Shown: piece by piece, positions 1 through 64,000 of the stretch | Position numbering within the stretch: position 1 is the stretch's first letter | How the letters are laid out: each line of letters begins with the position of its first letter | Assembly (NCBI RefSeq): GCF_034424215.1 | Contig: NZ_CP139960.1 | Location: forward strand, 4,774,001 to 4,838,000 | Direction: 5' to 3' | DNA length: 64,000 nucleotides | From: Niabella yanshanensis | GTDB lineage: Bacteria > Bacteroidota > Bacteroidia > Chitinophagales > Chitinophagaceae | Made by a program: the position numbers and the translations under genes | Notes under the pieces: model-generated | What the model saw: only the letters and a program-made list of their open reading frames with translations | Told to the model about the DNA's origin: nothing | Database searches by the model: none

Positions 1-1
1 A

Positions 2-100
2 ACCGCACACCTGTTGTTTATCAAAAAAGCCGAAGAAATGATCTCCGGCCTGAGTGTATCAAATAGGTATAGCACCGGAAATTATGTTCTGCATCACTAA
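2..100 (+). CDS. 3' end of an unidentified gene (partial)
   Basis: An open frame enters from the left edge and ends at TAA 98-100, giving 32 residues with an amphipathic, codable composition (…FIKKAEEMISGL… then a tail ending in VLHH). The other two plus frames are less protein-like. It converges on the barrel-type gene that ends at 148 on the minus strand. Too little remains to name a family, and it could be chance. I report it only because the window edge cuts it. Confidence 0.3.
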   Translation, partial: TAHLLFIKKAEEMISGLSVSNRYSTGNYVLHH

Positions 101-147
101 GAGAAGTCGGGGGTGTCTTGTATGCTGTGGGCACAAATGCTGCTGCA

Positions 148-891
148 TTAAAAGAATACGCTTAGCTTTAACTGCAGATTGTTGGTCTTTATTTTGCTTT
201 TGCCATAAATGGTGGTGCTTTCCTGATCTACTTCAGTATACTCACTGTAGTTCATGTTGGTATTACCCGGCGCATAGTCCAGCGACAGGCCTATGATGCC
301 CCGGCGTGCGGTAATACCCATATTAGGTTTAAAGCCAAATAACACATTATCGAGTATTTTTTCTTCTGAATCTTCTTCAATACCGTTTTCAAGTTGGAAG
401 CTGTTGTTTCCAGTTTCGTAGCTATAGTTATAACCATGGGCATAAGCCATGAGCTGCAGCCTGGCATCAATAACAAGCTTTTCGATCGGGTTAAACGAAA
501 TAGCCGGCCCCAGCTTGGTAGACAGGGAAGCTGCCAGCGGCTTGCTGGTAGCGCCCGGTTCTCCGGCCTGGCGCTCATATTCCTTCCACTTGCTAAGGGG
601 GTTATAAGTAAGTGAGATCACCGTCCAGTCCAGCCCGTAGCCAATAAGGTCCCCGGATTCAGGTTTGTTAAAGTAATAGACCTTTCCCATTTCAAAAGCA
701 AGGCCTGTTCCCGCTCCGTATTGCGAGGCGAGGATATTCTCTTTAGGCGACATAGCCGTGTTGATCTTACCCGGCAAGCTGTTAATGCCCAACCTCAGGT
801 AGCCTCTTCTAAACGGGGAGCGTTCTGCTTTTTGTGCATGGGCTGATAGTATGCTTACGAGCATACCACAGCCCAAAATGATCCTTCTCAT
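148..891 (-). CDS. Hypothetical outer-membrane beta-barrel-like protein
   Basis: 247 residues. An N-terminal signal peptide is visible (MRRIILGC start, hydrophobic core, cleavage after SAHAQ near residue 20). The mature part alternates short hydrophobic/aromatic strands with polar turns and ends in a strand with terminal Phe-Phe (LQLKLSVFF), which is typical of barrels inserted by the BAM machinery. No catalytic motif was seen. It lies 23 bp downstream of the lipoprotein gene at 915-2099 on the same strand, so the two probably form one transcript. The fold is inferred from strand pattern and the C-terminal Phe; the substrate is unknown. Confidence 0.6.
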   Translation of the reverse strand: MRRIILGCGMLVSILSAHAQKAERSPFRRGYLRLGINSLPGKINTAMSPKENILASQYGAGTGLAFEMGKVYYFNKPESGDLIGYGLDWTVISLTYNPLSKWKEYERQAGEPGATSKPLAASLSTKLGPAISFNPIEKLVIDARLQLMAYAHGYNYSYETGNNSFQLENGIEEDSEEKILDNVLFGFKPNMGITARRGIIGLSLDYAPGNTNMNYSEYTEVDQESTTIYGKSKIKTNNLQLKLSVFF

Positions 892-914
892 TAGTAGTTT
901 GTTTTAGCTGGTAA

Positions 915-2099
915 TTATTTTTGAGACAGTGGTCCGTAGTAGTGTAGTTCAAACAGGCCTAAACCGGGACCGGTAGATTCAAGATCTGCATATCCTTTCA
1001 TGGTTACTTCGTAGTAGATACCATGCCGTTTTATCCGGAGCTCTTCTGTAACCCTATCGTCTATAACGCCGCCGGTGTGGGGTCCCACCACAGTAGCAGA
1101 ATAATGGTCGGAAATGTCAACACCTATCAGCGAATAGTCAGGGCTGAGTGTTGCATCATCATTCCAGCCACCTGATGGATAGTTGCCTGGTAAATTGAAT
1201 ATTTGGTTGGCTGTTGTTGTGAGCGTTATATAAATGCTTTTTCCTACTCCTCTGTAGTCATCGCCTTGCAGCTTAAGGCCGTCGGTAGCAAAATAAACGC
1301 CGTGATATCGCCCGGTTTCATCCCACTCGAAAGGTTTGATACTTTCAAAACCGCCCTGGGTTAAAAGGTATTTGTTGCCTTTAAAGGTAAAATAGCTTTC
1401 CGGCCGGGGTGGTAGTGCAGCGGCAAAGTCAATTTTATTCAGTTCAATTTTAGCGCCATTAGTTTCAGCTATAGTGATTTTATTCAACGCATCAATGCCT
1501 GTCAGTGTCCTGGCAGATCCATTTTCAGTATAAGTGAGAGTGATCTGGGAACCGGAGCGGCTGACAGTTCCTTTTATCCTTTTAACATTACCGATTTCCT
1601 CAGCGTTTACAGAGGCTATTGTTTTGGATATAAGCTCAAAGCTGTTTCCATTTACAGAAAGATTATAGATACTGTTAGTAAAATCGGAAGCTGTTTCATT
1701 TAACCTCCATCCGTTATAATTTTCGGCAGGAGTGGTTGTTTCTTTAACTATTGTAGCTTCCATGTTTTCATGACCGGGGATTCTAAACGACGGGTTCATT
1801 AGTGCTCCCGTCGCATCTGCTTCAATCGTTATAACCATGTTCCCGCTTTTATCTACAAGAAATATCTGGCTCTGTTTCGTCAATACATTGTGGGATTCGA
1901 GAGCATACTTCACGCCTTCGAATATTAATGTCCCCGTAGCACCTGATTCTGTTATTTTTATCTGATAGGCACCTGTTGAACCCACTATTATGCCCGAGTA
2001 ATTCCCCGTTACAACATTGGGATTAGGTTGGGCTTTGTCTTTTTTGCAGGAAATAACAAACGACAGCGAGAATATAAAAAGAGTCAACAGCCTATTCAT
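915..2099 (-). CDS. Hypothetical secreted lipoprotein
   Basis: 394 residues. It begins with a lipoprotein signal (hydrophobic core then lipobox FVISC, Cys at about 18, followed by KKDK), so the product should be lipidated and probably exposed on an outer or inner membrane leaflet. The rest is rich in beta-strand-like segments (GNYSGIIVGSTGAY, GTLIFEGVKY, repeated ITxTxxTxNG patterns) with no recognised enzyme motif. It is first of a likely two-gene operon with the barrel protein at 148-891. A NarL-like dyad lies just upstream (2165-2180), and the PAS-LuxR regulator gene is the next gene upstream. Function unknown. Confidence 0.6.
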   Translation of the reverse strand: MNRLLTLFIFSLSFVISCKKDKAQPNPNVVTGNYSGIIVGSTGAYQIKITESGATGTLIFEGVKYALESHNVLTKQSQIFLVDKSGNMVITIEADATGALMNPSFRIPGHENMEATIVKETTTPAENYNGWRLNETASDFTNSIYNLSVNGNSFELISKTIASVNAEEIGNVKRIKGTVSRSGSQITLTYTENGSARTLTGIDALNKITIAETNGAKIELNKIDFAAALPPRPESYFTFKGNKYLLTQGGFESIKPFEWDETGRYHGVYFATDGLKLQGDDYRGVGKSIYITLTTTANQIFNLPGNYPSGGWNDDATLSPDYSLIGVDISDHYSATVVGPHTGGVIDDRVTEELRIKRHGIYYEVTMKGYADLESTGPGLGLFELHYYGPLSQK

Positions 2100-2164
2100 A
2101 ATATATCAAAAGTTAGTTATTAAATGAGCAGGACAAAATTATATAGCTCCTGGTGCCTCATCAA

Positions 2165-2180
2165 TACCCCCTAAGTGGTA
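2165..2180. promoter_or_regulatory. NarL/LuxR-type 7-2-7 inverted repeat
   Basis: Two heptamers, TACCCCC and AGTGGTA, are separated by two bases. They form the 7-2-7 inverted layout of NarL/FixJ-family sites (heptamer consensus TACYNMT). The right half fits the consensus when read in reverse; the left half differs at the last base. It sits 66 bp upstream of the lipoprotein start at 2099 and near the 3' end of the LuxR-type gene. A second dyad, GGAGATA-N12-TATCTCC, lies at 2215-2240. A binding role is inferred. Confidence 0.35.
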
Positions 2181-2336
2181 TTTTTTAATGACCGGGTATT
2201 GTAGTATATATGTAGGAGATAGCCTCACGGGCGTATCTCCCAGGGGTATACATTCTCTACCGCTTGGCAGGAGCAGGTGGAGTAGCATAATCGGGATAAG
2301 GGCGGCCGCATATCCATATAAAAGAGTCGGAATAGC

Positions 2337-3119
2337 TTACAACAATCCCTTACCCAAACAAAAACTAATTAATTGTGCCGTATTCTTTGCCCCTGCCTTT
2401 TGCATAATATTTTTGCGATGCGTTTTGGCCGTATGCGGAGAAATGAAAAGTTCGCTGGCTATTTCCGGGGTTTCCAGGCCTTGCGCAATCAACTTGATAA
2501 TCTCGAGCTCGCGCGGGGTGTAGGTAGGTTTATTGCTATTGATCTCTAATTTTTTTTTCAGGTCGAATTGAAGAAAAAGATCGTGACCGTTGATACCTGT
2601 TAGTGTAAGCTTGTAATTATTTACAGTTGTGAGGTGATTGATGTTCGTATGTATATTGAGTAGTTTCCAGGCATTCCGTTCCGGATCAGCGTCGAAGCAA
2701 AGCGCCTGAAGTTGGAAAAGTTCGTATGTTCCGTTTGCAGTTTTTTCCCGGAAACAATAAGACATTTTCGTTTGAAAAACAAGGTCCATGCCCAGCTCAA
2801 GGGTCTTCCTGATGTTAAATTCCTCAGCAACCTGTATAAAACTTAAATCGTCTATATGGACGGTATCTACAATATCATCAAAACAGGTATTGGCGGGATC
2901 CAGTCCTAAGACCTGTTGAACTGATGGCGACATGTATAAAATTTCACGGGTAGCAAAATCAACAATATAATAATAACTGGGTCCCGCGCAGAATATCTCG
3001 CTTAAGATTTCGGTAAATTTAGCGGCCTTGTTAGGGGAAGCGTACTTTTGGATACAAGATTCAGGAATGAAGTATCTATTCTTTTTCCAGAATTCGGTTA
3101 CTACATTTTTATCGGGCAT
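2337..3119 (-). CDS. PAS domain LuxR-family transcriptional regulator
   Basis: 260 residues. The N-terminal two thirds look like a PAS sensor (about residues 45-165; PSYYYIVDFATREILYMS is a typical PAS core start with S-P-S-V-Q-Q-V-L-G). The C-terminus is a LuxR/NarL helix-turn-helix (about residues 197-255; YTPRELEIIKLIAQGL, then ASELFISPHTAKTHRKNI). There is no phosphoacceptor receiver domain, so the signal is probably bound or sensed by PAS. The upstream minus-strand box TATCTTCG (3152-3159) is one base from the Bacteroidota -7 consensus. The neighbouring lipoprotein/barrel operon is a plausible target. Confidence 0.85.
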   Translation of the reverse strand: MPDKNVVTEFWKKNRYFIPESCIQKYASPNKAAKFTEILSEIFCAGPSYYYIVDFATREILYMSPSVQQVLGLDPANTCFDDIVDTVHIDDLSFIQVAEEFNIRKTLELGMDLVFQTKMSYCFREKTANGTYELFQLQALCFDADPERNAWKLLNIHTNINHLTTVNNYKLTLTGINGHDLFLQFDLKKKLEINSNKPTYTPRELEIIKLIAQGLETPEIASELFISPHTAKTHRKNIMQKAGAKNTAQLISFCLGKGLL

Positions 3120-3253
3120 AACAGCAGTTTTTGGATCAGAGGTATCTGTTGCGAAGATACATTGGCTATTGGTATTAAACAGGGTGAAAATACGGTATTT
3201 TACGGGTGTTAACCCGATGCTTTTTTGGGGTTATTTCTATAAAAAGTTACTAT

Positions 3254-3261
3254 TACCTTTG
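3254..3261 (+). promoter_or_regulatory. -7 promoter box (TACCTTTG) for gcdH
   Basis: Exact match to the Bacteroidota -7 element TAnnTTTG, 22 bp before the gcdH ATG. A second match (TAGCTTTG, 3273-3280) lies too close to the start to serve except as a leaderless promoter. A TTTTTTG run at 3221-3227 is further away than the usual -33 spacing. Confidence 0.5.
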
Positions 3262-3282
3262 TTTCAATCAAATAGCTTTGTT

Positions 3283-4467
3283 ATGAGCTTAAAAAAAGAT
3301 CTTTTTGAAAGCCCGGACTACTTTAAAGTGGACGAACTGCTTAGCGAGGAGCAAATAATGATACGTGATGCTGTACGCTCCTATGTTAAAAAAGAAATTT
3401 CACCCATTATTGAAGACTACTCGCAACGGGCGGAGTTTCCGCAACAGATTGTGAAGCAATTGGGTGATTTGGGCTGCTTTGGTCCAACACTGCCCACCGC
3501 ATACGGAGGAGGGGGGCTTGATTATATCAGTTACGGGCTCATGATGCAGGAACTGGAAAGGGGAGACAGTGGTGTGCGTTCCACGGCGTCAGTACAGGGA
3601 TCCCTGGTGATGTATCCTATTTATGCCTACGGGAGTGAGGAACAAAAACAGAAATATTTACCCAAACTTGCCAGCGGTGAGTGGCTGGGTTGTTTCGGAT
3701 TAACGGAACCTGATCATGGTAGTGATCCGGCCGGTATGTTGACAAATTTTAAAGAAGAGGACGATGCGGTTATCTTAAACGGAAGCAAAATGTGGATCAG
3801 TAATGCACCCTTTGCCCAGGTGGCAGTAGTTTGGGCTAAAGATGAGCAGGGCGACGTGTATGGGCTGATTGTGGAAAGAGGGATGCCCGGCTTTAGTACC
3901 CCAACAACACATAATAAATGGAGCTTGCGCGCGTCAGCTACAGGTGAATTGGTGTTCGATCATGTAAGGGTGCCAAAGGAGAATATATTACCCGGGGTTA
4001 CGGGTTTAAAAGGACCTTTGGGATGTTTAACCAAAGCCCGTTACGGCATTGCCTGGGGCGTTATTGGCGCCGCAATGGACTGCTATGACACGGCGTTGCG
4101 TTACGCTCAACAGCGGCAGCAGTTCGGAAAACCCATCGCTGCTTTTCAGTTACAGCAAAAAAAGCTGGCCGAAATGATAACAGAAATTACCAAAGCGCAA
4201 TTATTAAATTGGAGACTGGGTGTATTGATGAATGAAGGGAAAGCTACACCTCAACAGGTAAGCATGGCCAAAAGAAATAGTTGCGAAATTGCAACCAATA
4301 TTTGCCGGGATGCGCGCCAGATTTTAGGTGGTATGGGCATTACAGGCGAGTACCCTGTTATGCGGCATATGATGAACCTGGAAAGTGTAATTACTTATGA
4401 AGGTACACATGATATACATTTGCTGATTACCGGACTGGATATAACCGGCGAGAATGCGTTCAAGTAG
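3283..4467 (+). CDS. gcdH: Glutaryl-CoA dehydrogenase (acyl-CoA dehydrogenase family)
   Basis: 394 residues from ATG 3283. The frame stays open upstream to 3028, but the family N-terminus starts here, just after two promoter-like boxes. It oxidises and decarboxylates glutaryl-CoA to crotonyl-CoA in lysine/tryptophan breakdown, using FAD and passing electrons to ETF. Seen in sequence: the FAD/substrate segment LGCFGLTEPDHGSDP, the RASATGELVFD segment, RQQFGKPIAAFQLQQKKLA, the GGMGI loop, and the catalytic-base motif ITYEGTHDIH with Glu at 373. The YAYGSEEQKQKYLP and GPLGCLTKARYGIAWG stretches match glutaryl-CoA dehydrogenases rather than short-chain enzymes. It is monocistronic; aroK follows after 79 bp. 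Confidence 0.92.
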   Translation: MSLKKDLFESPDYFKVDELLSEEQIMIRDAVRSYVKKEISPIIEDYSQRAEFPQQIVKQLGDLGCFGPTLPTAYGGGGLDYISYGLMMQELERGDSGVRSTASVQGSLVMYPIYAYGSEEQKQKYLPKLASGEWLGCFGLTEPDHGSDPAGMLTNFKEEDDAVILNGSKMWISNAPFAQVAVVWAKDEQGDVYGLIVERGMPGFSTPTTHNKWSLRASATGELVFDHVRVPKENILPGVTGLKGPLGCLTKARYGIAWGVIGAAMDCYDTALRYAQQRQQFGKPIAAFQLQQKKLAEMITEITKAQLLNWRLGVLMNEGKATPQQVSMAKRNSCEIATNICRDARQILGGMGITGEYPVMRHMMNLESVITYEGTHDIHLLITGLDITGENAFK

Positions 4468-4546
4468 AGTTGACTGGTTGCGGATGACAGTTGACTATAT
4501 CTTTATCAACATCCGGCATCTGTTTACTAAATAAAAAGTGTAGGGA

Positions 4547-5074
4547 ATGCGAATTTATTTAATAGGTTTTATGGGCGTAGGAAAAACGCATTGGGGGAAA
4601 TTACTCGGAAAAAAACTAGGGATTCCGTTTTTTGACCTTGACGAATTGATTGAGAACGATGAGGGAAGATCTATTGCCGAAATGTTTGAAGAGAAGGGAG
4701 AGGAATACTTCCGTATGAAGGAGCGCGAAATATTACACATGGTAAGCGAAAGTCATGAATCGATGGTATTATCCTGTGGAGGAGGCGCCCCCTGTTTTTT
4801 TAATAATATCGATTATATGAACGAAAAAGGCGTAACCGTTTGGATTGACACGCCTTTCGAAATCCTGCTGGGCCGGCTAAGGCAGGGGAAGGACAAACGC
4901 CCGCTGCTTAAAAGCCTTGATGATGAACAATTAAAAGCGTACATTGTTAAGAAAAACGGCGATCGGAGAATTTTTTATGAACGGGCCAGGGTACGGATCG
5001 ACGATCGTGATGCCCGCGTGGATGATTTTATAAAAGCTATTTTTGATCAAACGGCGGACAACGGGGAGGTTTGA
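4547..5074 (+). CDS. aroK: Shikimate kinase
   Basis: 175 residues, normal length for AroK. It phosphorylates shikimate at the 3-hydroxyl with ATP in the chorismate pathway. Visible features are the Walker A loop GFMGVGKT (residues 7-14), the shikimate-binding Asp in FDLDE (D32), Arg in EYFR (R56), the Gly triplet CGGG (78-80), the RPLL arginine (R118) in the lid and the adenine-side Arg near R140. The start at 4547 follows a spacer that carries two YATCYRR words (4510-4523). All residues needed for activity appear present. Confidence 0.93.
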   Translation: MRIYLIGFMGVGKTHWGKLLGKKLGIPFFDLDELIENDEGRSIAEMFEEKGEEYFRMKEREILHMVSESHESMVLSCGGGAPCFFNNIDYMNEKGVTVWIDTPFEILLGRLRQGKDKRPLLKSLDDEQLKAYIVKKNGDRRIFYERARVRIDDRDARVDDFIKAIFDQTADNGEV

Positions 5075-5095
5075 TCAACAACCCCTGAGTACAGA

Positions 5096-5137
5096 CATCC
5101 GGCATCCAGTATCTAGTATCCAGCATCTAATATCTAA
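5096..5137. repeat. Heptanucleotide-phased array, six YATCYRR words
   Basis: Six consecutive 7-bp words all fit YATCYRR (first catccgg, last tatctaa), directly between aroK and the DUF423 gene and ending 5 bp before its ATG. The same word recurs at 26073-26107 and twice at 4510-4523. The words vary between copies but keep exact phase, so this is not a simple recent microsatellite. See findings. Confidence 0.85.
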
Positions 5138-5142
5138 TTACC

Positions 5143-5526
5143 ATGCATAAATTGTACCTCACCCTAGGTAGCGTAATAGCCGGCCTTGGTGTTATTTTAG
5201 GAGCATTTGGAGCTCATAAATTAAAAGAAATAGCTCCAGACTCGGTTCCAACCTTTCAAACCGGCGTTCAATACCAGATGTATCATGCGTTTGCGCTATT
5301 AATTGTGGGGATTCTTTTTGAGAAATTCCCTTTTAAAACTATGAATTGGGCGGGACTTTGCTTTCTGATTGGTATTCTTTTGTTTTCCGGTTCCCTGTAT
5401 GCGCTGTCTCTTCTAAAGGCAACCGGTAAAGTTGGCCTGGGCGGAATCGGTATCGTTACACCAATTGGAGGGCTCTTCTTTATAACAGGCTGGATTTGCT
5501 TTGTTGTGGCGTTACTGAAAAAGTAG
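5143..5526 (+). CDS. DUF423 family small membrane protein
   Basis: 127 residues, almost all in four hydrophobic segments (about residues 5-25, 44-60, 68-90 and 98-125). The diagnostic DUF423/YgdD motif GAFGAHKLK is at residues 21-29, and VQYQMYHAFALL follows. These proteins sit in the inner membrane; a biochemical role is not established. It lies between aroK and ftsK, 68 bp after aroK across the heptad array. Confidence 0.88.
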   Translation: MHKLYLTLGSVIAGLGVILGAFGAHKLKEIAPDSVPTFQTGVQYQMYHAFALLIVGILFEKFPFKTMNWAGLCFLIGILLFSGSLYALSLLKATGKVGLGGIGIVTPIGGLFFITGWICFVVALLKK

Positions 5527-5662
5527 CATGCAGTTGAAATTTTTTAGAACTTAAGGTCCTTAGATCCTGGCACTCAAGCTCTGGAGCCCGGGTTTTCATA
5601 TTTTCGTCGTAGGAGTAGATAAAGGAGTTGTTCGAACCTTCGGACAACTTTCCAACCTTCCT

Positions 5663-5670
5663 TATCTTTG
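5663..5670 (+). promoter_or_regulatory. -7 promoter box (TATCTTTG) abutting the ftsK start
   Basis: TATCTTTG matches TAnnTTTG and ends 5 bp before the ftsK ATG at 5676. With the usual spacing of about 6-7 bases from box to start site, the transcript would begin at or next to the A of ATG, so the mRNA could be leaderless. No TTTG was found at the usual -33 distance. Confidence 0.45.
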
Positions 5671-5675
5671 CTTTT

Positions 5676-8249
5676 ATGACGAATAAGAGTAAATCGAAGA
5701 GTAAAAAACCAACAGCTAAGGCAAAAGATACTGTTACACCATTTGTCGCAGAGAAAGCAGAGCGGATAAGGCTGAAGCAACTGGCCAAAGATGAACGTAC
5801 CTGGAAAATTGTAGGGTTAACATTCCTATTAATATCTATATTCCTGATTATTGCATTTGTATCATATTTTTTTACCTGGAGGCAGGACCAGGCAAGTGTA
5901 TCCCGCGGCATTGAAATTCTGGCGGACGTAGACACCACTGCAAATAACCTGTTGGGCAAAACCGGAGCCATAGTGGCGAACCTTTTTATTTTTAAATTAT
6001 TTGGTGTTGCCTCCCTGTTAGTATGTACTTTTTTCTTTGTTGTAGGTGTCAATCTCCTGTGGCGCCGGCGCGTTTTTTCTATATGGCGTAATCTGAAATA
6101 CGTTACGTTGGGCATGTTGGCCGTTTCAACCATCCTTGCATTCATTTTAAGGAAAGAAGAATTTAGTTGGGGTGGCGGCGTTGGAAATGTGATCAGCGAC
6201 TGGCTGTTAGCTTCACTCGGTTTTGTGGGGGCATCTGCCATCCTTTTACTAATTGTAGTGGCTTACCTGATCTGGCAGTTCAACCCCGTATTTGCATTTC
6301 CTAAAAAGCTATCCCGGCCTGCTGTGGCCGGCGCTGAAGAATCACCCAAAGATGCCCTTCCGTTAGCAGAGCATGATTTTGTTAAGGAGGAAGAAAAAGA
6401 ACCGGCTAAACCCAAAATAGCGCCACTGGACGCTGCAACCCTGATTGTTGACGATGAGGCAGCGAAGCCTAAACATAAAATAGGACTCATAGAAAAAGAG
6501 GAGACAGCGCCTAAGGAGGAAGCGAAAGGCTTTGAAGGGATCACGGTACTGAAGCCTGAGGCAAGAATACATTTTGACGAGCCTGAAGCTGAGCCGGAGA
6601 TGAAAAAAGAATTGGAAATTGAGAAACCAAAACCTGCAGCCAGGCCTGTAGTAACAACAGGTGGATTGAAGCTGGAAATAAATGATGCCCCACTGCCCAA
6701 AACAGAAGAAGAGGAAAAAGTGACTACCCCGGTAGAAAAGGCGAAAGCTTACGAACCCACATTGGATCTCAGGGATTATCAGCATCCAACATTAGATTTG
6801 CTGGCGTCTTATGGGTCTGAAAAGGTAGAGCATGACCCTGAAGAACTGGAAAATAACAAAAACCAGATCATAACTACTCTGCGCAACTATGATATAGAAA
6901 TTCAACGCATCAGTGCTACTATTGGTCCGACGGTTACATTATATGAAATAGTACCCGCAGCCGGTGTGCGTATCTCACGCATAAAAAATCTGGAAGATGA
7001 TATTGCATTAAGCCTTTCAGCTTTAGGTATCCGTATTATTGCTCCTATACCGGGCCGCGGTACTATTGGTATTGAAGTACCCAATGCTAAAAAGAGTATT
7101 GTAAGCATGAAGACCTTGCTCTCTTCCGATAAGTATCAGAACAGCGCTCATTCATTACCCATCGCTCTAGGTAAGAAAATAGATAATGAACTATTTATTG
7201 TCGATTTGGCAACCATGCCGCATTTACTAATGGCCGGAGCAACGGGGCAGGGTAAATCAGTTGGTATCAACGCGATTCTGGTATCCCTGCTGTATAAAAA
7301 GCATCCTTCACAATTGAAGTTTGTTTTGGTAGACCCTAAAAAAGTAGAGCTGAGCATTTATAGCCATATAGAAAGTCATTTCCTGGCTAAACTTCCGAAT
7401 GAAGAAGAAGCGATCATTACCGATACCAAAAAAGTGATCAACACGCTCAATGCACTTTGTATTGAAATGGATAACCGCTACGATTTACTGAAAGAAGCCG
7501 GTTGCCGCAACATTAAAGAATACAATACCAAGTTTACCTCGCGGAAGTTAAATCCTGAAAAAGGACACCAGTTTCTTCCGTTTATCGTATTGGTGGTAGA
7601 TGAGTTTGCCGACCTGATCATGACGGCTGGTAAGGAAGTTGAAATGCCGATTGCGCGACTTGCGCAGCTGGCCCGTGCGGTAGGTATTCACCTGATCATC
7701 GCAACGCAAAGGCCTTCGGTAAATATTATTACGGGTACTATCAAAGCCAACTTTCCGGCACGCGTAGCCTTTAAAGTGAGCAGTAAAATTGATAGTCGTA
7801 CCATCCTCGATGCAGGCGGTGCCGAGCAATTAATTGGTAAAGGAGATATGCTGATTAGCTTGAACGGGGAAATTGCCAGGTTGCAATGTGCTTTTGTCGA
7901 TACTCCCGAAGTAGATAAGGTAGTTGAGTTTATCGGCTACCAGGAAGGATATCCGCAGGCATTCCTCTTGCCCGAATATGTGGATGAAAAAGAGCTGGAA
8001 AGCGGTGATTTCGACCTGGGAGACAGGGATTCGTTATTTGAAGAAGCTGCTAAATTAATTGTGGCCAATCAGATTGGCTCTACCTCCCTTTTACAAAGAA
8101 GGATGAAGCTGGGGTATAATCGCGCGGGACGGCTAATGGATCAGCTGGAAAATGCCGGTATTGTTGGTCCGAACCAGGGGAGCAAGGCCCGCGAAGTGTT
8201 GATTAAAACAGACGCAGACCTCCAACAACATCTCGAAATGTTAGGGTAG
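5676..8249 (+). CDS. ftsK: DNA translocase FtsK
   Basis: 857 residues from ATG 5676; the upstream open frame to 5628 overlaps the promoter box and was not used. It is a septum-anchored DNA pump that clears the chromosome at division. Order of parts: four N-terminal membrane segments (within about residues 35-200); a charged Lys/Glu/Pro linker (about 215-380); the alpha/beta motor with Walker A GATGQGKS (521-528; Gln replaces the usual Ser) and Walker B VVDEFADL (Asp 642); and a C-terminal winged-helix gamma domain (about 785-857; GSTSLLQRRMKLGYNRAGRLM) that reads polar DNA signals. The lolA gene follows, a common Bacteroidota order. Confidence 0.95.
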   Translation: MTNKSKSKSKKPTAKAKDTVTPFVAEKAERIRLKQLAKDERTWKIVGLTFLLISIFLIIAFVSYFFTWRQDQASVSRGIEILADVDTTANNLLGKTGAIVANLFIFKLFGVASLLVCTFFFVVGVNLLWRRRVFSIWRNLKYVTLGMLAVSTILAFILRKEEFSWGGGVGNVISDWLLASLGFVGASAILLLIVVAYLIWQFNPVFAFPKKLSRPAVAGAEESPKDALPLAEHDFVKEEEKEPAKPKIAPLDAATLIVDDEAAKPKHKIGLIEKEETAPKEEAKGFEGITVLKPEARIHFDEPEAEPEMKKELEIEKPKPAARPVVTTGGLKLEINDAPLPKTEEEEKVTTPVEKAKAYEPTLDLRDYQHPTLDLLASYGSEKVEHDPEELENNKNQIITTLRNYDIEIQRISATIGPTVTLYEIVPAAGVRISRIKNLEDDIALSLSALGIRIIAPIPGRGTIGIEVPNAKKSIVSMKTLLSSDKYQNSAHSLPIALGKKIDNELFIVDLATMPHLLMAGATGQGKSVGINAILVSLLYKKHPSQLKFVLVDPKKVELSIYSHIESHFLAKLPNEEEAIITDTKKVINTLNALCIEMDNRYDLLKEAGCRNIKEYNTKFTSRKLNPEKGHQFLPFIVLVVDEFADLIMTAGKEVEMPIARLAQLARAVGIHLIIATQRPSVNIITGTIKANFPARVAFKVSSKIDSRTILDAGGAEQLIGKGDMLISLNGEIARLQCAFVDTPEVDKVVEFIGYQEGYPQAFLLPEYVDEKELESGDFDLGDRDSLFEEAAKLIVANQIGSTSLLQRRMKLGYNRAGRLMDQLENAGIVGPNQGSKAREVLIKTDADLQQHLEMLG

Positions 8250-8252
8250 TGA

Positions 8253-8294
8253 TGTTAACCGCTAATTGTCGACAGATACCCGTCAACTGTTAAT
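8253..8294. repeat. Heptad-phased spacer between ftsK and lolA (weaker)
   Basis: Six 7-bp words can be read in phase (tgttaac, then cgctaat, ending tgttaat), with the first and last nearly identical. Sequence drift is larger than in the arrays at 5096 or 26073, so this member is less certain. Confidence 0.45.
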
Positions 8295-8394
8295 CTTTCT
8301 CCAATATGTTAATTAATGTTAACCACCGCACCACGGCATGAAAATTGGCGTCTTACTGTAAATAATTAAAACTAGAAAATCTTAAAAATTGAAT

Positions 8395-9042
8395 ATGAAG
8401 AAATTGTATATCACCGGAGCTGTTCTGTTCATGTCTGTGTTTTCGTTCGCGCAGCAAAAAGATCCTAAGGCAAAAGCAATATTAGATGAGGTAAGTGCCA
8501 GATTTAAAACCTACAAAACGGTAACAGCCAACTTCGGCTACCAGATCGCCAGTGCTGCCGGTAAAGTGTTAACCACCAAAAATGGTACAGTGCAAATGAA
8601 GGGCAATAAATATGCGATTAACCTGGGTAGCAATAAAATCATAAGCGATGGGGTTACGATATGGAATTATGACCCTGCTGCCAAAGAGGTAACAGTAAGT
8701 AGTGCCAGTGCATCAGAAGGAACCATAACACCTCAAAAGCTATTTACCGATTTCTATAATAAAGATTTTATGTACGTAATGGACAAAGATGGAAAAGTAG
8801 GAAGCAGGGATGTAAATAAAATTATCATGCAACCGATCGACAAAAATAAGCCCTTTGCCAGGGTATATGTAGCAGTAGATAAAGCAACAAAAAACATTAT
8901 TAGCACCACAGTTGTGGAAAAGACCGGCAACCGGTATGTGTACAACGTGAGTAACTTCAAACCCAATACCGCTATTTCCGACGCTAATTTTACTTTTGAT
9001 AAAGCAAAATACCCCGGTGTAGAAGTAGTGGATCTGAGATAA
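8395..9042 (+). CDS. lolA: LolA-like outer-membrane lipoprotein carrier protein
   Basis: 215 residues from ATG 8395 (a TTG two codons earlier was not preferred). A Sec signal peptide (MKKLYITGAV…FSFAQ) is followed by the LolA-type half-barrel: KAKAILDEVSARFKTYKTVTANF at the start of the mature part, then IISDGVTIWNYDPAAKEVTV and TPQKLFTDF. LolA ferries lipoproteins through the periplasm to the outer membrane. Placement directly after ftsK is the usual Bacteroidota arrangement. A strong terminator hairpin follows 25 bp after the stop. Confidence 0.88.
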   Translation: MKKLYITGAVLFMSVFSFAQQKDPKAKAILDEVSARFKTYKTVTANFGYQIASAAGKVLTTKNGTVQMKGNKYAINLGSNKIISDGVTIWNYDPAAKEVTVSSASASEGTITPQKLFTDFYNKDFMYVMDKDGKVGSRDVNKIIMQPIDKNKPFARVYVAVDKATKNIISTTVVEKTGNRYVYNVSNFKPNTAISDANFTFDKAKYPGVEVVDLR

Positions 9043-9066
9043 AAAACCAAATAAATTTCTAAATGA

Positions 9067-9092
9067 AGCTCTCAGTTATGAGGGCTTTTTTG
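9067..9092 (+). terminator. Rho-independent terminator of lolA
   Basis: AGCTCTCA and TGAGGGCT pair over eight bases (one G-T) around a GTTA loop and are followed by six T. It ends the ftsK-lolA region. Confidence 0.85.
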
Positions 9093-9204
9093 TTACAGGA
9101 ACTTCAACTTATCATTTTTCAATTTGTTTATCTTTATAGCCCGGTTAAATAATAGAACTGGAATATATAACAGTTATCAATTCAGGTATTTTTCTAACAA
9201 CAGG

Positions 9205-9470
9205 TGGACAAATTTCCTGGCAGGCGATGGTGAAAAGGTGTGGCGTAACAGGAAGGCAGAGCTTGGGGAATAAATAAGATCCAAAGCAGATTTATTGGGA
9301 CTATAGGAAGAAGGGTGGACTGTTTTATTCAGCACGATTACATCGATGAGAGCGATGTAAATAAGAATGTTTATATCAGAACCAGGTCTCTAAAAGTAAT
9401 AGAAGCTATATGCCGGCAGTTGGCGCATTATCCTTCTCGCGTTGGGCAGATCGTTTATATCGGCAAGTAA
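9205..9470 (+). pseudogene. Possible frameshifted gene remnant
   Basis: Two protein-like frames abut. The first reads WTNFLAGDGEKVWRN… to a TAA at 9270-9272. The second, in another frame, overlaps it and continues as WGINKIQSRFIGTIG… and then SLKVIEAICRQLAHYP up to TAA 9468-9470. Neither part has an ATG start. The second part has a codable composition over about 65 residues but I do not recognise it. The rest of the 9093-9580 gap shows no other feature. A frameshifted relic is inferred. Confidence 0.3.
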
Positions 9471-9580
9471 GATAAAGGCGAAGAATAGAGGGGTTTTGTT
9501 TATAAAAAAAGGAGTCTCTAGGGCTTTTAATGAACAGGTGAAAAAGGGGTAATTATTTTATTATAAATAAAAGTATACAG

Positions 9581-10054
9581 GTGGCAGAAGATTTAATGAT
9601 CACTTCAGGAACTAAGGACGAACAGTACCGGCTATTGATGCCGCAATTAGAAGGGCTCTTACAGGGAGAGGACGATATAGTAGCGAATATGGCCAATATT
9701 GCGGCAGCTTTAAAGGAGCAGTTTAAATGGTGGTGGGTTGGCTTTTATATTGTAAAAGATGAAGAATTGGTACTGGCGCCATTTCAGGGTCCTGTAGCCT
9801 GTACCAGGATAAAGAAAGGGCGTGGGGTATGCGGATCCGCCTGGGAGCAGGCGAAGACTTTAACTGTGCCTGATGTGGAACAATTCCCCGGGCATATAGC
9901 CTGCAGCAGCTTCTCTAAATCGGAGATTGTAGTGCCAGTGCTGAAGAACGGCGTTGTAGTGGCAGTCCTTGATGTAGATAGCGAATTGCTGAATCATTTC
10001 GATGCAACCGATCAGGAGCATCTTGAAAACATTGTAAGCCTTCTAAATTTTTGA
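9581..10054 (+). CDS. msrC: Free methionine-(R)-sulfoxide reductase (GAF domain)
   Basis: 157 residues from GTG 9581; family members commonly begin MAE…, which supports GTG over the ATG at 9596. It reduces free methionine-R-sulfoxide in the cytoplasm. The single GAF fold carries the three family cysteines at residues 74, 84 and 108 (ACTRIKKGRGVCG and PGHIACSS). Their spacing, 10 and 24, equals that of E. coli fRMsr Cys84/94/118. FKWWWVGFY and the LDVDS end of the fold are also present. acyP starts 4 bp after its stop, so the two are probably cotranscribed. Confidence 0.93.
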   Translation: MAEDLMITSGTKDEQYRLLMPQLEGLLQGEDDIVANMANIAAALKEQFKWWWVGFYIVKDEELVLAPFQGPVACTRIKKGRGVCGSAWEQAKTLTVPDVEQFPGHIACSSFSKSEIVVPVLKNGVVVAVLDVDSELLNHFDATDQEHLENIVSLLNF

Positions 10055-10058
10055 TCTG

Positions 10059-10328
10059 ATGTTGACAAAAAAGATATTGGTCACCGGGAAAGTTCAGGGT
10101 GTTTTTTTCAGGCAATCAACGATGCTAAAAGCCGAAGCATTGAGCTTGGGCGGAACGGTTGAAAATTTACCTGATGGAAATACAGTGGGTATTATAGCAA
10201 CGGGATCTGAAGCCGCGTTGGCCGAGTTGATTAGCTGGTGCCAGCAGGGGCCTCCCGGGGCAGAGGTTAAGAAAGTAGAAATTTCAGACCAGCCTTTGCA
10301 GGAGTTTAAAAGTTTTTCTATTTTGTAG
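10059..10328 (+). CDS. acyP: Acylphosphatase
   Basis: 89 residues, the standard length. It hydrolyses carboxyl-phosphate bonds of acyl phosphates. The phosphate-binding motif GKVQGVFFR ends in the catalytic Arg18, and the catalytic Asn is N36 in TVENLPDG, the normal 18-residue separation. It starts 4 bp downstream of msrC and has no promoter of its own that I can see. Confidence 0.93.
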   Translation: MLTKKILVTGKVQGVFFRQSTMLKAEALSLGGTVENLPDGNTVGIIATGSEAALAELISWCQQGPPGAEVKKVEISDQPLQEFKSFSIL

Positions 10329-10434
10329 AAGTTTTTAAACCCCGTAAGTTTATAATAAATATGTTGTGAACGATTGTTGATGAGCAATGGACACATCGTG
10401 TTTCACACAGGAAAAATTTAAAGTAAAATCACAC

Positions 10435-11169
10435 ATGAAAAAAAATGTAGTCTTCCCGTTATTGTTGTTGAGCATGGCGTCTTTCGCCCAGAATAAAGAC
10501 CCTCGCCTAACGGAGATCTGGCAACCCGAACCGAAAATTGTGGCTCCCGGTAAAACGGCGGCAGATGCTCCTGCAGATGCGATTGTGCTATTTAACGGAA
10601 AAGACCTGGCAGAGTGGCAAACCGACGATGGAAAGCCTGCAAAATGGAAAGTAGAAGGCGATGCGGTTACGGTGATGAAAGGGACAGGTGTTATTAAAAC
10701 AAAAAGGGCGTTTGGAGACTGCCAGCTACATGTAGAATGGCGTACACCCGGCGAGGTAAAAGGTGAAGGACAGGGAAGGGGAAACAGCGGTATTTTTTTA
10801 ATGGGTTTATATGAGCTGCAGGTACTGGATAGTTATAATAATCGTACTTACAGTAATGGTCAGGCCGGCAGTATATACAAGCAAACAGCGCCGCTGGCAA
10901 ACGCATCCCGCAAGCCAGGGGAATGGCAGACCTATGATATCATTTTTACAGCTCCCCGTTTTAATAAAGATAGCAGCGTTAAATCGCAGGGAAGGATCAC
11001 CGTGTTACACAATGGGGTATTGGTTCAAAACAGCACAGCAATATGGGGAGCTACGCAATATATTGGCATAGCAACCAATACCTGGCATAAAGAAAAAGAA
11101 CCGATTGTACTGCAGGACCACGGAGATGCGGTGAGTTTCAGGAATATCTGGATAAGAGAGTTGGAGTAG
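10435..11169 (+). CDS. DUF1080 (3-keto-disaccharide hydrolase-type) secreted protein
   Basis: 244 residues from ATG 10435; the longer frame from 10387 lacks a signal at its start. A Sec signal peptide ends at FAQ. The mature part is a concanavalin-like DUF1080 domain: LFNGKDLAEWQTDDGKPAKW, the GNSGIFLMGLYELQVLDSY strand pair, and the terminal VSFRNIWIREL that marks this family. Relatives act on or bind 3-keto-sugars or glycans outside the cell; the substrate here is unknown. It stands alone, between acyP and the decayed lipoprotein gene. Confidence 0.88.
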   Translation: MKKNVVFPLLLLSMASFAQNKDPRLTEIWQPEPKIVAPGKTAADAPADAIVLFNGKDLAEWQTDDGKPAKWKVEGDAVTVMKGTGVIKTKRAFGDCQLHVEWRTPGEVKGEGQGRGNSGIFLMGLYELQVLDSYNNRTYSNGQAGSIYKQTAPLANASRKPGEWQTYDIIFTAPRFNKDSSVKSQGRITVLHNGVLVQNSTAIWGATQYIGIATNTWHKEKEPIVLQDHGDAVSFRNIWIRELE

Positions 11170-11237
11170 CACCGTCTGAAATATCATAACAATTTCTCAA
11201 AAGACACGGGGCCGGAGAATACGAGAAGGAACGCATC

Positions 11238-11245
11238 TATATTTG
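11238..11245 (+). promoter_or_regulatory. -7 promoter box (TATATTTG) of the decayed lipoprotein gene
   Basis: Exact TAnnTTTG match, 18 bp upstream of the ATG of the pseudogene at 11264. It suggests that the promoter outlived the reading frame. Confidence 0.45.
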
Positions 11246-11263
11246 CCTTCTTAAATCAAAATA

Positions 11264-11849
11264 ATGATAAGGCATATTTAATATGGGGCTTGTTTGCTGC
11301 TAATAGCATCTTGTGCAAATAATGATGCCACAGCAACTACCGGGGAAACGGCTGAAGAACCCGTTGAGCAGATTGCAGCAACATCAGAGGCCGGCCAAAA
11401 TAAAAATCCCCAGACGCAGTGGTAATCGAAGCCTATGTAAATGATAAATCGGGCATTAGTGTCGCCGATCTGGATTCAAAGGGTTCGGGCTTTACAACCC
11501 GTACAAAAAACACGCTATCTTTCAGACGAAAACGGGAAAAAACTGGCAGTAGTATATGGTTTCAAGTCCACCACACCGAATGGCATAGCCATTATCGAAG
11601 TAGAGGGTGAGAAATCTATAACGCTTGAACAGGTAGAAACTGCTCCTGGTGCGCGATATGAGTTTTACCATGGAGTAACATTAAAGATGGTAGATAAGGC
11701 TGTGCAACTTAACGATAATGGAGAAATAGCTACCTATAAAGAGGTACTACAATATGCTACCGGGCACAGAAAAACAGGGAAAAAATATTTTTTTTATTTC
11801 AGAAATTCTTCCTATCTTGTTCTTTCTCAATGAAGGAGAAGGAGCTTAG
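11264..11849 (+). pseudogene. Decayed secreted lipoprotein gene
   Basis: ATG 11264 opens MIRHI, then TAA at 11279-11281. The same frame continues through a lipobox (LLLIASC) and an Ala/Glu/Thr-rich linker to a stop near 11423. The protein-like sequence then moves to another frame (AVVIEAYVNDKSGISVADLD…), shifts again near the A-run at about 11505 (YLSDENGKKLAVVYGFK…), and probably once more in a T-run near 11790 before TAG 11847. One nonsense change and about three indels make a functional product unlikely. A terminator follows. No family was recognised. Confidence 0.65.
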
Positions 11850-11871
11850 AGTAGTAAATAATTAAGTTTTT

Positions 11872-11899
11872 GAAGCAGCTTGAAAGAGCTGCTTTTTTG
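11872..11899 (+). terminator. Rho-independent terminator
   Basis: AAGCAGCT and AGCTGCTT pair perfectly around TGAAAG and run into six T. It closes the decayed lipoprotein gene. Confidence 0.85.
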
Positions 11900-12019
11900 T
11901 TTTTTTAGATCTGTCTATCCGAGAAAAGGCATTGGTATATTGCTGTATTTCTTGTTTTTTCTTTCTGTGTACATGCTATTTTTGAGCCTTTTCGTTTAAT
12001 AGAGAAATTAGAAAATGGA

Positions 12020-12791
12020 TCGCACATTGCAATCCGGCTTGTAAAGATTCTCCACATTTAGAATCGTTCATCAGGGCGTTGGAGAGCAAAATATGCCGAC
12101 CAATATACTTATTGCTACCTCAACACCATCCGGCTATATTCAATCTATTGCAGCAAAATATGCTATTCCCTATTATGTAGCCGATCAAGCTGGTGGCATA
12201 GAGAATGATTGGAATTTTGCCATAGAAAATGCAGCTACCCGGTATATAACTATTGCTCACCAGGACGACTTTACGAATGTAATTACACAAAGGAGGTCTT
12301 AAAGCGATACATAATAATCAAATGAAAAACCTCTGATCGCTTTTCCTAATTATACGTGGTGAACCGGTTGGAGAGAAAACCTCCTTGAGTGCTGTGGTGA
12401 AGAATCTTTTACTCTTTCCATTACAGGTAAAAAATTCCATTTCTTCAAAGCTGGTGAAAAAGGCAATACTTTCACCAGGTGATCCCATTTTGCTGCCCTT
12501 CTGTAGCTATCGATCGCTTGAATGCAGGAGATATCCGGTTCTCAAAAGATCACAGTAGTGTGTTGGACTGCGTAGCCTGGTTGCAATTAGCGAAAAAAGA
12601 CGGAGTCTTCATTTTTGTCAATAAAAAGCTGATGAAACATCGTATTCATATAGATTCAGAAACTAACAACCAGATACAAAATGGCAAGCGCCAAGGAAGA
12701 ATTAGAGATGCTGTCTGGCATCTGGGGTAAAAATATTGCAAAGCTGTTATCGAAGTATTACAGCAAAGGCTATACGGATAATAAAGTATAG
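12020..12791 (+). pseudogene. Decayed family 2 glycosyltransferase
   Basis: Pieces of one GT2-type protein appear in successive frames. First come HIAI… and DSPHLESFIRALESK. Then, from 12093, TNILIATSTPSGYIQSIAAK and GGIENDWNFAIENAATRYITIAHQDD, which contains the nucleotide-sugar DxD-like QDD. Middle fragments are out of frame. From about 12479, CCPSVAIDRLNAGDIRFS, VAWLQLAKKDGVFIF and KLMKHRIHIDSETNN appear, and the last piece, LLSKYYSKGYTDNKV, stops at 12789-12791. The order is that of intact GT2 enzymes, so this is a gene broken by several indels. The exact 5' end is uncertain. Confidence 0.75.
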
Positions 12792-12799
12792 AACAGGCG

Positions 12800-13621
12800 T
12801 TACAACAAAGCCTCCCTTATCCTTACCAATTGCTCTAAAAGATTTTCCAGTTGATCGAGTGGTAACATATTAGCGCCATCACTCTTGGCCACCGCAGGAT
12901 TAGGGTGTGTTTCTATAAAAATGCCGTCCGCTCCGCTTGCTATGGCAGCTTTCGCAATAGTACCGATTAACTGAGGGTTTCCGCCGGTAACCCCGCTGCT
13001 TTGATTAGGTTGCTGCAGGCTGTGGGTACAGTCCATAACAACAGGTGTACCATGTGCCTGCATCCAGGGAATATTTCTGTAATCAACGACCAGGTCTGTG
13101 TAGCCAAAACTATTTCCTCTCTCAGTTAGCAATACCTGGTTATTTCCCGCGTTATTGATTTTTTCAACTGCAAATTTCATAGCCTGACCGCTCAGAAACT
13201 GCCCTTTCTTTACGTTGATGATTTTCCCCGTTTTTGCTGCCGCTTCCAGCAGGTCGGTTTGACGACAGAGAAACGCCGGGATTTGCAGGATGTCTGCATA
13301 TGCTGCTGCCATTGCCGCTTCTTCGTGAGCATGTATATCGGTCACTGTGGGAATACCAAAAGCTGTTCCGGCATTTTTTAAAAGTTGTAATGCTGCTTCA
13401 TCCCCGATACCTGTGAACGAGTTAGCGCTGGTGCGATTGGCCTTTCTGTAAGATGATTTAAATACATAGGGTATCCCCAGTTTTTTACATATTTCCGAAA
13501 CGCTGCCGGCTACCTCCATAACGATGGCTTCACTTTCAATTACACAGGGGCCAGCCAGCAGGAAGAAATTCTTACTGTTATAAGTCTGCTTCTCAAATAA
13601 GGTCTTTAAAAATGCTTGCAT
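12800..13621 (-). CDS. kdsA: 3-deoxy-8-phosphooctulonate (KDO-8-P) synthase
   Basis: 273 residues from ATG 13621; the 45 extra upstream codons overlap a heptad spacer and were rejected. It condenses PEP with arabinose-5-phosphate for LPS KDO synthesis. Visible motifs: LAGPCVIES (PEP site), FKSSYRKANRTS, TDIHAHEEA, QIPAFLCRQTDLL, NVKKGQFLS, CTHSLQQPN and the terminal ETHPNP loop. It is convergent with the decayed glycosyltransferase and divergent from the Tdh-like epimerase. An envelope-synthesis role fits the decayed glycosyltransferase next door, although a shared pathway is only inferred. Confidence 0.95.
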   Translation of the reverse strand: MQAFLKTLFEKQTYNSKNFFLLAGPCVIESEAIVMEVAGSVSEICKKLGIPYVFKSSYRKANRTSANSFTGIGDEAALQLLKNAGTAFGIPTVTDIHAHEEAAMAAAYADILQIPAFLCRQTDLLEAAAKTGKIINVKKGQFLSGQAMKFAVEKINNAGNNQVLLTERGNSFGYTDLVVDYRNIPWMQAHGTPVVMDCTHSLQQPNQSSGVTGGNPQLIGTIAKAAIASGADGIFIETHPNPAVAKSDGANMLPLDQLENLLEQLVRIREALL

Positions 13622-13640
13622 CAGGCAAATGTATCGAAAA

Positions 13641-13675
13641 GTTGTAGTTCGTTCATGGTTGATGGTTGATAGCCG
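13641..13675. repeat. Heptad-phased array upstream of kdsA
   Basis: Five 7-bp words in phase (gttgtag, ttcgttc, then atggttg twice, atagccg), 20 bp outside the kdsA start. Same layout as the ribosomal-operon spacers, different word. Confidence 0.55.
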
Positions 13676-13785
13676 ACAGTTTTTCAACCTATGCCCCATT
13701 CCCTTGACCCTGTATTGAATGTCCATAATCAATCCTCTGTGCGAAAACGTTTGCACAATGACGAGCAGCTAACCCATTATTTCAA

Positions 13786-13793
13786 TATGTTTG
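13786..13793 (+). promoter_or_regulatory. -7 promoter box (TATGTTTG)
   Basis: Exact TAnnTTTG match, 15 bp before the ATG at 13809. This supports that start over the upstream TTG at 13791, which lies inside the box. Confidence 0.5.
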
Positions 13794-13808
13794 CTGACAA
13801 ATTTTTTT

Positions 13809-14756
13809 ATGGTAAAAGATAAAATTCTGGTAATAGGATCCTCCGGCCAGATAGGAGTGGAGTTAACCCTGGCCCTGCGCAAAATATATGGTAATAATAA
13901 CGTAATTGCTTCTGACTTAAGAGAAGAGAATGAGTTGTTGAAAGGAACCGGTCCTTATGTTAGTATTGATGTAATGAATAAAGAAATGCTACATGTGCAA
14001 ATCATAAGGCAAAATATCACACAGATCTATTTACTGGCCGCCATACTTTCGGCTACGGGCGAAAAAAATCCCGGCCTGGCCTGGCATTTGAATATGCAGG
14101 GATTGCTCAATGTATTAGATATCGCCAGGGAGGAAAATCTTAAAAAAGTATACTGGCCATCTTCCATCGCGGTTTTTGGGCCAACATCTCCCAAGCAAAA
14201 TTGCCCGCAGCAAACGATTATAGAGCCAACAACGGTTTATGGCATCAGCAAGTATGCCGGCGAGTTCTGGTGCAATTATTACAATATTAAATATGGTATA
14301 GATGTAAGGAGCTTACGTTATCCGGGACTCATATCGTATAAATCGGCCCCCGGAGGCGGAACAACTGATTATGCGGTGGAAATATTTCATGATGCATTGG
14401 AAGAAAAGAAATACACCAGTTTTTTAAGGGAAGATACTTATTTGCCTATGATGTACATGCCAGACGCGATAAGGGCTACCATAGAATTAATGGAGGCTCC
14501 GGCTGACAGCATATCGGTGCGCACATCGTACAATATTTCCGCGCTTAGCTTCTCTCCAAAAGAAATCACCGCTGCTATACAAAATCATATACCCGATTTT
14601 ACTATTGATTACCAACCTGATTACAGGCAGGCCATTGCTGACAGCTGGCCGCAAAGCATTGACGACAGTGTAGCGCAAAAAGATTGGGGATGGAAACCCC
14701 AGTTTGATCTGGCAACCATGACAGAAGATATGTTGAATAACCTGGTTACTCTTTAG
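13809..14756 (+). CDS. tdh: NAD-dependent epimerase family, L-threonine 3-dehydrogenase-like
   Basis: 315 residues. Rossmann nucleotide loop GSSGQIG (residues 10-16), an acidic residue after the second strand (SDLRE), and the SDR catalytic pair Tyr144/Lys148 in VYGISK with Ser118-119 upstream. The PTTVYGISKYAGEFW, RYPGLISYKSAPGGGTTDYAVEIF and LPMMYMPDAIRATIELM stretches match the short-chain type of L-threonine 3-dehydrogenase, which makes 2-amino-3-ketobutyrate. No kbl (2-amino-3-ketobutyrate ligase) gene is next to it here, so the assignment rests on sequence alone. Confidence 0.82.
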   Translation: MVKDKILVIGSSGQIGVELTLALRKIYGNNNVIASDLREENELLKGTGPYVSIDVMNKEMLHVQIIRQNITQIYLLAAILSATGEKNPGLAWHLNMQGLLNVLDIAREENLKKVYWPSSIAVFGPTSPKQNCPQQTIIEPTTVYGISKYAGEFWCNYYNIKYGIDVRSLRYPGLISYKSAPGGGTTDYAVEIFHDALEEKKYTSFLREDTYLPMMYMPDAIRATIELMEAPADSISVRTSYNISALSFSPKEITAAIQNHIPDFTIDYQPDYRQAIADSWPQSIDDSVAQKDWGWKPQFDLATMTEDMLNNLVTL

Positions 14757-14789
14757 TATACCGGTTGAGTAATTAATTAGATAAAAAAT

Positions 14790-14813
14790 GCTGTCTTCAG
14801 GGCAGCTTTTTTT
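14790..14813 (+). terminator. Rho-independent terminator of tdh
   Basis: GCTGTC pairs with GGCAGC (one G-T) around a five-base loop and is followed by seven T, with a matching A-run upstream. Confidence 0.75.
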
Positions 14814-14917
14814 ATTATACAGCGCAAACAAATATCAACCTGAATACGATTTCTGGCCTTGGCAACAAGATCGAATCTTACAAACAGGATGGTAAAGTAT
14901 TTGTTAAATACAGATAT

Positions 14918-15715
14918 ATGAATGCTGTTACAGGTGCTCCACGTTACGAAACAGCTGCTGGCGCTCAGGTTGGTTGGGTTGATGTAACCAACGCTTACCT
15001 GTATAACTACACAGTTGCCGGCGCTTCTTTCGGACCAACTGCTTCTTATACTACAAGCAATGTTCCTGCTTATTCACTGCCTTTCCCTACAGGTGGATAC
15101 AATGTTAATCCATTTGCCGGAAACACGCATCCTAACGGTGGTGTGGCTTTAGGTGCAGCTGGATTTACCTGGAACCCATTCACGAACAGCACTGTAACTG
15201 CAGCAGCTGCGGGTCAGTTCAGAAGTGGTCAGATGAGATTTACATGGAATATCACGTCCGGAACCAATGCAGCAAGTGCTCCTACTGCATTTAAATTTGG
15301 TCCTATTACCCTGAATAACGCAGCTCCGGCTCCTACTCCGGCTTTGGGCACTGCCGCTGGTTACTTCGATGTGGTTGGTCAAAGCTTGAACAGTCCTAAC
15401 GGAACATTGGCTACTGGCTGGAATTACAACACTACCATTATGACAAAACCATACTGGAGTGATAACACTATCCCTGATATTTACTATGCTGCTCCTGGTT
15501 CTTTAACTTCGAACAGACCAATTACAGGTGCTGGTTCTATCAACCTGATCAAGTATGCTGATGGAAGACCTGCTGCTAATTTCGAAAATAAACCATTAGT
15601 ACAGATTCAGGTGTATGCTATCCCTGGCGATATCGTTAAACTTGCTGCTTCAAAAGGTATCAATGTTAACAATGGCGCTGCTTTAGCTCAATTCGCAGAT
15701 TCTATTGAAAAATAA
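14918..15715 (+). CDS. Headless Ala/Thr/Asn-rich protein of unknown function (5' truncated?)
   Basis: 265 residues from the first ATG, but the same frame is open and protein-like from about 14818 (QTNINLNTISGLGNKIES… KVFVKYRY) with no start codon, and no signal peptide precedes it. The frame begins directly after the tdh terminator. The product is low in charge, rich in Ala, Thr, Asn and Gly, and uses codons of the ribosomal-protein type. A good terminator follows. The pattern suggests a 3' copy of a longer, well-expressed secreted protein that lost its head by rearrangement. Family not recognised. Confidence 0.5.
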   Translation: MNAVTGAPRYETAAGAQVGWVDVTNAYLYNYTVAGASFGPTASYTTSNVPAYSLPFPTGGYNVNPFAGNTHPNGGVALGAAGFTWNPFTNSTVTAAAAGQFRSGQMRFTWNITSGTNAASAPTAFKFGPITLNNAAPAPTPALGTAAGYFDVVGQSLNSPNGTLATGWNYNTTIMTKPYWSDNTIPDIYYAAPGSLTSNRPITGAGSINLIKYADGRPAANFENKPLVQIQVYAIPGDIVKLAASKGINVNNGAALAQFADSIEK

Positions 15716-15741
15716 ACTGTAACAACAGTTTACAAAATAAA

Positions 15742-15772
15742 AAGGGTGTCTCTAACGGGGCGCCCTTTTTTT
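15742..15772 (+). terminator. Rho-independent terminator
   Basis: AAGGGTGTC pairs with GGCGCCCTT (two G-T) around TCTAACGG, followed by seven T. It lies 26 bp after the headless gene, so that gene keeps its terminator though not its start. Confidence 0.85.
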
Positions 15773-16100
15773 ATAACACGCTCTCTGATTTTGCCATTCT
15801 CCGAATATCTTACAAAAGAGATCGAATAAGAACCCCTATTTATGCCAATTCATCTTACTTCCGTGCGCGTCTCCTGTTCCGGATCTTTTAAGAAGTAGCT
15901 CCGTACCTGTTTTAATTAAATTTTTTTGAAGATAAATTTGCGGCGGGCGAAGATGCCCGTTACGGGGGACTTGTTTTTGGCCAGCGCAAAAAACAAACTT
16001 CGTGTGGCATGTATTTTACCTGCAACGGATTTTCAATATCCTGCTTTCGAACCGGGGTTGCCGGAGTGTCCTGGCAAGGAACGCATAAAGGTACCGCGGG
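15773..16100. other. Gap with no assigned gene
   Basis: A short plus-strand frame (15926-16192) overlaps the thioesterase gene and looks random. A second frame here reads FEDKFAAGEDARYGG… before degenerating, which may be a coding relic. No promoter or terminator was seen. Confidence 0.4.
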
Positions 16101-16538
16101 TTAGTGAGGGCATGATAATTTCAGTGAAACACTTTCTGGTAAAGCCGCGACTCTTTTGGATACGTAATCAAAACAAACCATACCCGTTTTAGCGATAGCT
16201 ACTGTTACACTTTTCTCTTCCTGGGTTTTCTCAAGTTTATAAACCAGGTCGAAACCAACCCGGCTAAAGTCATGGGCGCCGATAGAAACCTGAATAATGT
16301 CTTTGTAAAAGGCCTCGGCCTTGAATTCAATAGCAACGTCTGCCATAATAAGGCCAACTCCTTCTATATTCATTTCACTATAACCGCGGTCTTGTAAAAA
16401 CTGTAATCTTGCCTCGTGAATAATGCCGAGCAGGGCGTCGTTGCCTGCATGTCCGCCATAGTTAACATCTGTAATTCTTATGGGGATACGGGTTGAAAAA
16501 GAAAAAAAGGGGGGGAGCTCTACCTTAATACGTGCCAT
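16101..16538 (-). CDS. Acyl-CoA thioesterase-like hotdog-fold protein
   Basis: 145 residues from ATG 16538; the four upstream codons of the longer frame overlap the promoter box. Features of the YbgC/4-hydroxybenzoyl-CoA thioesterase type: IRITDVNYGGHAGNDALLGIIHEARLQFL (the hotdog helix preceded by the D-x-N-Y-G-G-H active-site loop), IEFKAEAFYKDIIQVSIG and a terminal strand. It probably hydrolyses a short or aromatic acyl-CoA in the cytoplasm. A minus-strand -7 box TACTTTTG (16550-16557) lies 12 bp upstream of the start, so its leader is very short. Confidence 0.78.
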   Translation of the reverse strand: MARIKVELPPFFSFSTRIPIRITDVNYGGHAGNDALLGIIHEARLQFLQDRGYSEMNIEGVGLIMADVAIEFKAEAFYKDIIQVSIGAHDFSRVGFDLVYKLEKTQEEKSVTVAIAKTGMVCFDYVSKRVAALPESVSLKLSCPH

Positions 16539-16549
16539 TTGTTTTTGCA

Positions 16550-16557
16550 CAAAAGTA
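16550..16557 (-). promoter_or_regulatory. -7 promoter box (TACTTTTG) of the thioesterase gene
   Basis: Exact TAnnTTTG match on the minus strand, 11 bases ahead of the ATG at 16538. Confidence 0.45.
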
Positions 16558-16589
16558 AGTATTAGCCAGCTTAGGCAGTGCCTGCTCTG

Positions 16590-17504
16590 TTACATATTAG
16601 GAGCAGTGCCGGCCTCTGTAATATCGCCACTGGCCATATCCAGCAGGTCCAGAATATTATCAGGAGATGACGCTGCATTGCTACTGGCCATTTCCTTTTG
16701 CCATTTGGAGATCTGGTCATCGCAGCTATGGTCTTCACCAGCGATACAATCAGCCATATTGCTTACCTTTTTCGACATCCTGACGATGTTACCATCCTGG
16801 GTCATTAAAATAATATAGCGGTTTTGCAGATCAGCATTTCTTTCGTTAGAAGCGCTGTAGGCATTGCCCAACTTAGTACGTATGCCAGCCAAAGCCTGTT
16901 GTTGACGGTTACCCCTGCCGGCCTGCTGGGCGCCGTTGGTTTGAATAGCATTTTGTACTTTCAGACTGCCATCGGGCTTTCCACCGGTACCCGCAGTATA
17001 GCCCTTATCGCTGTGCCCGTCTGATAGAATAAAGAAAGCGCTAATACTCACAATAACAATAAAGCAGGCTGCTGCTGCATACTTCAACCATCCATGGTTC
17101 ATCGGTACTACCAAGGCCGGTTCGCTCTTTTTGCCTTCCAGCTCTTTAATAATATGAACCCAGGCCGAATTAGGTGGATTTACCTGTATGTTGGAAAGTT
17201 TCTTCTCAATGATCTCCAGGGCTTTTTGATCGTCCAGTTCCCGGCTTATTGCATTCCAGGCCATTGGAGGTACCGGTGCTTCGGCATTATATAATTTTGT
17301 TGCCAGGTCTTCTTCCTGGCTGGTAATATCCAACTGGTCAGCTATTGCAGTCCAGGCCATGACTGGCGGACTTATTTCCAACCCTGTTAAACGTTCGGAT
17401 ATGTTTTGATGAGCTTCGAGGTTGTCTAATTCACGGGCAATATTATTCCATGCCCCAGCCGGTGGAGTTACTTCAATATCATATATTTTGTTATGGCTGT
17501 TCAT
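16590..17504 (-). CDS. Putative anti-sigma-like membrane protein with four 32-residue repeats
   Basis: 304 residues. The N-terminal 125 residues are four tandem repeats whose Trp residues fall at 19, 51, 83 and 115, exactly 32 apart. Each unit reads roughly PPxxAWxxIxxELD followed by a helix with a KL pair. One membrane segment spans about residues 139-160 (LKYAAAACFIVIVSISAFFIL). The C-terminal part is Gln/Asn/Ser-rich and presumably periplasmic. The gene starts 6 bp downstream of the ECF sigma factor gene and shares its transcript, so an anti-sigma or sigma-linked sensor role is inferred. No standard zinc anti-sigma motif was seen. Confidence 0.6.
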   Translation of the reverse strand: MNSHNKIYDIEVTPPAGAWNNIARELDNLEAHQNISERLTGLEISPPVMAWTAIADQLDITSQEEDLATKLYNAEAPVPPMAWNAISRELDDQKALEIIEKKLSNIQVNPPNSAWVHIIKELEGKKSEPALVVPMNHGWLKYAAAACFIVIVSISAFFILSDGHSDKGYTAGTGGKPDGSLKVQNAIQTNGAQQAGRGNRQQQALAGIRTKLGNAYSASNERNADLQNRYIILMTQDGNIVRMSKKVSNMADCIAGEDHSCDDQISKWQKEMASSNAASSPDNILDLLDMASGDITEAGTAPNM

Positions 17505-17510
17505 GGTACA

Positions 17511-18074
17511 TTACTTCGATCTGTCTTCTATGTGTTTTTTTACTAAATCCTGCAGGAGCGCTTTGGCCCGCGAAAGCTGAGACTTGCTGGTACCTTCGCT
17601 GATGCCCAGCATATCCCCGATTTCTTTATGGGAATATCCCTCCACTACATACATGTTGAAAACCGTACGGTAGCCGGGAGATAATTGAGTGATCAAATCC
17701 AGGATATCTTTTTCAGCTAATTCGTCAAGTGCCGACACATATTTTCCCTCTATCGTATTTTCTTCCTTTTCTGTAACCGGCTGCAAGTATTTCTTTCTTC
17801 TGAAATATTCAATAGCTGTATTTACAAAAATTCTTCGAACCCAGCCTTCAAAAGAGCCATCTCCTCTGAAACTGTCCAGTTTTTTAAAAACTTTAATAAA
17901 TCCATCCTGCAAAATATCCTGTGCTTCATCAGCGTTCGAGGCGTAACGTAAGCATACTGCATACATTTTAGGAGAGAAACGCTTGTAAAGCTCTTCCTGC
18001 ATCCTTCGGTCGCCTTCCATGCATCCTGTAATTAAGTCGCTTTCCGGAATCGTATGGTTGCGTATAGGTTCCAA
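17511..18074 (-). CDS. ECF-type RNA polymerase sigma factor
   Basis: 187 residues, typical ECF length. Sigma region 2 spans about residues 25-90 (LYKRFSPKMYAVCLRYASNA, DEAQDILQDGFIKVF), and region 4 about 125-180 (LSPGYRTVFNMYVVEGYSHKEIGDMLGISEGTSKSQLSRAK). A minus-strand -7 box TATATTTG (18103-18110) precedes it. The next gene downstream, 6 bp away, encodes the four-repeat membrane protein, which fits a sigma/anti-sigma pair. The regulon is unknown. Confidence 0.92.
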   Translation of the reverse strand: MEPIRNHTIPESDLITGCMEGDRRMQEELYKRFSPKMYAVCLRYASNADEAQDILQDGFIKVFKKLDSFRGDGSFEGWVRRIFVNTAIEYFRRKKYLQPVTEKEENTIEGKYVSALDELAEKDILDLITQLSPGYRTVFNMYVVEGYSHKEIGDMLGISEGTSKSQLSRAKALLQDLVKKHIEDRSK

Positions 18075-18102
18075 ATTCTTTAAAATATTAAAAAGTTTTT
18101 TT

Positions 18103-18110
18103 CAAATATA
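18103..18110 (-). promoter_or_regulatory. -7 promoter box (TATATTTG) of the ECF sigma operon
   Basis: Exact TAnnTTTG on the minus strand, 29 bases upstream of the sigma ATG. A heptad array begins 3 bp further upstream and would cover the -33 region. Confidence 0.5.
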
Positions 18111-18112
18111 GG

Positions 18113-18163
18113 GAATAGTCAATAGTGTGAATAGTCAATAGTGAATTGCCAATGGTCAATAGC
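18113..18163. repeat. Heptad-phased array between rdgB and the ECF sigma gene
   Basis: Seven words close to SAATRGT (gaatagt, caatagt, caatggt and variants), in 7-bp phase except for one 2-base insertion. It fills the gap between the 3' end of rdgB and the sigma-factor promoter. Confidence 0.8.
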
Positions 18164-18170
18164 CCATCAG

Positions 18171-18761
18171 CTACAAACCGGCGCTCCTGTTTTCCTTTAA
18201 CCATTCTGTCAATTTTGCTAAAGCTTTGGCCCGGTGGCTATATTGCTTTTTCTTCTCCATCGTCATTTCTCCAAATGTTTGGGTCGCACCATCAGGAATA
18301 AAAACCGGGTCGTATCCAAAGCCGCCGGTACCTGCACGGTGATGGGTAATGGTGCCCTCACAAATACCTTCAAACTGGTGCTCATCCCCGTTTATAATCA
18401 AAGAGATAACTGTCCTAAATCGGGCATTCCGGTTGCCCTGGTTTTTCATTTTGTTCAGCAATTTATCGATATTGTCAGCAAATTCGGGCTCGTTATCCGC
18501 ATAGCGGGCGCTTTTAACACCCGGCTCCCCGTTTAATGCTTCTACCTCCAGCCCGGTGTCTTCGCTGAAACAGTCCATTTGCCTGAGGTTAAATATTGTC
18601 CGCGATTTTTCAGTCGCATTTGCCTCGAGTGTATCGTGAGGTTCGGGAATGTCCTGGAAGATGCCCGCTTCTTTTAAACTGATAATTTCAAAACTGTTAT
18701 CCAGTGCATTGCGTATTTCCTGTACTTTATTGTTATTATTGGTTGCAAAAATGAGGGTCAT
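18171..18761 (-). CDS. rdgB: Non-canonical purine NTP pyrophosphatase (HAM1/RdgB)
   Basis: 196 residues from ATG 18761. It removes dITP/XTP from the nucleotide pool. Family motifs: TNNNNKVQEI at the start, FSEDTGLEVEALNGEPGVKSARYA (substrate and Mg site), ARFRTVISL, GFGYDPVF and SHRAKAL near the end. Its ATG overlaps the stop of the upstream gene (ATGA at 18758-18761), implying translational coupling; ten upstream codons in frame were therefore rejected. Confidence 0.95.
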   Translation of the reverse strand: MTLIFATNNNNKVQEIRNALDNSFEIISLKEAGIFQDIPEPHDTLEANATEKSRTIFNLRQMDCFSEDTGLEVEALNGEPGVKSARYADNEPEFADNIDKLLNKMKNQGNRNARFRTVISLIINGDEHQFEGICEGTITHHRAGTGGFGYDPVFIPDGATQTFGEMTMEKKKQYSHRAKALAKLTEWLKENRSAGL

Positions 18762-19291
18762 AAATTGAAAATATTTTTTAAGGCAGCCCAAAGTAAACCT
18801 TTTGCTGGTTTGTTATGCTGAAGATCATGCAAAGCCGGAGCATGCATTATGGTGTAGCCCGAGAAGGATTGTACCTGGTAGGGTGGTGTTTGAAAGGGGA
18901 ATCCCCAGTCCTGAACTGTTATTCCAAAAAGCAAAACCACTTTTGTATTGAATTGATCTAAAATAGAGGTATGCGCTACTTGCGGGTAATTGTTGATATT
19001 AATAAGCGCCACATCGTTCAGACTCAACTGGCAGGCTTTCAGCAACTGCATTAAGAACTCCAGTTGCGGGTCGGGTAAATTGGTAATATTTTCATAATTA
19101 ACAGCTACTAATATTGCCCTTTGATTGCTTCCCAGAGACCTCCATTCTATTGCCGGCTCAGGCTCTGCTGAGACTGGTTGAGCTGAAGAAGCAGCGGTCA
19201 CAGACGCAGTATTTTTTTCCTGCCCGACAAGCGACGAAGGATATAATTGTGTTACCAGGTAGGGGGGGAGATTCATTTCATTCAAACTCAT
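18758..19291 (-). CDS. Conserved-type hypothetical protein coupled to rdgB
   Basis: 177 residues from the internal ATG MSLNEMNLPP (19291); an ATG at 19300 is also possible. There is an N-terminal helix, a Ser/Ala-rich linker (about 30-50), then a compact alpha/beta part (AILVAVNYENITNLPDPQLEFLMQLLKACQLSLNDVALINI, later TKVVLLFGI and GYTIMHAPALHDL). It has no enzyme motif I recognise. It shares a 4-bp overlap with rdgB and is divergent from ilvE. Function unknown. Confidence 0.6.
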   Translation of the reverse strand: MSLNEMNLPPYLVTQLYPSSLVGQEKNTASVTAASSAQPVSAEPEPAIEWRSLGSNQRAILVAVNYENITNLPDPQLEFLMQLLKACQLSLNDVALININNYPQVAHTSILDQFNTKVVLLFGITVQDWGFPFQTPPYQVQSFSGYTIMHAPALHDLQHNKPAKGLLWAALKNIFNL

Positions 19292-19356
19292 ACATACCAC
19301 ATTTAACGATAGTGTTCGTATATTCGCATAACAATAATAGTCAAAAATAACATTTT

Positions 19357-20421
19357 ATGGTAGAGGCAGTTCAAATACCTGTGGAGCGGATAAAAGAAAG
19401 TAAATTAGGGCAGGTAGATTTTAGCAATTTAGGTTTTGGAAAGTATTTTTCTGATCACATGCTGGAGGCAGACTATGTTAATGGAGAGTGGACCAGCGTT
19501 AAGATCAGGCCTTACCAGGACCTCGGTTTTCTTCCTGCTTTATCTGTACTGCATTATTCTCAAACTATTTTTGAAGGGCAAAAAGCGCATAAGGACGAAA
19601 ATGGCAATATTCATATTTTCAGACCTCACGAGAATTGGAAGCGACTGAATCGTTCAGCAGACCGTATGGCTATGCCAAACGTACCGGAAGAGATTTTTGT
19701 TGACGGCATGAAACAGCTGATCGAGCTGGATAAAGCGTTTATTCCGTCGGGTTATGACGAGTCTTTATACATACGTCCGTTTCTGTTTGCCACCGAAGAA
19801 ACGCTGGGTGTAAAGGAATCTAACTCCTATAAATTTTTAATCATTACAGGCCCCGTAGGATCTTATTTTTCAGCGCCGGCCCGTATTTATGTAGAAGAAA
19901 AATACACACGTGCTGCTCCTGGCGGTACGGGCGCCGCTAAAACCGGTGGTAACTATGCAGCATCTTTGTTGTCGTCGGCTGAGGCCAGAAAACAAGGCTA
20001 CGACCAGGTGTTATGGATGGATGCTAACGAGCATAAATATGTTCAGGAGGTGGGCGCCATGAATATCCTGTTTGTAATTGACGGTAAGATCATCACTCCC
20101 GATCTTACTGATGGTACGATCTTAAGTGGTATTACACGTATGAGCCTGATAGAACTATTTAAAGAGAAGGGCTATACGGTAGACGAACGTAAAGTATCCA
20201 TCGATGAGATCGTAGAAGCGTATAAGAATGGCAGTTTACAGGAAGTGTTTGGTTGTGGAACAGCCGCTACTATTTCTCATGTTCGCGAATTAAAGTATAA
20301 AGATTTCGTGATGGAATTTGATGTAGATAGCATGACCATTTCAGCCGATATGAAGAAGTACCTGCTGGATTATAAAGAGAATCTTCATGGTGATCCGCAT
20401 GGCTGGCTGGAAAAAGTATAA
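19357..20421 (+). CDS. ilvE: Branched-chain amino acid aminotransferase
   Basis: 354 residues, the long BCAT form. It transfers the amino group between glutamate and the branched-chain 2-oxo acids using PLP. The PLP lysine is K195 in TGAAKTGGNYAASL. Other family marks are HYSQTIFEGQKAH, YIRPFLFATEETLGV, VLWMDANEHKYVQEVGAMNI, TDGTILSGITRMSLIEL and FGCGTAATISHV. Divergent from the rdgB pair. A strong terminator follows 21 bp after the stop. Confidence 0.95.
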   Translation: MVEAVQIPVERIKESKLGQVDFSNLGFGKYFSDHMLEADYVNGEWTSVKIRPYQDLGFLPALSVLHYSQTIFEGQKAHKDENGNIHIFRPHENWKRLNRSADRMAMPNVPEEIFVDGMKQLIELDKAFIPSGYDESLYIRPFLFATEETLGVKESNSYKFLIITGPVGSYFSAPARIYVEEKYTRAAPGGTGAAKTGGNYAASLLSSAEARKQGYDQVLWMDANEHKYVQEVGAMNILFVIDGKIITPDLTDGTILSGITRMSLIELFKEKGYTVDERKVSIDEIVEAYKNGSLQEVFGCGTAATISHVRELKYKDFVMEFDVDSMTISADMKKYLLDYKENLHGDPHGWLEKV

Positions 20422-20442
20422 GTAATTGAACAATCATTTTTG

Positions 20443-20481
20443 AACGGGCTTGAAAGTAATCTTTCAGGCCCGTTCTCTTTT
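20443..20481 (+). terminator. Rho-independent terminator of ilvE
   Basis: AACGGGCTTGAAAG and CTTTCAGGCCCGTT pair over 14 positions (one G-T) around TAAT, then a T-rich tail. Confidence 0.9.
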
Positions 20482-20642
20482 GTTTGGAGCCCGGAAGGAT
20501 CTAATATTATCAATTAATTGTTCTTGAATATTGATATTCCGAATGTTAAATAACAATTCATTGCATTTTTATTAATGTCTCTGTAACAGAGGCTGGTTTA
20601 TTTTTGGTGCCTACTGAAGCTTCATCACCAATATTTAATATT

Positions 20643-21257
20643 ATGAGAACACAACCTATTTTAAATCGCTTTCCGGCAAGGGTAAAACGTTGGTTAGCTG
20701 CCGGCCTTCTTTTTTCTGCAATACCTTTTGAGTTGAATGCCCAGACAGAAGTTCGAAAAAACCAGCTGGGTATTTTTACAGGTTTGGGAAAGATGGGGGG
20801 CGGATTGGGTGTTAATCCGCAGCTGGGTTTGGTTTATGAAAGAAAATTCACAAACCATAGTAGCCTGGAGCTAGGCGCCAGGTGGATGTTCGCTCATTTT
20901 AAAAGCACGGGTTTTACGCAAACCGCTACCGGAAAGGCATATCACCGCACGCAGGAGTCCTATGATTATTTCTCAATGCCGGTTCTCTACAAATTCACTT
21001 CCTCTATTGTAAATGTTTCTGCGGGGCCTGTTTTGAACCTGATGACAGGGAAATTTGAAACCAATGAATCCTGGAGTACTATCAGGAGTTTTGAAAAGCC
21101 TTTTAACACGCTGAATGTAGGAGCGATGTTTAAGGTAGGAAAGGCCATTCACTTTAAAAACCGTTTTGTGCTGGAACCTGAGGTTGGTGTATCTAAAAGC
21201 GGTTACTTTAAGAAGCCTGTCTGGGAAACGAATGTGATATTAAAGTACAAGTTATAG
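20643..21257 (+). CDS. Outer-membrane beta-barrel protein
   Basis: 204 residues from ATG 20643. A signal peptide with Arg/Lys-rich start and cleavage after ELNAQ (about residue 35) leads into alternating strands: QLGIFTGLGKMGGGLGVNPQLGLVYERKF, SLELGARWMFAHF, YDYFSMPVLYKFT, VNVSAGPVLNLM and a final strand NVILKYKL. This is the outer membrane protein beta-barrel pattern of Bacteroidota. The ligand is unknown. It is alone between ilvE and rpsL. Confidence 0.7.
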   Translation: MRTQPILNRFPARVKRWLAAGLLFSAIPFELNAQTEVRKNQLGIFTGLGKMGGGLGVNPQLGLVYERKFTNHSSLELGARWMFAHFKSTGFTQTATGKAYHRTQESYDYFSMPVLYKFTSSIVNVSAGPVLNLMTGKFETNESWSTIRSFEKPFNTLNVGAMFKVGKAIHFKNRFVLEPEVGVSKSGYFKKPVWETNVILKYKL

Positions 21258-21485
21258 ATTGTCAGATATTTAGGCGAAGTTTTTAATATTAAGACTGTAG
21301 CTTTTACAGGCGCCGGGAAACGCTACCAAGACTTAGCAGCTCCCATACTCCTGGTGTCCTGTTTTTAAAACTACATTTTTCGGATCGAACAGTGAATATT
21401 TTGGATAACAGCCGGAAAAAGTGTATATTGTATATTAGGGCATATTAAGCAGATAGAAATATTGAAAGATAATTTTACCAATTTA

Positions 21486-21518
21486 TTTTTGTTGATTCGA
21501 ATTCTTACCTTACCTTTG
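21486..21518 (+). promoter_or_regulatory. Bacteroidota-type promoter of rpsL-rpsG
   Basis: A -33 TTTTTG (21486-21491) and a -7 TACCTTTG (21511-21518) are 19 bp apart, the consensus TTTG-N19-TAnnTTTG layout. The expected transcript start, near 21525, leaves a leader of about 19 bases before the rpsL ATG at 21544. It is the cleanest promoter in the window. Confidence 0.8.
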
Positions 21519-21543
21519 CCGTCCAAAAATTAAAGGACAAGGA

Positions 21544-21918
21544 ATGCCTACAATTAATCAGTTAGTACGTAAAGGAAGACAAATAATTAAAGCAAAGAGT
21601 AAATCAAGGGCTTTAGATCAGTGCCCTCAGCGCCGTGGCGTTTGTACTCGTGTATATACCACTACACCTAAAAAGCCTAACTCAGCACTTCGTAAAGTAG
21701 CTAAAGTTCGTTTAACTAATAAAATTGAAGTAATTGCTTACATTCCGGGAGAAGGACATAACCTGCAGGAACACTCGATCGTATTGATCCGCGGTGGCAG
21801 GGTAAAAGATCTTCCAGGTGTACGTTACCATATTGTACGCGGTAGCTTAGATACTGCGGGTGTAAAAGATCGTAAACAAAGCCGTTCTAAATACGGTACC
21901 AAGAAAGCTAAGAAGTAA
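21544..21918 (+). CDS. rpsL: 30S ribosomal protein S12
   Basis: 124 residues, as in E. coli. It shapes the decoding centre. The conserved loop [13 protein letters not shown] keeps both lysines (43/44), and the [11 protein letters not shown] loop keeps Asp89 and Pro91, so there is no sign of a streptomycin-resistance substitution. It is the first gene after the strong promoter; rpsG follows after 96 bp. Confidence 0.98.
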
Positions 21919-22014
21919 TTTCTCCACGAGGTTGAATTACTATATATATCAAAAAAAGGCTGAGTAAAGTTTTAATTCTTGAAGAAATTCAGCCGATACT
22001 AAAAATTAAATAAA

Positions 22015-22482
22015 ATGCGTAAAGCACAAGCCAAGAAACTCCCTTTAGCGCCAGATCCTAAATTTAATGATAAGCTGGTTACACGTTTTGTAAACAACCT
22101 GATGTGGGAAGGTAAAAAGAGTGGGGCATTCACTATTTTTTATGATGCATTAGATAAAGTTGCAAAGCAAACCAACGAAGATGGATATGAGATCTGGAAG
22201 AAGGCTTTGGCAAACGTAACTCCTGCTGTAGAAGTTCGCAGCCGTCGTATCGGTGGTGCTACTTTCCAGATTCCTTCAGAAGTTCGTCCTGACAGAAAAA
22301 TATCTTTAAGCATCAAATGGTTAATTCGTTATAGCCGTGATCGTAACGGTCGTAGCATGGCTGACAAATTAGCAAATGAAATCGTAGCTGCAAGCAAAGG
22401 CGAAGGTGCTGCATTCAAAAAGAAAGAAGATACACATCGTATGGCTGAAGCGAACAAAGCTTTTGCTCACTTCAGAGTATAA
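22015..22482 (+). CDS. rpsG: 30S ribosomal protein S7
   Basis: 155 residues. It is the primary 16S rRNA binder of the 30S head. It carries the S7 signatures [30 protein letters not shown] and KWLIRYSR. A strong terminator follows, and fusA, which follows rpsG in most bacteria, is absent here. Confidence 0.98.
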
Positions 22483-22502
22483 CTTATATAGCAACTAGCT
22501 TT

Positions 22503-22534
22503 AAAAGCCCGTTCCGAAAGGAATGGGCTTTTTG
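22503..22534 (+). terminator. Rho-independent terminator after rpsG
   Basis: AAAAGCCCGTTCC pairs with GGAATGGGCTTTT (one G-T) around GAAA and runs into T. It isolates rpsL-rpsG from the rest of the ribosomal genes. Confidence 0.92.
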
Positions 22535-22623
22535 CATTTGATAATTGTTGGCTGTTTGTTAAAAAAATCTTATTTTCATAAGGTAACAATTGAATAAACA
22601 CATTTTTAACCTAGACACAAACC

Positions 22624-23979
22624 ATGAGAAAAAAACATGCTTACCTCGCAATTGCTTTGTTATTGCTAATTTTTGTTGGATGCCAAAAGTTGGATGAATC
22701 AATAGAGCCTGGCCTAAGTAATGGTAACACTATAAAAGTAGATACTATTGGGGGCGCATTATTTCATTCAATTCCGTATCAACACCATAACGTAATCATT
22801 AAACAGGTCGACGATAAATATTTTTTTTCCGATGATATCCAAATTAGTAGAAGACAATTTAATCTGCTTCGAAGTGGTGGCTTAGCCGAATATACTAAGC
22901 CTAGAAGTGCTATTATCGATGATTTTACATATAGATGGAGCTCAGGTGAGTGGCGTTACCTAATTGCGTCAACTAGAAGGACGGAGATTTTGCAAGCCAT
23001 TCAAATGATTGCTGACGTATCAAACATTACATTTATAGAACTGACCTCTAATCCGGGACATTCTAATTATGTTACGATAGTAGACGATAATAGTGAGGGT
23101 ACGTCATTTTCAAATCATATCGGCTGCGAGCCGGGTAATAAAGAGCTTCATCTTCATTCCTCCCAGGGTGTCGGTACCATCGCGCATGAAATCTTACATT
23201 CTTTAGGTATATTTCATGAACAGACAAGGCCCGATCGAGATAATTTTATCAACGTTTTCATTGACAGATTACCAAGTGACCCTACCGTTAGGTATCAGTA
23301 TAATATTAACCCCCTTTCTAGAGGGGTTGGGGGATTTGATTTTGAGTCAATTATGCTCTATCCATCTGTCCGGAATGGTGTCACGATAATGGAACGAAAA
23401 GATAATACAACATGGGGATTCCAGCGGAGCTATTTATCGACTGGTGATATTCAAGGACTTGCTGCATTATATGGTGATAAGTTTCCAATTCAAGGACCAA
23501 CTTCTTTTTGTAATTCTGCTACTTACTCTATAAGTAATTTACCGGTTGGAGCTTCGGTGAGTTGGGCAGTATCTAATACTACATTAGCATCGCTCGCTCC
23601 CAGCGGATCTGCCGTAACAATAACAAGATCTGCTTATGGATCTGCTAACCTCTTGGCAACTGTTTTATTTAATGGCAATAGCATAGTTGTCACAAAGCCA
23701 ATTATATTAGTATATAAGCAGCCTACAATAACGGTTAACGGGGGAAATACCTGGGGAGGATCCAAATTTTATATTATTGGAAATACTGAACCTGGGACAT
23801 CGTACCGATTAGAAGTGACGACTCCTAGTGGCTCAGTTTACACAGCTTTGGGCGAGGTGAGTTTAGATCAGTTGGGAAAATACTGGGTTAGATTATATCT
23901 AACCAATAGTTGTTTTACAGAAAAGCTTGTACATACCAGCTCCTTTATATCTGTAGATGACGGCGGCCCAATACATTAG
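22624..23979 (+). CDS. Secreted lipoprotein metalloprotease, astacin family (M12A)
   Basis: 451 residues. Lipoprotein signal with lipobox IFVGC (Cys20). A propeptide-like region precedes the catalytic domain (about 95-275). The zinc motif is HEILHSLGIFHEQ (H188, E189, H192, H198) with the astacin-specific Glu199, and the Met-turn is SIMLY (M244) with the conserved Tyr246. After about residue 280 comes a beta-sandwich module starting GPTSFCNSATYSISNLP, like the Ig/PKD-type domains of Bacteroidota surface proteins. It likely cleaves proteins outside the cell. The upstream DNA, signal peptide and C-terminal module are shared with the serine protease gene that follows. Confidence 0.88.
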   Translation: MRKKHAYLAIALLLLIFVGCQKLDESIEPGLSNGNTIKVDTIGGALFHSIPYQHHNVIIKQVDDKYFFSDDIQISRRQFNLLRSGGLAEYTKPRSAIIDDFTYRWSSGEWRYLIASTRRTEILQAIQMIADVSNITFIELTSNPGHSNYVTIVDDNSEGTSFSNHIGCEPGNKELHLHSSQGVGTIAHEILHSLGIFHEQTRPDRDNFINVFIDRLPSDPTVRYQYNINPLSRGVGGFDFESIMLYPSVRNGVTIMERKDNTTWGFQRSYLSTGDIQGLAALYGDKFPIQGPTSFCNSATYSISNLPVGASVSWAVSNTTLASLAPSGSAVTITRSAYGSANLLATVLFNGNSIVVTKPIILVYKQPTITVNGGNTWGGSKFYIIGNTEPGTSYRLEVTTPSGSVYTALGEVSLDQLGKYWVRLYLTNSCFTEKLVHTSSFISVDDGGPIH

Positions 23980-24137
23980 TAACCTACTTCAGCCTAATAC
24001 TTTTGGGAGATTTTGTATTATAGCCGGTCTAATAAAGAAAGAGCTTTTTTGTTTTAAAATAATTTGTAAAACTATTCAAATTGCAGTCTTCATAAAGTAA
24101 TAATTTGAATAACACATTTCAACCTAAAGCACAAACC

Positions 24138-25547
24138 ATGAGAAAATTACAAGCTTGCCTGGTGCTGGTTATTTTGTTATCTGCTTTTATCGGATGTAGT
24201 AAAACAGATACAATATTACAGGAGCCGGAACCTGAAAACATTAAAAAGCCGGAAACGCAATCGATAATTGGTGGATCGCCAATTAACATTAGTACAACAC
24301 CCTATCAGGTAAATGTAAATGGTGCGGGAGGTGTTATAATTGGAGATAGCTGGATTTTAACCGCAGCACATGTAGTATCAGGATTAACTGCTAACCAGGT
24401 ACATATTATTGCTGGAACTACTGACCTGACAAGCTTCCCTGCTACAAGACAAGATAGGGTGGCAGACAATATTATTATTAAAGATGGGTATAGTGGTACG
24501 TTCAATGATATTGCATTGATTCATCTGTCAGCTCCGCTTATGTTTAACACTGTTATTACTCCGATTATCTACGCTACAGCTGAAGATCCCGTTGCTATTA
24601 ATACAATTGCCAGGGTGTCAGGTTGGGGACTTATTACGTTCAGTCCCAATACTACAACCAATAATTTATATGCAACAGATGTAAGAGTCTCGAATCTTTC
24701 TACGAGCCACCTCATATACACAAGTTCAACTACTTCTTCGCAGCAAGGCCCTTGTTACGGCGATAGCGGTGGTCCCCTCACAACCCATATAACAGGAATA
24801 GGGCCTGTTTTGATTGGAATTGTAAACGGCTGGGGTGATTGTAATTCAGGTGAAAAAGGGTACGCCCGTGTTTCTCACTTTGCAGATTGGATTAAAGAGC
24901 AGACTGGAGGTTTAGATAGGCCAAGGATAGAAGGACTCTCTTCGTTTTGTAATACTGCTGATTATACCATTAGTAATTTACCAATGGGGGCCACTGTGAA
25001 CTGGAGCGTAAATCTTTCCAATTATGCCTCTCTAACTACCAGTGGAAATACGGCTACTCTAACTTCGTTAATACCGGCTTTAAATACGGTTATCTTAAAT
25101 GCGTCGGTTACCTCTTCAACTTTAGGGACCATTTCGCTTAATCCATTTTTGATCGCTGCAAATAAAAATGATTTAGATCCTAATCTGGCCGCTTGCTACG
25201 CTATTGTAGGTGGTGCGCCGGGACCCTGTTTTTACAACTACGATAACGGCTCAGGTGATGCGAGTATTGTGATAACAAATGAGGTAAACCCGGGGACATT
25301 TGAGGAAACTGTTTCTCTGGTAAGCCCAAATGTAACAAGTATGGGCATCACAATAGAGAGCAAAACGCCTTATAATGGTAATGTGAGTCTCTTTACAGTT
25401 AACGGAACTCAATATACAATTCGTATGAAAGGCGATGTGGGGGCAACATTTAAAGTGACTTATCAGGGAGAATGCGGTTCGTCAATCACGAAGTACGCTT
25501 ATGTTAGAACTCCGGGAGGTCCGCCTATGTTGCCTATTATAGACTAA
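24138..25547 (+). CDS. Secreted lipoprotein serine protease, chymotrypsin family (S1)
   Basis: 469 residues from ATG 24138. Lipobox AFIGC (Cys20), then an acidic linker to an S1 N-terminus IIGG (residues 43-46). The catalytic triad is visible as H78 (TAAHV), D124 (NDIAL) and S210 (GDSGGP). The residue at the S1-pocket position 189 equivalent is Gly204, not Asp, so trypsin-like Lys/Arg preference is not expected; an elastase-like pocket is inferred. From about residue 280 a module (SFCNTADYTISNLP) matches that of the metalloprotease upstream. No terminator is evident until past the stop. Confidence 0.9.
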   Translation: MRKLQACLVLVILLSAFIGCSKTDTILQEPEPENIKKPETQSIIGGSPINISTTPYQVNVNGAGGVIIGDSWILTAAHVVSGLTANQVHIIAGTTDLTSFPATRQDRVADNIIIKDGYSGTFNDIALIHLSAPLMFNTVITPIIYATAEDPVAINTIARVSGWGLITFSPNTTTNNLYATDVRVSNLSTSHLIYTSSTTSSQQGPCYGDSGGPLTTHITGIGPVLIGIVNGWGDCNSGEKGYARVSHFADWIKEQTGGLDRPRIEGLSSFCNTADYTISNLPMGATVNWSVNLSNYASLTTSGNTATLTSLIPALNTVILNASVTSSTLGTISLNPFLIAANKNDLDPNLAACYAIVGGAPGPCFYNYDNGSGDASIVITNEVNPGTFEETVSLVSPNVTSMGITIESKTPYNGNVSLFTVNGTQYTIRMKGDVGATFKVTYQGECGSSITKYAYVRTPGGPPMLPIID

Positions 25548-25696
25548 GATGTAAGTCTGAGTGTTTATGTTAAGGCGTCTTAACATTTTCATTTTAAGAC
25601 GTTCTTGTATCATTTTACACAAACTATTTTAGCAATACAACATAACATATTCAACTTGCAATAGTTGTTTTTGCTGCCACTAATTACCGTGGTAAG

Positions 25697-25954
25697 TTAG
25701 CCCTTTAATTGCCGCACCAACGCCACATATTCCTGCATTGCCTCCTCTTTTGTTTTTCCTCTTAAAGCTTCCCAGGCATTATATTTAGCCTTATTTACAA
25801 TGTTAAAAGGGTTGGAGGGGGGATCAATATTAATATCTCCAACCGAGCCTTGTTTGTAGAGGGAATAGAGTTGTAGTAATATGTCGTTGGATGGCTTTTC
25901 GCTCAGGGACTTACTCTCTTCTGCCGCTTTTTCAAATTGTTGTTGCAGTTCCAT
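25697..25954 (-). CDS. Acyl-CoA-binding protein
   Basis: 85 residues, standard ACBP length. It binds medium/long acyl-CoA esters in the cytoplasm. The four-helix family pattern is clear: LQQQFEKAAEESKSL, ILLQLYSLYKQGSVGDIN (the YKQ..VGD signature), NKAKYNAWEALRGKTKEEAMQEYVALVRQL. It lies downstream of the phosphatase gene at 26105 on the same strand, separated by a terminator hairpin, so it may have its own promoter. Confidence 0.93.
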   Translation of the reverse strand: MELQQQFEKAAEESKSLSEKPSNDILLQLYSLYKQGSVGDINIDPPSNPFNIVNKAKYNAWEALRGKTKEEAMQEYVALVRQLKG

Positions 25955-26031
25955 ATTTTTTTAATTTATCTGAAAATAAGAAATCATTGTATCTGATCCT
26001 TAGCTGCTGCAAAATCTTGTTCGTCGTCAAT

Positions 26032-26062
26032 AAAAATGCCATCCGCGAAGATGGCATTTTTT
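26032..26062. terminator. Bidirectional-type terminator between the phosphatase and ACBP genes
   Basis: AAAAATGCCATC and GATGGCATTTTT pair perfectly around CGCGAA, giving T-runs on either strand. It would end the phosphatase transcript on the minus strand. Confidence 0.85.
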
Positions 26063-26072
26063 ATCTTTTGGG

Positions 26073-26107
26073 TATCCAGTATCCAATATCTGGCATCCAG
26101 CATCTTA
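26073..26107. repeat. Heptanucleotide-phased array, five words of YATCYRR type
   Basis: Four words fit YATCYRR and a fifth nearly does (catctta, which overlaps the phosphatase stop codon). Same word class as the array at 5096-5137, 21 kb away. It lies 10 bp from the terminator hairpin. Confidence 0.85.
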
Positions 26108-27733
26108 TTGAGTTACCTCGGTAATCGGCTTGCCAATGGCTCCATTAGGCATTTGAATGCGTAATAAGGCCGCAACAGTAGGTGCTATATCGGTCATATA
26201 CACTTCACGGTTACTTTTTCCGGGCTTAATGCCCCAGCCCATCCAAACTAATGGAATATGGGTGTCGTGCGGGTTCCAGGTACCATGTGTAGTTCCTGTT
26301 CCACCATATCCGCCTTCAAACCAGGCGGGGTAGGGTATCAACTGTATGGTGCCCGAGCGTTTGTTATTATAGCCATTAATGGTCATTTGTTTCACTACTT
26401 CAGGAACCGGCTCAGCACCTATATTTTCTACATCAATGACAAATTGCAGTTCAGGTACATCCTTTAAAAACTTCAAAGAGGCTTTTTTAATCGCGTCATA
26501 ATCTAGTTTCTGTTCCTTAATTACTTTTTTATTAAAATTGATCTGGTAATTAGTGTTAGACAGCACTATTTTCTCTGCGCCAAACTGAGCTTTTAAAGCA
26601 TCGTTAAGGCTGGTGGTGATCTTTTTTAACTCAAGGAATTCTGCAGGCATCTTATACTCTTTCATGAAGTTGATGGCATGCGCAGCTCCATGATCTGCCG
26701 TAAGAAATACCAGGTAGTTCCCTTTACCTAATTTCTGATCCAGATATTTGTAAAATGCACCCAGCTCTCTGTCTAAACGCAAATACACGTCTTCAATCTC
26801 GATAGAATTGGGACCATATTTATGGCCCACATAGTCGGTAGAAGCACAGTTAATGGTCAGAAAGTCCGTAGCAGTGCCACCGCCAAGGTTATTGCCCTCA
26901 ATAGCAGCTTTGGCAAAATCCAATGTAAGGGTATTGCCATAAGGAGAGCTGCGGATCACATCTTTATCAGTTTTGTACACGTCTTTCAGGTGATGAGGAA
27001 ATGCAGTAGTGGTTTCACCTTTGAATTTCCCTTCCCACTTCACATCGTCTGCAGTACTTTGTTTATAAGTATTGATGGGATAAAGTGTGGTCCATGGAGT
27101 AGCAGTTAGTCTGCCCGGCTCGTCTTTGGCGTTAAAATCTTTCACCCATTTAGGCAGCTCGTTCATGTACCAGGTGCTGGTAATAAAATCACCATTAACA
27201 TCATCAAACCAGAAAGCTCCCGTGGGATTATGGCCGGCAGGTAAAATTGATGCCCTGTCTTTAAGGGATACGCCAATTACTTTGGATTGAAAATTGGTAG
27301 CTAAACGGAGTTCATCCGTTATCGTTGTTGCGAGCAGGTTTCTTGGCGACATTTTGCCGGCGCTTGAGTTGCTGCCTACACCCTGAACCGTTGAGTCATC
27401 GGTGCAATACACATTTTTCCCTGAGGCCTGGTCGATCCAGTTATTACCTGCGATTCCGTGTAAAGCAGGTACTGAACCGGTGAATACGGTAGTATGACCA
27501 ATTGCGGTATAGGAGGGAATGTAATTGATAAAAGTATTCTCGCAGCTAAAGCCTTCGTTCAACATACGTTTAAAACCGCCGGTAGCTTCATAACGGTCGT
27601 AATACCGGTACAGGTAATCCCAGCGCATCTGGTCAATTACCAGGCCAACTACCAATTTAGGGCGTTTAACGGGTTGTGCGAAAGCAGCAAAGGCGATGAT
27701 TAAAAATAAAATAGAGAGTAATGATCGTTTCAT
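26105..27733 (-). CDS. PafA-like alkaline phosphatase (phosphodiesterase/nucleotide pyrophosphatase superfamily)
   Basis: 542 residues with a signal peptide ending AAFAQ. It is a periplasmic or surface phosphomonoesterase of the PafA type. Metal and nucleophile signatures: LVIDQMRWDYL (first Asp), NYIPSYTAIGHTTVFTGS (the Thr nucleophile region), NCASTDYVGHKYGP (Asp/His ligands), LTADHGAAH (Asp-His), and THGTWNPHDTHIPLVWMGWG near the end (last His). All ligand motifs are present. A minus-strand -7 box TATTTTTG lies at 27751-27758. It probably serves phosphate scavenging; no Pho-type operator was recognised. Confidence 0.88.
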   Translation of the reverse strand: MKRSLLSILFLIIAFAAFAQPVKRPKLVVGLVIDQMRWDYLYRYYDRYEATGGFKRMLNEGFSCENTFINYIPSYTAIGHTTVFTGSVPALHGIAGNNWIDQASGKNVYCTDDSTVQGVGSNSSAGKMSPRNLLATTITDELRLATNFQSKVIGVSLKDRASILPAGHNPTGAFWFDDVNGDFITSTWYMNELPKWVKDFNAKDEPGRLTATPWTTLYPINTYKQSTADDVKWEGKFKGETTTAFPHHLKDVYKTDKDVIRSSPYGNTLTLDFAKAAIEGNNLGGGTATDFLTINCASTDYVGHKYGPNSIEIEDVYLRLDRELGAFYKYLDQKLGKGNYLVFLTADHGAAHAINFMKEYKMPAEFLELKKITTSLNDALKAQFGAEKIVLSNTNYQINFNKKVIKEQKLDYDAIKKASLKFLKDVPELQFVIDVENIGAEPVPEVVKQMTINGYNNKRSGTIQLIPYPAWFEGGYGGTGTTHGTWNPHDTHIPLVWMGWGIKPGKSNREVYMTDIAPTVAALLRIQMPNGAIGKPITEVTQ

Positions 27734-27750
27734 TAAATATTATTGTTCTT

Positions 27751-27758
27751 CAAAAATA
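27751..27758 (-). promoter_or_regulatory. -7 promoter box (TATTTTTG) of the phosphatase gene
   Basis: Exact TAnnTTTG on the minus strand, 17 bases before the ATG at 27733. Confidence 0.5.
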
Positions 27759-27882
27759 GGGATTTGAATAAAGGTCGAAAATAAACTTTTATACTAAGAG
27801 CAAGAAAGAAAAATGCAGGTGCAGGCAGCTGTGCATTCCTGATCTTGCTGATACAATAATTATATTTTAAAAAAAGCAGCAA

Positions 27883-28266
27883 TTATGGTAAACCAAGCTC
27901 TGTACTTAGGTTTGTTCCGTTACGTGTATACTCTTTTGCCAGCACGCCGTTTTTAAATATCTGGGTTTTTAAGGTAGCGTCACCGGTCGTTCCAGTAGCA
28001 TAAACCACAATGTATGCATTTCGGGGCTTAAGCTTATAAGTAATATCACTTTCAAAAAAGTTGGCTTCTACGTCGTTCGGAACATTGATCGTTTCAAAAG
28101 CGCCATCGTTATCAATATTATAGGTTACCGAACTAATCAGGGCTCCCTGGGAACCCTCCACTCTGTAACTGATCTCATATATGTTTTCATCAATTTGTTC
28201 TTTCTTGCAGGAAACAAAAGATAGTACCGCCCAAACGGTTATAACGGAGCAGAACATAAATTTCAT
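27883..28266 (-). CDS. Small lipoprotein, possibly MmpS-like beta-sandwich
   Basis: 127 residues with a lipobox (LSFVSC, Cys20) followed by KKEQ. The mature part is all beta (YEISYRVEGSQGALISSVTYNIDNDGAFETINVP, later TYKLKPRNAYIVVYATG). The YxVxG…VTY pattern resembles the MmpS-like small sandwiches, but this is a weak resemblance. It stands alone between the phosphatase and the S10 operon. Function unknown. Confidence 0.55.
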   Translation of the reverse strand: MKFMFCSVITVWAVLSFVSCKKEQIDENIYEISYRVEGSQGALISSVTYNIDNDGAFETINVPNDVEANFFESDITYKLKPRNAYIVVYATGTTGDATLKTQIFKNGVLAKEYTRNGTNLSTELGLP

Positions 28267-28636
28267 AAAGACTTAGTTTTGAGCCGCTAAGATAAATAAC
28301 TTCATTTATATTCTGACGTTTTTCTGTTTGCCGTATAATGTGTGATATCCTTATAAAAGGAGGGATAGCTACAGTGATACAGGCAAGCTAAGGCAGGTTG
28401 AGTAATGGTATTCTGCCGGGGCGTTTTTTTGCAGGTTTGAAGACAACCTATTGGTATGCATTTCAAATATATAGTATTTATGAAAGCAGGCTGCAGCTTA
28501 AATTGCAGCGGGCGTACGATGGCATTGACAGCGTGGACGGATAAGTTTTTCCGGCTTGACCGGATATTTTTTCGAAAAGTCATCTGTTTCTTTAAAAATT
28601 ATTTCCTAAAAATTAGATTATTCAAATACTTAACTG
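28267..28636. other. Gap upstream of rpsJ
   Basis: No credible gene. A CTGCAGCTTAAATTGCAG hairpin lies near 28490, and the stretch before the rpsJ promoter is T-rich. No E. coli-like S10 leader was recognised. Confidence 0.4.
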
Positions 28637-28644
28637 TACATTTG
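28637..28644 (+). promoter_or_regulatory. -7 promoter box (TACATTTG) of the S10 operon
   Basis: Exact TAnnTTTG, 29 bp before the rpsJ ATG at 28674. No clear TTTG lies at the -33 position. Confidence 0.55.
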
Positions 28645-28673
28645 CACTCCCATTTCAAAAAGGGTATCTAACA

Positions 28674-28979
28674 ATGTCGCAAAGAATCAGAATAAAATTA
28701 CAGTCTTACGATCACAATTTAGTTGATAAATCAGCAGAGAAAATCGTTAAAACTGTACGTAGCACTGGCGCTGTAGTAACAGGCCCTATTCCTCTTCCTA
28801 CACACCGTAAAATATTCACTGTTCTTCGCTCTCCACACGTAAATAAAAAGAGCCGTGAGCAGTTTCAGTTAGCTACTCACAAAAGACTGTTGGATATTTA
28901 TACTTCTTCTTCACGCACTGTAGATGCATTGTCTAAGTTAGACCTGCCAAGTGGTGTTGAGGTTGAGATCAAAGCCTAA
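28674..28979 (+). CDS. rpsJ: 30S ribosomal protein S10
   Basis: 101 residues. It is part of the 30S head and the NusB-NusG antitermination contact. Family marks: [53 protein letters not shown] and the terminal PSGVEVEIK. It is the first gene of the S10-spc operon. An unusually long 306-bp structured gap separates it from rplC. Confidence 0.98.
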
Positions 28980-29032
28980 GGCTTCCGGATCCTTTGGGAT
29001 TCAAAACATTAGTTCTTACAAGAAAATGTCAT

Positions 29033-29098
29033 CTCTCAACTCCTAAAGGAAAAAAAGAGCTCTGATTAAAAATATTCTCAACGATAAATAGTTGAGAG
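29033..29098 (+). promoter_or_regulatory. Alternative-hairpin segment in the rpsJ-rplC spacer
   Basis: GTTGAGAG (29091-29098) can pair with CTCTCAAC (29033-29040, eight bases) or with the closer CTCAAC (29077-29082, six to seven bases around GATAAATA). The two pairings exclude each other, as in attenuators. Downstream come a hairpin TCCCGA…TCGGGA (29168-29212, with inner CCCG/CGGG and CTGA/TCAG pairs) and TTGAAGC-N9-GCTTCAA (29221-29243). The rest of the 28980-29285 gap is featureless. Confidence 0.4.
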
Positions 29099-29285
29099 CC
29101 AACATAAAACAAGCCGTTCAGGGTTTGTTTACTATCAGTACTTCCCCATAAAGGAAAAGGTTGATAGTCCCGAGACCTGCCCGACTGAGTAATTCAGGCG
29201 GGATAATCGGGAGGGATCGATTGAAGCTTTCATTTTGCTTCAAGTCCCCGATAATACCCTGTCCTGCTATTTAAATCGCAAAAAA

Positions 29286-29903
29286 ATGAAAGGTATTATT
29301 GGAAAAAAATTAGGGATGACCAGCATCTACGATCCTTCAGGCAAACAAACCGCCTGCACGATCATTGAAGCAGGTCCTTGTGTTGTTACACAGGTTAAAA
29401 CGAAAGACACAGACGGATACGATGCATTACAGGTATCGTTTGGTGACAAAAAAGAAAGCCGCACTAACCAGGCAGAAAAAAACCACTTTGCAAAAGCTAA
29501 CACTGCAGCAAAAAAGTTTTCAACAGAATTTCGTGATTTTTCAATAGCAAAAGCCCTTGGCGAAACTATAGGCGTTGACATTTTCTCTGAAGGAGAAAAA
29601 GTTAGCGTTGTTGGCACGTCTAAAGGTAAAGGTTTCCAGGGTGTTGTTAAACGTCATGGTTTTAGTGGGGTAGGTGAGCAGTCTCACGGACAACACGATC
29701 GTCAAAGAGCTCCGGGTTCACTGGGTAACTCTTCTGACGCTGCACGCGTTATGAAAGGTATGCGCATGGCTGGCCGTATGGGCGGTGACCGCGTTAAAAT
29801 GAAAGGTTTAAAAGTGGTGAAAATTTTCGCTGAAAAGAATTACATACTGGTAAGCGGATCTGTTCCGGGGCATATTGGTTCTATCGTTTTAATTCAAAAT
29901 TAA
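29286..29903 (+). CDS. rplC: 50S ribosomal protein L3
   Basis: 205 residues from ATG 29286, the usual [15 protein letters not shown] start. It lines the 23S core near the peptidyl-transferase centre. The loop [18 protein letters not shown] holds the Gln that is methylated in E. coli. rplD follows after 35 bp. Confidence 0.98.
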
Positions 29904-29938
29904 TATAACCCAAACCTTAACATATAAATTAAAGTAAG

Positions 29939-30580
29939 ATGCAAGTTGAAGTTTTAAATATACAAGGTAAGGGTACCGGTCGTTCGGTTGAATTACCCGA
30001 TGATATCTTTGCAATTGAGCCTAACGATCACGTTATGTATCTTGCAGTTAAACAATATTTAGCTGCACAGCGCCAGGGTACTAACAAAGTTAAAACCCGT
30101 GCTGAAGTAAAGGGTTCGAGCAAAAAGTTACACAAACAAAAAGGTACTGGTGGTAGCCGTAAGGGTAATATCCGTAACCCTTTATATAAAGGTGGTGGTA
30201 CTATCTTCGGCCCTAAACCCCGCGATTATAGCTTTAAGCTGAACAAGAAAGTGAAAGACCTGGCTAAGATCTCTGCGCTTTCTTACAAAGCAAAAGCAAA
30301 TGCTATTGTAGTAGTTGAGGATCTGAACTTCGAAGCTCCAAAAACAAAAGCATTTACAGGTGTATTAAACGCCCTGAATGTAGGAGAGAAAAAGCTGATG
30401 TTCGTTTCGGATGTATTTAACGATAATGTTGAATTGTCTTTACGTAATGTACCTTCTGTTTTAGGTGTATCGTTGAGCGACCTGAATACTTACGACATCG
30501 TTAACTCTGAAGTTTTAGTACTTACCGAAAGCGCTGCAAAAGTTTTCTCTGACGAGGAAGGAATTGTAGCAGAAGCATAA
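29939..30580 (+). CDS. rplD: 50S ribosomal protein L4
   Basis: 213 residues, slightly longer than E. coli L4. It lines the exit tunnel. The extended loop KKLHKQKGTGGSRKGNIRNP, where macrolide-resistance changes occur, is of normal type. In E. coli L4 also represses its own operon; no matching leader was identified here. Confidence 0.97.
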   Translation: MQVEVLNIQGKGTGRSVELPDDIFAIEPNDHVMYLAVKQYLAAQRQGTNKVKTRAEVKGSSKKLHKQKGTGGSRKGNIRNPLYKGGGTIFGPKPRDYSFKLNKKVKDLAKISALSYKAKANAIVVVEDLNFEAPKTKAFTGVLNALNVGEKKLMFVSDVFNDNVELSLRNVPSVLGVSLSDLNTYDIVNSEVLVLTESAAKVFSDEEGIVAEA

Positions 30581-30612
30581 GCAAATTATCAAACGTATCA
30601 AATTAAAAGAAG

Positions 30613-30912
30613 ATGAATCCTTCTCAAGTTTTAATAAAGCCAATTTTAACCGAAAAAGCAAATGCCCAGCAAGAAAAATTGCGTCGCTATGCTTTCAAGG
30701 TTGATAAAAGATCGAACAAGCTGGAGATCAAAAAAGCTATCGAAACTTTTTACGGTGTAAACGTAACAAGCGTAAATACAGTAGTTGCTCCTGCTAAAAA
30801 TAAAACCCGTTATACCAAAGCTGGTTTTATTAAAGGTCAGAAACCTTCTTACAAAAAAGCTTACGTTACTGTAGCTGAAGGAGAAGAAATTGATCTGTAC
30901 GCAAACTTGTAA
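30613..30912 (+). CDS. rplW: 50S ribosomal protein L23
   Basis: 99 residues. It sits at the tunnel exit and docks trigger factor and SRP. Start MNPSQVLIKPILTEKANA, then the VDKRSNKLEIKKAIETFYGVNVTSVNTV core are typical. It is followed by a heptad hairpin spacer (30913-30968) before rplB. Confidence 0.97.
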   Translation: MNPSQVLIKPILTEKANAQQEKLRRYAFKVDKRSNKLEIKKAIETFYGVNVTSVNTVVAPAKNKTRYTKAGFIKGQKPSYKKAYVTVAEGEEIDLYANL

Positions 30913-30968
30913 ATAGTTCATAGTTGATCGTTCATAGTAATGAACCATTAACAATGATCCATTAACTA
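30913..30968. repeat. Heptad-phased hairpin spacer, rplW-rplB
   Basis: Eight consecutive 7-bp words. The first four are atagttc-like; the last four (tgaacca, ttaacaa, tgatcca, ttaacta) resemble their reverse complement. The spacer can fold into one long imperfect hairpin starting at the rplW stop codon. This is the clearest two-arm example. Confidence 0.85.
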
Positions 30969-31027
30969 AAAGAAAGGCAATCAACCGCCGCGAAGTGTTG
31001 CAATAAAAAATTGTTAGAAGAAACAAA

Positions 31028-31867
31028 ATGGCAGTAAAGAAATTCAAACCGATGACAGCCGGAACCCGTTGGAGAATCGGGAACGCTTACGCTGAAATCA
31101 CTACTAACCAGCCCGAAAAAAGCTTGTTAGAGACTAAAAAAAGCACTGGTGGTCGTAACTCTTCTGGTCATCTTACTATGAGATACAGAGGTGGTGGTCA
31201 CAAGAAAAAATATCGTATCGTAGACTTTAAAAGAGATAAACATAACATAGAAGCTACTGTAGTTTCTATCGAGTACGATCCAAACCGTACGGCGTTTATT
31301 GCTTTGGTTGAATATACAGACGGAGAGAAGCGTTATATCATCGCTCCTCAGGGCCTGACTGTAGGTACAAAGGTTATTAGCGGAGACGCAGTAGCGCCGG
31401 AAATTGGTAATGCGTTGAAATTAAAGAACATGCCTTTGGGTACTAACGTTCACAATATCGAATTAAACCCTAGCCAGGGTGGTAAATTGTCTCGTAGCGC
31501 AGGTTCTTCTGCCCAGCTTACGAACAAGGAAGAAAAATATGCGGTATTGAAAATGCCTTCCGGCGAATTAAGAAAAGTTTTGATTAACTGTTTTGCTACC
31601 GTTGGTGTAGTAAGTAACAGCGATCATAGCCTGCAAAGCATGGGTAAAGCTGGTAGAAACAGGTGGAAAGGTATCAAACCAAGAAACCGTGGTGTTGCCA
31701 TGAACCCTGTAGATCACCCAATGGGTGGTGGTGAAGGCCGTGCATCGGGAGGTCAGCCTCGCAGCCGTAACGGTCAATACTCTAGAGGCCTGAAAACAAG
31801 GACCAAAGGAAAGGGTAGCGACAAGTTGATCATTCAACGTAAAAACGGTAAGAAGCTTTCTAAATAA
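31028..31867 (+). CDS. rplB: 50S ribosomal protein L2
   Basis: 279 residues. It helps form the peptidyl-transferase region and subunit bridge B7b. RNA-binding marks [21 protein letters not shown] near the N-terminus and [18 protein letters not shown] near the C-terminus are intact. rpsS follows after 28 bp. Confidence 0.98.
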
Positions 31868-31895
31868 TTAATAACTGGAAATTAGAAATTAAGAT

Positions 31896-32162
31896 ATGGC
31901 TCGTTCAATTAAAAAAGGTCCTTATATAGCTACTCACTTAGAGAAAAAAGTGTTAGCAATCAATGAAGGAAGCGCAAAAAAATCGGTGATTAAAACCTGG
32001 AGCCGCCGCTCTACTATTTCTCCTGATTTCGTAGGCCACACATTTGCGGTACATAACGGTAACAAATTTATCCCGGTTTATGTAACAGAATTTATGGTAG
32101 GACATAAGTTAGGTGAGTTTGCGCCAACACGCCAGTTCAAAGGTCACGCTGGTGGTAAATAA
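31896..32162 (+). CDS. rpsS: 30S ribosomal protein S19
   Basis: 88 residues. It contacts the 30S head and the A-site finger. Marks: [38 protein letters not shown] and [17 protein letters not shown] 104-bp spacer with a heptad/palindrome element precedes rplV. Confidence 0.98.
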
Positions 32163-32207
32163 TAATTAGTAAAGAAATTATAACAAGGTATAGTTTAAGG
32201 CAGCGAG

Positions 32208-32256
32208 GACTTCAAAACTTTAAACTTTAAACCTGTCTGCCGGCAGGCAGGCTTCA
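32208..32256. repeat. Heptad array enclosing a GC palindrome, rpsS-rplV
   Basis: Words gacttca, aaacttt, aaacttt, aaacctg lead in exact 7-bp phase into the palindrome CCTGTCTGCCGGCAGGCAGG (32232-32251) and out to ggcttca. The palindrome thus keeps the heptad phase. Confidence 0.8.
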
Positions 32257-32266
32257 AATTTATAAA

Positions 32267-32692
32267 ATGGAAGCAGTAGCAAAACTTAGAAATTATCCAA
32301 CATCTCCTCGTAAAATGAGGCTGCTCGCTGATCTGATTCGTGGTCAGAAAGTAGAGTTAGTGTTGGCTGAATTAGAACATAACCCGAAGCACTCTTCAGT
32401 ACCTTTGCGCAAGCTGGTATTGAGTGCCATCAGCAACTGGAAACAAAAGAATGAAGGTGGCGATGAAACAGGATTAGTGGTTAAAACTATTTTTGTAGAT
32501 GGTGGTAGAACTTTAAAGCGTATGCGTCCAGCACCGCAGGGTCGTGGATACCGCGTGCGTAAACGTAGCAACCACGTTACTGTGATTGTAGACGTAAAAG
32601 GTGAAGATGCCAAAGCTTCTAAAAAAGCTAAACCTGCCCGCCAGGCAGGTGGGACTGCAACTAATAAGACAAAAGAAACTAAAAACGCATAA
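32267..32692 (+). CDS. rplV: 50S ribosomal protein L22 with extended C-terminus
   Basis: 141 residues against 110 in E. coli. The L22 core ([18 protein letters not shown], then the tunnel hairpin [23 protein letters not shown]) is normal. About 30 extra C-terminal residues are Lys/Ala/Thr-rich; their DNA contains ACCTGCCCGCCAGGCAGGT (32632-32650), a copy of the intergenic palindrome, read as PARQAGG. The tail may thus derive partly from repeat insertion. rpsC starts 9 bp after the stop. Confidence 0.97.
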
Positions 32693-32701
32693 CCAATAAA
32701 C

Positions 32702-33460
32702 ATGGGTCAAAAAGCAAATCCAATTGGTAACAGGTTAGGTATCATCCGCGGATGGGAATCTAATTGGTATGGAAGCAAAAGAGATTTCGCTTCTAAGTTA
32801 ATCGAAGATAACAAGATCAGAACTTACCTGAATGCCCGTATCAACAAGGGTGGTATTTCTAAAATCGTTATCGAAAGAACTTTAGGTAAATTAATCATTA
32901 CGATTCATACATCTAAACCAGGTATCATCATCGGTAAAGGTGGTGGAGAGGTTGACAGAATTAAAGAAGAGCTGAAAAAATTAACCGGTAACGACGATGT
33001 TCAGATTAACATTTTAGAGATCCGTCGTCCTGAGACTGATGCTATGATTGTAGGTGATACCATCGCCCGCCAGATCGAAAACCGTATCAATTTCAAACGC
33101 GCTACTAAAATGGCTATTGCTTCTGCGCTGCGTATGGGTGCTGAGGGTATCAAGGTTAAATTGAGTGGTCGTTTAAATGGTGCTGAGATTGCCCGTAGCG
33201 AAGAGTTCAAACAGGGTCGTGTTCCTTTGCACACTTTCCGTATGGACATAGATTATGCAAATGTATTTGCTCAGACTGTATACGGTAAAATCGGTATTAA
33301 AGTATGGATTTGTAAAGGCGAGGTTTTAACTAAAAGAGATTTGAACCCGAACTTTATATCCGGAAACGATAAAGCAGTTGGTGGAAACGAAAGAAGAGGT
33401 GGAGATCGTCGTGACGACAGAAGAGGTGACCGCCGTGGTGCAAGAGACAGAAAAAATTAA
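32702..33460 (+). CDS. rpsC: 30S ribosomal protein S3
   Basis: 252 residues with an Arg/Asp-rich C-terminal tail ([16 protein letters not shown]) beyond the E. coli end. The KH domain motif [18 protein letters not shown] (mRNA entry/helicase region) and the C-terminal domain [14 protein letters not shown]-type segment ([16 protein letters not shown]) are intact. Confidence 0.98.
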
Positions 33461-33474
33461 GTTTTAATATGACC

Positions 33475-33526
33475 ATTTGAAGATTTGAGAATTTGATTAT
33501 CTCAAATCTCGAATCTCAAATCATAA
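33475..33526. repeat. Heptad-phased hairpin spacer, rpsC-rplP
   Basis: The left arm reads atttgaa, gatttga and a gaatttga octamer; the right arm has atctcaa, atctcga, atctcaa, atcataa (33499-33526) in exact phase. The arms are complementary in the ATTTGAGA/TCTCAAAT core. Confidence 0.8.
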
Positions 33527-33536
33527 ATAAATAGCA

Positions 33537-33959
33537 ATGTTACAACCGAAGAGAACAAAGCACAGGAAAATGCAGAAAGGTCGCATGAAAGGCGACGCTA
33601 AAAGAGGTACTACTATATCTTTTGGTTCCTATGCTTTAAAAGCGTTAGACTCTCATTGGATTACCGATCGCCAGATTGAGGCAGCTCGTCAGGCACTTAC
33701 CCGTAGCATGAAAAGGGAAGGTAATGTATGGATCCGCATATTTCCAGATAAACCTATTACCAACAAACCTGCAGAGGTTCGTATGGGTAAAGGTAAAGGT
33801 AACCTTGAGTATTGGGCAGCTGTGGTACAGCCAGGCCGTATCATATTCGAAGTAGATGGTGTTAGTGAAGAAGTTGCGCGCAGAGCATTACAATTGGCTT
33901 CTGGTAAACTACCAATTAAGACCAAGTTCACAATGCGCAGAGATTTAGTTACTAATTAA
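33537..33959 (+). CDS. rplP: 50S ribosomal protein L16
   Basis: 140 residues. It binds near the A-site tRNA elbow. Start [19 protein letters not shown] and the [18 protein letters not shown] loop are diagnostic. Confidence 0.98.
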
Positions 33960-33983
33960 TTCGCCATTCTCAAAAATAAAGTC

Positions 33984-34199
33984 ATGTCAAAAAAGAAAGA
34001 ATTCTTAGATAGCGTTAAGGGATTGAGTGTAGAAGACTTGAAAGTGCAATTGGAGCAATCTAAACAAAGGTTGAAAAAGCTGGAATTTGCGCACGCAATC
34101 ACTCCGCTCGAAAACCCAATGTCTATTCGCAGCCTGCGCCAGGACATTGCTCGCATCCAAACTCTTATCAGCCAGAAAACAGCGGTTGAGCAAGCATAA
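33984..34199 (+). CDS. rpmC: 50S ribosomal protein L29
   Basis: 71 residues. A two-helix protein at the tunnel exit: [23 protein letters not shown], then [19 protein letters not shown]. It starts 24 bp after rplP; rpsQ follows after 32 bp. Confidence 0.96.
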
Positions 34200-34231
34200 A
34201 AGTCAATACGTCAAACGACAAATTATTTAAA

Positions 34232-34489
34232 ATGTCTGAAAGAAATTTAAGAAAAACAAGAATAGGGGTTGTTACCAGCAATAAGATGGAGAAAACCATA
34301 ACTGTTGCTATTGAAAGAAAAGTTAAGCACCCTATCTACGGTAAGTTTTTGAAAAAAACAACCAAGTTTCACGCACACGATGAGAAAAACGAGTGCAGCA
34401 TTGGTGATACCGTAAAAATTATGGAAACCCGTCCGCTGAGCAAATTGAAGCGTTGGAGACTGGTTGAAGTAGTAGAAAAAGTGAAGTAA
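34232..34489 (+). CDS. rpsQ: 30S ribosomal protein S17
   Basis: 85 residues, OB fold. Marks: [32 protein letters not shown] and the terminal [19 protein letters not shown]. The long spacer to rplN begins with a heptad array directly at its stop codon. Confidence 0.98.
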
Positions 34490-34490
34490 T

Positions 34491-34525
34491 TAGAATTTAG
34501 TATTGAGATATTAGTATTGACACTT
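34491..34525. repeat. Heptad-phased array after rpsQ
   Basis: Five words in phase: tagaatt, tagtatt, gagatat, tagtatt, gacactt. It starts 1 bp after the rpsQ stop. The words differ from those at the other end of the same spacer (34594-34628). Confidence 0.65.
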
Positions 34526-34593
34526 TTATCGTGAAATACACTACTAAACTTTAGTAATATATTGTAAAGGAGATGATTTTGGATAAAGTGCTT

Positions 34594-34628
34594 CATCTAA
34601 CATCTAAAATCTAACATCTAAAATCTAA
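34594..34628. repeat. Heptad-phased array before rplN, five (C/A)ATCTAA words
   Basis: Five consecutive 7-bp words, catctaa or aatctaa, ending 3 bp before the rplN ATG. It is related to the YATCYRR arrays at 5096 and 26073. Confidence 0.85.
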
Positions 34629-34631
34629 AAA

Positions 34632-35000
34632 ATGATACAGCAAGAAAGCAGGTTAAATGTAGCGGATAACAGCGGCGCGAAGGAAGTACTTTGTATTCGT
34701 GTATTGGGCAACAGCGGCCAGCGTTATGCAAGAATTGGCGATAAAATAGTAGTTACCGTTAAGGACGCAATGCCTGCAGCCGGTATTAAAAAAGGTACAG
34801 TTGCGAAAGCGGTTATTGTACGTACTACTAACAAATTACGCCGTAAAGATGGTTCTTACATCCGTTTTGATGACAATGCAGTAGTGATATTGAATGCGGC
34901 AGATGAACCAAGAGGTACACGTATTTTTGGCCCGGTAGCCAGGGAATTACGTGATAAAGGATACATGAAGATTGTATCATTGGCACCAGAGGTATTATAA
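34632..35000 (+). CDS. rplN: 50S ribosomal protein L14
   Basis: 122 residues. It binds 23S rRNA and forms an intersubunit bridge. Start [29 protein letters not shown] and end [23 protein letters not shown] are typical. Confidence 0.98.
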
Positions 35001-35006
35001 ATAAAT

Positions 35007-35107
35007 AGCTAATTAGCCGGTGAGCTAATGTGCTAATGAAAGTTCGAATAAATTTTATGTGTATAATTGGCTAATCGGCTCATTATCACATTAGCAAATT
35101 AATTTAA
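35007..35107. repeat. Heptad-phased two-arm spacer, rplN-rplX
   Basis: The left arm, from agctaat at 35007 to atgtgct at 35034, and the right arm, from attggct at 35066 to gcaaatt at 35100, each read as four to five 7-bp words. The arms are partly complementary (GCTAAT/ATTAGC and TGAGC/GCTCA), giving an imperfect hairpin that fills the gap. Confidence 0.65.
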
Positions 35108-35108
35108 A

Positions 35109-35444
35109 ATGAGCAACAGATTTAAACCCAAGTACAACATTAAAAAAGGCGACCAGGTGGTTGTGATTACTGGTGCGGATAAAGATAGAACCAAACCACG
35201 CCTAGTAAAAGAAGTATTGGTAGACGAAGGTAAAGTATTGGTAGAAGGTGTTAATATCAAAACACGTCATACCAAACCTTCTGCGCAAAATACTAAAGGT
35301 GGTATCGTTAAAAGCGAAGCTCCTATTAATATCAGCAACGTTATGTTATGGGATGCTAAAGCAAAAGCGCCGTCTAAAGTAAGACGTGAGCGCGAAAACG
35401 GTAAAACTGCCCGCGTATTTAAAAAATCGGGTGAAAAAATTTAA
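35109..35444 (+). CDS. rplX: 50S ribosomal protein L24
   Basis: 111 residues. It is an assembly initiator of the 50S. The KOW motif lies in NIKKGDQVVVITGADKDRTKPRLV, followed by VNIKTRHTKPSAQNTKGGIV. Confidence 0.97.
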   Translation: MSNRFKPKYNIKKGDQVVVITGADKDRTKPRLVKEVLVDEGKVLVEGVNIKTRHTKPSAQNTKGGIVKSEAPINISNVMLWDAKAKAPSKVRRERENGKTARVFKKSGEKI

Positions 35445-35470
35445 TCCCAGTCTGCCGCCAGGCAGGATTA
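35444..35470. repeat. GC palindrome, rplX-rplE
   Basis: TCTGCC-GCCA-GGCAGG with outer AATCC/GGATT pairs, immediately after the rplX stop. Same palindrome family as 32232, 36433 and 38628. Confidence 0.7.
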
Positions 35471-35495
35471 TATCGATTAAAACAACAAAAAGATC

Positions 35496-36071
35496 ATGAG
35501 CACAAATACATATACTCCAAGGTTGGCAACAAAATATAAAAGCGAAGTAGCGCCTGCTTTGGTTAAAAAGTTTGCTTACAAAAGTGTAATGCAGGCTCCC
35601 AAGCTTGAAAAAATTTGCGTAAACCGCGGTGTAAACGGTGCTGTTACCGATAAAAAGCTGGTTGATGTTGCAGTAGAAGAGCTGACAACCATCACTGGTC
35701 AGAAAGCGGTAATCACACAGTCCAAAAAAGACATCTCTAACTTTAAACTTCGTAAGGCTATGCCAATCGGTGCAAGGGTGACTTTGCGCGGAGAAAAAAT
35801 GTACGAGTTTTTGGATAGGCTGATTTCTGTGGCGCTGCCTCGTGTACGTGATTTTAAAGGTATCAACGAAAAATCTTTCGACGGTCGTGGTAACTATACA
35901 ATGGGTGTTACTGAACAAATCATTTTCCCTGAAATTGATATTGACAAAGTAAACAAGATCACTGGTATGGATATTACTTTCGTAACTACAGCTCAAACTG
36001 ATGAAGAAGCTTACGAACTGTTGAAAGAATTAGGCATGCCTTTCAAAAATATTAAAAGAAACGCTGAGTAA
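35496..36071 (+). CDS. rplE: 50S ribosomal protein L5
   Basis: 191 residues. It binds 5S rRNA. Marks: [49 protein letters not shown] and [18 protein letters not shown]. rpsN follows after 23 bp. Confidence 0.98.
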
Positions 36072-36094
36072 TTAATAAAACTGAATAATATAAA

Positions 36095-36364
36095 ATGGCA
36101 AAAACTTCAATAAAAGCCCGTCAGCTAAAAAGAGAAAAATTAGTTGAGCAGTATGCGGCTAAAAGAGAAGAGTTGAAACAAGCCGGTGATTATGCCGCTT
36201 TAGATAAGCTTCCCAAGAACTCATCTAAAGTACGTCTTAAAAACCGTTGCCAGCTTACTGGTCGTCCTAAAGGTTATGTTCGCTACTTTGGCATCTCCAG
36301 GGTTGCTTTGAGAGACATGGCTTTGAACGGGAAAATTCCAGGACTTAAAAAAGCCAGCTGGTAA
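36095..36364 (+). CDS. rpsN: 30S ribosomal protein S14 (zinc-free type)
   Basis: 89 residues. The C-terminal [27 protein letters not shown] is the S14 core. Only one Cys is present, so this is the C-minus form that does not bind zinc. Start [18 protein letters not shown]. Confidence 0.97.
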
Positions 36365-36453
36365 TTGATTTCGAATATTGAATATTGATTATTTAATATT
36401 TACCGACCAACAAATAAATATTAAATCTACAACCTGCCTGTCGGCAGACAGGT
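36364..36453. repeat. Heptad array plus GC palindrome, rpsN-rpsH
   Basis: From the rpsN stop codon, 7-bp words such as tcgaata, ttgaata, ttgatta, tttaata run in phase to about 36398. Then comes the palindrome CCTGCCTGTCGGCAGACAGG (36433-36452), flanked by ttaaatct and cttaaata. Confidence 0.75.
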
Positions 36454-36467
36454 CTTAAATATAGATT

Positions 36468-36866
36468 ATGGTAACAGATCCAATAGCAGATTTCTTAACA
36501 AGAATACGTAACGCGCAAATGGCGGGTCACCGTGTGGTTGATATTCCTGCATCTAACCTGAAAAAACGCATGACTGAGATCTTGTACAGACAAGGTTACA
36601 TCCTGAAGTATAAATTTGAGGATGACAGCAAACAAGGCGTTATTAAAATTGCGTTGAAATACGATGCAGATACCAAACAGCCTGCTATCCAGAGCCTGGA
36701 AAGAGTAAGCCGTCCGGGTTTGCGTCAGTACGCAAAACCTGCGGAGATCCGCAGAGTAAAAAACGGTTTGGGTGTAGCTATCCTGTCTACTTCTAAAGGA
36801 GTAATGACTGATAAGGAAGCGAAAGCTCAAAACGTAGGCGGAGAAGTTCTTTGCTACATTTACTAA
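36468..36866 (+). CDS. rpsH: 30S ribosomal protein S8
   Basis: 132 residues. It organises the 16S central domain; E. coli S8 also represses the spc operon. Start VTDPIADFLTRIRNAQMAGH and end STSKGVMTDKEAKAQNVGGEVLCYIY are canonical. A 151-bp gap without a recognisable gene separates it from rplF. Confidence 0.98.
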   Translation: MVTDPIADFLTRIRNAQMAGHRVVDIPASNLKKRMTEILYRQGYILKYKFEDDSKQGVIKIALKYDADTKQPAIQSLERVSRPGLRQYAKPAEIRRVKNGLGVAILSTSKGVMTDKEAKAQNVGGEVLCYIY

Positions 36867-37017
36867 TCGTAAATATAAGATGACCTGGAATGAAGAAAAT
36901 GGTTTCAGGTTATCTCTAAAAATAAAATTGAGTGACAATCTAAGTTCTCTATACGGAAACTGAACACGGTCAATCTACATTTTCAAACTATTAAATAATA
37001 ATTTTCAAAAAGAAATT

Positions 37018-37572
37018 ATGTCACGTATAGGAAAAAAAATCATCACTGTTCCGGATGGAGTAACAGTGCAAGTGAGTAGCGATAACGTAGTTACTGTAAA
37101 AGGAAAAAAAGGTGAGCTGAAGCAAGCTATTAATCCGGATATTAAAGTAGAGGTAAAAGATGGTCAGCTTACTGTAAGCCGTCCTTCTGACCAGATCCAG
37201 CATCGTGCCCAGCATGGTTTATACCGCGCTTTATTGGCTAACCTGGTTCAGGGTGTAACTGAAGGTTTCGAAAAGAAACTGGAATTAGTGGGTGTGGGTT
37301 ATAAAGCTACGAACCAGGGAAATTTGTTAGATCTTTCTTTAGGTTACTCTCACAATATCCTGGTAGAAGTTCCAAGCGAGCTGACACTAGCTACAGAGCA
37401 ACTGAAAGGGCAGAACCCGATTATTACTATTTCTGGCAGCGATAAGCAATTGGTAGGTGCGGTATGTGCAAAAATCCGCAGCCTGCGCAAGCCAGAGCCT
37501 TACAAAGGAAAAGGTGTTCGCTTTGTTGGTGAGATTGTAAGGAAAAAAGCTGGTAAATCGGCTGGTAAATAA
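37018..37572 (+). CDS. rplF: 50S ribosomal protein L6
   Basis: 184 residues. It sits by the sarcin-ricin loop. Marks: MSRIGKKIITVPDGVTV, LELVGVGYKA and the C-terminal RKPEPYKGKGVRFVGEIVRKKAGK. Confidence 0.98.
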   Translation: MSRIGKKIITVPDGVTVQVSSDNVVTVKGKKGELKQAINPDIKVEVKDGQLTVSRPSDQIQHRAQHGLYRALLANLVQGVTEGFEKKLELVGVGYKATNQGNLLDLSLGYSHNILVEVPSELTLATEQLKGQNPIITISGSDKQLVGAVCAKIRSLRKPEPYKGKGVRFVGEIVRKKAGKSAGK

Positions 37573-37579
37573 ATCATTT

Positions 37580-37621
37580 AATGTTTAAAGTTCAATGTTG
37601 AATGTTGAACTTTAAACTCCA
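37580..37621. repeat. Heptad-phased palindromic array, rplF-rplR
   Basis: Six words in exact phase: aatgttt, aaagttc, aatgttg, aatgttg, aacttta, aactcca. The outer words are mutually complementary (GTTTAAAGTTCA against TGAACTTTAAAC), so the array forms a hairpin. Confidence 0.85.
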
Positions 37622-37659
37622 AAATATTCCTGGCAGCATCAGGACAAAAATATAAAAAG

Positions 37660-38016
37660 ATGTCAAACGTAAAATCATTAAGAAGACTTAAGATTCGCCA
37701 CACTATCCGTAGAAAAATCAGTGGTACTGCGCAGAAGCCGAGATTAGCTATATTTCGCAGCAATACTGATATCTATGCTCAGTTGATTGATGACAGCAAA
37801 GGTGTTACCATTGCTGCAGCTTCTTCAAAAGATAAAGATATCAAAGCTCAAAGCGGTACTAAAAGCGAAAAAAGCAAATTAGTAGGTGCAGCGCTTGCAC
37901 GCAAAGCCGGCGAGCTGAATGTAAAAGATGTGGTTTTTGATCGTGGCGGATATTTGTACCATGGCCGTGTGAAAGCGGTAGCTGAAGGTGCAAGAGAAGG
38001 TGGTCTTCAATTTTAA
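37660..38016 (+). CDS. rplR: 50S ribosomal protein L18
   Basis: 118 residues. It binds 5S rRNA. Marks: [29 protein letters not shown] and [27 protein letters not shown]. Confidence 0.98.
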
Positions 38017-38043
38017 TAAATACTATAATTCTAAATAGATATA

Positions 38044-38562
38044 ATGTCAACAGTTACGTACAACAAAGTAAAAGCAAACGATCTTGAGTTAAAAGACAAG
38101 GTGGTCGCTATTAACCGTGTGGTAAAAACTACAAAAGGTGGCCGTGCTTTTAGTTTTTCAGCTTTAGTAGTAGTAGGCGATGGTAATGGTGTTGTAGGCC
38201 ATGGTTTGGGTAAAGCTAAAGAGGTTCAGGAAGCTATTACAAAAGGTATTGAAGATGCCAAAAAAAACCTGATCAAAGTTCCTATTTTGAAAGGTACTAT
38301 TCCTCACGACCAATGGTGCAAAGATGGTGCAGCTAAAGTAATGATTTTACCAGCTACACCGGGTACCGGAGTAATCGCAGGAGGTTCTATGCGTGCTGTT
38401 TTGGAAGCTGCCGGTGTACATGATGTATTAGCAAAGTCTTTGGGTTCTGCTAACCCTCATAACGTGGTAAAAGCTACATTCAAAGCTTTAGCTATGTTAC
38501 GTGAGCCGGTAACTATCGCAAAAACCCGCAACTTAGGTTTAAAGAAAGTATTTCAAGGTTAA
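38044..38562 (+). CDS. rpsE: 30S ribosomal protein S5
   Basis: 172 residues. It helps decoding fidelity. Marks: [38 protein letters not shown] and [17 protein letters not shown]. Confidence 0.98.
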
Positions 38563-38570
38563 TATTGTTT

Positions 38571-38647
38571 GAAGTTAGATGTTTAAAGTTCAATGTTTTG
38601 TAACGACTTTAAGCTTTCAACTTTGAATCTGTCTGCCGACAGGCAGG
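38571..38647. repeat. Heptad array plus GC palindrome, rpsE-rpmD
   Basis: Eight words in phase from gaagtta at 38571 to actttga at 38126+500 (38120-38126 of the last word lies at 38620-38626). The left four and right three words are complementary (TTAAAGT/ACTTTAA). The palindrome TCTGTCTGCCGACAGGCAGG follows at 38628-38647, and ttaaacat after it can pair back to ATGTTTAA at 38579. Confidence 0.8.
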
Positions 38648-38664
38648 CCTTAAACATATTCGAA

Positions 38665-38844
38665 ATGAAAAAAGTAAAAATAACATTAGTAAAAAGCCCT
38701 ATCGATCGCCCGGAAAGACAAAAGCTTACTTTGCAGGCTTTGGGCTTAAACAAAACTAACAGCAGTAAGGAAGTTGAAGCTACTCCACAGGTGCTTGGTA
38801 TGATCCGCAAGGTGGAGCACATGCTGAAAGTAGAAGAAATCTAA
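38665..38844 (+). CDS. rpmD: 50S ribosomal protein L30
   Basis: 59 residues from ATG 38665, the family length. KKVKITLVKSPIDRPERQKLTLQALGL and the HML end are typical. Upstream in-frame codons run through the palindrome repeat and were excluded. Confidence 0.96.
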   Translation: MKKVKITLVKSPIDRPERQKLTLQALGLNKTNSSKEVEATPQVLGMIRKVEHMLKVEEI

Positions 38845-38885
38845 TATTTTCCATAGTAAATGTAGAATTTGAAGTGTAAGTGTTA

Positions 38886-38893
38886 TACATTTG
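38886..38893 (+). promoter_or_regulatory. Possible internal -7 box (TACATTTG) before rplO
   Basis: Exact TAnnTTTG in the rpmD-rplO gap. TTTG at 38868-38871 is only 14 bp upstream of it rather than 19, so an internal promoter is uncertain. Confidence 0.35.
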
Positions 38894-38969
38894 CATCCTT
38901 AAAATTCTACATTTATCATTTTAAGAAGCGAGCCTCGGCTTTGGGGCGTAAGTTTTAAAAAAGCAAATA

Positions 38970-39419
38970 ATGAAATTACATGAATTAAGACCTGCAAAAG
39001 GTTCTACTCACAAGGAAAAAAGAATTGGTCGTGGTGAAGGTAGCGGCTACGGTGGTACCTCAACAAAAGGTAACAAAGGTGGTCAAAGCCGTGCCGGTTA
39101 CAAAAGCAAAATGGCGCATGAAGGCGGTCAGATGCCTATCCAACGTCGTGTGCCTAAAAGAGGGTTCAAAAATCCTAATAAGATCACTTATAAAGTATTC
39201 AACGTAGGTCAGTTTGATCACTATGCTGAGGTTTACGGTTTAACTGATTTTACTTTTGACAGTCTTTATCAAATTGGTGCTGTAGCTAAAACTGATAAAG
39301 TTAAAGTTTTGGGTACAGGGGAATTGAAAGGTAAGTTCAGCTTTAAAGTGCACGCAATAAGCGAAAAAGCTAAGTCGATTATTGAGGCAGCCGGCGGAAC
39401 AATAGAGATTTTAAATTAA
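38970..39419 (+). CDS. rplO: 50S ribosomal protein L15
   Basis: 149 residues. Late 50S assembly protein. Marks: MKLHELRPAKGSTHKEKRIGRGEGSGYGGTSTKGNKGGQSRAG and GGQMPIQRRVPKRGFKN-type segments. Confidence 0.98.
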   Translation: MKLHELRPAKGSTHKEKRIGRGEGSGYGGTSTKGNKGGQSRAGYKSKMAHEGGQMPIQRRVPKRGFKNPNKITYKVFNVGQFDHYAEVYGLTDFTFDSLYQIGAVAKTDKVKVLGTGELKGKFSFKVHAISEKAKSIIEAAGGTIEILN

Positions 39420-39435
39420 TTCTGATAAATATATT

Positions 39436-39540
39436 TGACGCACCAGTCGGGTGCGTCATTTGATTTTGACGGTTGTTTAAGTAAGATGAAACTTCTTCGA
39501 AGTTTCTCTTGTCCGCAGGACTCTTCCGGAGACCGGGTAT
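39436..39540 (+). promoter_or_regulatory. Hairpin-rich leader upstream of secY
   Basis: TGACGCACC pairs with GGTGCGTCA (39436-39458) and is followed by a weak T-rich stretch; then GAAACTTC-TTC-GAAGTTTC (39488-39506) and GTCC-GCA-GGAC. The first hairpin could be a partial terminator between rplO and secY; the others are of unknown role. Confidence 0.45.
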
Positions 39541-39567
39541 CAATAAAAATTATTCAAGAGAAATCAG

Positions 39568-40908
39568 GTGAAAAAATTTATACAAACATTAAAGAATATC
39601 TGGAGCATTGAAGAGTTAAGGAGTAAGATTCTTTTCACTTTATTGCTTGTAGCTGTTTACAGGTTGGGTGCACATATCACCTTGCCTGGAATCAATCCAA
39701 TTGCTTTAGAACAACTGAGTAAATCTCAGTCTCAGAACGGGATCCTCGATCTGATCAATACTTTTGCCGGTGGTGCTTTTAATATGGCATCTATTTTTGC
39801 GTTAGGTATTATGCCTTACATTACTGCCTCTATTTTCGTGCAGTTGATGACCGTGCTGGTACCCACTTTCCAGAAAATGCAGAAAGAAGGAGAAAGTGGT
39901 CGTAAAAAGATCAACCAACTAACGCGTTATATCACTGTATTAGTTACTGTCGTACAGGCTTTCGCTTATGTAGCTTATTTGCGTCAAACCTCAGGACCTG
40001 CTATTGTTCCGGGTTTTGGCGCAGCTTACTTTACACTGACAACGGTTGTGGTTTTAACCGCAGGTACTTTGTTCGTGATGTGGTTGGGTGAAAAAATAAC
40101 TGATAAGGGTTTGGGTAACGGTACCTCCCTTATTATTATGATGGGTATCCTTGCGCGCTTGCCACAGGCCTTTGCACAAGAACTATCTTTCCGTTCAGAG
40201 CGTACTGGTGATATCCTTATTTTTATTATAGAGATCGCAGTATACATCGCTATTAACATGGGTTGTATTTTATTGATCCAGGCAGTAAGGAAGGTACCGG
40301 TTAACTATGCTAAACAAATTGTCGGTAACAGGCAGTTTGGTGGTGCGCGTCAGTTCTTACCTCTAAAGGTGAACAGCGCGGGTGTAATGCCAATTATCTT
40401 CGCTCAGGCTATTTTATTTATCCCTACATTATTTACTTTAGGTAAAAATGGCGGCGATCTGGGACGTATGTTTACAGATCACACGAGTGGCTGGTATATG
40501 TTGATTTACTCCGTAGTGGTAATCGGCTTTACTTTCCTTTACACAGCGTTGATCTTTAATCCTAAACAGATATCTGACAATCTAAAGCAGAATAATGGGT
40601 TTATCCCGGGTGTAAAACCTGGTCAACCTACTACAGATTACATTGGTAGCATCATGGATAGAATCACCTTCCCGGGAGCAGTAATGCTGGCCTTTATCGG
40701 TATTCTTCCCGGTTTGATCCAGTTATTATTTGGTATGACCCAGGCTTTCTCTATGTTCTTTGGTGGTACATCATTGTTGATCATGGTGGGTGTGGTTTTA
40801 GATACACTTCAGCAAATCGAAACGCAGTTGATGATGCGCCAGTACGATGGGTTAATGAAAGGTGGTCGTATCCAGGGCAGACAAACCAGCTCTGCTGTAC
40901 AGATTTAA
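39568..40908 (+). CDS. secY: Protein translocase subunit SecY
   Basis: 446 residues from GTG 39568 (no ATG gives the family N-terminus KKFIQTLKNIWSIEELRSKILFTL). It is the ten-helix core channel of Sec export. Plug region LNTFAGGAFNMASIFALGIMPYI and the cytoplasmic loop FNPKQISDNLKQNNGFIPGVKPG that contacts SecA/ribosome are intact. It ends at a terminator. Confidence 0.97.
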   Translation: MKKFIQTLKNIWSIEELRSKILFTLLLVAVYRLGAHITLPGINPIALEQLSKSQSQNGILDLINTFAGGAFNMASIFALGIMPYITASIFVQLMTVLVPTFQKMQKEGESGRKKINQLTRYITVLVTVVQAFAYVAYLRQTSGPAIVPGFGAAYFTLTTVVVLTAGTLFVMWLGEKITDKGLGNGTSLIIMMGILARLPQAFAQELSFRSERTGDILIFIIEIAVYIAINMGCILLIQAVRKVPVNYAKQIVGNRQFGGARQFLPLKVNSAGVMPIIFAQAILFIPTLFTLGKNGGDLGRMFTDHTSGWYMLIYSVVVIGFTFLYTALIFNPKQISDNLKQNNGFIPGVKPGQPTTDYIGSIMDRITFPGAVMLAFIGILPGLIQLLFGMTQAFSMFFGGTSLLIMVGVVLDTLQQIETQLMMRQYDGLMKGGRIQGRQTSSAVQI

Positions 40909-40934
40909 CCAGCACATCCAATTTATTAAAATAC

Positions 40935-40960
40935 AAACCCGGTTTTACCGGGTTTTTTTA
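40935..40960 (+). terminator. Rho-independent terminator between secY and map
   Basis: AACCCGG pairs with CCGGGTT around TTTTA, followed by seven T. It ends 15 bp before the map ATG, so map may depend on readthrough or a promoter inside the hairpin. Confidence 0.85.
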
Positions 40961-40975
40961 TGAACTTTGCAGGCT

Positions 40976-41776
40976 ATGATTATTATCAAAACAGATGAAC
41001 AGGTAGAGCTGATGCGAAAAAGCGCATTAATGGTAAGCCAGACTTTAACTGAAGTGGCAAAAATGCTGAAACCTGGTATCACTACTTTGTCTTTAGATGA
41101 GTTTATAGGAGATTACATTAAAGATCATAATGGTGTCCCTTCTTTTTTAAACTATCACGGATATCCCTTCAATTCCTGCATTTCGGTTAACGATGTGGTA
41201 GTACATGGATTTCCTAATAAGAATGAATTAAAGGATGGGGATGTGGTTTCTATAGATGTAGGTATCATTCTCAATAAATGGCATGGTGATCATGCCTATA
41301 CTTTTGTAATAGGCGAAGTAGCTGAAGATATACAACAATTAGTTAGGGTAACCAAGGAATCGCTTTATAAGGGTATTGAAAAAGCGGTTAGCGGTAATTT
41401 TATCGGAGACCTGGCTTTTGCCATCCAGGAGCATACGGAGAAAAAACATGGTTATGGCGTAGTAAGGGAATTAGTGGGGCATGGACTTGGACAAAGTATG
41501 CATGAAGATCCGCAGGTGCCTAACTACGGCAAGCGGGGTAGCGGTAAGAAGCTAAAGTCCGGAATGGTATTGGCTATTGAGCCGATGATCAATATGGGGA
41601 AAAAAGATGTGTTTACTGAATCCGATGGATGGACCATCCGTACAAAAGATGGCAAGCCATCTGTGCATTTTGAACACGACGTATGTGTGAGAAAAGATAA
41701 GGCAGATATACTTTCCAATTATGCGCCTATTGAAGAGGCGGAAAGGAATAATCCTAACTTGTTTGTGTGTGGATAA
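40976..41776 (+). CDS. map: Methionine aminopeptidase, type I
   Basis: 266 residues from ATG 40976. It removes N-terminal Met from nascent proteins. Dimetal ligands are Asp94, Asp105, His169, Glu202 and Glu233 (SIDVG, GDHAYTF, VGHGLGQSMHEDP, AIEPM, HFEHD), with His77 in the substrate pocket. In most relatives infA, rpmJ, rpsM, rpsK, rpsD, rpoA and rplQ follow; none are present here. Confidence 0.97.
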   Translation: MIIIKTDEQVELMRKSALMVSQTLTEVAKMLKPGITTLSLDEFIGDYIKDHNGVPSFLNYHGYPFNSCISVNDVVVHGFPNKNELKDGDVVSIDVGIILNKWHGDHAYTFVIGEVAEDIQQLVRVTKESLYKGIEKAVSGNFIGDLAFAIQEHTEKKHGYGVVRELVGHGLGQSMHEDPQVPNYGKRGSGKKLKSGMVLAIEPMINMGKKDVFTESDGWTIRTKDGKPSVHFEHDVCVRKDKADILSNYAPIEEAERNNPNLFVCG

Positions 41777-41778
41777 TG

Positions 41779-41873
41779 TAAGGTCTATGGTCTGTAGACA
41801 ATGGACGAAGGTCGGAGGGCCGTGCCAGGTCAATAGCGAACTTTAAATCTCAAATTATAAATCAGCAATCCTT
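41779..41873. repeat. Two heptad-phased blocks between map and the flavoprotein gene
   Basis: The first block (41779-41820) has six words such as taaggtc, tatggtc, aatggac, gaaggtc. The second (41839-41873) has aacttta, aatctca, aattata, aatcagc, aatcctt and runs across the place where the flavoprotein must start. Confidence 0.7.
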
Positions 41874-43083
41874 AATTGTAATTGGTGGCGGGGCCGCAGG
41901 TTTTTTCTGCGCTGTTAATGCAGCGAGAATGAATCCGGCCTTAAAAGTTACTATAGTAGAACGTTCTAATAAATTACTATCAAAAGTTAAGGTGAGCGGA
42001 GGGGGGCGCTGTAATGTAACCCATGCCTGTTTTGATAAGGTAGAGATGTCAAAACGGTACCCGAGAGGAGGCAATTTTGTAAAGAAATTATTTCACCGTT
42101 TTTTTACTCATGATACAATAAATTGGTTTAAAGAACGCGGCGTCGAGTTAAAAGCTGAAGCGGATGGCCGTATGTTTCCTGTTACGGATTCTTCTCAAAC
42201 AATTATCGACTGCCTGTTAAGAGAAGCGGATCAATACAACGTGCAGATCAGAATGCATTGCGATATCAAAAGTATAAAGAGCGCTGACAGCGGTTTCCAA
42301 CTCTCAACAGCGAATGATGAAGAACTGACCGCTTCTTATGTATGTGTTGCTACAGGGGGCTTTCCCAAAGCTTCGATGTTTGACTGGTTAACACGAACCG
42401 GGCACAGTTTCTCAGCGCCTGTACCTTCTTTATTTACGTTTAACCTGCCTAAACATCCGGTTACTCAACTGATGGGCGTAAGCGTTCCTGATGCTTTAGT
42501 AAAGATAACAGGTACTAAGCTGCAACAACAGGGGCCGGTGTTGATTACCCATTGGGGACTGAGCGGGCCGGTCGTATTGAAGCTAAGCGCTTATGCAGCC
42601 AGGGACTTGGCCGAAAGAAACTGGGAATTTGACACTATTATTAACTGGGTGCCAAAGTATAATGAGCAGACTTTAAAGGAACATTTTCTGCAATTGCGCA
42701 ATGATAACGGCTCATCGCTTTTGTATCATAAAAACCCTTTTGGATTACCACAACGCCTTTGGGAGTTTTTCTTAAAAGAGTGTAAGATCCCCGAAAGCTG
42801 TCGTCGTGCCGACTTACAGGCCAAACCTCAGAACGAGCTGGTAAAAAAGTTAACCAATTATCTTTTTTCCGTAAAAGGTAAAACGACCTTTAAAGAAGAG
42901 TTTGTTACAGCTGGTGGTATCACATTAAGTGAAATCGATTCCAATACCATGATGAGCAAAAAACGGCCTAATTTATTTTTTGCGGGAGAGGTTATTGATG
43001 TAGATGGCATCACCGGAGGCTATAATTTTCAAAATGCGTGGAGCACAGGGTGGGTAGCGGCACATACAATCGCTGCTATGTAA
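41857..43083 (+). CDS. HI0933-like FAD-dependent oxidoreductase with non-standard start
   Basis: About 408 residues. The Rossmann FAD motif VIGGGAAGFFCAVNAARM is encoded before the first ATG (41929), so the protein must start upstream. Between the in-frame stop at 41779 and 41929 there is no ATG, GTG or TTG; ATA 41857 or ATT 41854 gives the family-length N-terminus. Other marks: SGGGRCNVTHACFD, PLGRMFPVT-type ADGRMFPVTDSSQ, TGGFPKASMF, HWGLSGPVVLKLSA, TAGGITLSEID and FAGEVIDVDGITGGYNFQNAWSTGWVAA. Function in this family is poorly defined. It may be translated weakly or be starting to decay. Confidence 0.8.
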   Translation: MNQQSLIVIGGGAAGFFCAVNAARMNPALKVTIVERSNKLLSKVKVSGGGRCNVTHACFDKVEMSKRYPRGGNFVKKLFHRFFTHDTINWFKERGVELKAEADGRMFPVTDSSQTIIDCLLREADQYNVQIRMHCDIKSIKSADSGFQLSTANDEELTASYVCVATGGFPKASMFDWLTRTGHSFSAPVPSLFTFNLPKHPVTQLMGVSVPDALVKITGTKLQQQGPVLITHWGLSGPVVLKLSAYAARDLAERNWEFDTIINWVPKYNEQTLKEHFLQLRNDNGSSLLYHKNPFGLPQRLWEFFLKECKIPESCRRADLQAKPQNELVKKLTNYLFSVKGKTTFKEEFVTAGGITLSEIDSNTMMSKKRPNLFFAGEVIDVDGITGGYNFQNAWSTGWVAAHTIAAM

Positions 43084-43126
43084 TAATAACCCGACATTAA
43101 TTTTATTGATATGCATCCCGCGGTTT

Positions 43127-43168
43127 GTGGAGGCACAAATTTCAGCATGGCCCCGTCAGTGCCTCCAC
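43127..43168. promoter_or_regulatory. Strong hairpin upstream of the small secreted protein gene
   Basis: GTGGAGGCAC and GTGCCTCCAC are perfect ten-base arms around 22 bases. No T-run follows, so it is not a classic terminator. The rest of the 43084-43349 gap shows no gene. Confidence 0.5.
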
Positions 43169-43349
43169 GGGCTGGGGCGGCCTTATGATATTCTCATCTG
43201 TTTTTCTAAAATGACCTGTCCCTTTTATATCTTTTTGCGGATTGTAAATCAGTTTTAGCGAATCATAATAACTGCCATCATGTTTTTGGGGTTTAAGTGA
43301 AGTTTGTTGGATCAAAATACATTATCAACAAATTTCAAAATTCACGATC

Positions 43350-43616
43350 ATGAAAAAGAAAACATTCGGTATTTGCATTGCAGCTGTTTCGGCGTTCACA
43401 GGGCTGTTTGCTACTATAGCTCCCAATGCAGAAGCAAAGGCCCTGGGTCAATGCAACCTTGTGGTAAGGTTTTACAAGCAAGGACAATTTGTATCGCAAC
43501 AGGTATATGTGGGCTACTCAAACGATTGCGGCGCCTGGCAAACTAATATGTTACAGAGAATTAATAACCTGGTAAACTATAATGGTTCTATAATGGATAG
43601 CAACGCCATATATTAG
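43350..43616 (+). CDS. Small secreted protein of unknown function
   Basis: 88 residues with a clear signal peptide (MKKKTFGICIAAVSAFTG, cleavage about residue 29 after AEA). The mature 55-60 residues contain two Cys (QCNLV and NDCGAW), possibly a disulfide. The protein has no recognised domain. It is transcribed alone and ends at a strong terminator. Confidence 0.6.
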   Translation: MKKKTFGICIAAVSAFTGLFATIAPNAEAKALGQCNLVVRFYKQGQFVSQQVYVGYSNDCGAWQTNMLQRINNLVNYNGSIMDSNAIY

Positions 43617-43639
43617 TGTTCCATAACCGTTTGGTAAAA

Positions 43640-43676
43640 GTGAAAGAGGATCTTAAGTGGATCCTCTTTCGCTTTT
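43640..43676. terminator. Bidirectional terminator between the small secreted gene and galM
   Basis: GTGAAAGAGGATC pairs with GATCCTCTTTCGC around TTAAGTG, with a T-rich tail on the plus strand. The two genes converge here. Confidence 0.85.
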
Positions 43677-43703
43677 ATAGAATAAGCCCTTGCAGAGCGA
43701 ACC

Positions 43704-44741
43704 TTATTTACCAGTGATGCGATAAACGGTCTTTGTATAATACTGCTCTCCCGGTCTTAATACCGTATCGGGAAATCCGGCAATTCTTATGGCATTCGGA
43801 TGCTTTTGCGTTTCATAACAGAAGCCGGAGAATGGTTGATATTGGGTTCCGTTTTTCCCTGTTATAACCGGTGCCCCTACAGCGTTGTAAAGGTGTACCA
43901 ATGGCTCGGTAGTAAAAACCTGCAGTTTGATATCCTGGTCATCTGAATAGGCCTCCGCAGCTACATTTTCGAGAGATGGATTGTCTAACGGAAAACTGAT
44001 ATCTATCCCGTTTTCATAATTTTCAATTTTACCGGTCTGTTTAAAATTTCTGAAATCATTCCTGGTACCGGCAACACTTAGTACTTTGCCAGTAGTGCAA
44101 TAATTGGAATCCTGCTCCAGGTAATGGCTGGCATTAATTTTAAGATGATGATCCTGGATATCGCCCTCGCCATTGTTTAAATTGAAATAGCTATGATGTG
44201 TAATGTTAACGGCGGTAGGTTTTGTGGTGGTTGCTTTCAATTCATAGCTTAATTCATTATTGTCATTAAGCCTGAAAAGTATCTGTGTTGTAAGTTCGCC
44301 GGGAAATCCCTCCTCACCATCGGCGCTTATATACTGGAGTACGAGCTCGTTGGCTAAAGAGGGAATCCGCTCCCACACTTTTTTATCAAACCCCTCTACG
44401 CCGCCATGCAACTGGAAGCCCGGGCTGGTGCTGTTGAGATTGTAATCGGTTCCATCAATTGTAATGGCCGATTTGTCGATGCGATTACCATAGCGGCCAA
44501 TAACAGCGCCAAAATAAGGATAGTTAGCAAGGTACGATTCGCTCCAGTATTGGGCCGGATCGTCGAACCCTAAAACAATATCATTGTAAGTGTTGTCGGA
44601 TTTCTTTATTTTTATCGCCATGATAATGGCGCCATAGTTCGTAATTTGTACGATGGTTCCTGCATCGTTTTTTAAAGAATAAACAAAAATGTCTTTCCCG
44701 TTTGGATGTTTGCCATGCTGTTGTTCTGATATTTCAACCAT
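43704..44741 (-). CDS. galM: Aldose 1-epimerase (galactose mutarotase)
   Basis: 345 residues. It interconverts alpha and beta anomers of aldohexoses. Family marks: TNYGAIIMAIKI near the start, GRYGNRIDKS, LHGGVEGFDKKVW (catalytic His region), THHSYFNLNNGEG (second His), and SGFCYETQKHPNAIR with the terminal Glu base region. No secretion signal is seen. It is divergent from galK with only 32 bp between starts, so the two are likely coregulated for galactose use. Confidence 0.95.
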   Translation of the reverse strand: MVEISEQQHGKHPNGKDIFVYSLKNDAGTIVQITNYGAIIMAIKIKKSDNTYNDIVLGFDDPAQYWSESYLANYPYFGAVIGRYGNRIDKSAITIDGTDYNLNSTSPGFQLHGGVEGFDKKVWERIPSLANELVLQYISADGEEGFPGELTTQILFRLNDNNELSYELKATTTKPTAVNITHHSYFNLNNGEGDIQDHHLKINASHYLEQDSNYCTTGKVLSVAGTRNDFRNFKQTGKIENYENGIDISFPLDNPSLENVAAEAYSDDQDIKLQVFTTEPLVHLYNAVGAPVITGKNGTQYQPFSGFCYETQKHPNAIRIAGFPDTVLRPGEQYYTKTVYRITGK

Positions 44742-44773
44742 ACATTTATTTTACATAAAAATATAGAATTGAT

Positions 44774-45931
44774 ATGACTATCGATAACCTGAAACTTGAA
44801 TTTGAAAAGAATTTTAACAAACCCGCCCAACATATTTTCTTTTGCCCCGGACGTGTAAACCTTATTGGAGAACATATTGATTATAACGGAGGGATGGTAA
44901 TGCCATGCGCTATTACTATGGGTACTACATTGCTGGTCGCAAAAAATGATGATAATATTTTCAGGTTCCGTGCTGTTGATTTCCCTGAAACAACCGATGT
45001 GGCCCGGCAAAGCAGTTACAGTAAAACCGGGTATGAGTGGTTTAATTATCCGGTAGGTGTGATCCACGAATTTACACAGGCTGGTGTTGAGCTGAGCGGA
45101 CTTGATTTTCTTTTTAGCGGTAACCTGCCTATAGGTTCAGGACTGTCTTCTTCTGCCTCTATTGAAGTATTAACGGCACATGCTTTAAATGAGTTGTTCA
45201 ACGGTGGGATGAGCAAGGTAGAACTGGCTTTATTGGGCAAGCGTGTAGAGAACGAATTTATGGGTTTAAACAGCGGTATTATGGACCAGTTTGCCGTAGC
45301 TATGGGTAAGGATTCTAACGCAGTATTGCTCAATTGCGATACCCTCGATTATGAATACCTGCCTTTTGAGATCGGCGATTATGTACTGGCGATTGTGAAT
45401 ACGAACAAGCCGCGCAAGCTGGTAGAATCGAAGTATAACGAGCGCTTTAATGAATGCAGAGCTGCGTTAAAGCAGTTGCAACAGGCATTGTCTGTAGATC
45501 ATTTATGTGAAGTAAGTATTGAAGACTTTAATAAACACCGGTCTCTTATTAACGATGCCACTGTGGAGAACCGGGCTTTGCATGTGATTTCGGAAGATCA
45601 GCGGGTAAAAGATGCGAGGCAAGCCCTGGTTTCGGGCAACATTAAAAGGTTCGGTGAACTCATGTATGCTTCACATGCGTCATTGCAAAGCCTTTATGAA
45701 GTGTCAGGTATAGAACTGGACACCATTGTAGATTTTTGTAAAACCTTTGATGACTGTATAGGAGCCCGTATGACCGGCGCTGGCTTTGGCGGTTGTGCTA
45801 TTGCTTTGGTTAAGAAGGAAAGCTTTGATGATTTTGGCGTACAACTAGCCAAATATTATAATGAAAAAGTGGGCTACCAACCTGGAATATTCTCTTCTGT
45901 AATAGCAGAAGGTGTGAGAACCATTGTATAA
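44774..45931 (+). CDS. galK: Galactokinase
   Basis: 385 residues, GHMP kinase. It phosphorylates galactose at C1. Galactose signature GRVNLIGEHIDYNGG (residues 26-40), ATP loop LPIGSGLSSSASIEV, NSGIMDQFAVAMG with the catalytic Asp, and GARMTGAGFGGCAIALV. No galT is adjacent. Terminator follows 18 bp after the stop. Confidence 0.96.
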   Translation: MTIDNLKLEFEKNFNKPAQHIFFCPGRVNLIGEHIDYNGGMVMPCAITMGTTLLVAKNDDNIFRFRAVDFPETTDVARQSSYSKTGYEWFNYPVGVIHEFTQAGVELSGLDFLFSGNLPIGSGLSSSASIEVLTAHALNELFNGGMSKVELALLGKRVENEFMGLNSGIMDQFAVAMGKDSNAVLLNCDTLDYEYLPFEIGDYVLAIVNTNKPRKLVESKYNERFNECRAALKQLQQALSVDHLCEVSIEDFNKHRSLINDATVENRALHVISEDQRVKDARQALVSGNIKRFGELMYASHASLQSLYEVSGIELDTIVDFCKTFDDCIGARMTGAGFGGCAIALVKKESFDDFGVQLAKYYNEKVGYQPGIFSSVIAEGVRTIV

Positions 45932-45949
45932 ACCTTTTCCGCTTTATTG

Positions 45950-45996
45950 TAAGGGCTGCAGCAATCAATTTAATAGCTGCAGCCCTTATTTTTTTC
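45950..45996. terminator. Bidirectional terminator between galK and the DUF6265-like gene
   Basis: TAAGGGCTGCAGC and GCTGCAGCCCTTA are perfect 13-base arms around a 13-base loop, followed by seven T. The flanking genes converge. Confidence 0.9.
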
Positions 45997-46010
45997 GTTT
46001 AACAGGTTTT

Positions 46011-46520
46011 TTATTGGGCTGTCTTTTTAAACGGAAATCCTTCTTTTCTTTCCTGGCCTTTAGCAAGGCCCGAAATTTCAGCGTACAAAGAGTCGTTTCC
46101 TATTTTTGTATAGGTTATTTGGGTAGGAAAGTCATGCTGAGGATTCTCGAAAACGAGTGCTTCGGCATCCTTAGATCTTAATTTAAAACTTACCGATTCG
46201 TTATCATGCTGTCCCTTGGTTTTTATAACACAGTGTATCTCGTTATTTCTTTGCTCCAGCTTTACCTGTTCATAAAAGATGGTGTCTTTCTGAGATACGA
46301 TAAAACTTTCGGCTGTATAAGTAGAATCATTCTCTTTGCGCCAGGTTTCAGTTGCCTTACCTATTTTCGAGCTGTCAGTCCAGGTGCCTAATAACCATGA
46401 AATGCTATCCAGCCTTTCATATGGGCTGGCTTTGACAGTCGCGGCTTTTTCTTTTGGTGTGGCATTGCAAGCAATCATACCAATAATAATGCTTATTGCC
46501 AACGGTAGTTTTGGATTCAT
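46011..46520 (-). CDS. DUF6265-like lipoprotein
   Basis: 169 residues from ATG 46520. Lipobox IIGMIAC, then an Ala/Lys linker. The domain has the lipocalin-like pattern LDSISWLLGTWTDSSKIGKATETWRKEND, IFYEQVKLEQRNNEIHCVIKTKGQ, and ALVFENPQHDFPTQITYTKIGNDSLYAEISG. The LLGTW…W and NPQHDFPxxIxY marks are those of the DUF6265 group. Role unknown; ligand binding is only inferred from fold type. Confidence 0.7.
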   Translation of the reverse strand: MNPKLPLAISIIIGMIACNATPKEKAATVKASPYERLDSISWLLGTWTDSSKIGKATETWRKENDSTYTAESFIVSQKDTIFYEQVKLEQRNNEIHCVIKTKGQHDNESVSFKLRSKDAEALVFENPQHDFPTQITYTKIGNDSLYAEISGLAKGQERKEGFPFKKTAQ

Positions 46521-46560
46521 AAAAAGTAAATATTGAATTTTTAAAAACAACTTAATGTGC

Positions 46561-46588
46561 CCGGTCCTAAGAACACTCTTAAGACCGG
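46561..46588. terminator. Hairpin downstream of the FAD oxidoreductase gene
   Basis: CCGGTC-C-TAAGA pairs with TCTTA-A-GACCGG around ACAC, just past the stop at 46596 on the minus strand. The T-run is short, so termination is probable rather than certain. Confidence 0.55.
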
Positions 46589-46595
46589 TAATTCT

Positions 46596-47708
46596 TTATA
46601 TCATTTCTGCCAGCATTTTTCCCATCATTGGGGCAAGCGCCACACCCATGCCGCCCAGGCGGATGCTACAGAAAGTACGGTCCGTCAATTGTTTCAAAAC
46701 AGGCGATTTGTCTGGCCCCATAGCCATAATACCGGCCCAGCGCTGTTGGATAGCGACGCGCTGCCCGGGGAGTATAACCTTGCTTAAAAAATCCTCTAAT
46801 GCCTGCTGTATAGGTAATGTGGTGAAGGCATCCAATGTGTATTCGGTTTCAATCGATGTATTGCGCGCACCGCCTAACAGGATCCGGTCATTCAGGTTCC
46901 TGAAATAATAAAAACCCTCATTATAATGAAAAACACCATTTAGCTTTAAACCGGGGATAGGCTCCGTCAATAAAACCTGTCCCCGCGCCGGTACTACTGC
47001 AATCTCCGGTAGCAGCGATTTACTGAAAGCATTGGTACAAAATACCAGATGTTGTGTGGATAGGGTTCTCTTATCACTTGTATTTAAGATAATATTGTCT
47101 TTGTTTTCGTCAAAGTTTTTTAACTCGGTTCCAAACATCACCTGCACGTCCATAGCAATCACTTTATGCATTAAAGCGGTCAGTAACTTACCGGGGTGTA
47201 GCGCTCCTTCAAAACGGTTTTCCAGCACATGGCTAATGCTTTCAAAGCCAAAATTCTCAATACATTCGTTTTTGGGTACAAAGGTTTCGGTAGCATTGGT
47301 AATATTATACAGCAATCCGTTGATATAGCTTAGCTTTTCAAGCGAGCTGTCATGAGTTAATAATTCGTATCCTCCTGTATTATGGTAATCAAAATCGATA
47401 TCATTGAAATGCTGGCGGATGATCTTCAGCCCTTCAAAACGCCAGCTAATCAGCTGGAGCGTCTTATCTACGCCCATTATTTCGATATCGGATAGTATTT
47501 CGGTAAGGCTGCCAAAACAGGCAAAACCGGCATTGCGGCCCGAAGCCCCGGCTGGCGTAGCTCCCCGCTCAATAATGGTTATTTTTTTTGAGGGATATTT
47601 TTGTTTCAGGTGCAGCGCTGCCCACAAGCCGCTAAAGCCTGCACCGACAATGACAATATCCTGGGGGGCATAAAATGTTTCTGCTTCCCAAATGCTTAAT
47701 TGTTGCAA
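46596..47708 (-). CDS. FAD-dependent amine/D-amino acid oxidase-type oxidoreductase
   Basis: 370 residues. FAD-binding motif IVIVGAGFSGLWAALHL near residues 18-34, then the DAO-type ERGATPAGASGRNAGFACFGS loop. The middle holds the substrate domain with FYYFRNLNDRILLGGARN, and the C-terminus WAGIMAMGPDKSPVLKQL…RLGGMGVALAPMMGKMLAEMI closes the FAD site. It probably oxidises a secondary or D-amine; the substrate cannot be told. Single gene. Confidence 0.88.
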   Translation of the reverse strand: MQQLSIWEAETFYAPQDIVIVGAGFSGLWAALHLKQKYPSKKITIIERGATPAGASGRNAGFACFGSLTEILSDIEIMGVDKTLQLISWRFEGLKIIRQHFNDIDFDYHNTGGYELLTHDSSLEKLSYINGLLYNITNATETFVPKNECIENFGFESISHVLENRFEGALHPGKLLTALMHKVIAMDVQVMFGTELKNFDENKDNIILNTSDKRTLSTQHLVFCTNAFSKSLLPEIAVVPARGQVLLTEPIPGLKLNGVFHYNEGFYYFRNLNDRILLGGARNTSIETEYTLDAFTTLPIQQALEDFLSKVILPGQRVAIQQRWAGIMAMGPDKSPVLKQLTDRTFCSIRLGGMGVALAPMMGKMLAEMI

Positions 47709-47777
47709 ATGATTTCTACTTTTATGAGCATAAATTTATCATTTTAATATTTTTCATTCAATATTTATTATTTTATC

Positions 47778-48185
47778 ATGGCTTATTGGTTGATCAAATC
47801 AGAACCGTTTAAATATAGCTGGGACCAGTTAGTAAAGGACAAGAAAACCGTATGGGATGGTGTACGCAATTATGCGGCAAGATTGAACCTGCGGGCCATG
47901 AAAAAAGGAGACCTGGCTTTTTTTTACCATAGTAACGAAGGCGTAGAGATTGTGGGCATTGCTAAAATAGTAAAGGAAGCTTTCCAGGATCCTACCACTG
48001 ACGACGATCGCTGGGTAGCAGTAGAAGTAGCCCCTCATAAAAAGTTAAAGAATCCGGTAACGCTCGCGCAGATAAAAGCTGAACCTAAATTAGCAGATAT
48101 GGACTTAGTGCGCTTAGGCAGGCTCTCTACGCAGTCGGTAAAACCGGAAGAGTGGGAACTGGTGCTGAAAATGGCCGGTGAGTAA
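47778..48185 (+). CDS. EVE domain-containing protein
   Basis: 135 residues, nearly the whole protein. MAYWLIKSEPFKYSWDQL at the start and WDGVRNYAARLNLRAMKKGDLAFFYHSNEG are characteristic. EVE domains bind modified bases in RNA or DNA; stand-alone ones are often housekeeping. No restriction gene is nearby, so a defence role is not supported. Confidence 0.92.
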   Translation: MAYWLIKSEPFKYSWDQLVKDKKTVWDGVRNYAARLNLRAMKKGDLAFFYHSNEGVEIVGIAKIVKEAFQDPTTDDDRWVAVEVAPHKKLKNPVTLAQIKAEPKLADMDLVRLGRLSTQSVKPEEWELVLKMAGE

Positions 48186-48428
48186 TCATTTCATCAGGCA
48201 AGGTTAGCTTTCTCCTTTAATTCCAACTTAATAATACTGCTCAAGTATCTCTTTCAAAAAACGGATGCCTAACCGTGTGAAATGTACAGACTGGTGTCAT
48301 AAAAATAGGGTCATAAAAAATTTAATGACATAGTTGTGGGCTTCGCGAAAGAATACCTGAAAATGTTATCATCTCAGGAAAACTTACAGTTGTTAGTTTT
48401 TGTTTAATATTGCACTTTCCAGTGCTGT
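48186..48428. other. Gap upstream of the hydroxylase gene
   Basis: No gene. Two copies of GTCATAAAAA lie at about 48296-48320, 16 bp apart, and an inverted AATGAC follows. A near-match -7 box TAATATTG lies about 20 bp before the ATG at 48429. Confidence 0.4.
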
Positions 48429-50201
48429 ATGAATAATTATAACAACGTAATAATAGATAGGTTACCCCGTCATTTGCGGCAATATATTGTGCCGCAGCAT
48501 TATCATCATTATACACCTATAGATCAAGCGGTTTGGCGTTATGTGATGCGGCAGAATTATAATTATTTAAAGGATGTTGCCTATTACCCTTATATACCAG
48601 GGCTAAAAAAAGCCGGCCTGACCATCGAACATATTCCTGACCTGCAAACTATGAACGATCATTTAAAGCAGATCGGATGGGGAGCGGTTACGGTAAATGG
48701 TTTTATACCCTCACAGGCCTTTATGGAGTTCCAGGCTTACAAAGTGTTGATCATTGCTGCCGACATACGACAGATTGAACATATTGAATATACACCCGCT
48801 CCCGATATTATTCATGAGTCGGCCGGACATGCGCCTATTATAGGCGAACCCGAATATGCCCGGTACCTGCAGTTTACGGGAGAAGTAGGCACCAAAGCCA
48901 TGAGCTCTAAAAAGGATCAGGAGTTATTTGAAGCCATTCGTAAGCTGGCGGTGCTGAAAGAACTGGCGGGAACGGGCGAAAATTTAATTAAGCAGGCCGA
49001 AGAGGAATTAATGCATATCCAGGCCAATATGGGGCAGCCCTCAGAAATGGCTTTGCTGGCCCGCCTGCATTGGTGGACTGTAGAGTATGGTTTGATTGGC
49101 GATCTCGACCATTATAAGATATATGGCGCGGGTCTCCTTTCTTCAATAGGTGAAAGTGTAAGTTGCATGAAGCCGGATGTGAAAAAGATCATGTATACAT
49201 TGGATGCGGTCCATTACGCTTATGATATCACGCAGCCCCAACCTCAATTATTTGTAACGCCGAATTTTGAGAACCTGGTAAATGTGCTGGATGAATTTGC
49301 CGATTCTCTTTCTTACAGGAGGGGAGGCGCCCTGGGCTTAAGAAGAGCTATTGAATGTGGAATGCCCTGTACTGCGGTCTATAGCTCCGGATTGCAGGTC
49401 TCGGGCGTCTTTGTTGGAAACCGGAAGGAGGAACATCTTTCGTATTTACAAACCAAAGGTGCCACCGCATTAGCTGTTAATCATACAGAACTGGAAGGCC
49501 ATGGTAAAGCTTATCATAAAGCTGGCTTTGGATCACCTGTTGGCAAATTAATAAATACAGGTAAGCCACTAGAGGCGTGCACGACCGGTGATTTAAAACA
49601 ACTGGGTATTGAAGAAGGACAGACTGCTGTACTACATTTTACTAACGGACTGGACGTTAGAGGTGTTGTTGGAGAGATCCTCTTGAATGACAATAAAATT
49701 ATTTTGATCCGCTTTACTGAATGTGAAGTAAAAGACACCAATACAGGTCAGGTATTATTTGAGCCCACCTGGGGACGATACGATATGGCTGTTGGTGAGC
49801 AGATCGTTTCCGTATTTGCGGGCGCTGCTGATAAGGACGCTTTTGAACAGGTAACCTTGCTGCCCAAAGAAATGCCCCTGTCTTCTTACACCGAAGAGCA
49901 ACGCGCCTTACATCAGCTATATCTGCAGGTACGTAATGTAAGAGAGGGAAACGCTATGAAGAGTGACCTGGTAAATGTATGGGCTAAAATAAAAACCAAT
50001 CACGCTCATGACTGGCTTTGTGCTATTGAAATATTAGAGCTGGTGAAAGATCAACCGCTGTTGGAGGATTTGAGGTTTGAAGTGGAAGACTATCTCGAAC
50101 AACTGAAAACTATTCAGCCAGGTCTATCAAAACTAATCGATGATGGTTTAAATACCATGAACCAGATTGCTATCCTCCCGGGAGTGCATACTGACTTATA
50201 G
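48429..50201 (+). CDS. phhA: Aromatic amino acid (phenylalanine) hydroxylase, long Bacteroidota type
   Basis: 590 residues, about twice bacterial PhhA. It should make tyrosine from phenylalanine using a pterin and Fe(II). The iron ligands are visible as His129 and His134 (IIHESAGHAPII) and Glu219 (LHWWTVEYGL). The His134-Glu219 distance is larger than the 40 residues in human PAH because of an insertion. SYRRGGALGLRRAIECGMP and a C-terminal half with no recognised catalytic motif follow. The other tyrosine-degradation genes lie 4-12 kb downstream, so its role is probably catabolic. Confidence 0.85.
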   Translation: MNNYNNVIIDRLPRHLRQYIVPQHYHHYTPIDQAVWRYVMRQNYNYLKDVAYYPYIPGLKKAGLTIEHIPDLQTMNDHLKQIGWGAVTVNGFIPSQAFMEFQAYKVLIIAADIRQIEHIEYTPAPDIIHESAGHAPIIGEPEYARYLQFTGEVGTKAMSSKKDQELFEAIRKLAVLKELAGTGENLIKQAEEELMHIQANMGQPSEMALLARLHWWTVEYGLIGDLDHYKIYGAGLLSSIGESVSCMKPDVKKIMYTLDAVHYAYDITQPQPQLFVTPNFENLVNVLDEFADSLSYRRGGALGLRRAIECGMPCTAVYSSGLQVSGVFVGNRKEEHLSYLQTKGATALAVNHTELEGHGKAYHKAGFGSPVGKLINTGKPLEACTTGDLKQLGIEEGQTAVLHFTNGLDVRGVVGEILLNDNKIILIRFTECEVKDTNTGQVLFEPTWGRYDMAVGEQIVSVFAGAADKDAFEQVTLLPKEMPLSSYTEEQRALHQLYLQVRNVREGNAMKSDLVNVWAKIKTNHAHDWLCAIEILELVKDQPLLEDLRFEVEDYLEQLKTIQPGLSKLIDDGLNTMNQIAILPGVHTDL

Positions 50202-50233
50202 GTCGACTGAAAAATACATAGTCTACCAGTGTA

Positions 50234-50854
50234 TTAATCATCATAAAAAGTGGCTATGCCCGTTGATATATTGTACATAGCAGGAACAATTTTGATGGCA
50301 TTGGTGTAAACATGCTGCCGTATAACGCTGCTTCGCTCTTCCAGTTGGCGGGCAGCCTGTTTAACATGTAGAAGCGCTACCTTATCCACAAAGGATTGAT
50401 TTTCCCCCGTTCGGTCAATTACTTCTGTTAGTTCCCGGGGGATACATGTTTGTATGTCGCTTAATAAAGAATATAGGTTTTCCATTCCTGTAAAATTGCA
50501 GGCCGCTTTAACTGCAGCGCAACAAGTGTGGCCCATCACCACAATTAGTTTAATATGGGCCACAGCAACAGTATACTCCAGCGAACCTAAAATGGGTTGT
50601 GTCGCTACATTCCCGGCCAGTCGCAGGGTGAAAATATTCCCGATACCCTGGTCGAAAATCAGCTCGGGAGTAGTACGGGAATCCATACAGGTTAGAACGG
50701 CCGCGAAAGGTGACGGATTTTGACTAACTGCATTTGCTTTTTGAAATAGACTTTGTATTTGAGATTGATTATTTTTAAAACGTTCATGTCCCTTTTTAAG
50801 TAAGTGCAGCGCCTGCTTAGGCGTGATGTTTTGTTTGAAGTCTGTATTTTTCAT
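50234..50854 (-). CDS. Beta-class carbonic anhydrase
   Basis: 206 residues. It hydrates CO2. Zinc and catalytic residues: Cys56, Asp58 and Arg60 in LTCMDSR, and His109 and Cys112 in MGHTCCAA. RLAGNV and SLEYTVAVAHIKLIVVMGH are typical. The C-terminal helix region is present. Convergent with the hydroxylase gene, 32 bp apart. Confidence 0.93.
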   Translation of the reverse strand: MKNTDFKQNITPKQALHLLKKGHERFKNNQSQIQSLFQKANAVSQNPSPFAAVLTCMDSRTTPELIFDQGIGNIFTLRLAGNVATQPILGSLEYTVAVAHIKLIVVMGHTCCAAVKAACNFTGMENLYSLLSDIQTCIPRELTEVIDRTGENQSFVDKVALLHVKQAARQLEERSSVIRQHVYTNAIKIVPAMYNISTGIATFYDD

Positions 50855-50934
50855 CTGTTTAGTTTTTTTATGAGGACAAATAATGGTTTGTAGTTTTAAT
50901 AAGGTTTGCCTGGTTCATATCATTTACCGCGTGT

Positions 50935-52854
50935 TTACATTTCGGTGGTTGATGCCTCGTCCTTTTTCTTTTCCTGCATCATTTGTATAAGCTGCATGCC
51001 CATTAGCCCGCTTAAACCACCATCTGTATTACCACTGCCATTTACAATTAAATCAGGGATGATCTTTATGCCACCTTTACTGATTTCTTCGGTTATCTTA
51101 TAACGGGTGAAGTTGTCCCCACCCATGGCTTTAACCTGCTGTTCATAGGCATGTGCGGTAGCGTTCCCAATCGCTTCTGTTTTTTCGGCTTCTGCTAAAC
51201 CTGTTTTACTGATACGTTCAGCATCTGCCGTTGCATTTAGTTTAGTGGCTTCAGCCTGTGCTCCAGCCCTTGCTTTTGTAGCCTCAGCTTCTGCATTAGC
51301 CCTCATTTTGATGGCGGCGGCTTCTGCGTCTACCTGTAGTTTCAGGCTATTGGCGTCGCCCTCTGCTTTTTTAACAAAGGCATCTGCGGTGCGTTGTGCT
51401 ATTTCCACGCTTTGCTGTGCTTTTACAATTTCTTTTTGCATATCGGCAATAGCAGTTTCTTTTTCCATACCCTGACGTTGTTCCTGCGCCATTCTTTGTA
51501 TCTGGTAGGTTTTTTGCTCTTCCTCCGCTATTTTCCTGTCGGTAAGTGTTTTCATTAATGCTTCCGGTGGTAGTATATCGCCGATTAAGGTATCTACGGC
51601 ATTCACATTATAATCATCCAGCACTGTCTTGATATGTTCTTTGGCTGATTGTTGTCTTTCCTTCCGTGTGCTCAGGAAGCTGATCACATCACTGTCTTGT
51701 GCTGAGTTGCGAAAGTAATTGCCTATAGTGGGTTCCAGCACCTGGCTTACCAGGTTGCTCATGCTGCCGAAACGCGCGATTACTTTTGGTGCTTCTGTTG
51801 CCGGTATATGAATGATTTGTGATACATCCAGGTTAAAGGGAAATCCATCTTTAGAACGTACTGTAATGGTGCTTAGATTTTTGTCCAGCTGATGCGATTC
51901 ATTCCGGGCATTGGCCCAGTTTAGTACCAGGTTTGTGGTAGGCACCAGTTCCAGCTTCATGGTATATTTGTTGATAGGGTACTTGCCGGGTCCGTAAGCG
52001 TCTATCCACACGCCACGATGGCCTTTACTTACAATATTCCCATGTCTGAAATGTTCTCCCGTAAGGTCTTTGCCATCATCACCAATATAGCTGATTACCA
52101 CACCTACAAAACCTATAGGCACATCGGTCATAGGAATTTCTTCAACCTGTACTGCCCAGGGATTCAGGTTATAGCTCCCGGCCAGAATAATTGCAGGCTG
52201 CAAACCCCGGCAACCGCCATTTTGCAGGAAGGTATCAATGTCCTGAAAGTTGTTATGTCCTTCAATCGTACGGCCAGCAATTTGCCCGCTTTCAATAGGG
52301 CGGCCATCAAGCGTAGTTACAATACCTACCATGTTCTCTTCAATCATTACCATATCTGCAATGGTTACGGTAAATGCGAGTGAGTTAATACGGTAGGTGC
52401 CGGCAGTAATATAAGCAGTTTGTCTTCCTTTCTGTCCCTGGTTTCTCAGGAACTTTTCAGCATCCTGGAAATTGTCTGAATCTACTTTTCTTGCCAGGAT
52501 AGAGCCCGTAGGGATTTCAACGCCATCGTTCGCAAGTACCAATCCTATTTTACCTTCAGGTATGATGGTAAATGGTTCCATAATTACCCGGTACTGCCAG
52601 GGCCACATGCTCCAATATAATCCGGGTGCCAGCGTAGCTGCCTGGTAGCCTGCCTCCCCGTTAATAGCAATAATGCGTCCGTCGGGTAGTTTACGATGGC
52701 GTCCAAGCAGCACAAATTTTTTGGTTACAAGACCCAGCTTATTTTCAGGTACAATCACCATACCCAAAAGAAAGCGAAGGATTAACTTATAAAAGAGCAG
52801 CGCAAAAATGACCGTTACCCACCAGTACTGCGTGAAATAATTTTGTAAAATCAT
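50935..52854 (-). CDS. Flotillin-like SPFH domain membrane protein
   Basis: 639 residues. An N-terminal membrane segment (about residues 10-35) anchors a large extracytoplasmic or cytoplasmic SPFH part with two internal repeats (FTIIPEGKIGLVLANDG and VMIEENMVGIVTTLDG, each followed by a …FQD…FLxNxGxxGxQ segment). The C-terminal 250 residues form a long Ala/Glu/Lys-rich coiled coil (EAEATKARAGAQAEATKL). Flotillin relatives scaffold membrane microdomains. It is divergent from the hypothetical gene at 52999, and the four-repeat operator candidate lies between them. Confidence 0.85.
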   Translation of the reverse strand: MILQNYFTQYWWVTVIFALLFYKLILRFLLGMVIVPENKLGLVTKKFVLLGRHRKLPDGRIIAINGEAGYQAATLAPGLYWSMWPWQYRVIMEPFTIIPEGKIGLVLANDGVEIPTGSILARKVDSDNFQDAEKFLRNQGQKGRQTAYITAGTYRINSLAFTVTIADMVMIEENMVGIVTTLDGRPIESGQIAGRTIEGHNNFQDIDTFLQNGGCRGLQPAIILAGSYNLNPWAVQVEEIPMTDVPIGFVGVVISYIGDDGKDLTGEHFRHGNIVSKGHRGVWIDAYGPGKYPINKYTMKLELVPTTNLVLNWANARNESHQLDKNLSTITVRSKDGFPFNLDVSQIIHIPATEAPKVIARFGSMSNLVSQVLEPTIGNYFRNSAQDSDVISFLSTRKERQQSAKEHIKTVLDDYNVNAVDTLIGDILPPEALMKTLTDRKIAEEEQKTYQIQRMAQEQRQGMEKETAIADMQKEIVKAQQSVEIAQRTADAFVKKAEGDANSLKLQVDAEAAAIKMRANAEAEATKARAGAQAEATKLNATADAERISKTGLAEAEKTEAIGNATAHAYEQQVKAMGGDNFTRYKITEEISKGGIKIIPDLIVNGSGNTDGGLSGLMGMQLIQMMQEKKKDEASTTEM

Positions 52855-52929
52855 AAGATGTGTTTTTAGTTTAATAAATAGTTTTTTTTAAAAATTCTTA
52901 CACGAACTTCGCCTGAGCCTTCAATAAAA

Positions 52930-52970
52930 AAGTCTTATAAAAGTCGTATTTAGTCAGATTAAAGTCTTAT
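52930..52970. promoter_or_regulatory. Four direct repeats in helical phase (AAGTCTTAT type)
   Basis: Nine-base repeats start at 52930 (AAGTCTTAT), 52941 (AAGTCGTAT), 52951 (TAGTCAGAT) and 52962 (AAGTCTTAT). The spacings are 11, 10 and 11 bp, one helical turn each. They sit in the 144-bp gap between the divergent flotillin-like gene and the gene at 52999, ending 28 bp before the latter's ATG. This is the layout of a cooperative activator or repressor site. Confidence 0.6.
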
Positions 52971-52998
52971 TTTAGAATTATCTCTAATTGAATTTTAT

Positions 52999-53901
52999 AT
53001 GAAGAAGGAAGACATATCTCACCTGGAAAAGCTGATGGATTATCTGGCCTCTCATTTTTTGAAAAAGGTGTCGTGGAAAGACGTGTCCAAGACTGAATGG
53101 TTAGCTGTTGCCGAAGAGTTAAATAAGTTATGGATGCGAAGGGGAAAACAACAGAAGATCCGGCAGCGCCCCGAGCTTTTAGGAACTAATTATTTATATG
53201 AACACCTGGTTTTGGGGAAGCTGCGGAAGTACGCTGAGAAAAACAGCCTTACCGGTATTGGCAAACCTAATCTTGGGAAGTTAAATAACATAGTTCAGTT
53301 GTTGGGATACGAGCATTATATTGAATTCATTAACTCCCATACTGAGGCCTTTGGCTTTAACGATTTAAAAATAAGCATACCCAAAGCGGTTGAGAACACC
53401 AAGCTGTTGGATGAGCTGGTTGGGTATTGGTATTCTTATAACCGTAACTTACCTGATGACCCCGGTAAAATGCATGAGGAACGCATCTGGCGTTCAGCAC
53501 TGGAGATTTATAAGGCAGCATCATCTGGTGAATATTTAGTAGAACGTAGCGGCGGCGATAATCATAAGTATTACGGAAAGGTAACCGCCTATGCAGATTA
53601 TGTTTTCATCATTATGAATAGTAATACTTTTATAAGACAAAGGCATTTTATATCCCGGTTAAAAGATATTAATGAAAAGCTGAAACAGCCTCATTATAAA
53701 TTAAACGAATTACATTTCATAAGTACCTGTATCAGCTTCAACCAGGAACCAATAGCCCTGTTCGAGATCTTTCAAAAAGTAAGAAATGGGAAAAATTTCC
53801 TTGCAGATTCCATTAGCTTTCCCGTAGAAAGTAATGAGTTGCCTGCAAATGTAACTGCCTATTTAAAAGACACGGGAGAGAACCGGATCAATTATCGATA
53901 A
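52999..53901 (+). CDS. Hypothetical protein of unknown function
   Basis: 300 residues, no signal peptide or membrane segment. The N-terminal half is helical and basic (SHLEKLMDYLASHFLKKVSWKDV, LNKLWMRRGKQQKIRQRP); GKPNLGKLNNIVQLLGYEHYIEFINSH resembles a small helical unit. The middle holds LVGYWYSYNRNLPDDPGKMHEERIW. The C-terminal half is alpha/beta (YVFIIMNSNTFIRQRHFISRL). I do not recognise a family. Regulation through the direct repeats upstream is plausible. A strong terminator follows. Confidence 0.6.
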   Translation: MKKEDISHLEKLMDYLASHFLKKVSWKDVSKTEWLAVAEELNKLWMRRGKQQKIRQRPELLGTNYLYEHLVLGKLRKYAEKNSLTGIGKPNLGKLNNIVQLLGYEHYIEFINSHTEAFGFNDLKISIPKAVENTKLLDELVGYWYSYNRNLPDDPGKMHEERIWRSALEIYKAASSGEYLVERSGGDNHKYYGKVTAYADYVFIIMNSNTFIRQRHFISRLKDINEKLKQPHYKLNELHFISTCISFNQEPIALFEIFQKVRNGKNFLADSISFPVESNELPANVTAYLKDTGENRINYR

Positions 53902-53918
53902 CCGTTAATACGTAATAT

Positions 53919-53946
53919 AAAAGGCTCCGTTTTTGGGGAGCCTTTT
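53919..53946. terminator. Bidirectional terminator between the hypothetical gene and hmgA
   Basis: AAAAGGCTCC pairs with GGAGCCTTTT around an eight-base loop; the flanking genes converge. Confidence 0.85.
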
Positions 53947-53964
53947 GTTAAATATGGAATATGC

Positions 53965-55122
53965 TCATTCCGCCCAGCTCATAACATAATTATCATTCTC
54001 TATGTCCAATGCCTGTTGGGTGAGCATTAGCGGACGAAAAGTGTCGACCATTACCGCCAGTTCTTTGGTCTCCCTGGCCCCGATACTTTTTTCAACAGCG
54101 CCCGGATGCGGCCCATGGGGGATACCTGCCGGGTGCAGGGTAATCATTCCCCGGGTTACATGTTTGCGACTCATAAAATCTCCGTCCACATAGTAGATCA
54201 CTTCATCGCTGTCAATATTACTATGGTTGTAGGGCGCGGGAATGGCCAAAGGATGGTAATCGAATAGCCTGGGTACAAAAGAGCATACCACAAAGGCACT
54301 GGTTTCAAAAGTTTGATGTACAGGAGGTGGTTGGTGCACGCGACCTGTAATGGGTTCAAAGTCATGAATAGAGAAAATATAAGGATAACAACAGCCATCC
54401 CAGCCTACTACATCAAATGGGTGTGTGCCGTAGTGCAATCCATATAACATTCCTTTTTTCTTTGCTTTAATCATGAAATCGCCCTTTTCATCCAATGTTT
54501 GCAAGTCCTGCGGGGGGCGTATATCCCGCTCACAATAAGGAGCATGCTCCATCAGCTGGCCAAAGCGGCTCATGTACCGTTTAGGGAAACGTAGCGGTGT
54601 AAAGGATTCTACGATAAATAAGCGATTGTTCTCATCATTAAAAGATACCTGGTAAATAGTGCCACGAGGTAGTATAATATAATCGCCGTAACCAAAAGGC
54701 AATTCACCATATTGGGTGTGCACGATGCCGCTTCCCTCATGTATAAAGATGAGCTCGTCTGCATCTGTATTTTTGTAAAAATAGTCCCACATACCTTGTT
54801 GAGGGGCTGCTAATACAATATGGCAATCGTTGTTTACCAAAACCGGTACCCGGCTTTCCAGGAAGTCTTTTGCAGGCTTAATACGGAAACCTTCAAAGCT
54901 GCGGTGCTGTAACATTTTTTCTTCGGCTATCCGCGGACTTACATCCACCTGGGGTTCCGTTCTGATAATTTGCGTAGGAGGATGGCAGTGGTATAGTAGT
55001 GAGTAATCGTCGCTAAAACCTTCTGTAGAAAATAGCTGTTCGCTATATAGCGAACCATCGGGCTTTCTGAATTGTGTGTGACGTTTATGAGGAATTTTCC
55101 CCAATGTGTAATAATGAGCCAT
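53965..55122 (-). CDS. hmgA: Homogentisate 1,2-dioxygenase
   Basis: 385 residues. It opens the homogentisate ring to maleylacetoacetate with Fe(II). Candidate iron ligands: His300 with Glu307 in PYNHSNIDSDEVIYYVDG, and His336 in HPAGIPHGPHPG. Earlier marks: MWDYFYKNTDADELIFIHEGSG, LHYGTHPFDVVGWDGCCYPY and VHQPPPVHQTFET. It is transcribed opposite to the hppD-aminotransferase-FAH run 1 kb away but belongs to the same pathway. Confidence 0.93.
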   Translation of the reverse strand: MAHYYTLGKIPHKRHTQFRKPDGSLYSEQLFSTEGFSDDYSLLYHCHPPTQIIRTEPQVDVSPRIAEEKMLQHRSFEGFRIKPAKDFLESRVPVLVNNDCHIVLAAPQQGMWDYFYKNTDADELIFIHEGSGIVHTQYGELPFGYGDYIILPRGTIYQVSFNDENNRLFIVESFTPLRFPKRYMSRFGQLMEHAPYCERDIRPPQDLQTLDEKGDFMIKAKKKGMLYGLHYGTHPFDVVGWDGCCYPYIFSIHDFEPITGRVHQPPPVHQTFETSAFVVCSFVPRLFDYHPLAIPAPYNHSNIDSDEVIYYVDGDFMSRKHVTRGMITLHPAGIPHGPHPGAVEKSIGARETKELAVMVDTFRPLMLTQQALDIENDNYVMSWAE

Positions 55123-55372
55123 GTACCATAATTTAAAATGTAAAATGTGGAATGTTTACATAAAGAGCGGTTGCTTTACATTCCCTGTCAAACATGATTA
55201 TACATTCTGCTCATCGCGCCATGGCCAATGTAGCAAGAAGAAAACAGTACTTCCATTTTCTTTTATCAATCCAGTAGGTAAAGTTTCTAAAGTATGGCAT
55301 AACAATAATGCAATAATGCTTTTAAAGGCACATCGCTTCAACAAAATTACAGAATAGAAAGAAAAGACAGGT
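55123..55372. other. Gap after hmgA
   Basis: A-rich 250 bp upstream of hmgA and downstream of the frameshifted gene. No gene, no clear promoter box and no repeat were seen. Confidence 0.35.
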
Positions 55373-55790
55373 TTATTCTACTCTTTCCCAAACTTCGCTA
55401 AGGTCTAGATTGCCATTGGCAATTTTGCCGGTGATATACATTTTATTTTTCTCCAGCTTGATAGAAAAAACAGATTGCGTATTTTGAAGATTGTTTTTTT
55501 CATCGGCGTAAACTATATCTTCTGTATACTGATCTTTTTTGAGCTGGTAAGTGCCGCCGATCGTTCTAACGACATTGCCATTATTGAGATAGGTAACTGC
55601 CACAAAATGTTTAGGACCGAAAATTTTGATGTAATTGACCTGCGGCGTTACTTCTGCAACGTTAGCTGTTGGCAGTGAGCCATTCTTGGCGGAAACCAGC
55701 TTCCAGGTTCCGTTAATCGATTTGTTTTTTTTGTGAGTAACTAAAAAGGCTAAGCATCAGCAGCATCGGCAAAATAAACAGAGATTTCAT
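55373..55790 (-). pseudogene. Secreted DUF4488/lipocalin-like protein with poly-A frameshift
   Basis: ATG 55790 opens a normal signal peptide (MKSLFILPML…FSYSQ). A run of eight A (plus strand T at 55725-55732) then shifts the frame into a stop. In the next frame the protein continues as SINGTWKLVSAKNGS, AVTYLNNGNVVRTIGGTYQLKKDQY and up to LSEVWERVE at 55373. One A fewer would restore a 138-residue protein. The GTWKL…W pattern suggests a small beta-barrel. It could be phase-variable, a fresh pseudogene or a sequencing error. Confidence 0.65.
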
Positions 55791-55848
55791 GGTTATTATA
55801 TTTTATTATTAAATATACAATACAAATACTGTAATTCATTAAAATGGT

Positions 55849-55856
55849 TATCTTTG
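55849..55856 (+). promoter_or_regulatory. -7 promoter box (TATCTTTG), probable for hppD
   Basis: Exact TAnnTTTG, 164 bp before the hppD ATG, so a leader of about 155 bases would result. A near-match lies directly before the ATG (about 56010). Which one is used cannot be told. Confidence 0.35.
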
Positions 55857-56020
55857 TATTACCGATGAGGCCGGATTATCCATATAAAATATTTACTGAC
55901 AAGCGCGTAAACTACGTATTGCTTGTTGAGGCCCTTGCTACAGATCACCGTATCTAATCTATTCCCGTTTTTTCCTGTAAAGGAATTTCCCTTTTCTTTT
56001 TAACGATTAAAATCTTTGTT

Positions 56021-57151
56021 ATGTCTAATGCATTACTGTCAGCGCCAGCTGTAGCTGATGTTGTTGATTTTTTACCGCTTGAGGGCACCGATTATATAGA
56101 GTTTTATGTAGGCAATGCCAAGCAGGCGGCTCATTTTTATAAAACCGCATTCGGGTTTCAATCGCTTGCCTACGCTGGCCCTGAAACAGGCGTAAAGGAC
56201 CGCGCCAGCTATGCGGTTCGTCAAAATAAACTTACGCTTGTTTTTACTACATCGCTTAAAGGAAATAATGAAATAAGCGAACATGTGGCACGCCATGGAG
56301 ATGGTGTAAAGATGCTGGCCCTGCGTGTGCAGGATGCTACAGATGCATGGAGACAAACTACACAAAGAGGAGGTAAGAGCTTTATGAAGCCTGTGCGCCT
56401 GACAGATGCCGATGGTGAGATAGTGATGAGCGGCATACATACGTACGGCGATACGGTGCATCTTTTTATTGAACGGAAGAATTACCAGGGCGCTTTTTTG
56501 CCTGGCTATAGAAAATGGGAATCGTCCTATAATCCGTCCGAAACGGGTTTATTATATGTCGATCATTGCGTAGGTAATGTGGGTTGGAATAAAATGAATG
56601 AATGGGTAAGGTTTTACGAAGAGGTAATGGGTTTTCGGAACATCATTTCTTTTGATGATAACGATATCTCTACCGAATATTCTGCATTGATGAGTAAGGT
56701 GATGAGTAGTGGTAATGGTTTTGTTAAATTTCCTATCAATGAACCTGCTGAAGGGAAAAAGAAATCCCAGATCGAAGAGTACCTTGATTTTTATAATGGC
56801 GAGGGAGTACAACATGCTGCCCTGGCTACCAACAACATTATTGAAACTGTTACGGAACTTCAGAAACGTGGAGTAGAATTTTTAAAAGTGCCGGCATCTT
56901 ATTATGATACGCTGCTGGACAGGGTAGGCGAAATAGACGAAGATCTTCTGCCTTTAAAAGAGTTGGGAATTTTAGTGGACAGGGATGACGAAGGTTACCT
57001 GTTACAGATCTTCACAAAACCTGTTGAAGACCGGCCTACTTTGTTTTTTGAAATCATACAGCGTAAGGGAGCAAAGAGCTTTGGTAAGGGGAACTTTAAA
57101 GCTTTGTTTGAAGCGATTGAACGGGAGCAGGAGGCGAGGGGCAATTTATAG
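56021..57151 (+). CDS. hppD: 4-hydroxyphenylpyruvate dioxygenase
   Basis: 376 residues. It converts 4-hydroxyphenylpyruvate to homogentisate. Two vicinal-oxygen-chelate halves are seen. Fe(II) ligands are His182 (LLYVDHCVGNV), His265 (GEGVQHAALAT) and Glu344 (LFFEIIQRKG), matching His161/His240/Glu322 of the Pseudomonas enzyme. It is the first gene of a run with the aminotransferase and FAH genes, separated from the former by a 134-bp heptad spacer. Confidence 0.95.
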   Translation: MSNALLSAPAVADVVDFLPLEGTDYIEFYVGNAKQAAHFYKTAFGFQSLAYAGPETGVKDRASYAVRQNKLTLVFTTSLKGNNEISEHVARHGDGVKMLALRVQDATDAWRQTTQRGGKSFMKPVRLTDADGEIVMSGIHTYGDTVHLFIERKNYQGAFLPGYRKWESSYNPSETGLLYVDHCVGNVGWNKMNEWVRFYEEVMGFRNIISFDDNDISTEYSALMSKVMSSGNGFVKFPINEPAEGKKKSQIEEYLDFYNGEGVQHAALATNNIIETVTELQKRGVEFLKVPASYYDTLLDRVGEIDEDLLPLKELGILVDRDDEGYLLQIFTKPVEDRPTLFFEIIQRKGAKSFGKGNFKALFEAIEREQEARGNL

Positions 57152-57284
57152 TTGATCAGTTGAAAAGTTTATAGGTTGATAGGGAAGTTCACCAAATGAT
57201 TAACAAGTCATTGAGTTTAGCAGATGAAGAAGGCTTGCGAAGTTCGCCCCCTATCAACTATGAACTATAAACATTTACATTTAA
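57148..57284. repeat. Heptad-type two-arm spacer, hppD-aminotransferase
   Basis: The left arm holds GTTTATAGGTTGATAGG (57167-57183). The right arm, 57250-57284, reads in 7-bp words cctatca, actatga, actataa, acattta, catttaa up to the next ATG. The arms pair over CCTATCAAC and CTATAAAC with a six-base bulge. Confidence 0.7.
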
Positions 57285-57285
57285 A

Positions 57286-58512
57286 ATGAAACTTTCACAA
57301 TTAGCAGAAACGATGCCGGCCCCGGCACCACTGGCTATAGGTAATGCCATCAGGGAACGCATCAACAAAGGAGAGCAGATCTATAACCTGACCATTGGTG
57401 ATTTTTCGCCCTTACTGTTTCCAATACCCCAATTACTGGAAGACGCGATTATAGAAGCTTATCAAAATAAGCAAACCAATTACCCCGCTCCTGAGGGCAA
57501 TGCAGATTTGAGGGAACAATTGTCAGCCTTTATACGTCATTTTCAAAACCTGTATTATACGCCTGCTGAGATATTGGTAGCATCCGGAGGACGGCCGCTG
57601 ATTTTTGCAGCTTATCAAACCATTGTTGACAGAGGCGACAAAGTGATCTACCCCGTTCCGTCCTGGAATAATCATTACTATGTGCAGCTGAGTGGTGCGC
57701 AGGGCTGTGCTATCGAAACTTCGGCAGATAATAATTTTATGCCGACTGCCGAAGATATCCGGCCGCATCTGAAAGACGCTGTTTTACTGGCCTTATGCTC
57801 GCCCCAAAATCCGACGGGAGCCTGTTATACACAGGAGCAGATGAAAGCCATCAGCGATATGATTGTTAAAGAGAATAGCAGGCGGGGGGATGATGAGAAA
57901 AAGATATATGTGCTGTATGATCATATTTATAATCTGCTCGTACAAAATTCAGCGAAGCATACAGACCCGGTTTCTGTTTGCCCGGCAATGAAAGCGTATA
58001 CCATTTTTACAGATGCTGTAAGTAAAAATTTTGCGGCCACCGGTGTACGTGTCGGTTGGGGATATGGTCCGCAAGAAATAATCGGTAAAATGAAAACGGT
58101 CTTAAGTCATGTAGGCGCATGGGCGCCTATGGCCGAACAAAAAGCATTGGCAGTTTTCTTTAATGATTTGTCTGGTGTAGAAGAATATCTGTATAACTTT
58201 AAACGAAAGATCGCCCGCCGTCTTGAAGATATTTATACTGGTCTGATGGCATTAAAGCAGGAAGGGCTTCCGGTTGAAGTAATAGCGCCGCAGGCTTCCA
58301 TTTACCTCACTGTAAAAGTAGATATCCCCGGTGATATTTTTAACGAGCTGCTGGATGAGGGCATTGCTGTGATCCCGTTTTCGGCCTTTGGTGCCAGGAA
58401 AGCTGATCAATGGTTCAGGTTAAGTGTGGGTACCTGCAGGCTGGAGGATATTGCTCCGATTCTGCAGAAATTTAGAAAGCTGTTGATGCGAAAAGTAGAA
58501 ATGGTTCATTAA
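57286..58512 (+). CDS. PLP-dependent class I/II aminotransferase, probable tyrosine aminotransferase
   Basis: 408 residues, fold-type I. Schiff-base lysine K247 in DAVSKNFAATGVRVGWG with phosphate-binding Arg255; Asn175 in PQNPTGA and Asp212-Tyr-type pair in VLYDHIYNLL contact PLP. Position between hppD and FAH argues that it makes 4-hydroxyphenylpyruvate from tyrosine (inferred from context; the fold alone does not set substrate). The FAH gene starts 10 bp after its stop. Confidence 0.88.
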   Translation: MKLSQLAETMPAPAPLAIGNAIRERINKGEQIYNLTIGDFSPLLFPIPQLLEDAIIEAYQNKQTNYPAPEGNADLREQLSAFIRHFQNLYYTPAEILVASGGRPLIFAAYQTIVDRGDKVIYPVPSWNNHYYVQLSGAQGCAIETSADNNFMPTAEDIRPHLKDAVLLALCSPQNPTGACYTQEQMKAISDMIVKENSRRGDDEKKIYVLYDHIYNLLVQNSAKHTDPVSVCPAMKAYTIFTDAVSKNFAATGVRVGWGYGPQEIIGKMKTVLSHVGAWAPMAEQKALAVFFNDLSGVEEYLYNFKRKIARRLEDIYTGLMALKQEGLPVEVIAPQASIYLTVKVDIPGDIFNELLDEGIAVIPFSAFGARKADQWFRLSVGTCRLEDIAPILQKFRKLLMRKVEMVH

Positions 58513-58522
58513 AAACAAGAAT

Positions 58523-59518
58523 ATGAAACTGGTATCTTATATGCATAACGGGCATGAACAATGTGGGATATTGCTGGGTCAATATATTTATCCAACAAGC
58601 GGGATGGAAATGCCCGGTACTATGCCGGGCTTATTGAACCAATGGGAGGAGTTGTATCCGCGCCTGATGGCTGTTCATGATGAAATTGTATCGGGCAAGT
58701 TATGGGACAGGCTCGGTTCGGATAATGTTCAGCTGTTAGCGCCGGTGCCGCACCCTGCCTCCTGCCGGGATGGGTATGCTTTCAGGCAACATGTAGCTGC
58801 CGCCCGCCGTAATCGTAAAGTACCCATGATACCGGAGTTTGATGCTTATCCCATATTCTATTTTACCAATCATAACAGCATTCAGGGCCCGGGAGCCATC
58901 AGGTGTATGCCCGATCATTTTCAGAAGCTTGATTTTGAACTGGAAGCAGCTATTGTTATCGGGAAACCCGGTCGTAATATCAAAGCAGCTGATGCTGATA
59001 AGCATATTGCCGGTTTGATGATCATGAATGATTTGAGTGCGCGTACGTTACAAATGGAGGAAATGTTATTAAACCTGGGACCTGCGAAGGGAAAGGATTT
59101 TGCAACGGTTATTGGGCCATGGCTGGTAACATTGGATGAGCTCAGCGATTTTGAAATAGCAGCCAAGAAAAATCACACTGGCAAAAACTGGAACTTGAAA
59201 ATGGCCTGTAGTGTAAACGGTGTGCAGGTAAGCGAAGGGAATCTCGGTGATATGGATTGGACCTTTGCAGAGATCATTGAAAGGGCTTCTTATGGTGTGG
59301 ATCTATATCCCGGAGATGTTATCGGGAGTGGTACTGTGGGCACCGGCTGTTTTTTAGAGCTCAATGGAACCGGGAAGTTGAATGATCCGGGGTACAAAGA
59401 ACAATGGCTGCAGGAGGGCGATGAAGTGGTAATGGAAATAGAGGGGCTGGGAGTATTAAAAAATACTATTATTGCGGAGCGTAAGGATTGGAGTATCTTA
59501 GCAAAGAAGAAGTGGTAA
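58523..59518 (+). CDS. Fumarylacetoacetate hydrolase family protein
   Basis: 331 residues. It should split fumarylacetoacetate to fumarate and acetoacetate, the last step of tyrosine breakdown. Marks: ISFYTNHNSIQGPG-type segment YPIFYFTNHNSIQGPGAI, DFELEAAIVIGKPGRNI with the metal-binding Glu pair, MIMNDLSARTLQ, KGKDFATVIGPWLVT and SGTVGTGCFLELNG. All metal-ligand positions look intact. The 3' end of this gene is partly duplicated downstream at 59625. Confidence 0.85.
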   Translation: MKLVSYMHNGHEQCGILLGQYIYPTSGMEMPGTMPGLLNQWEELYPRLMAVHDEIVSGKLWDRLGSDNVQLLAPVPHPASCRDGYAFRQHVAAARRNRKVPMIPEFDAYPIFYFTNHNSIQGPGAIRCMPDHFQKLDFELEAAIVIGKPGRNIKAADADKHIAGLMIMNDLSARTLQMEEMLLNLGPAKGKDFATVIGPWLVTLDELSDFEIAAKKNHTGKNWNLKMACSVNGVQVSEGNLGDMDWTFAEIIERASYGVDLYPGDVIGSGTVGTGCFLELNGTGKLNDPGYKEQWLQEGDEVVMEIEGLGVLKNTIIAERKDWSILAKKKW

Positions 59519-59693
59519 TTGCTTAACCGCGATGACGCGAAGAAACACCATAATGGCGTAAGGCCGCAAGGAAAGTAGGGAGGAGCCTGAGAATTTTAAG
59601 AAATATACTTATTGTTAAATGTCCGGATTGGAGTATTTTAGCATTAAAGAAGTCATAAATCGTTTAACCGCGATAATGCTAAGAAAAACGCCA
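59485..59693. repeat. Direct repeat of the FAH 3' end and flanking sequence
   Basis: About 65 bases at 59485-59550 (end of the FAH gene and what follows it) recur imperfectly at 59625-59693, 140 bp downstream. Both copies carry GGATTGGAGTAT, then a TTAACCGCGAT segment. The second copy ends at the ATG of the GxxExxR gene. Confidence 0.7.
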
Positions 59694-60112
59694 TGGATAA
59701 AATAAGATATGCGTATCTGGCCAACCAGATTTTTATTGCATGTCTGGAAATACATAAGCAATTGGGCCCTGGGTTGCTTGAATCCGTTTATGAATTTGCA
59801 TTGGTAAAAGAGTTACAGCTTAGACACATATTTGTGCAGTATCAGGTGAAAGTTCTACTTATGTACAAAGGTCACGAAACAGGAAAAGATTTCTATATAG
59901 ATGTATTAGTGGAAAATGAAATAGTTAGAGAAGCCAAGGCTGTTGATCTGCTTCATCCTGTTCACCAGGCACAGCTGTTGTCTTATCTTAAACTGTTTGA
60001 TAAGCGACTGGGTTTCCTGGTGAATTTTAATGTAGTATTATTGAAAGATGGCTTTAAAAGAATGGTTAACAATTATTAATTCCTTGCGGCCTTGCGCCTT
60101 GGCGGTTAAGTT
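59522..60112. mobile_element. Putative GxxExxR-protein element with inverted-repeat ends
   Basis: The left end, CTTAACCGCGATGACGCGAA followed by GGCGTAAGGCCGCAAGGAA up to 59573, and the right end, TTCCTTGCGGCCTTGCGCC and TTGGCGGTTAAG (60082-60112), are inverted repeats of each other outside a central gap. They enclose the GxxExxR gene and interrupt the tyrosine gene cluster between FAH and the flavin reductase gene. No transposase is present, so mobilisation, if any, would be in trans. Confidence 0.5.
59693..60079 (+). CDS. GxxExxR protein (PD-(D/E)XK nuclease-like)
   Basis: 128 residues, full length for the family. Motifs: HKQLGPGLLESVYEFALVKELQLR (the GLLE..Y signature), VLLMYKGHETGKDFYIDVLVENEIVREAKAVDLLHP (the nuclease-like D…E-x-K core: D, E, KA) and AQLLSYLKLFDKRLGFLVNFNVVLLKDGFKRMV. 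Biological role is unknown. The gene is bracketed by inverted repeats and its start codon lies in the direct repeat. Confidence 0.9.
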   Translation: MDKIRYAYLANQIFIACLEIHKQLGPGLLESVYEFALVKELQLRHIFVQYQVKVLLMYKGHETGKDFYIDVLVENEIVREAKAVDLLHPVHQAQLLSYLKLFDKRLGFLVNFNVVLLKDGFKRMVNNY

Positions 60113-60994
60113 ATGATCTTAGATTTACAACAACTCAGCACAATTGATAAACAGTATTACCTGCAGCATATTATTGCGCCGCGGCCCATATGTTTCGCAA
60201 GTACTATCGATAAGGCCGGCCGGGTTAATCTAAGCCCGTTTAGTTTTTTTAACTTGTTCTCTACCGACCCTGCCATAGTCGTGTTCAGTCCTTCGCGCAG
60301 GGTGCGGGATAATACTATTAAGCATACATTGGAAAATGTACTGGAGGTCCCTGAAGTAGCGATTAATATCGTCGATTATGACATGGTGCAGCAAACTTCT
60401 CTTGCAAGTTGTGAATATGGTAAAGACATTTCCGAATTCGAAAAAGCCGGTTTTGCCATGCAGCCCGCTCAGCTGATAAGCCCTCCGCTGGTGAAAGAAA
60501 GCAAAGCAAAAATGGAATGCAAGGTACTGGAAGTGAAATCCCTGGGGGATAAAGGAGGGGCCGGAAACCTGGTTATATGCGAGGTGTTGCAAATACATTT
60601 GGATGAAAGTATTGTGGATGGTAATGGCAGGATCGATCAACGGAAATTGAAACATGTAGCGCGTCTTGGCGGTAACTGGTATTGCAAAGTTGATGAAACC
60701 AATCTATTTGAAGTCGAAAAGCCTAATGTGAAGCTGGGCATCGGCTTTGATGCATTACCTGAATCTATCCGTAATAGTAAAGTGCTTACCGGCAACGACC
60801 TGGGCATTCTTGCCAATGTAGAAATACTGCCTCAACAACAGCCTGAATTTTCAGACACGCAATTCAATCTGTTGCTGGCTAACGCAACTGATCGTCCTGA
60901 AGCCATACACCAGTATGCTGCCCGTCTTATAGCCGCCGGGAAAATAGCAGAAGCATGGCAGGTACTGCTAAGATCTACGGTAACTCACCTTTAG
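60113..60994 (+). CDS. Flavin reductase-like FMN-binding protein
   Basis: 293 residues. Split-barrel flavin reductase domain in the first about 200 residues: IAPRPICFASTIDKAGRVNLSPFSFFNLFSTDPAIVVFSP, then VPEVAINIVDYDMVQQTSLASCEYGKDISEFEKAGF. The tail (about 205-293) ends in helices. Members are often found beside homogentisate-pathway genes in Bacteroidota; a direct step is not known. It may once have followed the FAH gene directly, before the GxxExxR element intervened. Confidence 0.8.
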   Translation: MILDLQQLSTIDKQYYLQHIIAPRPICFASTIDKAGRVNLSPFSFFNLFSTDPAIVVFSPSRRVRDNTIKHTLENVLEVPEVAINIVDYDMVQQTSLASCEYGKDISEFEKAGFAMQPAQLISPPLVKESKAKMECKVLEVKSLGDKGGAGNLVICEVLQIHLDESIVDGNGRIDQRKLKHVARLGGNWYCKVDETNLFEVEKPNVKLGIGFDALPESIRNSKVLTGNDLGILANVEILPQQQPEFSDTQFNLLLANATDRPEAIHQYAARLIAAGKIAEAWQVLLRSTVTHL

Positions 60995-61115
60995 TATAAA
61001 TGATTCCATCAGGAATGTTTGGCCATATTGCACCAGGCTTTGATGTAATCATACATAGACAATAAGAGTTTTTATTTTTTTGATCTTTTACCAATCCTTA
61101 ACAAATTTTATGGAT

Positions 61116-61137
61116 TACCATTTTTACGGAAATGGTA
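61116..61137. other. Inverted repeat upstream of the lipoprotein gene
   Basis: TACCATTT and AAATGGTA are perfect arms around TTACGG, 127 bp before the start at 61264. No T-run. The rest of 60995-61263 holds no gene. Confidence 0.4.
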
Positions 61138-61263
61138 TTAAGAAGTATCTGATCAAAAAGTCAGATAAGCCATTAGCATACTGATGTGAATGTCCGGAAT
61201 TGACATCAATTTTGCTTACTGCCTGAGGCTGGCCACAGCTTTTAATTATTAAAAACTTACATA

Positions 61264-61914
61264 ATGAAACGCTTATTTTTTGCAATAGCAATATTGCCGG
61301 GGCTGCTTATTGCCTGTAACACCGTAGTATTTGAAGAACCTCAACCTGCCACGAATGATATTTTAAAAGAGATTCCCAATGACCTTACGGGGCGTTATTG
61401 GGACTATGATAATGAGAAGGAATTGTTTATAACCCCGGGTTTGATTTTTGCCGTTAGGTTAACTGAAGATACGGTAATGGTAAGCCAGTTACATACAGGT
61501 GCAGCGCTAAAAGGAGATACATTATGCGAGGCTAATCGAAAATATAAGATAACCAGGATTACCGATTCTTCATTTACCGGGTATCGGTATATTGATACTG
61601 TATTTAACCTGGCCGACCCACACCAATTGCTTAAGGCAGAGGGCGACGACTATTACCTGAACTATAAAATGGAAGATAATATGTGGTGGGTCACCAGGCT
61701 TTCATTCAGGGATAATGTAATCAATCTCGCTAATATAGAAACTGCAAATGAAGTGAAGATAATGGAGCATATCACCCACGTTCAACAGGACAGCGGAAAA
61801 GCTTTGCCCGTAAAACCCGATAAAGAGCAATTTAAGAAATTCGTCAGTCAGCACGGTTTTACAAAAGGAAATACCTATTTAAAAACAGATTCTTCAGTTA
61901 ACAATAAACTTTAA
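61264..61914 (+). CDS. Lipoprotein of unknown function
   Basis: 216 residues with lipoprotein signal MKRLFFAIAILPGLL, lipobox IAC (Cys18). The mature protein mixes strands and charged turns (LTGRYWDYDNEKELFITPG, YKITRITDSSFTGYRYIDTVF); no domain recognised. The signal peptide is almost the same, at DNA level too, as that of the VWA protein gene 19 bp downstream; the two are likely one operon. Confidence 0.65.
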   Translation: MKRLFFAIAILPGLLIACNTVVFEEPQPATNDILKEIPNDLTGRYWDYDNEKELFITPGLIFAVRLTEDTVMVSQLHTGAALKGDTLCEANRKYKITRITDSSFTGYRYIDTVFNLADPHQLLKAEGDDYYLNYKMEDNMWWVTRLSFRDNVINLANIETANEVKIMEHITHVQQDSGKALPVKPDKEQFKKFVSQHGFTKGNTYLKTDSSVNNKL

Positions 61915-61933
61915 TAAGCACTAATACAATTTT

Positions 61934-63502
61934 ATGAAAAAACTCATTTTTGCAATAGTAATATTGCCCTGGCTGGGCTATGCCTGTAATCAATCCTACA
62001 AAAACAGGACTTCTGAAGTGGCAGTGGAGGCGATAGCGGACCAGGTTGCGCCGCAGCATCAGGAAAAAGACTTTAGTGGAGAAGCTTATGCTCATATAAC
62101 CGAAAACAGTTTTACTACAGCCCTCGACCAGCCACTATCTACTTTTTCAGTTGATGTGGATAAAGCCGCTTACAGCAATGTAAGGTGTTTTTTAAATAGC
62201 GGCCAGTTACCGCCCGCAGGAGCGGTTCGCATAGAAGAAATGATCAATTATTTTGATTACGATTATCAACAACCTTCAGGCGACCATCTTTTTAATGTAA
62301 TAACAGAAGTTGCGGGTTGCCCGTGGAACGAAAATCATCAGTTAGTGCATATTGCCCTTAAAGGAAAAGAGATAGAGAAGGAGGAACTACCTTCTTCGAA
62401 TCTTGTTTTTTTGATCGATGTTTCAGGATCTATGCAGGATGAGGACAAGCTGCCCTTACTGAAAAAGTCATTATTAATGCTTACAAAGAATTTGCAGGAG
62501 GACGATAATGTTTCCATTGTTACCTACGCAGGTAGTGCTGGTTTAGCGCTACCCTCAACGAGTGGGGCTGACAGATCGGATATCGAAGAAGCTATTGATA
62601 AGCTTGAAGCCGGAGGCTCAACTGCAGGTGGTGAGGGTATTCAGCTGGCTTACAAAGTTGCCCGTAAGCATTTCAAGAAGAATGGCAACAACCGGGTAAT
62701 TATAGCAACCGATGGAGATTTTAATGTAGGTGTGAGTAGTGAAGATGAATTGTTGCGCCTGATTGAAAAGGAACGGGAAAGCGGTGTGTTCCTGTCTGTA
62801 TTAGGATTTGGTACAGGAAATTACCAGGATAGCAATATGCAACAACTAGCCGATAAAGGTAATGGGAATCATTATTATATCGACGGATTACAGGAAGCAA
62901 AAAAGGTTTTGGTAAATGAGATGAGCGGCACTCTTTTCACTATTGCAAAAGATGTGAAAGTACAGGTGGAGTTTAATCCGGCCAAAGTACAGGCTTATCG
63001 ATTGATTGGATACGAAAACCGCATGTTAAATAAAGAAGATTTTAACGACGATCAAAAAGATGCAGGTGAAATAGGTGCAGGACATACGGTAACTGCATTG
63101 TATGAAGTAATCCCCGTAAGCGTGAAGAGCGATTTTGTAAAAACTGTAGATCATTTAAAATATCAGAAGACCGGCAGTGTGTCAGGCCATAACTCAAAAG
63201 AATTACTTACGGTGAAGCTCCGGTATAAAAAAGCCGATGAAGAGGAAAGCCGGAAAATGACTATCGCTGTTCCCGATAATGATGGGGATTGGAAGGATGC
63301 CAGTGAGAATTTCAGGTTGGCAGCATCTGTGGCAGAGTTTGGCATGGTGCTAAGGAATTCCGAATATAAAAGCAAAGCAAGCTATGAGCAGGCGCTGGCT
63401 ATAGCCAAAACCGCCAAAGGTATCGATGAAAATGGATATAGGTCGGAATTTACAGATCTTATAAAAGCGGCAAAGAACCTTGGTGGCCGGCTTGATGATT
63501 AA
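61934..63502 (+). CDS. VWA-domain lipoprotein (YfbK-like)
   Basis: 522 residues. Lipobox LGYAC (Cys18). An N-terminal vWF-type region (ALDQPLSTFSVDVDKAAYSNVRCFLNSGQLPPAGAVRIEEMINYF) is followed by a von Willebrand A domain with MIDAS DVSGS (162-166), later TDGDFNVG, and the C-terminal DUF3520-type part (EIGAGHTVTALYEVIP, AVAEFGMVLRNSEYK). Family members bind Mg2+ through MIDAS and probably mediate protein contacts at the cell surface. Found next to a DUF4349 gene, as here. Confidence 0.88.
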   Translation: MKKLIFAIVILPWLGYACNQSYKNRTSEVAVEAIADQVAPQHQEKDFSGEAYAHITENSFTTALDQPLSTFSVDVDKAAYSNVRCFLNSGQLPPAGAVRIEEMINYFDYDYQQPSGDHLFNVITEVAGCPWNENHQLVHIALKGKEIEKEELPSSNLVFLIDVSGSMQDEDKLPLLKKSLLMLTKNLQEDDNVSIVTYAGSAGLALPSTSGADRSDIEEAIDKLEAGGSTAGGEGIQLAYKVARKHFKKNGNNRVIIATDGDFNVGVSSEDELLRLIEKERESGVFLSVLGFGTGNYQDSNMQQLADKGNGNHYYIDGLQEAKKVLVNEMSGTLFTIAKDVKVQVEFNPAKVQAYRLIGYENRMLNKEDFNDDQKDAGEIGAGHTVTALYEVIPVSVKSDFVKTVDHLKYQKTGSVSGHNSKELLTVKLRYKKADEEESRKMTIAVPDNDGDWKDASENFRLAASVAEFGMVLRNSEYKSKASYEQALAIAKTAKGIDENGYRSEFTDLIKAAKNLGGRLDD

Positions 63503-63589
63503 CAATAGTCATTAGTAGTTTTCATCTAATGGCAATATACAAAAGGTCAACGAATAGTATATAGCATTTTCTAAATCCAAAATGAACCA

Positions 63590-64000
63590 ATGAAATCAAT
63601 TTTTTACCTATTGTTTGCCTGGTCCCTGATTTTTATGAGTTGCAGCAGGGCTACAGATCGAAATGAAGCATTGCCTGCAGCAAGTGTAACCTCTGCACCA
63701 GCACTTCAGGATGCAGCTCTTCAAAAAAATGAGCCGGGAGAAATGAAGACGATGTCAAAAGTTTCGTCTAACGAAAAAGATTTTTTGGTTCATGAAAATA
63801 TGCCGACGCCGGAAAAGACTAAGCAGATTATTAGAACCGCTAATTTAATTCACGAGGTTAAAGCAACAAAAATTACAATCATTATGTGCGAAAACTGCTA
63901 AATAAATATAACGCCTATATTTTTAAAGAAGATAATAATGCTCAGGCCACAATGATCATCAAGGTTCCGGTTGAGCTATTTGATAGTTTAATAGCTGAAC
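63590..64000 (+). pseudogene. DUF4349-type lipoprotein, frameshifted and cut by the window end
   Basis: ATG 63590, lipobox FMSC (Cys18). The frame runs to a stop at 63899, but the DUF4349 sequence leaves it near the A-run at 63860-63862. The second frame gives NYNHYVRKLLNKYNAYIFKEDNN, then ATMIIKVPVELFDSLIAE at the edge. One extra A restores a continuous …IIRTANLIHEVK SNKNYNHYV…. This is either a real mutation or a base missed in sequencing. It would be third of the 61264-61934 operon. Confidence 0.65.

Follow-up and report, generated by a model that had tools for sequence, protein, structure and literature searches.

The stretch of DNA analysed here, called the window throughout, spans 64,000 nucleotides (G000:C1:4774001-4838000) of a Niabella genome (Chitinophagaceae; G000), which comprises 5.54 Mb in a single contig. 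The middle of the window holds the S10-spc ribosomal operon, the names of its genes having been assigned from protein sequence and gene order. The rpsC proteins of this genome and of Niabella hibiscisoli share 99% identity, which is why the host is taken as a Niabella. Gaps between genes, within the operon as well as outside it, contain arrays of short words that recur every seven or eight nucleotides, and several of these arrays form the arms of hairpins (Table 1).

Table 1. Word arrays and hairpin features in the window, numbered from its first nucleotide.
Position	Strand	Feature	Evidence
5096..5138	+	YATCYRR words at period 7 ahead of a start codon; does not itself form a hairpin	Fold of 5075-5142, z -0.41
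13651..13679	-	Divergent gap with a period-7 array	Lag-7 test; ORF call across it probably too long
18108..18167	-	Period-7 array flanked by two minus-strand genes	Lag-7 test
26072..26104	-	Period-7 array that follows immediately on the stop of minus-strand gene 26105-27733	Lag-7 test
30913..30966	+	rplW>rplB gap: heptamer array and reverse-complement array, hairpin	Fold z -2.86
32215..32232	+	rpsS>rplV gap: AAACTTT array, then a GC palindrome (not in G012)	Lag-7 test, ortholog gaps
33475..33528	+	rpsC>rplP gap: period-8 5' arm, period-7 3' arm, hairpin; gap of G012 wholly different	Fold z -4.73
34594..34630	+	rpsQ>rplN gap: array of (C/A)ATCTAA words ahead of the start codon	Lag-7 test
35007..35101	+	rplN>rplX gap: octamer hairpin arms, period 8	Lag 8 p=0.002; fold z -4.00
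36368..36402	+	rpsN>rpsH gap: GAATATT array, self-folding	Fold z -3.84
37577..37623	+	rplF>rplR gap: both arms, pairing perfectly in a 16-bp stem	Fold z -4.15
38567..38627	+	rpsE>rpmD gap: both arms	Fold z -3.72
41779..41818	+	Period-7 array after the map stop	Lag-7 test
57150..57181	+	5' arm, period 8	Fold of 57152-57285, z -3.06
57251..57272	+	Period-7 3' arm, reverse-complementary to 57150-57181	Lag-7 test, same fold

Periodicity was scored gap by gap as the excess over dinucleotide shuffles of the same gap. Intergenic DNA of the window carries an excess at lags of 7, 14 and 21 nt (z 5.7, 3.8 and 2.3), as does that of 400 kb from the remainder of the genome (z 2.8, 2.5 and 1.9) and that of G011 (z 6.4, 5.8 and 3.2); intergenic DNA of G008 has no such excess (z -1.4, -1.3 and 0.9 at the three lags). 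Coding DNA shows a 3-nt comb only, with no lag-7 excess over dinucleotide shuffles, so that the comparison of intergenic with coding autocorrelation proposed in the original prediction came out in its favour. Counted at one fixed threshold (array score of 12), intergenic period-7 arrays number 14 in the window, against 0.8 in shuffled gaps. Over 864 kb of G000, 25 lag-7 arrays lie in 70,335 bp of intergenic DNA (0.36/kb; 3.2 in shuffles) and 28 in 790,854 bp of DNA called coding (0.035/kb); the statement that coding frames are free of them was therefore nearly right, apart from these 28 calls. The two 'coding' arrays of the window, at 13651 and 30904, look like over-long ORF calls: across the former, homology to G012 breaks off at 13642 and returns at 13741, and the ORF overlapping the latter is antisense to the ribosomal operon.

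About 16 gaps had been described as consisting of heptamers in strict phase. The 16 places listed fall into 15 gaps, since 34491 and 34594 share one, and together with the gap of a further place, 4510, they made up the 16 gaps tested singly. Thirteen of them reach p<=0.005 at lag 7 (starts 5075, 13620, 18075, 25955, 30913, 32163, 33461, 34490, 36365, 37573, 38563, 41777 and 57152). The remaining three are gap 8250 (p=0.89 at lag 7 and p=0.03 at lag 8), gap 4468 (p=0.17), and gap 35001, which is built of octamers (lag 7 p=0.89). In addition, gaps 33461 and 57152 contain both periods, and the segment at 34491 by itself scores 10.8, under the cut. The arrays are thus real in most of the places named, and strict 7-nt phase was too strong a description of them; the place at 4510 lies in gap 4468 and is not confirmed.

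Period 7 is dominant and period 8 comes second. When four genomes (G000, G007, G011 and G020) are pooled, co-directional gaps (107 kb) hold 87 period-7 arrays against 4.8 in shuffles, convergent gaps (28 kb) 18 against 0.8, and divergent gaps (38 kb) 14 against 1.6, nine of these 14 coming from G007. The corresponding period-8 counts are 32, 5 and 8 (shuffles 3.6, 0.8 and 2.0). Periods 5, 6, 9, 10 and 11 yielded 4, 2, 10, 9 and 8 arrays, which is about the shuffle level of periods 7 and 8, the only periods for which shuffles were run. G008 has a single period-7 array in 23.6 kb.

The arrays are concentrated in the ribosomal operon. Among co-directional gaps of 50-260 bp, they occur in 8 of 13 ribosomal and 17 of 174 other gaps in G000, with 10/14 against 17/84 in G007, 7/13 against 4/55 in G011, 9/14 against 13/92 in G020 and 4/12 against 0/58 in G008. 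Ribosomal gaps are the richer class in each of the five genomes tested (Fisher p between 2.8e-5 and 5.4e-4). When convergent gaps are added to divergent ones, arrays are present in 3/98, 6/48, 1/22, 8/61 and 1/38 cases in the same order of genomes. Over 15 Niabella genomes (G003 was left out for frame errors, and L032 and L034 as duplicates of G012 and G010), 111 of 196 ribosomal-operon gaps carry arrays, as do 279 of 894 at loci of other Chitinophagaceae, among which Parafilimonas terrae is counted twice (L046 and L129). Some ortholog gaps are wholly without an array. Outside this operon, the gap rpsB>tsf has the same hairpin plan, written in other words, in five of seven genomes; among 18 gaps of 50-260 bp at the tsf and L7/L12 loci, the five that contain arrays are without exception rpsB>tsf gaps, and the few L7/L12 gaps counted have none. 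Around rpsC, the excess at lags 7 and 8 is strong in Niabella (z 12.3 and 10.8; 57 gaps) and present in other genera of Chitinophagaceae (z 9.2 and 5.1; 46 gaps). No lag-7 excess was seen there in the small samples from other families of the order (z -0.1 and 1.8; 30 gaps), other orders (z -0.2 and -1.4; 22 gaps) or other classes (z -1.5 and -1.2; 36 gaps).

A frequent plan emerges from the ortholog gaps of 16 Niabella genomes: the stop codon is followed by words containing G, a loop, the reverse-complement words, a few bases and the next start codon. Over the 111 array gaps of the 15 Niabella genomes, 55 arrays of the 5' half have more G than C, 5 have more C than G and 3 have equal numbers, whereas in the 3' half 76 arrays have more C, 14 more G and 2 equal numbers. 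From the stop to the first array the median distance is 10 nt (at most 8 nt in 53/111), and the last array ends a median of 7 nt before the start (at most 12 nt in 79/111), which agrees with the earlier remark that arrays lie close to stops and starts. In four genomes, the best array was compared with the rest of its own gap, gaps longer than 450 bp or with less than 25 bp outside the array being excluded. Of 96 gaps, 41 have an inverted partner at p<=0.05 and 26 have one at p<=0.01, where about 5 and 1 are expected; a direct partner outside the array was found in 23 and 8, respectively. Since 55 of the 96 gaps are without an inverted partner at p<=0.05, hairpins are common but not universal among array gaps. 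These inverted arms, the octamers, the enrichment in the ribosomal operon and the block turnover described below were absent from the original prediction.

Seven of eight gaps chosen for folding in the window have z scores of -2.9 to -4.7, the exception being 5075-5142 (z -0.4). Whatever their array class, ribosomal gaps fold better than shuffled sequence (median z between -2.4 and -2.6), so the strength of an array does not predict stability. Across the full set of 209 gaps, the sense RNA is more stable than the antisense (p=1e-4); the 97 array-rich gaps show no clear difference (p=0.14), and strand asymmetry was for this reason dropped as an argument for selection at the level of RNA. Co-change of the two arms was examined at 13 gap positions, each represented by 6 to 16 species, by a permutation that ignores kinship. 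The two halves of a gap are more complementary when taken from one species than from different species, at p<=0.005, in six positions (rpsC>rplP, rplN>rplX, rpsH>rplF, rplF>rplR, rpsE>rpmD and rplO>secY), with p of 0.01-0.034 at three more; the remaining four show no co-change (p>0.2). The arms thus change together at about half of the gap positions, and a hairpin outlasts its sequence.

Between close relatives, many gaps differ as whole blocks. In G004 and G009, which share 96.5% coding identity, 10 of 13 gaps are at least 80% identical, one is intermediate and two, rplD>rplW and rpsC>rplP, are like unrelated sequence, although flank identity at both is 95-100% in every 60-bp bin. The replaced block at rplD includes the stop codon itself, and replaced gaps need not hold arrays in both species, as the rplD>rplW gap of G009 is 29 nt long and array-free. 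In G000 and G012 (93.0% coding identity; two gaps left out because of a wrong start in G012), nine of 12 gaps are conserved, two are intermediate and rpsC>rplP is replaced. Seven further species pairs have 3 to 9 gaps replaced each. The rpsC>rplP gap of G004 groups with those of G010, G007 and G011 (over 124 bp of the G011 copy, G004 is 95% and both G010 and G007 are 94% identical), and the 80 bp before the rpsC stop of G004 are identical to G009 and G005, which have the other gap type, and 82-88% identical to G010. To the right of the gap, the first 40 bp are equal in all three and hence uninformative. This pattern suggests either that G004 regained its allele by an exchange whose tract would be hardly wider than the gap, or that the other type spread several times.

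Within arrays, the identity of units falls with distance, from 0.763 between neighbours to 0.71 at a distance of two units, 0.693 at three and 0.646 at four. Variation is clustered in certain columns of the word (z 7.0 in 78 period-7 arrays and 3.7 in 22 period-8 arrays).

We tentatively regard the arrays as parts of intercistronic hairpins whose structure is conserved while their sequence drifts, retained as mRNA structure and with alleles exchanged by recombination; on the sequence comparisons, this comes near to an even chance. As to origin and function, we infer that the words would arise through short-period slippage combined with fold-back copying, in which a strand pairs with its own inverse arm and is extended one word out of register; such extension would yield both the phase and the matching arms. 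The hairpins would be retained wherever structure between cistrons helps, be it by keeping the start free as a spacer, by separating the cistrons or by steadying the mRNA. Short-tract recombination through near-identical flanking genes would then swap alleles, and those with other words would be interchangeable because only foldability and length matter. The arrays may possibly bear on ribosome access, as had been suggested. In favour of this reading are the inverted partners, the co-change and G/C placement of the arms, the ribosomal enrichment, the likeness of neighbouring units, the block replacement and the recurrence of the plan at rpsB>tsf. Against it are the arrays in divergent gaps, where an intercistronic role is impossible, the absence of a clear strand preference in array-rich gaps, lone arms, the four positions without co-change, the array-less ortholog gaps, and the fact that ribosomal gaps fold better than shuffles with or without a strong array.

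A bolder version, which seems rather unlikely, holds that ribosomal-protein gaps of Chitinophagaceae would carry RNA hairpins inheriting their architecture only, the 7- and 8-nt words of both arms being interchangeable. Between sister species, a copying process that is dedicated or very precise would rewrite these words or swap them as cassettes reaching from stop to start. If the reading of hairpins with drifting sequence is right, intergenic DNA of a bacterial family would evolve by swapping whole structural blocks while the letters are free, and ordinary alignment would therefore find nothing conserved where the structure is. The puzzle of 7-nt periodicity in bacterial repeats would become testable between sister species with near-identical flanks, and a role of intercistronic hairpins in ribosomal-protein operons would be indicated for Bacteroidota, a phylum in which Shine-Dalgarno initiation is largely absent.

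The chief rival of the functional reading is that the arrays are a neutral mutational product, which is quite possible and still on the doubtful side. Single strands exposed by transcription would form hairpins, and slippage or template switching would build words of 7-8 nt, free of coding constraint and without function. The presence of arrays in convergent and divergent gaps fits this reading, and so does the variable presence of arrays among near relatives; the share of transitions among unit differences (0.49) resembles that of ortholog gaps (0.53), and high transcription of the ribosomal operon would produce the enrichment. Set against it are the co-change of the arms, the fixed place of arrays 4-12 nt before starts, and the absence of arrays from the few gaps counted at the L7/L12 locus, which is presumably highly transcribed too.

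It is improbable that the arrays constitute a dispersed family of hairpin repeats that owe their spread to a transposase or to inter-locus conversion. Each genome does have a vocabulary of its own, arrays matching within a genome at a rate of 0.056 compared with 0.022 after permutation of labels (maximum 0.036; 105 arrays), and G011 bears a second copy of its rpsC>rplP gap element in the adjoining gap, 87% identical over 123 bp. Unit order is, nevertheless, scarcely common between loci: of 106 matching pairs, 3 reach p<=0.05 and 70 lie above the permuted mean; copying of whole arrays, which this permutation supports weakly, was set aside, and it is words, rather than whole arrays, that are common to a genome. 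Matches to Y1 transposases number 10 in the array-rich G007 and none in the array-poor G008, but G011 (one match) and G020 (two) are array-rich as well. Mobilisation by RAYT was rejected, the match counts tracking the array load at the extremes only; an array lies within 250 bp of the transposase at just 4 of 27 loci (30 loci, three of them without an ORF), and several of the loci adjoin other, GC-rich palindromes. By eye, no target-site duplication was seen in the printed replaced gaps.

Still harder to defend is a plain degenerate heptanucleotide satellite made by replication slippage, with inverse arms that are incidental. The decay of identity with unit distance is what such a satellite would show, and among long simple repeats, those with a 7-nt unit are reportedly the most frequent in many bacteria (Mrazek 2007, according to the summary in PMC4679880). 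It is opposed by the inverted partners in 41 of 96 array gaps and by the concentration of variation in certain word columns. Furthermore, in alignable ortholog gaps (562 gap pairs, at species level), 7-nt indels make up 4 of 51 at arrays and 15 of 372 elsewhere, with no clear 7-nt peak in the indel spectrum, and many gaps change as blocks; growth by slippage, put forward earlier as a possible process, finds no clear support at this level as the main one at present. Intrinsic terminators, for which hairpins after stop codons could speak and to which the suggested role in transcript ends would correspond, have next to no likelihood, as the arrays at 29900-42000 lie inside the ribosomal operon and no plus-strand terminator-like site (GC stem and T run) falls on any of them.

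Known systems resemble the Niabella hairpins in part. Rfam gave no match at gathering score in the window, and a literature search, whose coverage mostly left out subscription papers, found none on two-armed, word-switching hairpins in operons of Bacteroidota. Cyanobacterial STRR sequences are intergenic and prefer a 7-nt unit. The arrays share this preference and location with them and with long simple sequence repeats, the latter as far as the summary in PMC4679880 goes. Unlike either, they form degenerate two-armed hairpins and undergo block replacement. REP palindromes associated with RAYT transposases are intergenic and lineage-specific. The present palindromes are both as well; the Y1-transposase genes here, however, adjoin short GC-rich palindromes and not word arrays.

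The original prediction knew of no named counterpart in Bacteroidota, but heptamer repeats of five Bacteroidetes had already been published: TAACTGA heptamers occur near starts in these, in Beggiatoaceae and in cyanobacteria, with ribosomal genes among the downstream genes (MacGregor 2015, PMC4679880). According to the available portion of that paper, they are nearly all direct repeats, with one indirect in 170 sets, related words are rare, and other heptamers occur in gaps of Gramella, A. and Elizabethkingia (PMC4679880). The Niabella arrays are likewise intergenic heptamers a few nucleotides before starts; as far as that portion describes TAACTGA, it is one fixed word in direct repeats, whereas here the words differ by gap and species and the arms are inverse. 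The genus abbreviated 'A.' is presumably Aequorivita.

The closest likeness is to the P6b region of the trnL(UAA) group I intron of Nostoc, where, in the accessible part of the report, a stem is built from 7-nt motifs (Class I TDNGATT, Class II NNTGAGT) and the region is replaced as a whole between classes in scattered lineages (Kaasalainen 2015, PMC4476775). Common to both, on that partial view of the Nostoc system, are degenerate 7-nt repeats in both arms (in Niabella in some gaps only, and with 8-nt units too), a structure kept while its sequence differs, and replacement of the whole region. The Nostoc case, as described there, concerns one intron position and two word classes, whereas here there are many gaps and many word families of 7 and 8 nt, located between protein genes of another phylum with no intron. 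By this analogy, the Niabella hairpins would work like P6b without being a member of that system.

Within the gap between rplW and rplB, the core CCGCCGCGAAGTGTTG of a short element, GGCAATCAACCGCCGCGAAGTGTTG, is present in 15 of the 16 orthologous Niabella gaps compared, and the remainder of the gap turns over. This element is a candidate regulatory RNA site. Other small elements are found in the ribosomal gaps, such as the hairpin CCTGGCAGYATCAGG upstream of rplR, which was counted in 12/16 Niabella genomes by reading the ortholog gaps side by side, and similar hairpins are also visible in other genera. At the rpsN>rpsH gap (36365-36467), the element AAAGCCGTAAGACAGGGTATGGGCTT is conserved in nine of the 16 Niabella genomes, and a word hairpin occupies its place in the window and in the relatives G012 and G008. 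The terminator-like hairpins on either side of secY contain no word arrays (degenerate tandem 7- or 8-nt words). Since reading frames are broken in the ribosomal operon of the G003 assembly (L114), where rpsC is split over two matches, this genome was excluded from several counts.

Small elements of the ribosomal gaps (window positions)
Feature	Position	Location
Element GGCAATCAACCGCCGCGAAGTGTTG	30976-31000	rplW>rplB gap
GC-rich 20-bp palindrome, CTGCCTGCCGGCAGGCAG type	32232-32251	array gap rpsS>rplV
GC-rich 20-bp palindrome, CTGCCTGCCGGCAGGCAG type	36433-36452	array gap rpsN>rpsH
Small hairpin CCTGGCAGYATCAGG	37629-37643	5' of rplR
GC-rich 20-bp palindrome, CTGCCTGCCGGCAGGCAG type	38628-38647	array gap rpsE>rpmD
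GC hairpin, nine pairs, then T run; terminator-like	39436-39458	rplO>secY gap
GC hairpin, nine pairs, then T run; terminator-like	40935-40955	secY>map gap

Palindromes inside the array gaps vary between relatives: those of rpsS>rplV and rpsE>rpmD are absent from the G012 orthologs, and that of rpsN>rpsH from the G008 ortholog. A second type, CCCGATAGCTATCGGG, shows the same presence/absence pattern in the genome pairs G004/G005, G010/G011 and G002/G012. Both types are small and insertion-like.

Longer repeats also lie beside word arrays. Composite gaps of G007 locus L227 (2393, 5066, 7699) and of locus L230 (9548) share a longer repeat, CGTCATCCCGAYACCTGCG, flanked by word arrays, and are 71-86% identical among themselves. 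Two distant gaps of the N. yanshanensis genome (L140:19432-19558; L175, gap 17010-17182) share a 127-bp stretch at 100% identity, each copy adjoining a word array. Matches to Y1 (RAYT-like) transposases, considered over the whole N. yanshanensis genome and at loci L282, L288, L294, L300 and L306, number seven in N. yanshanensis, ten in G007 and none in G008, and some adjoin GTCCCGTAGGGAC-like palindromes.
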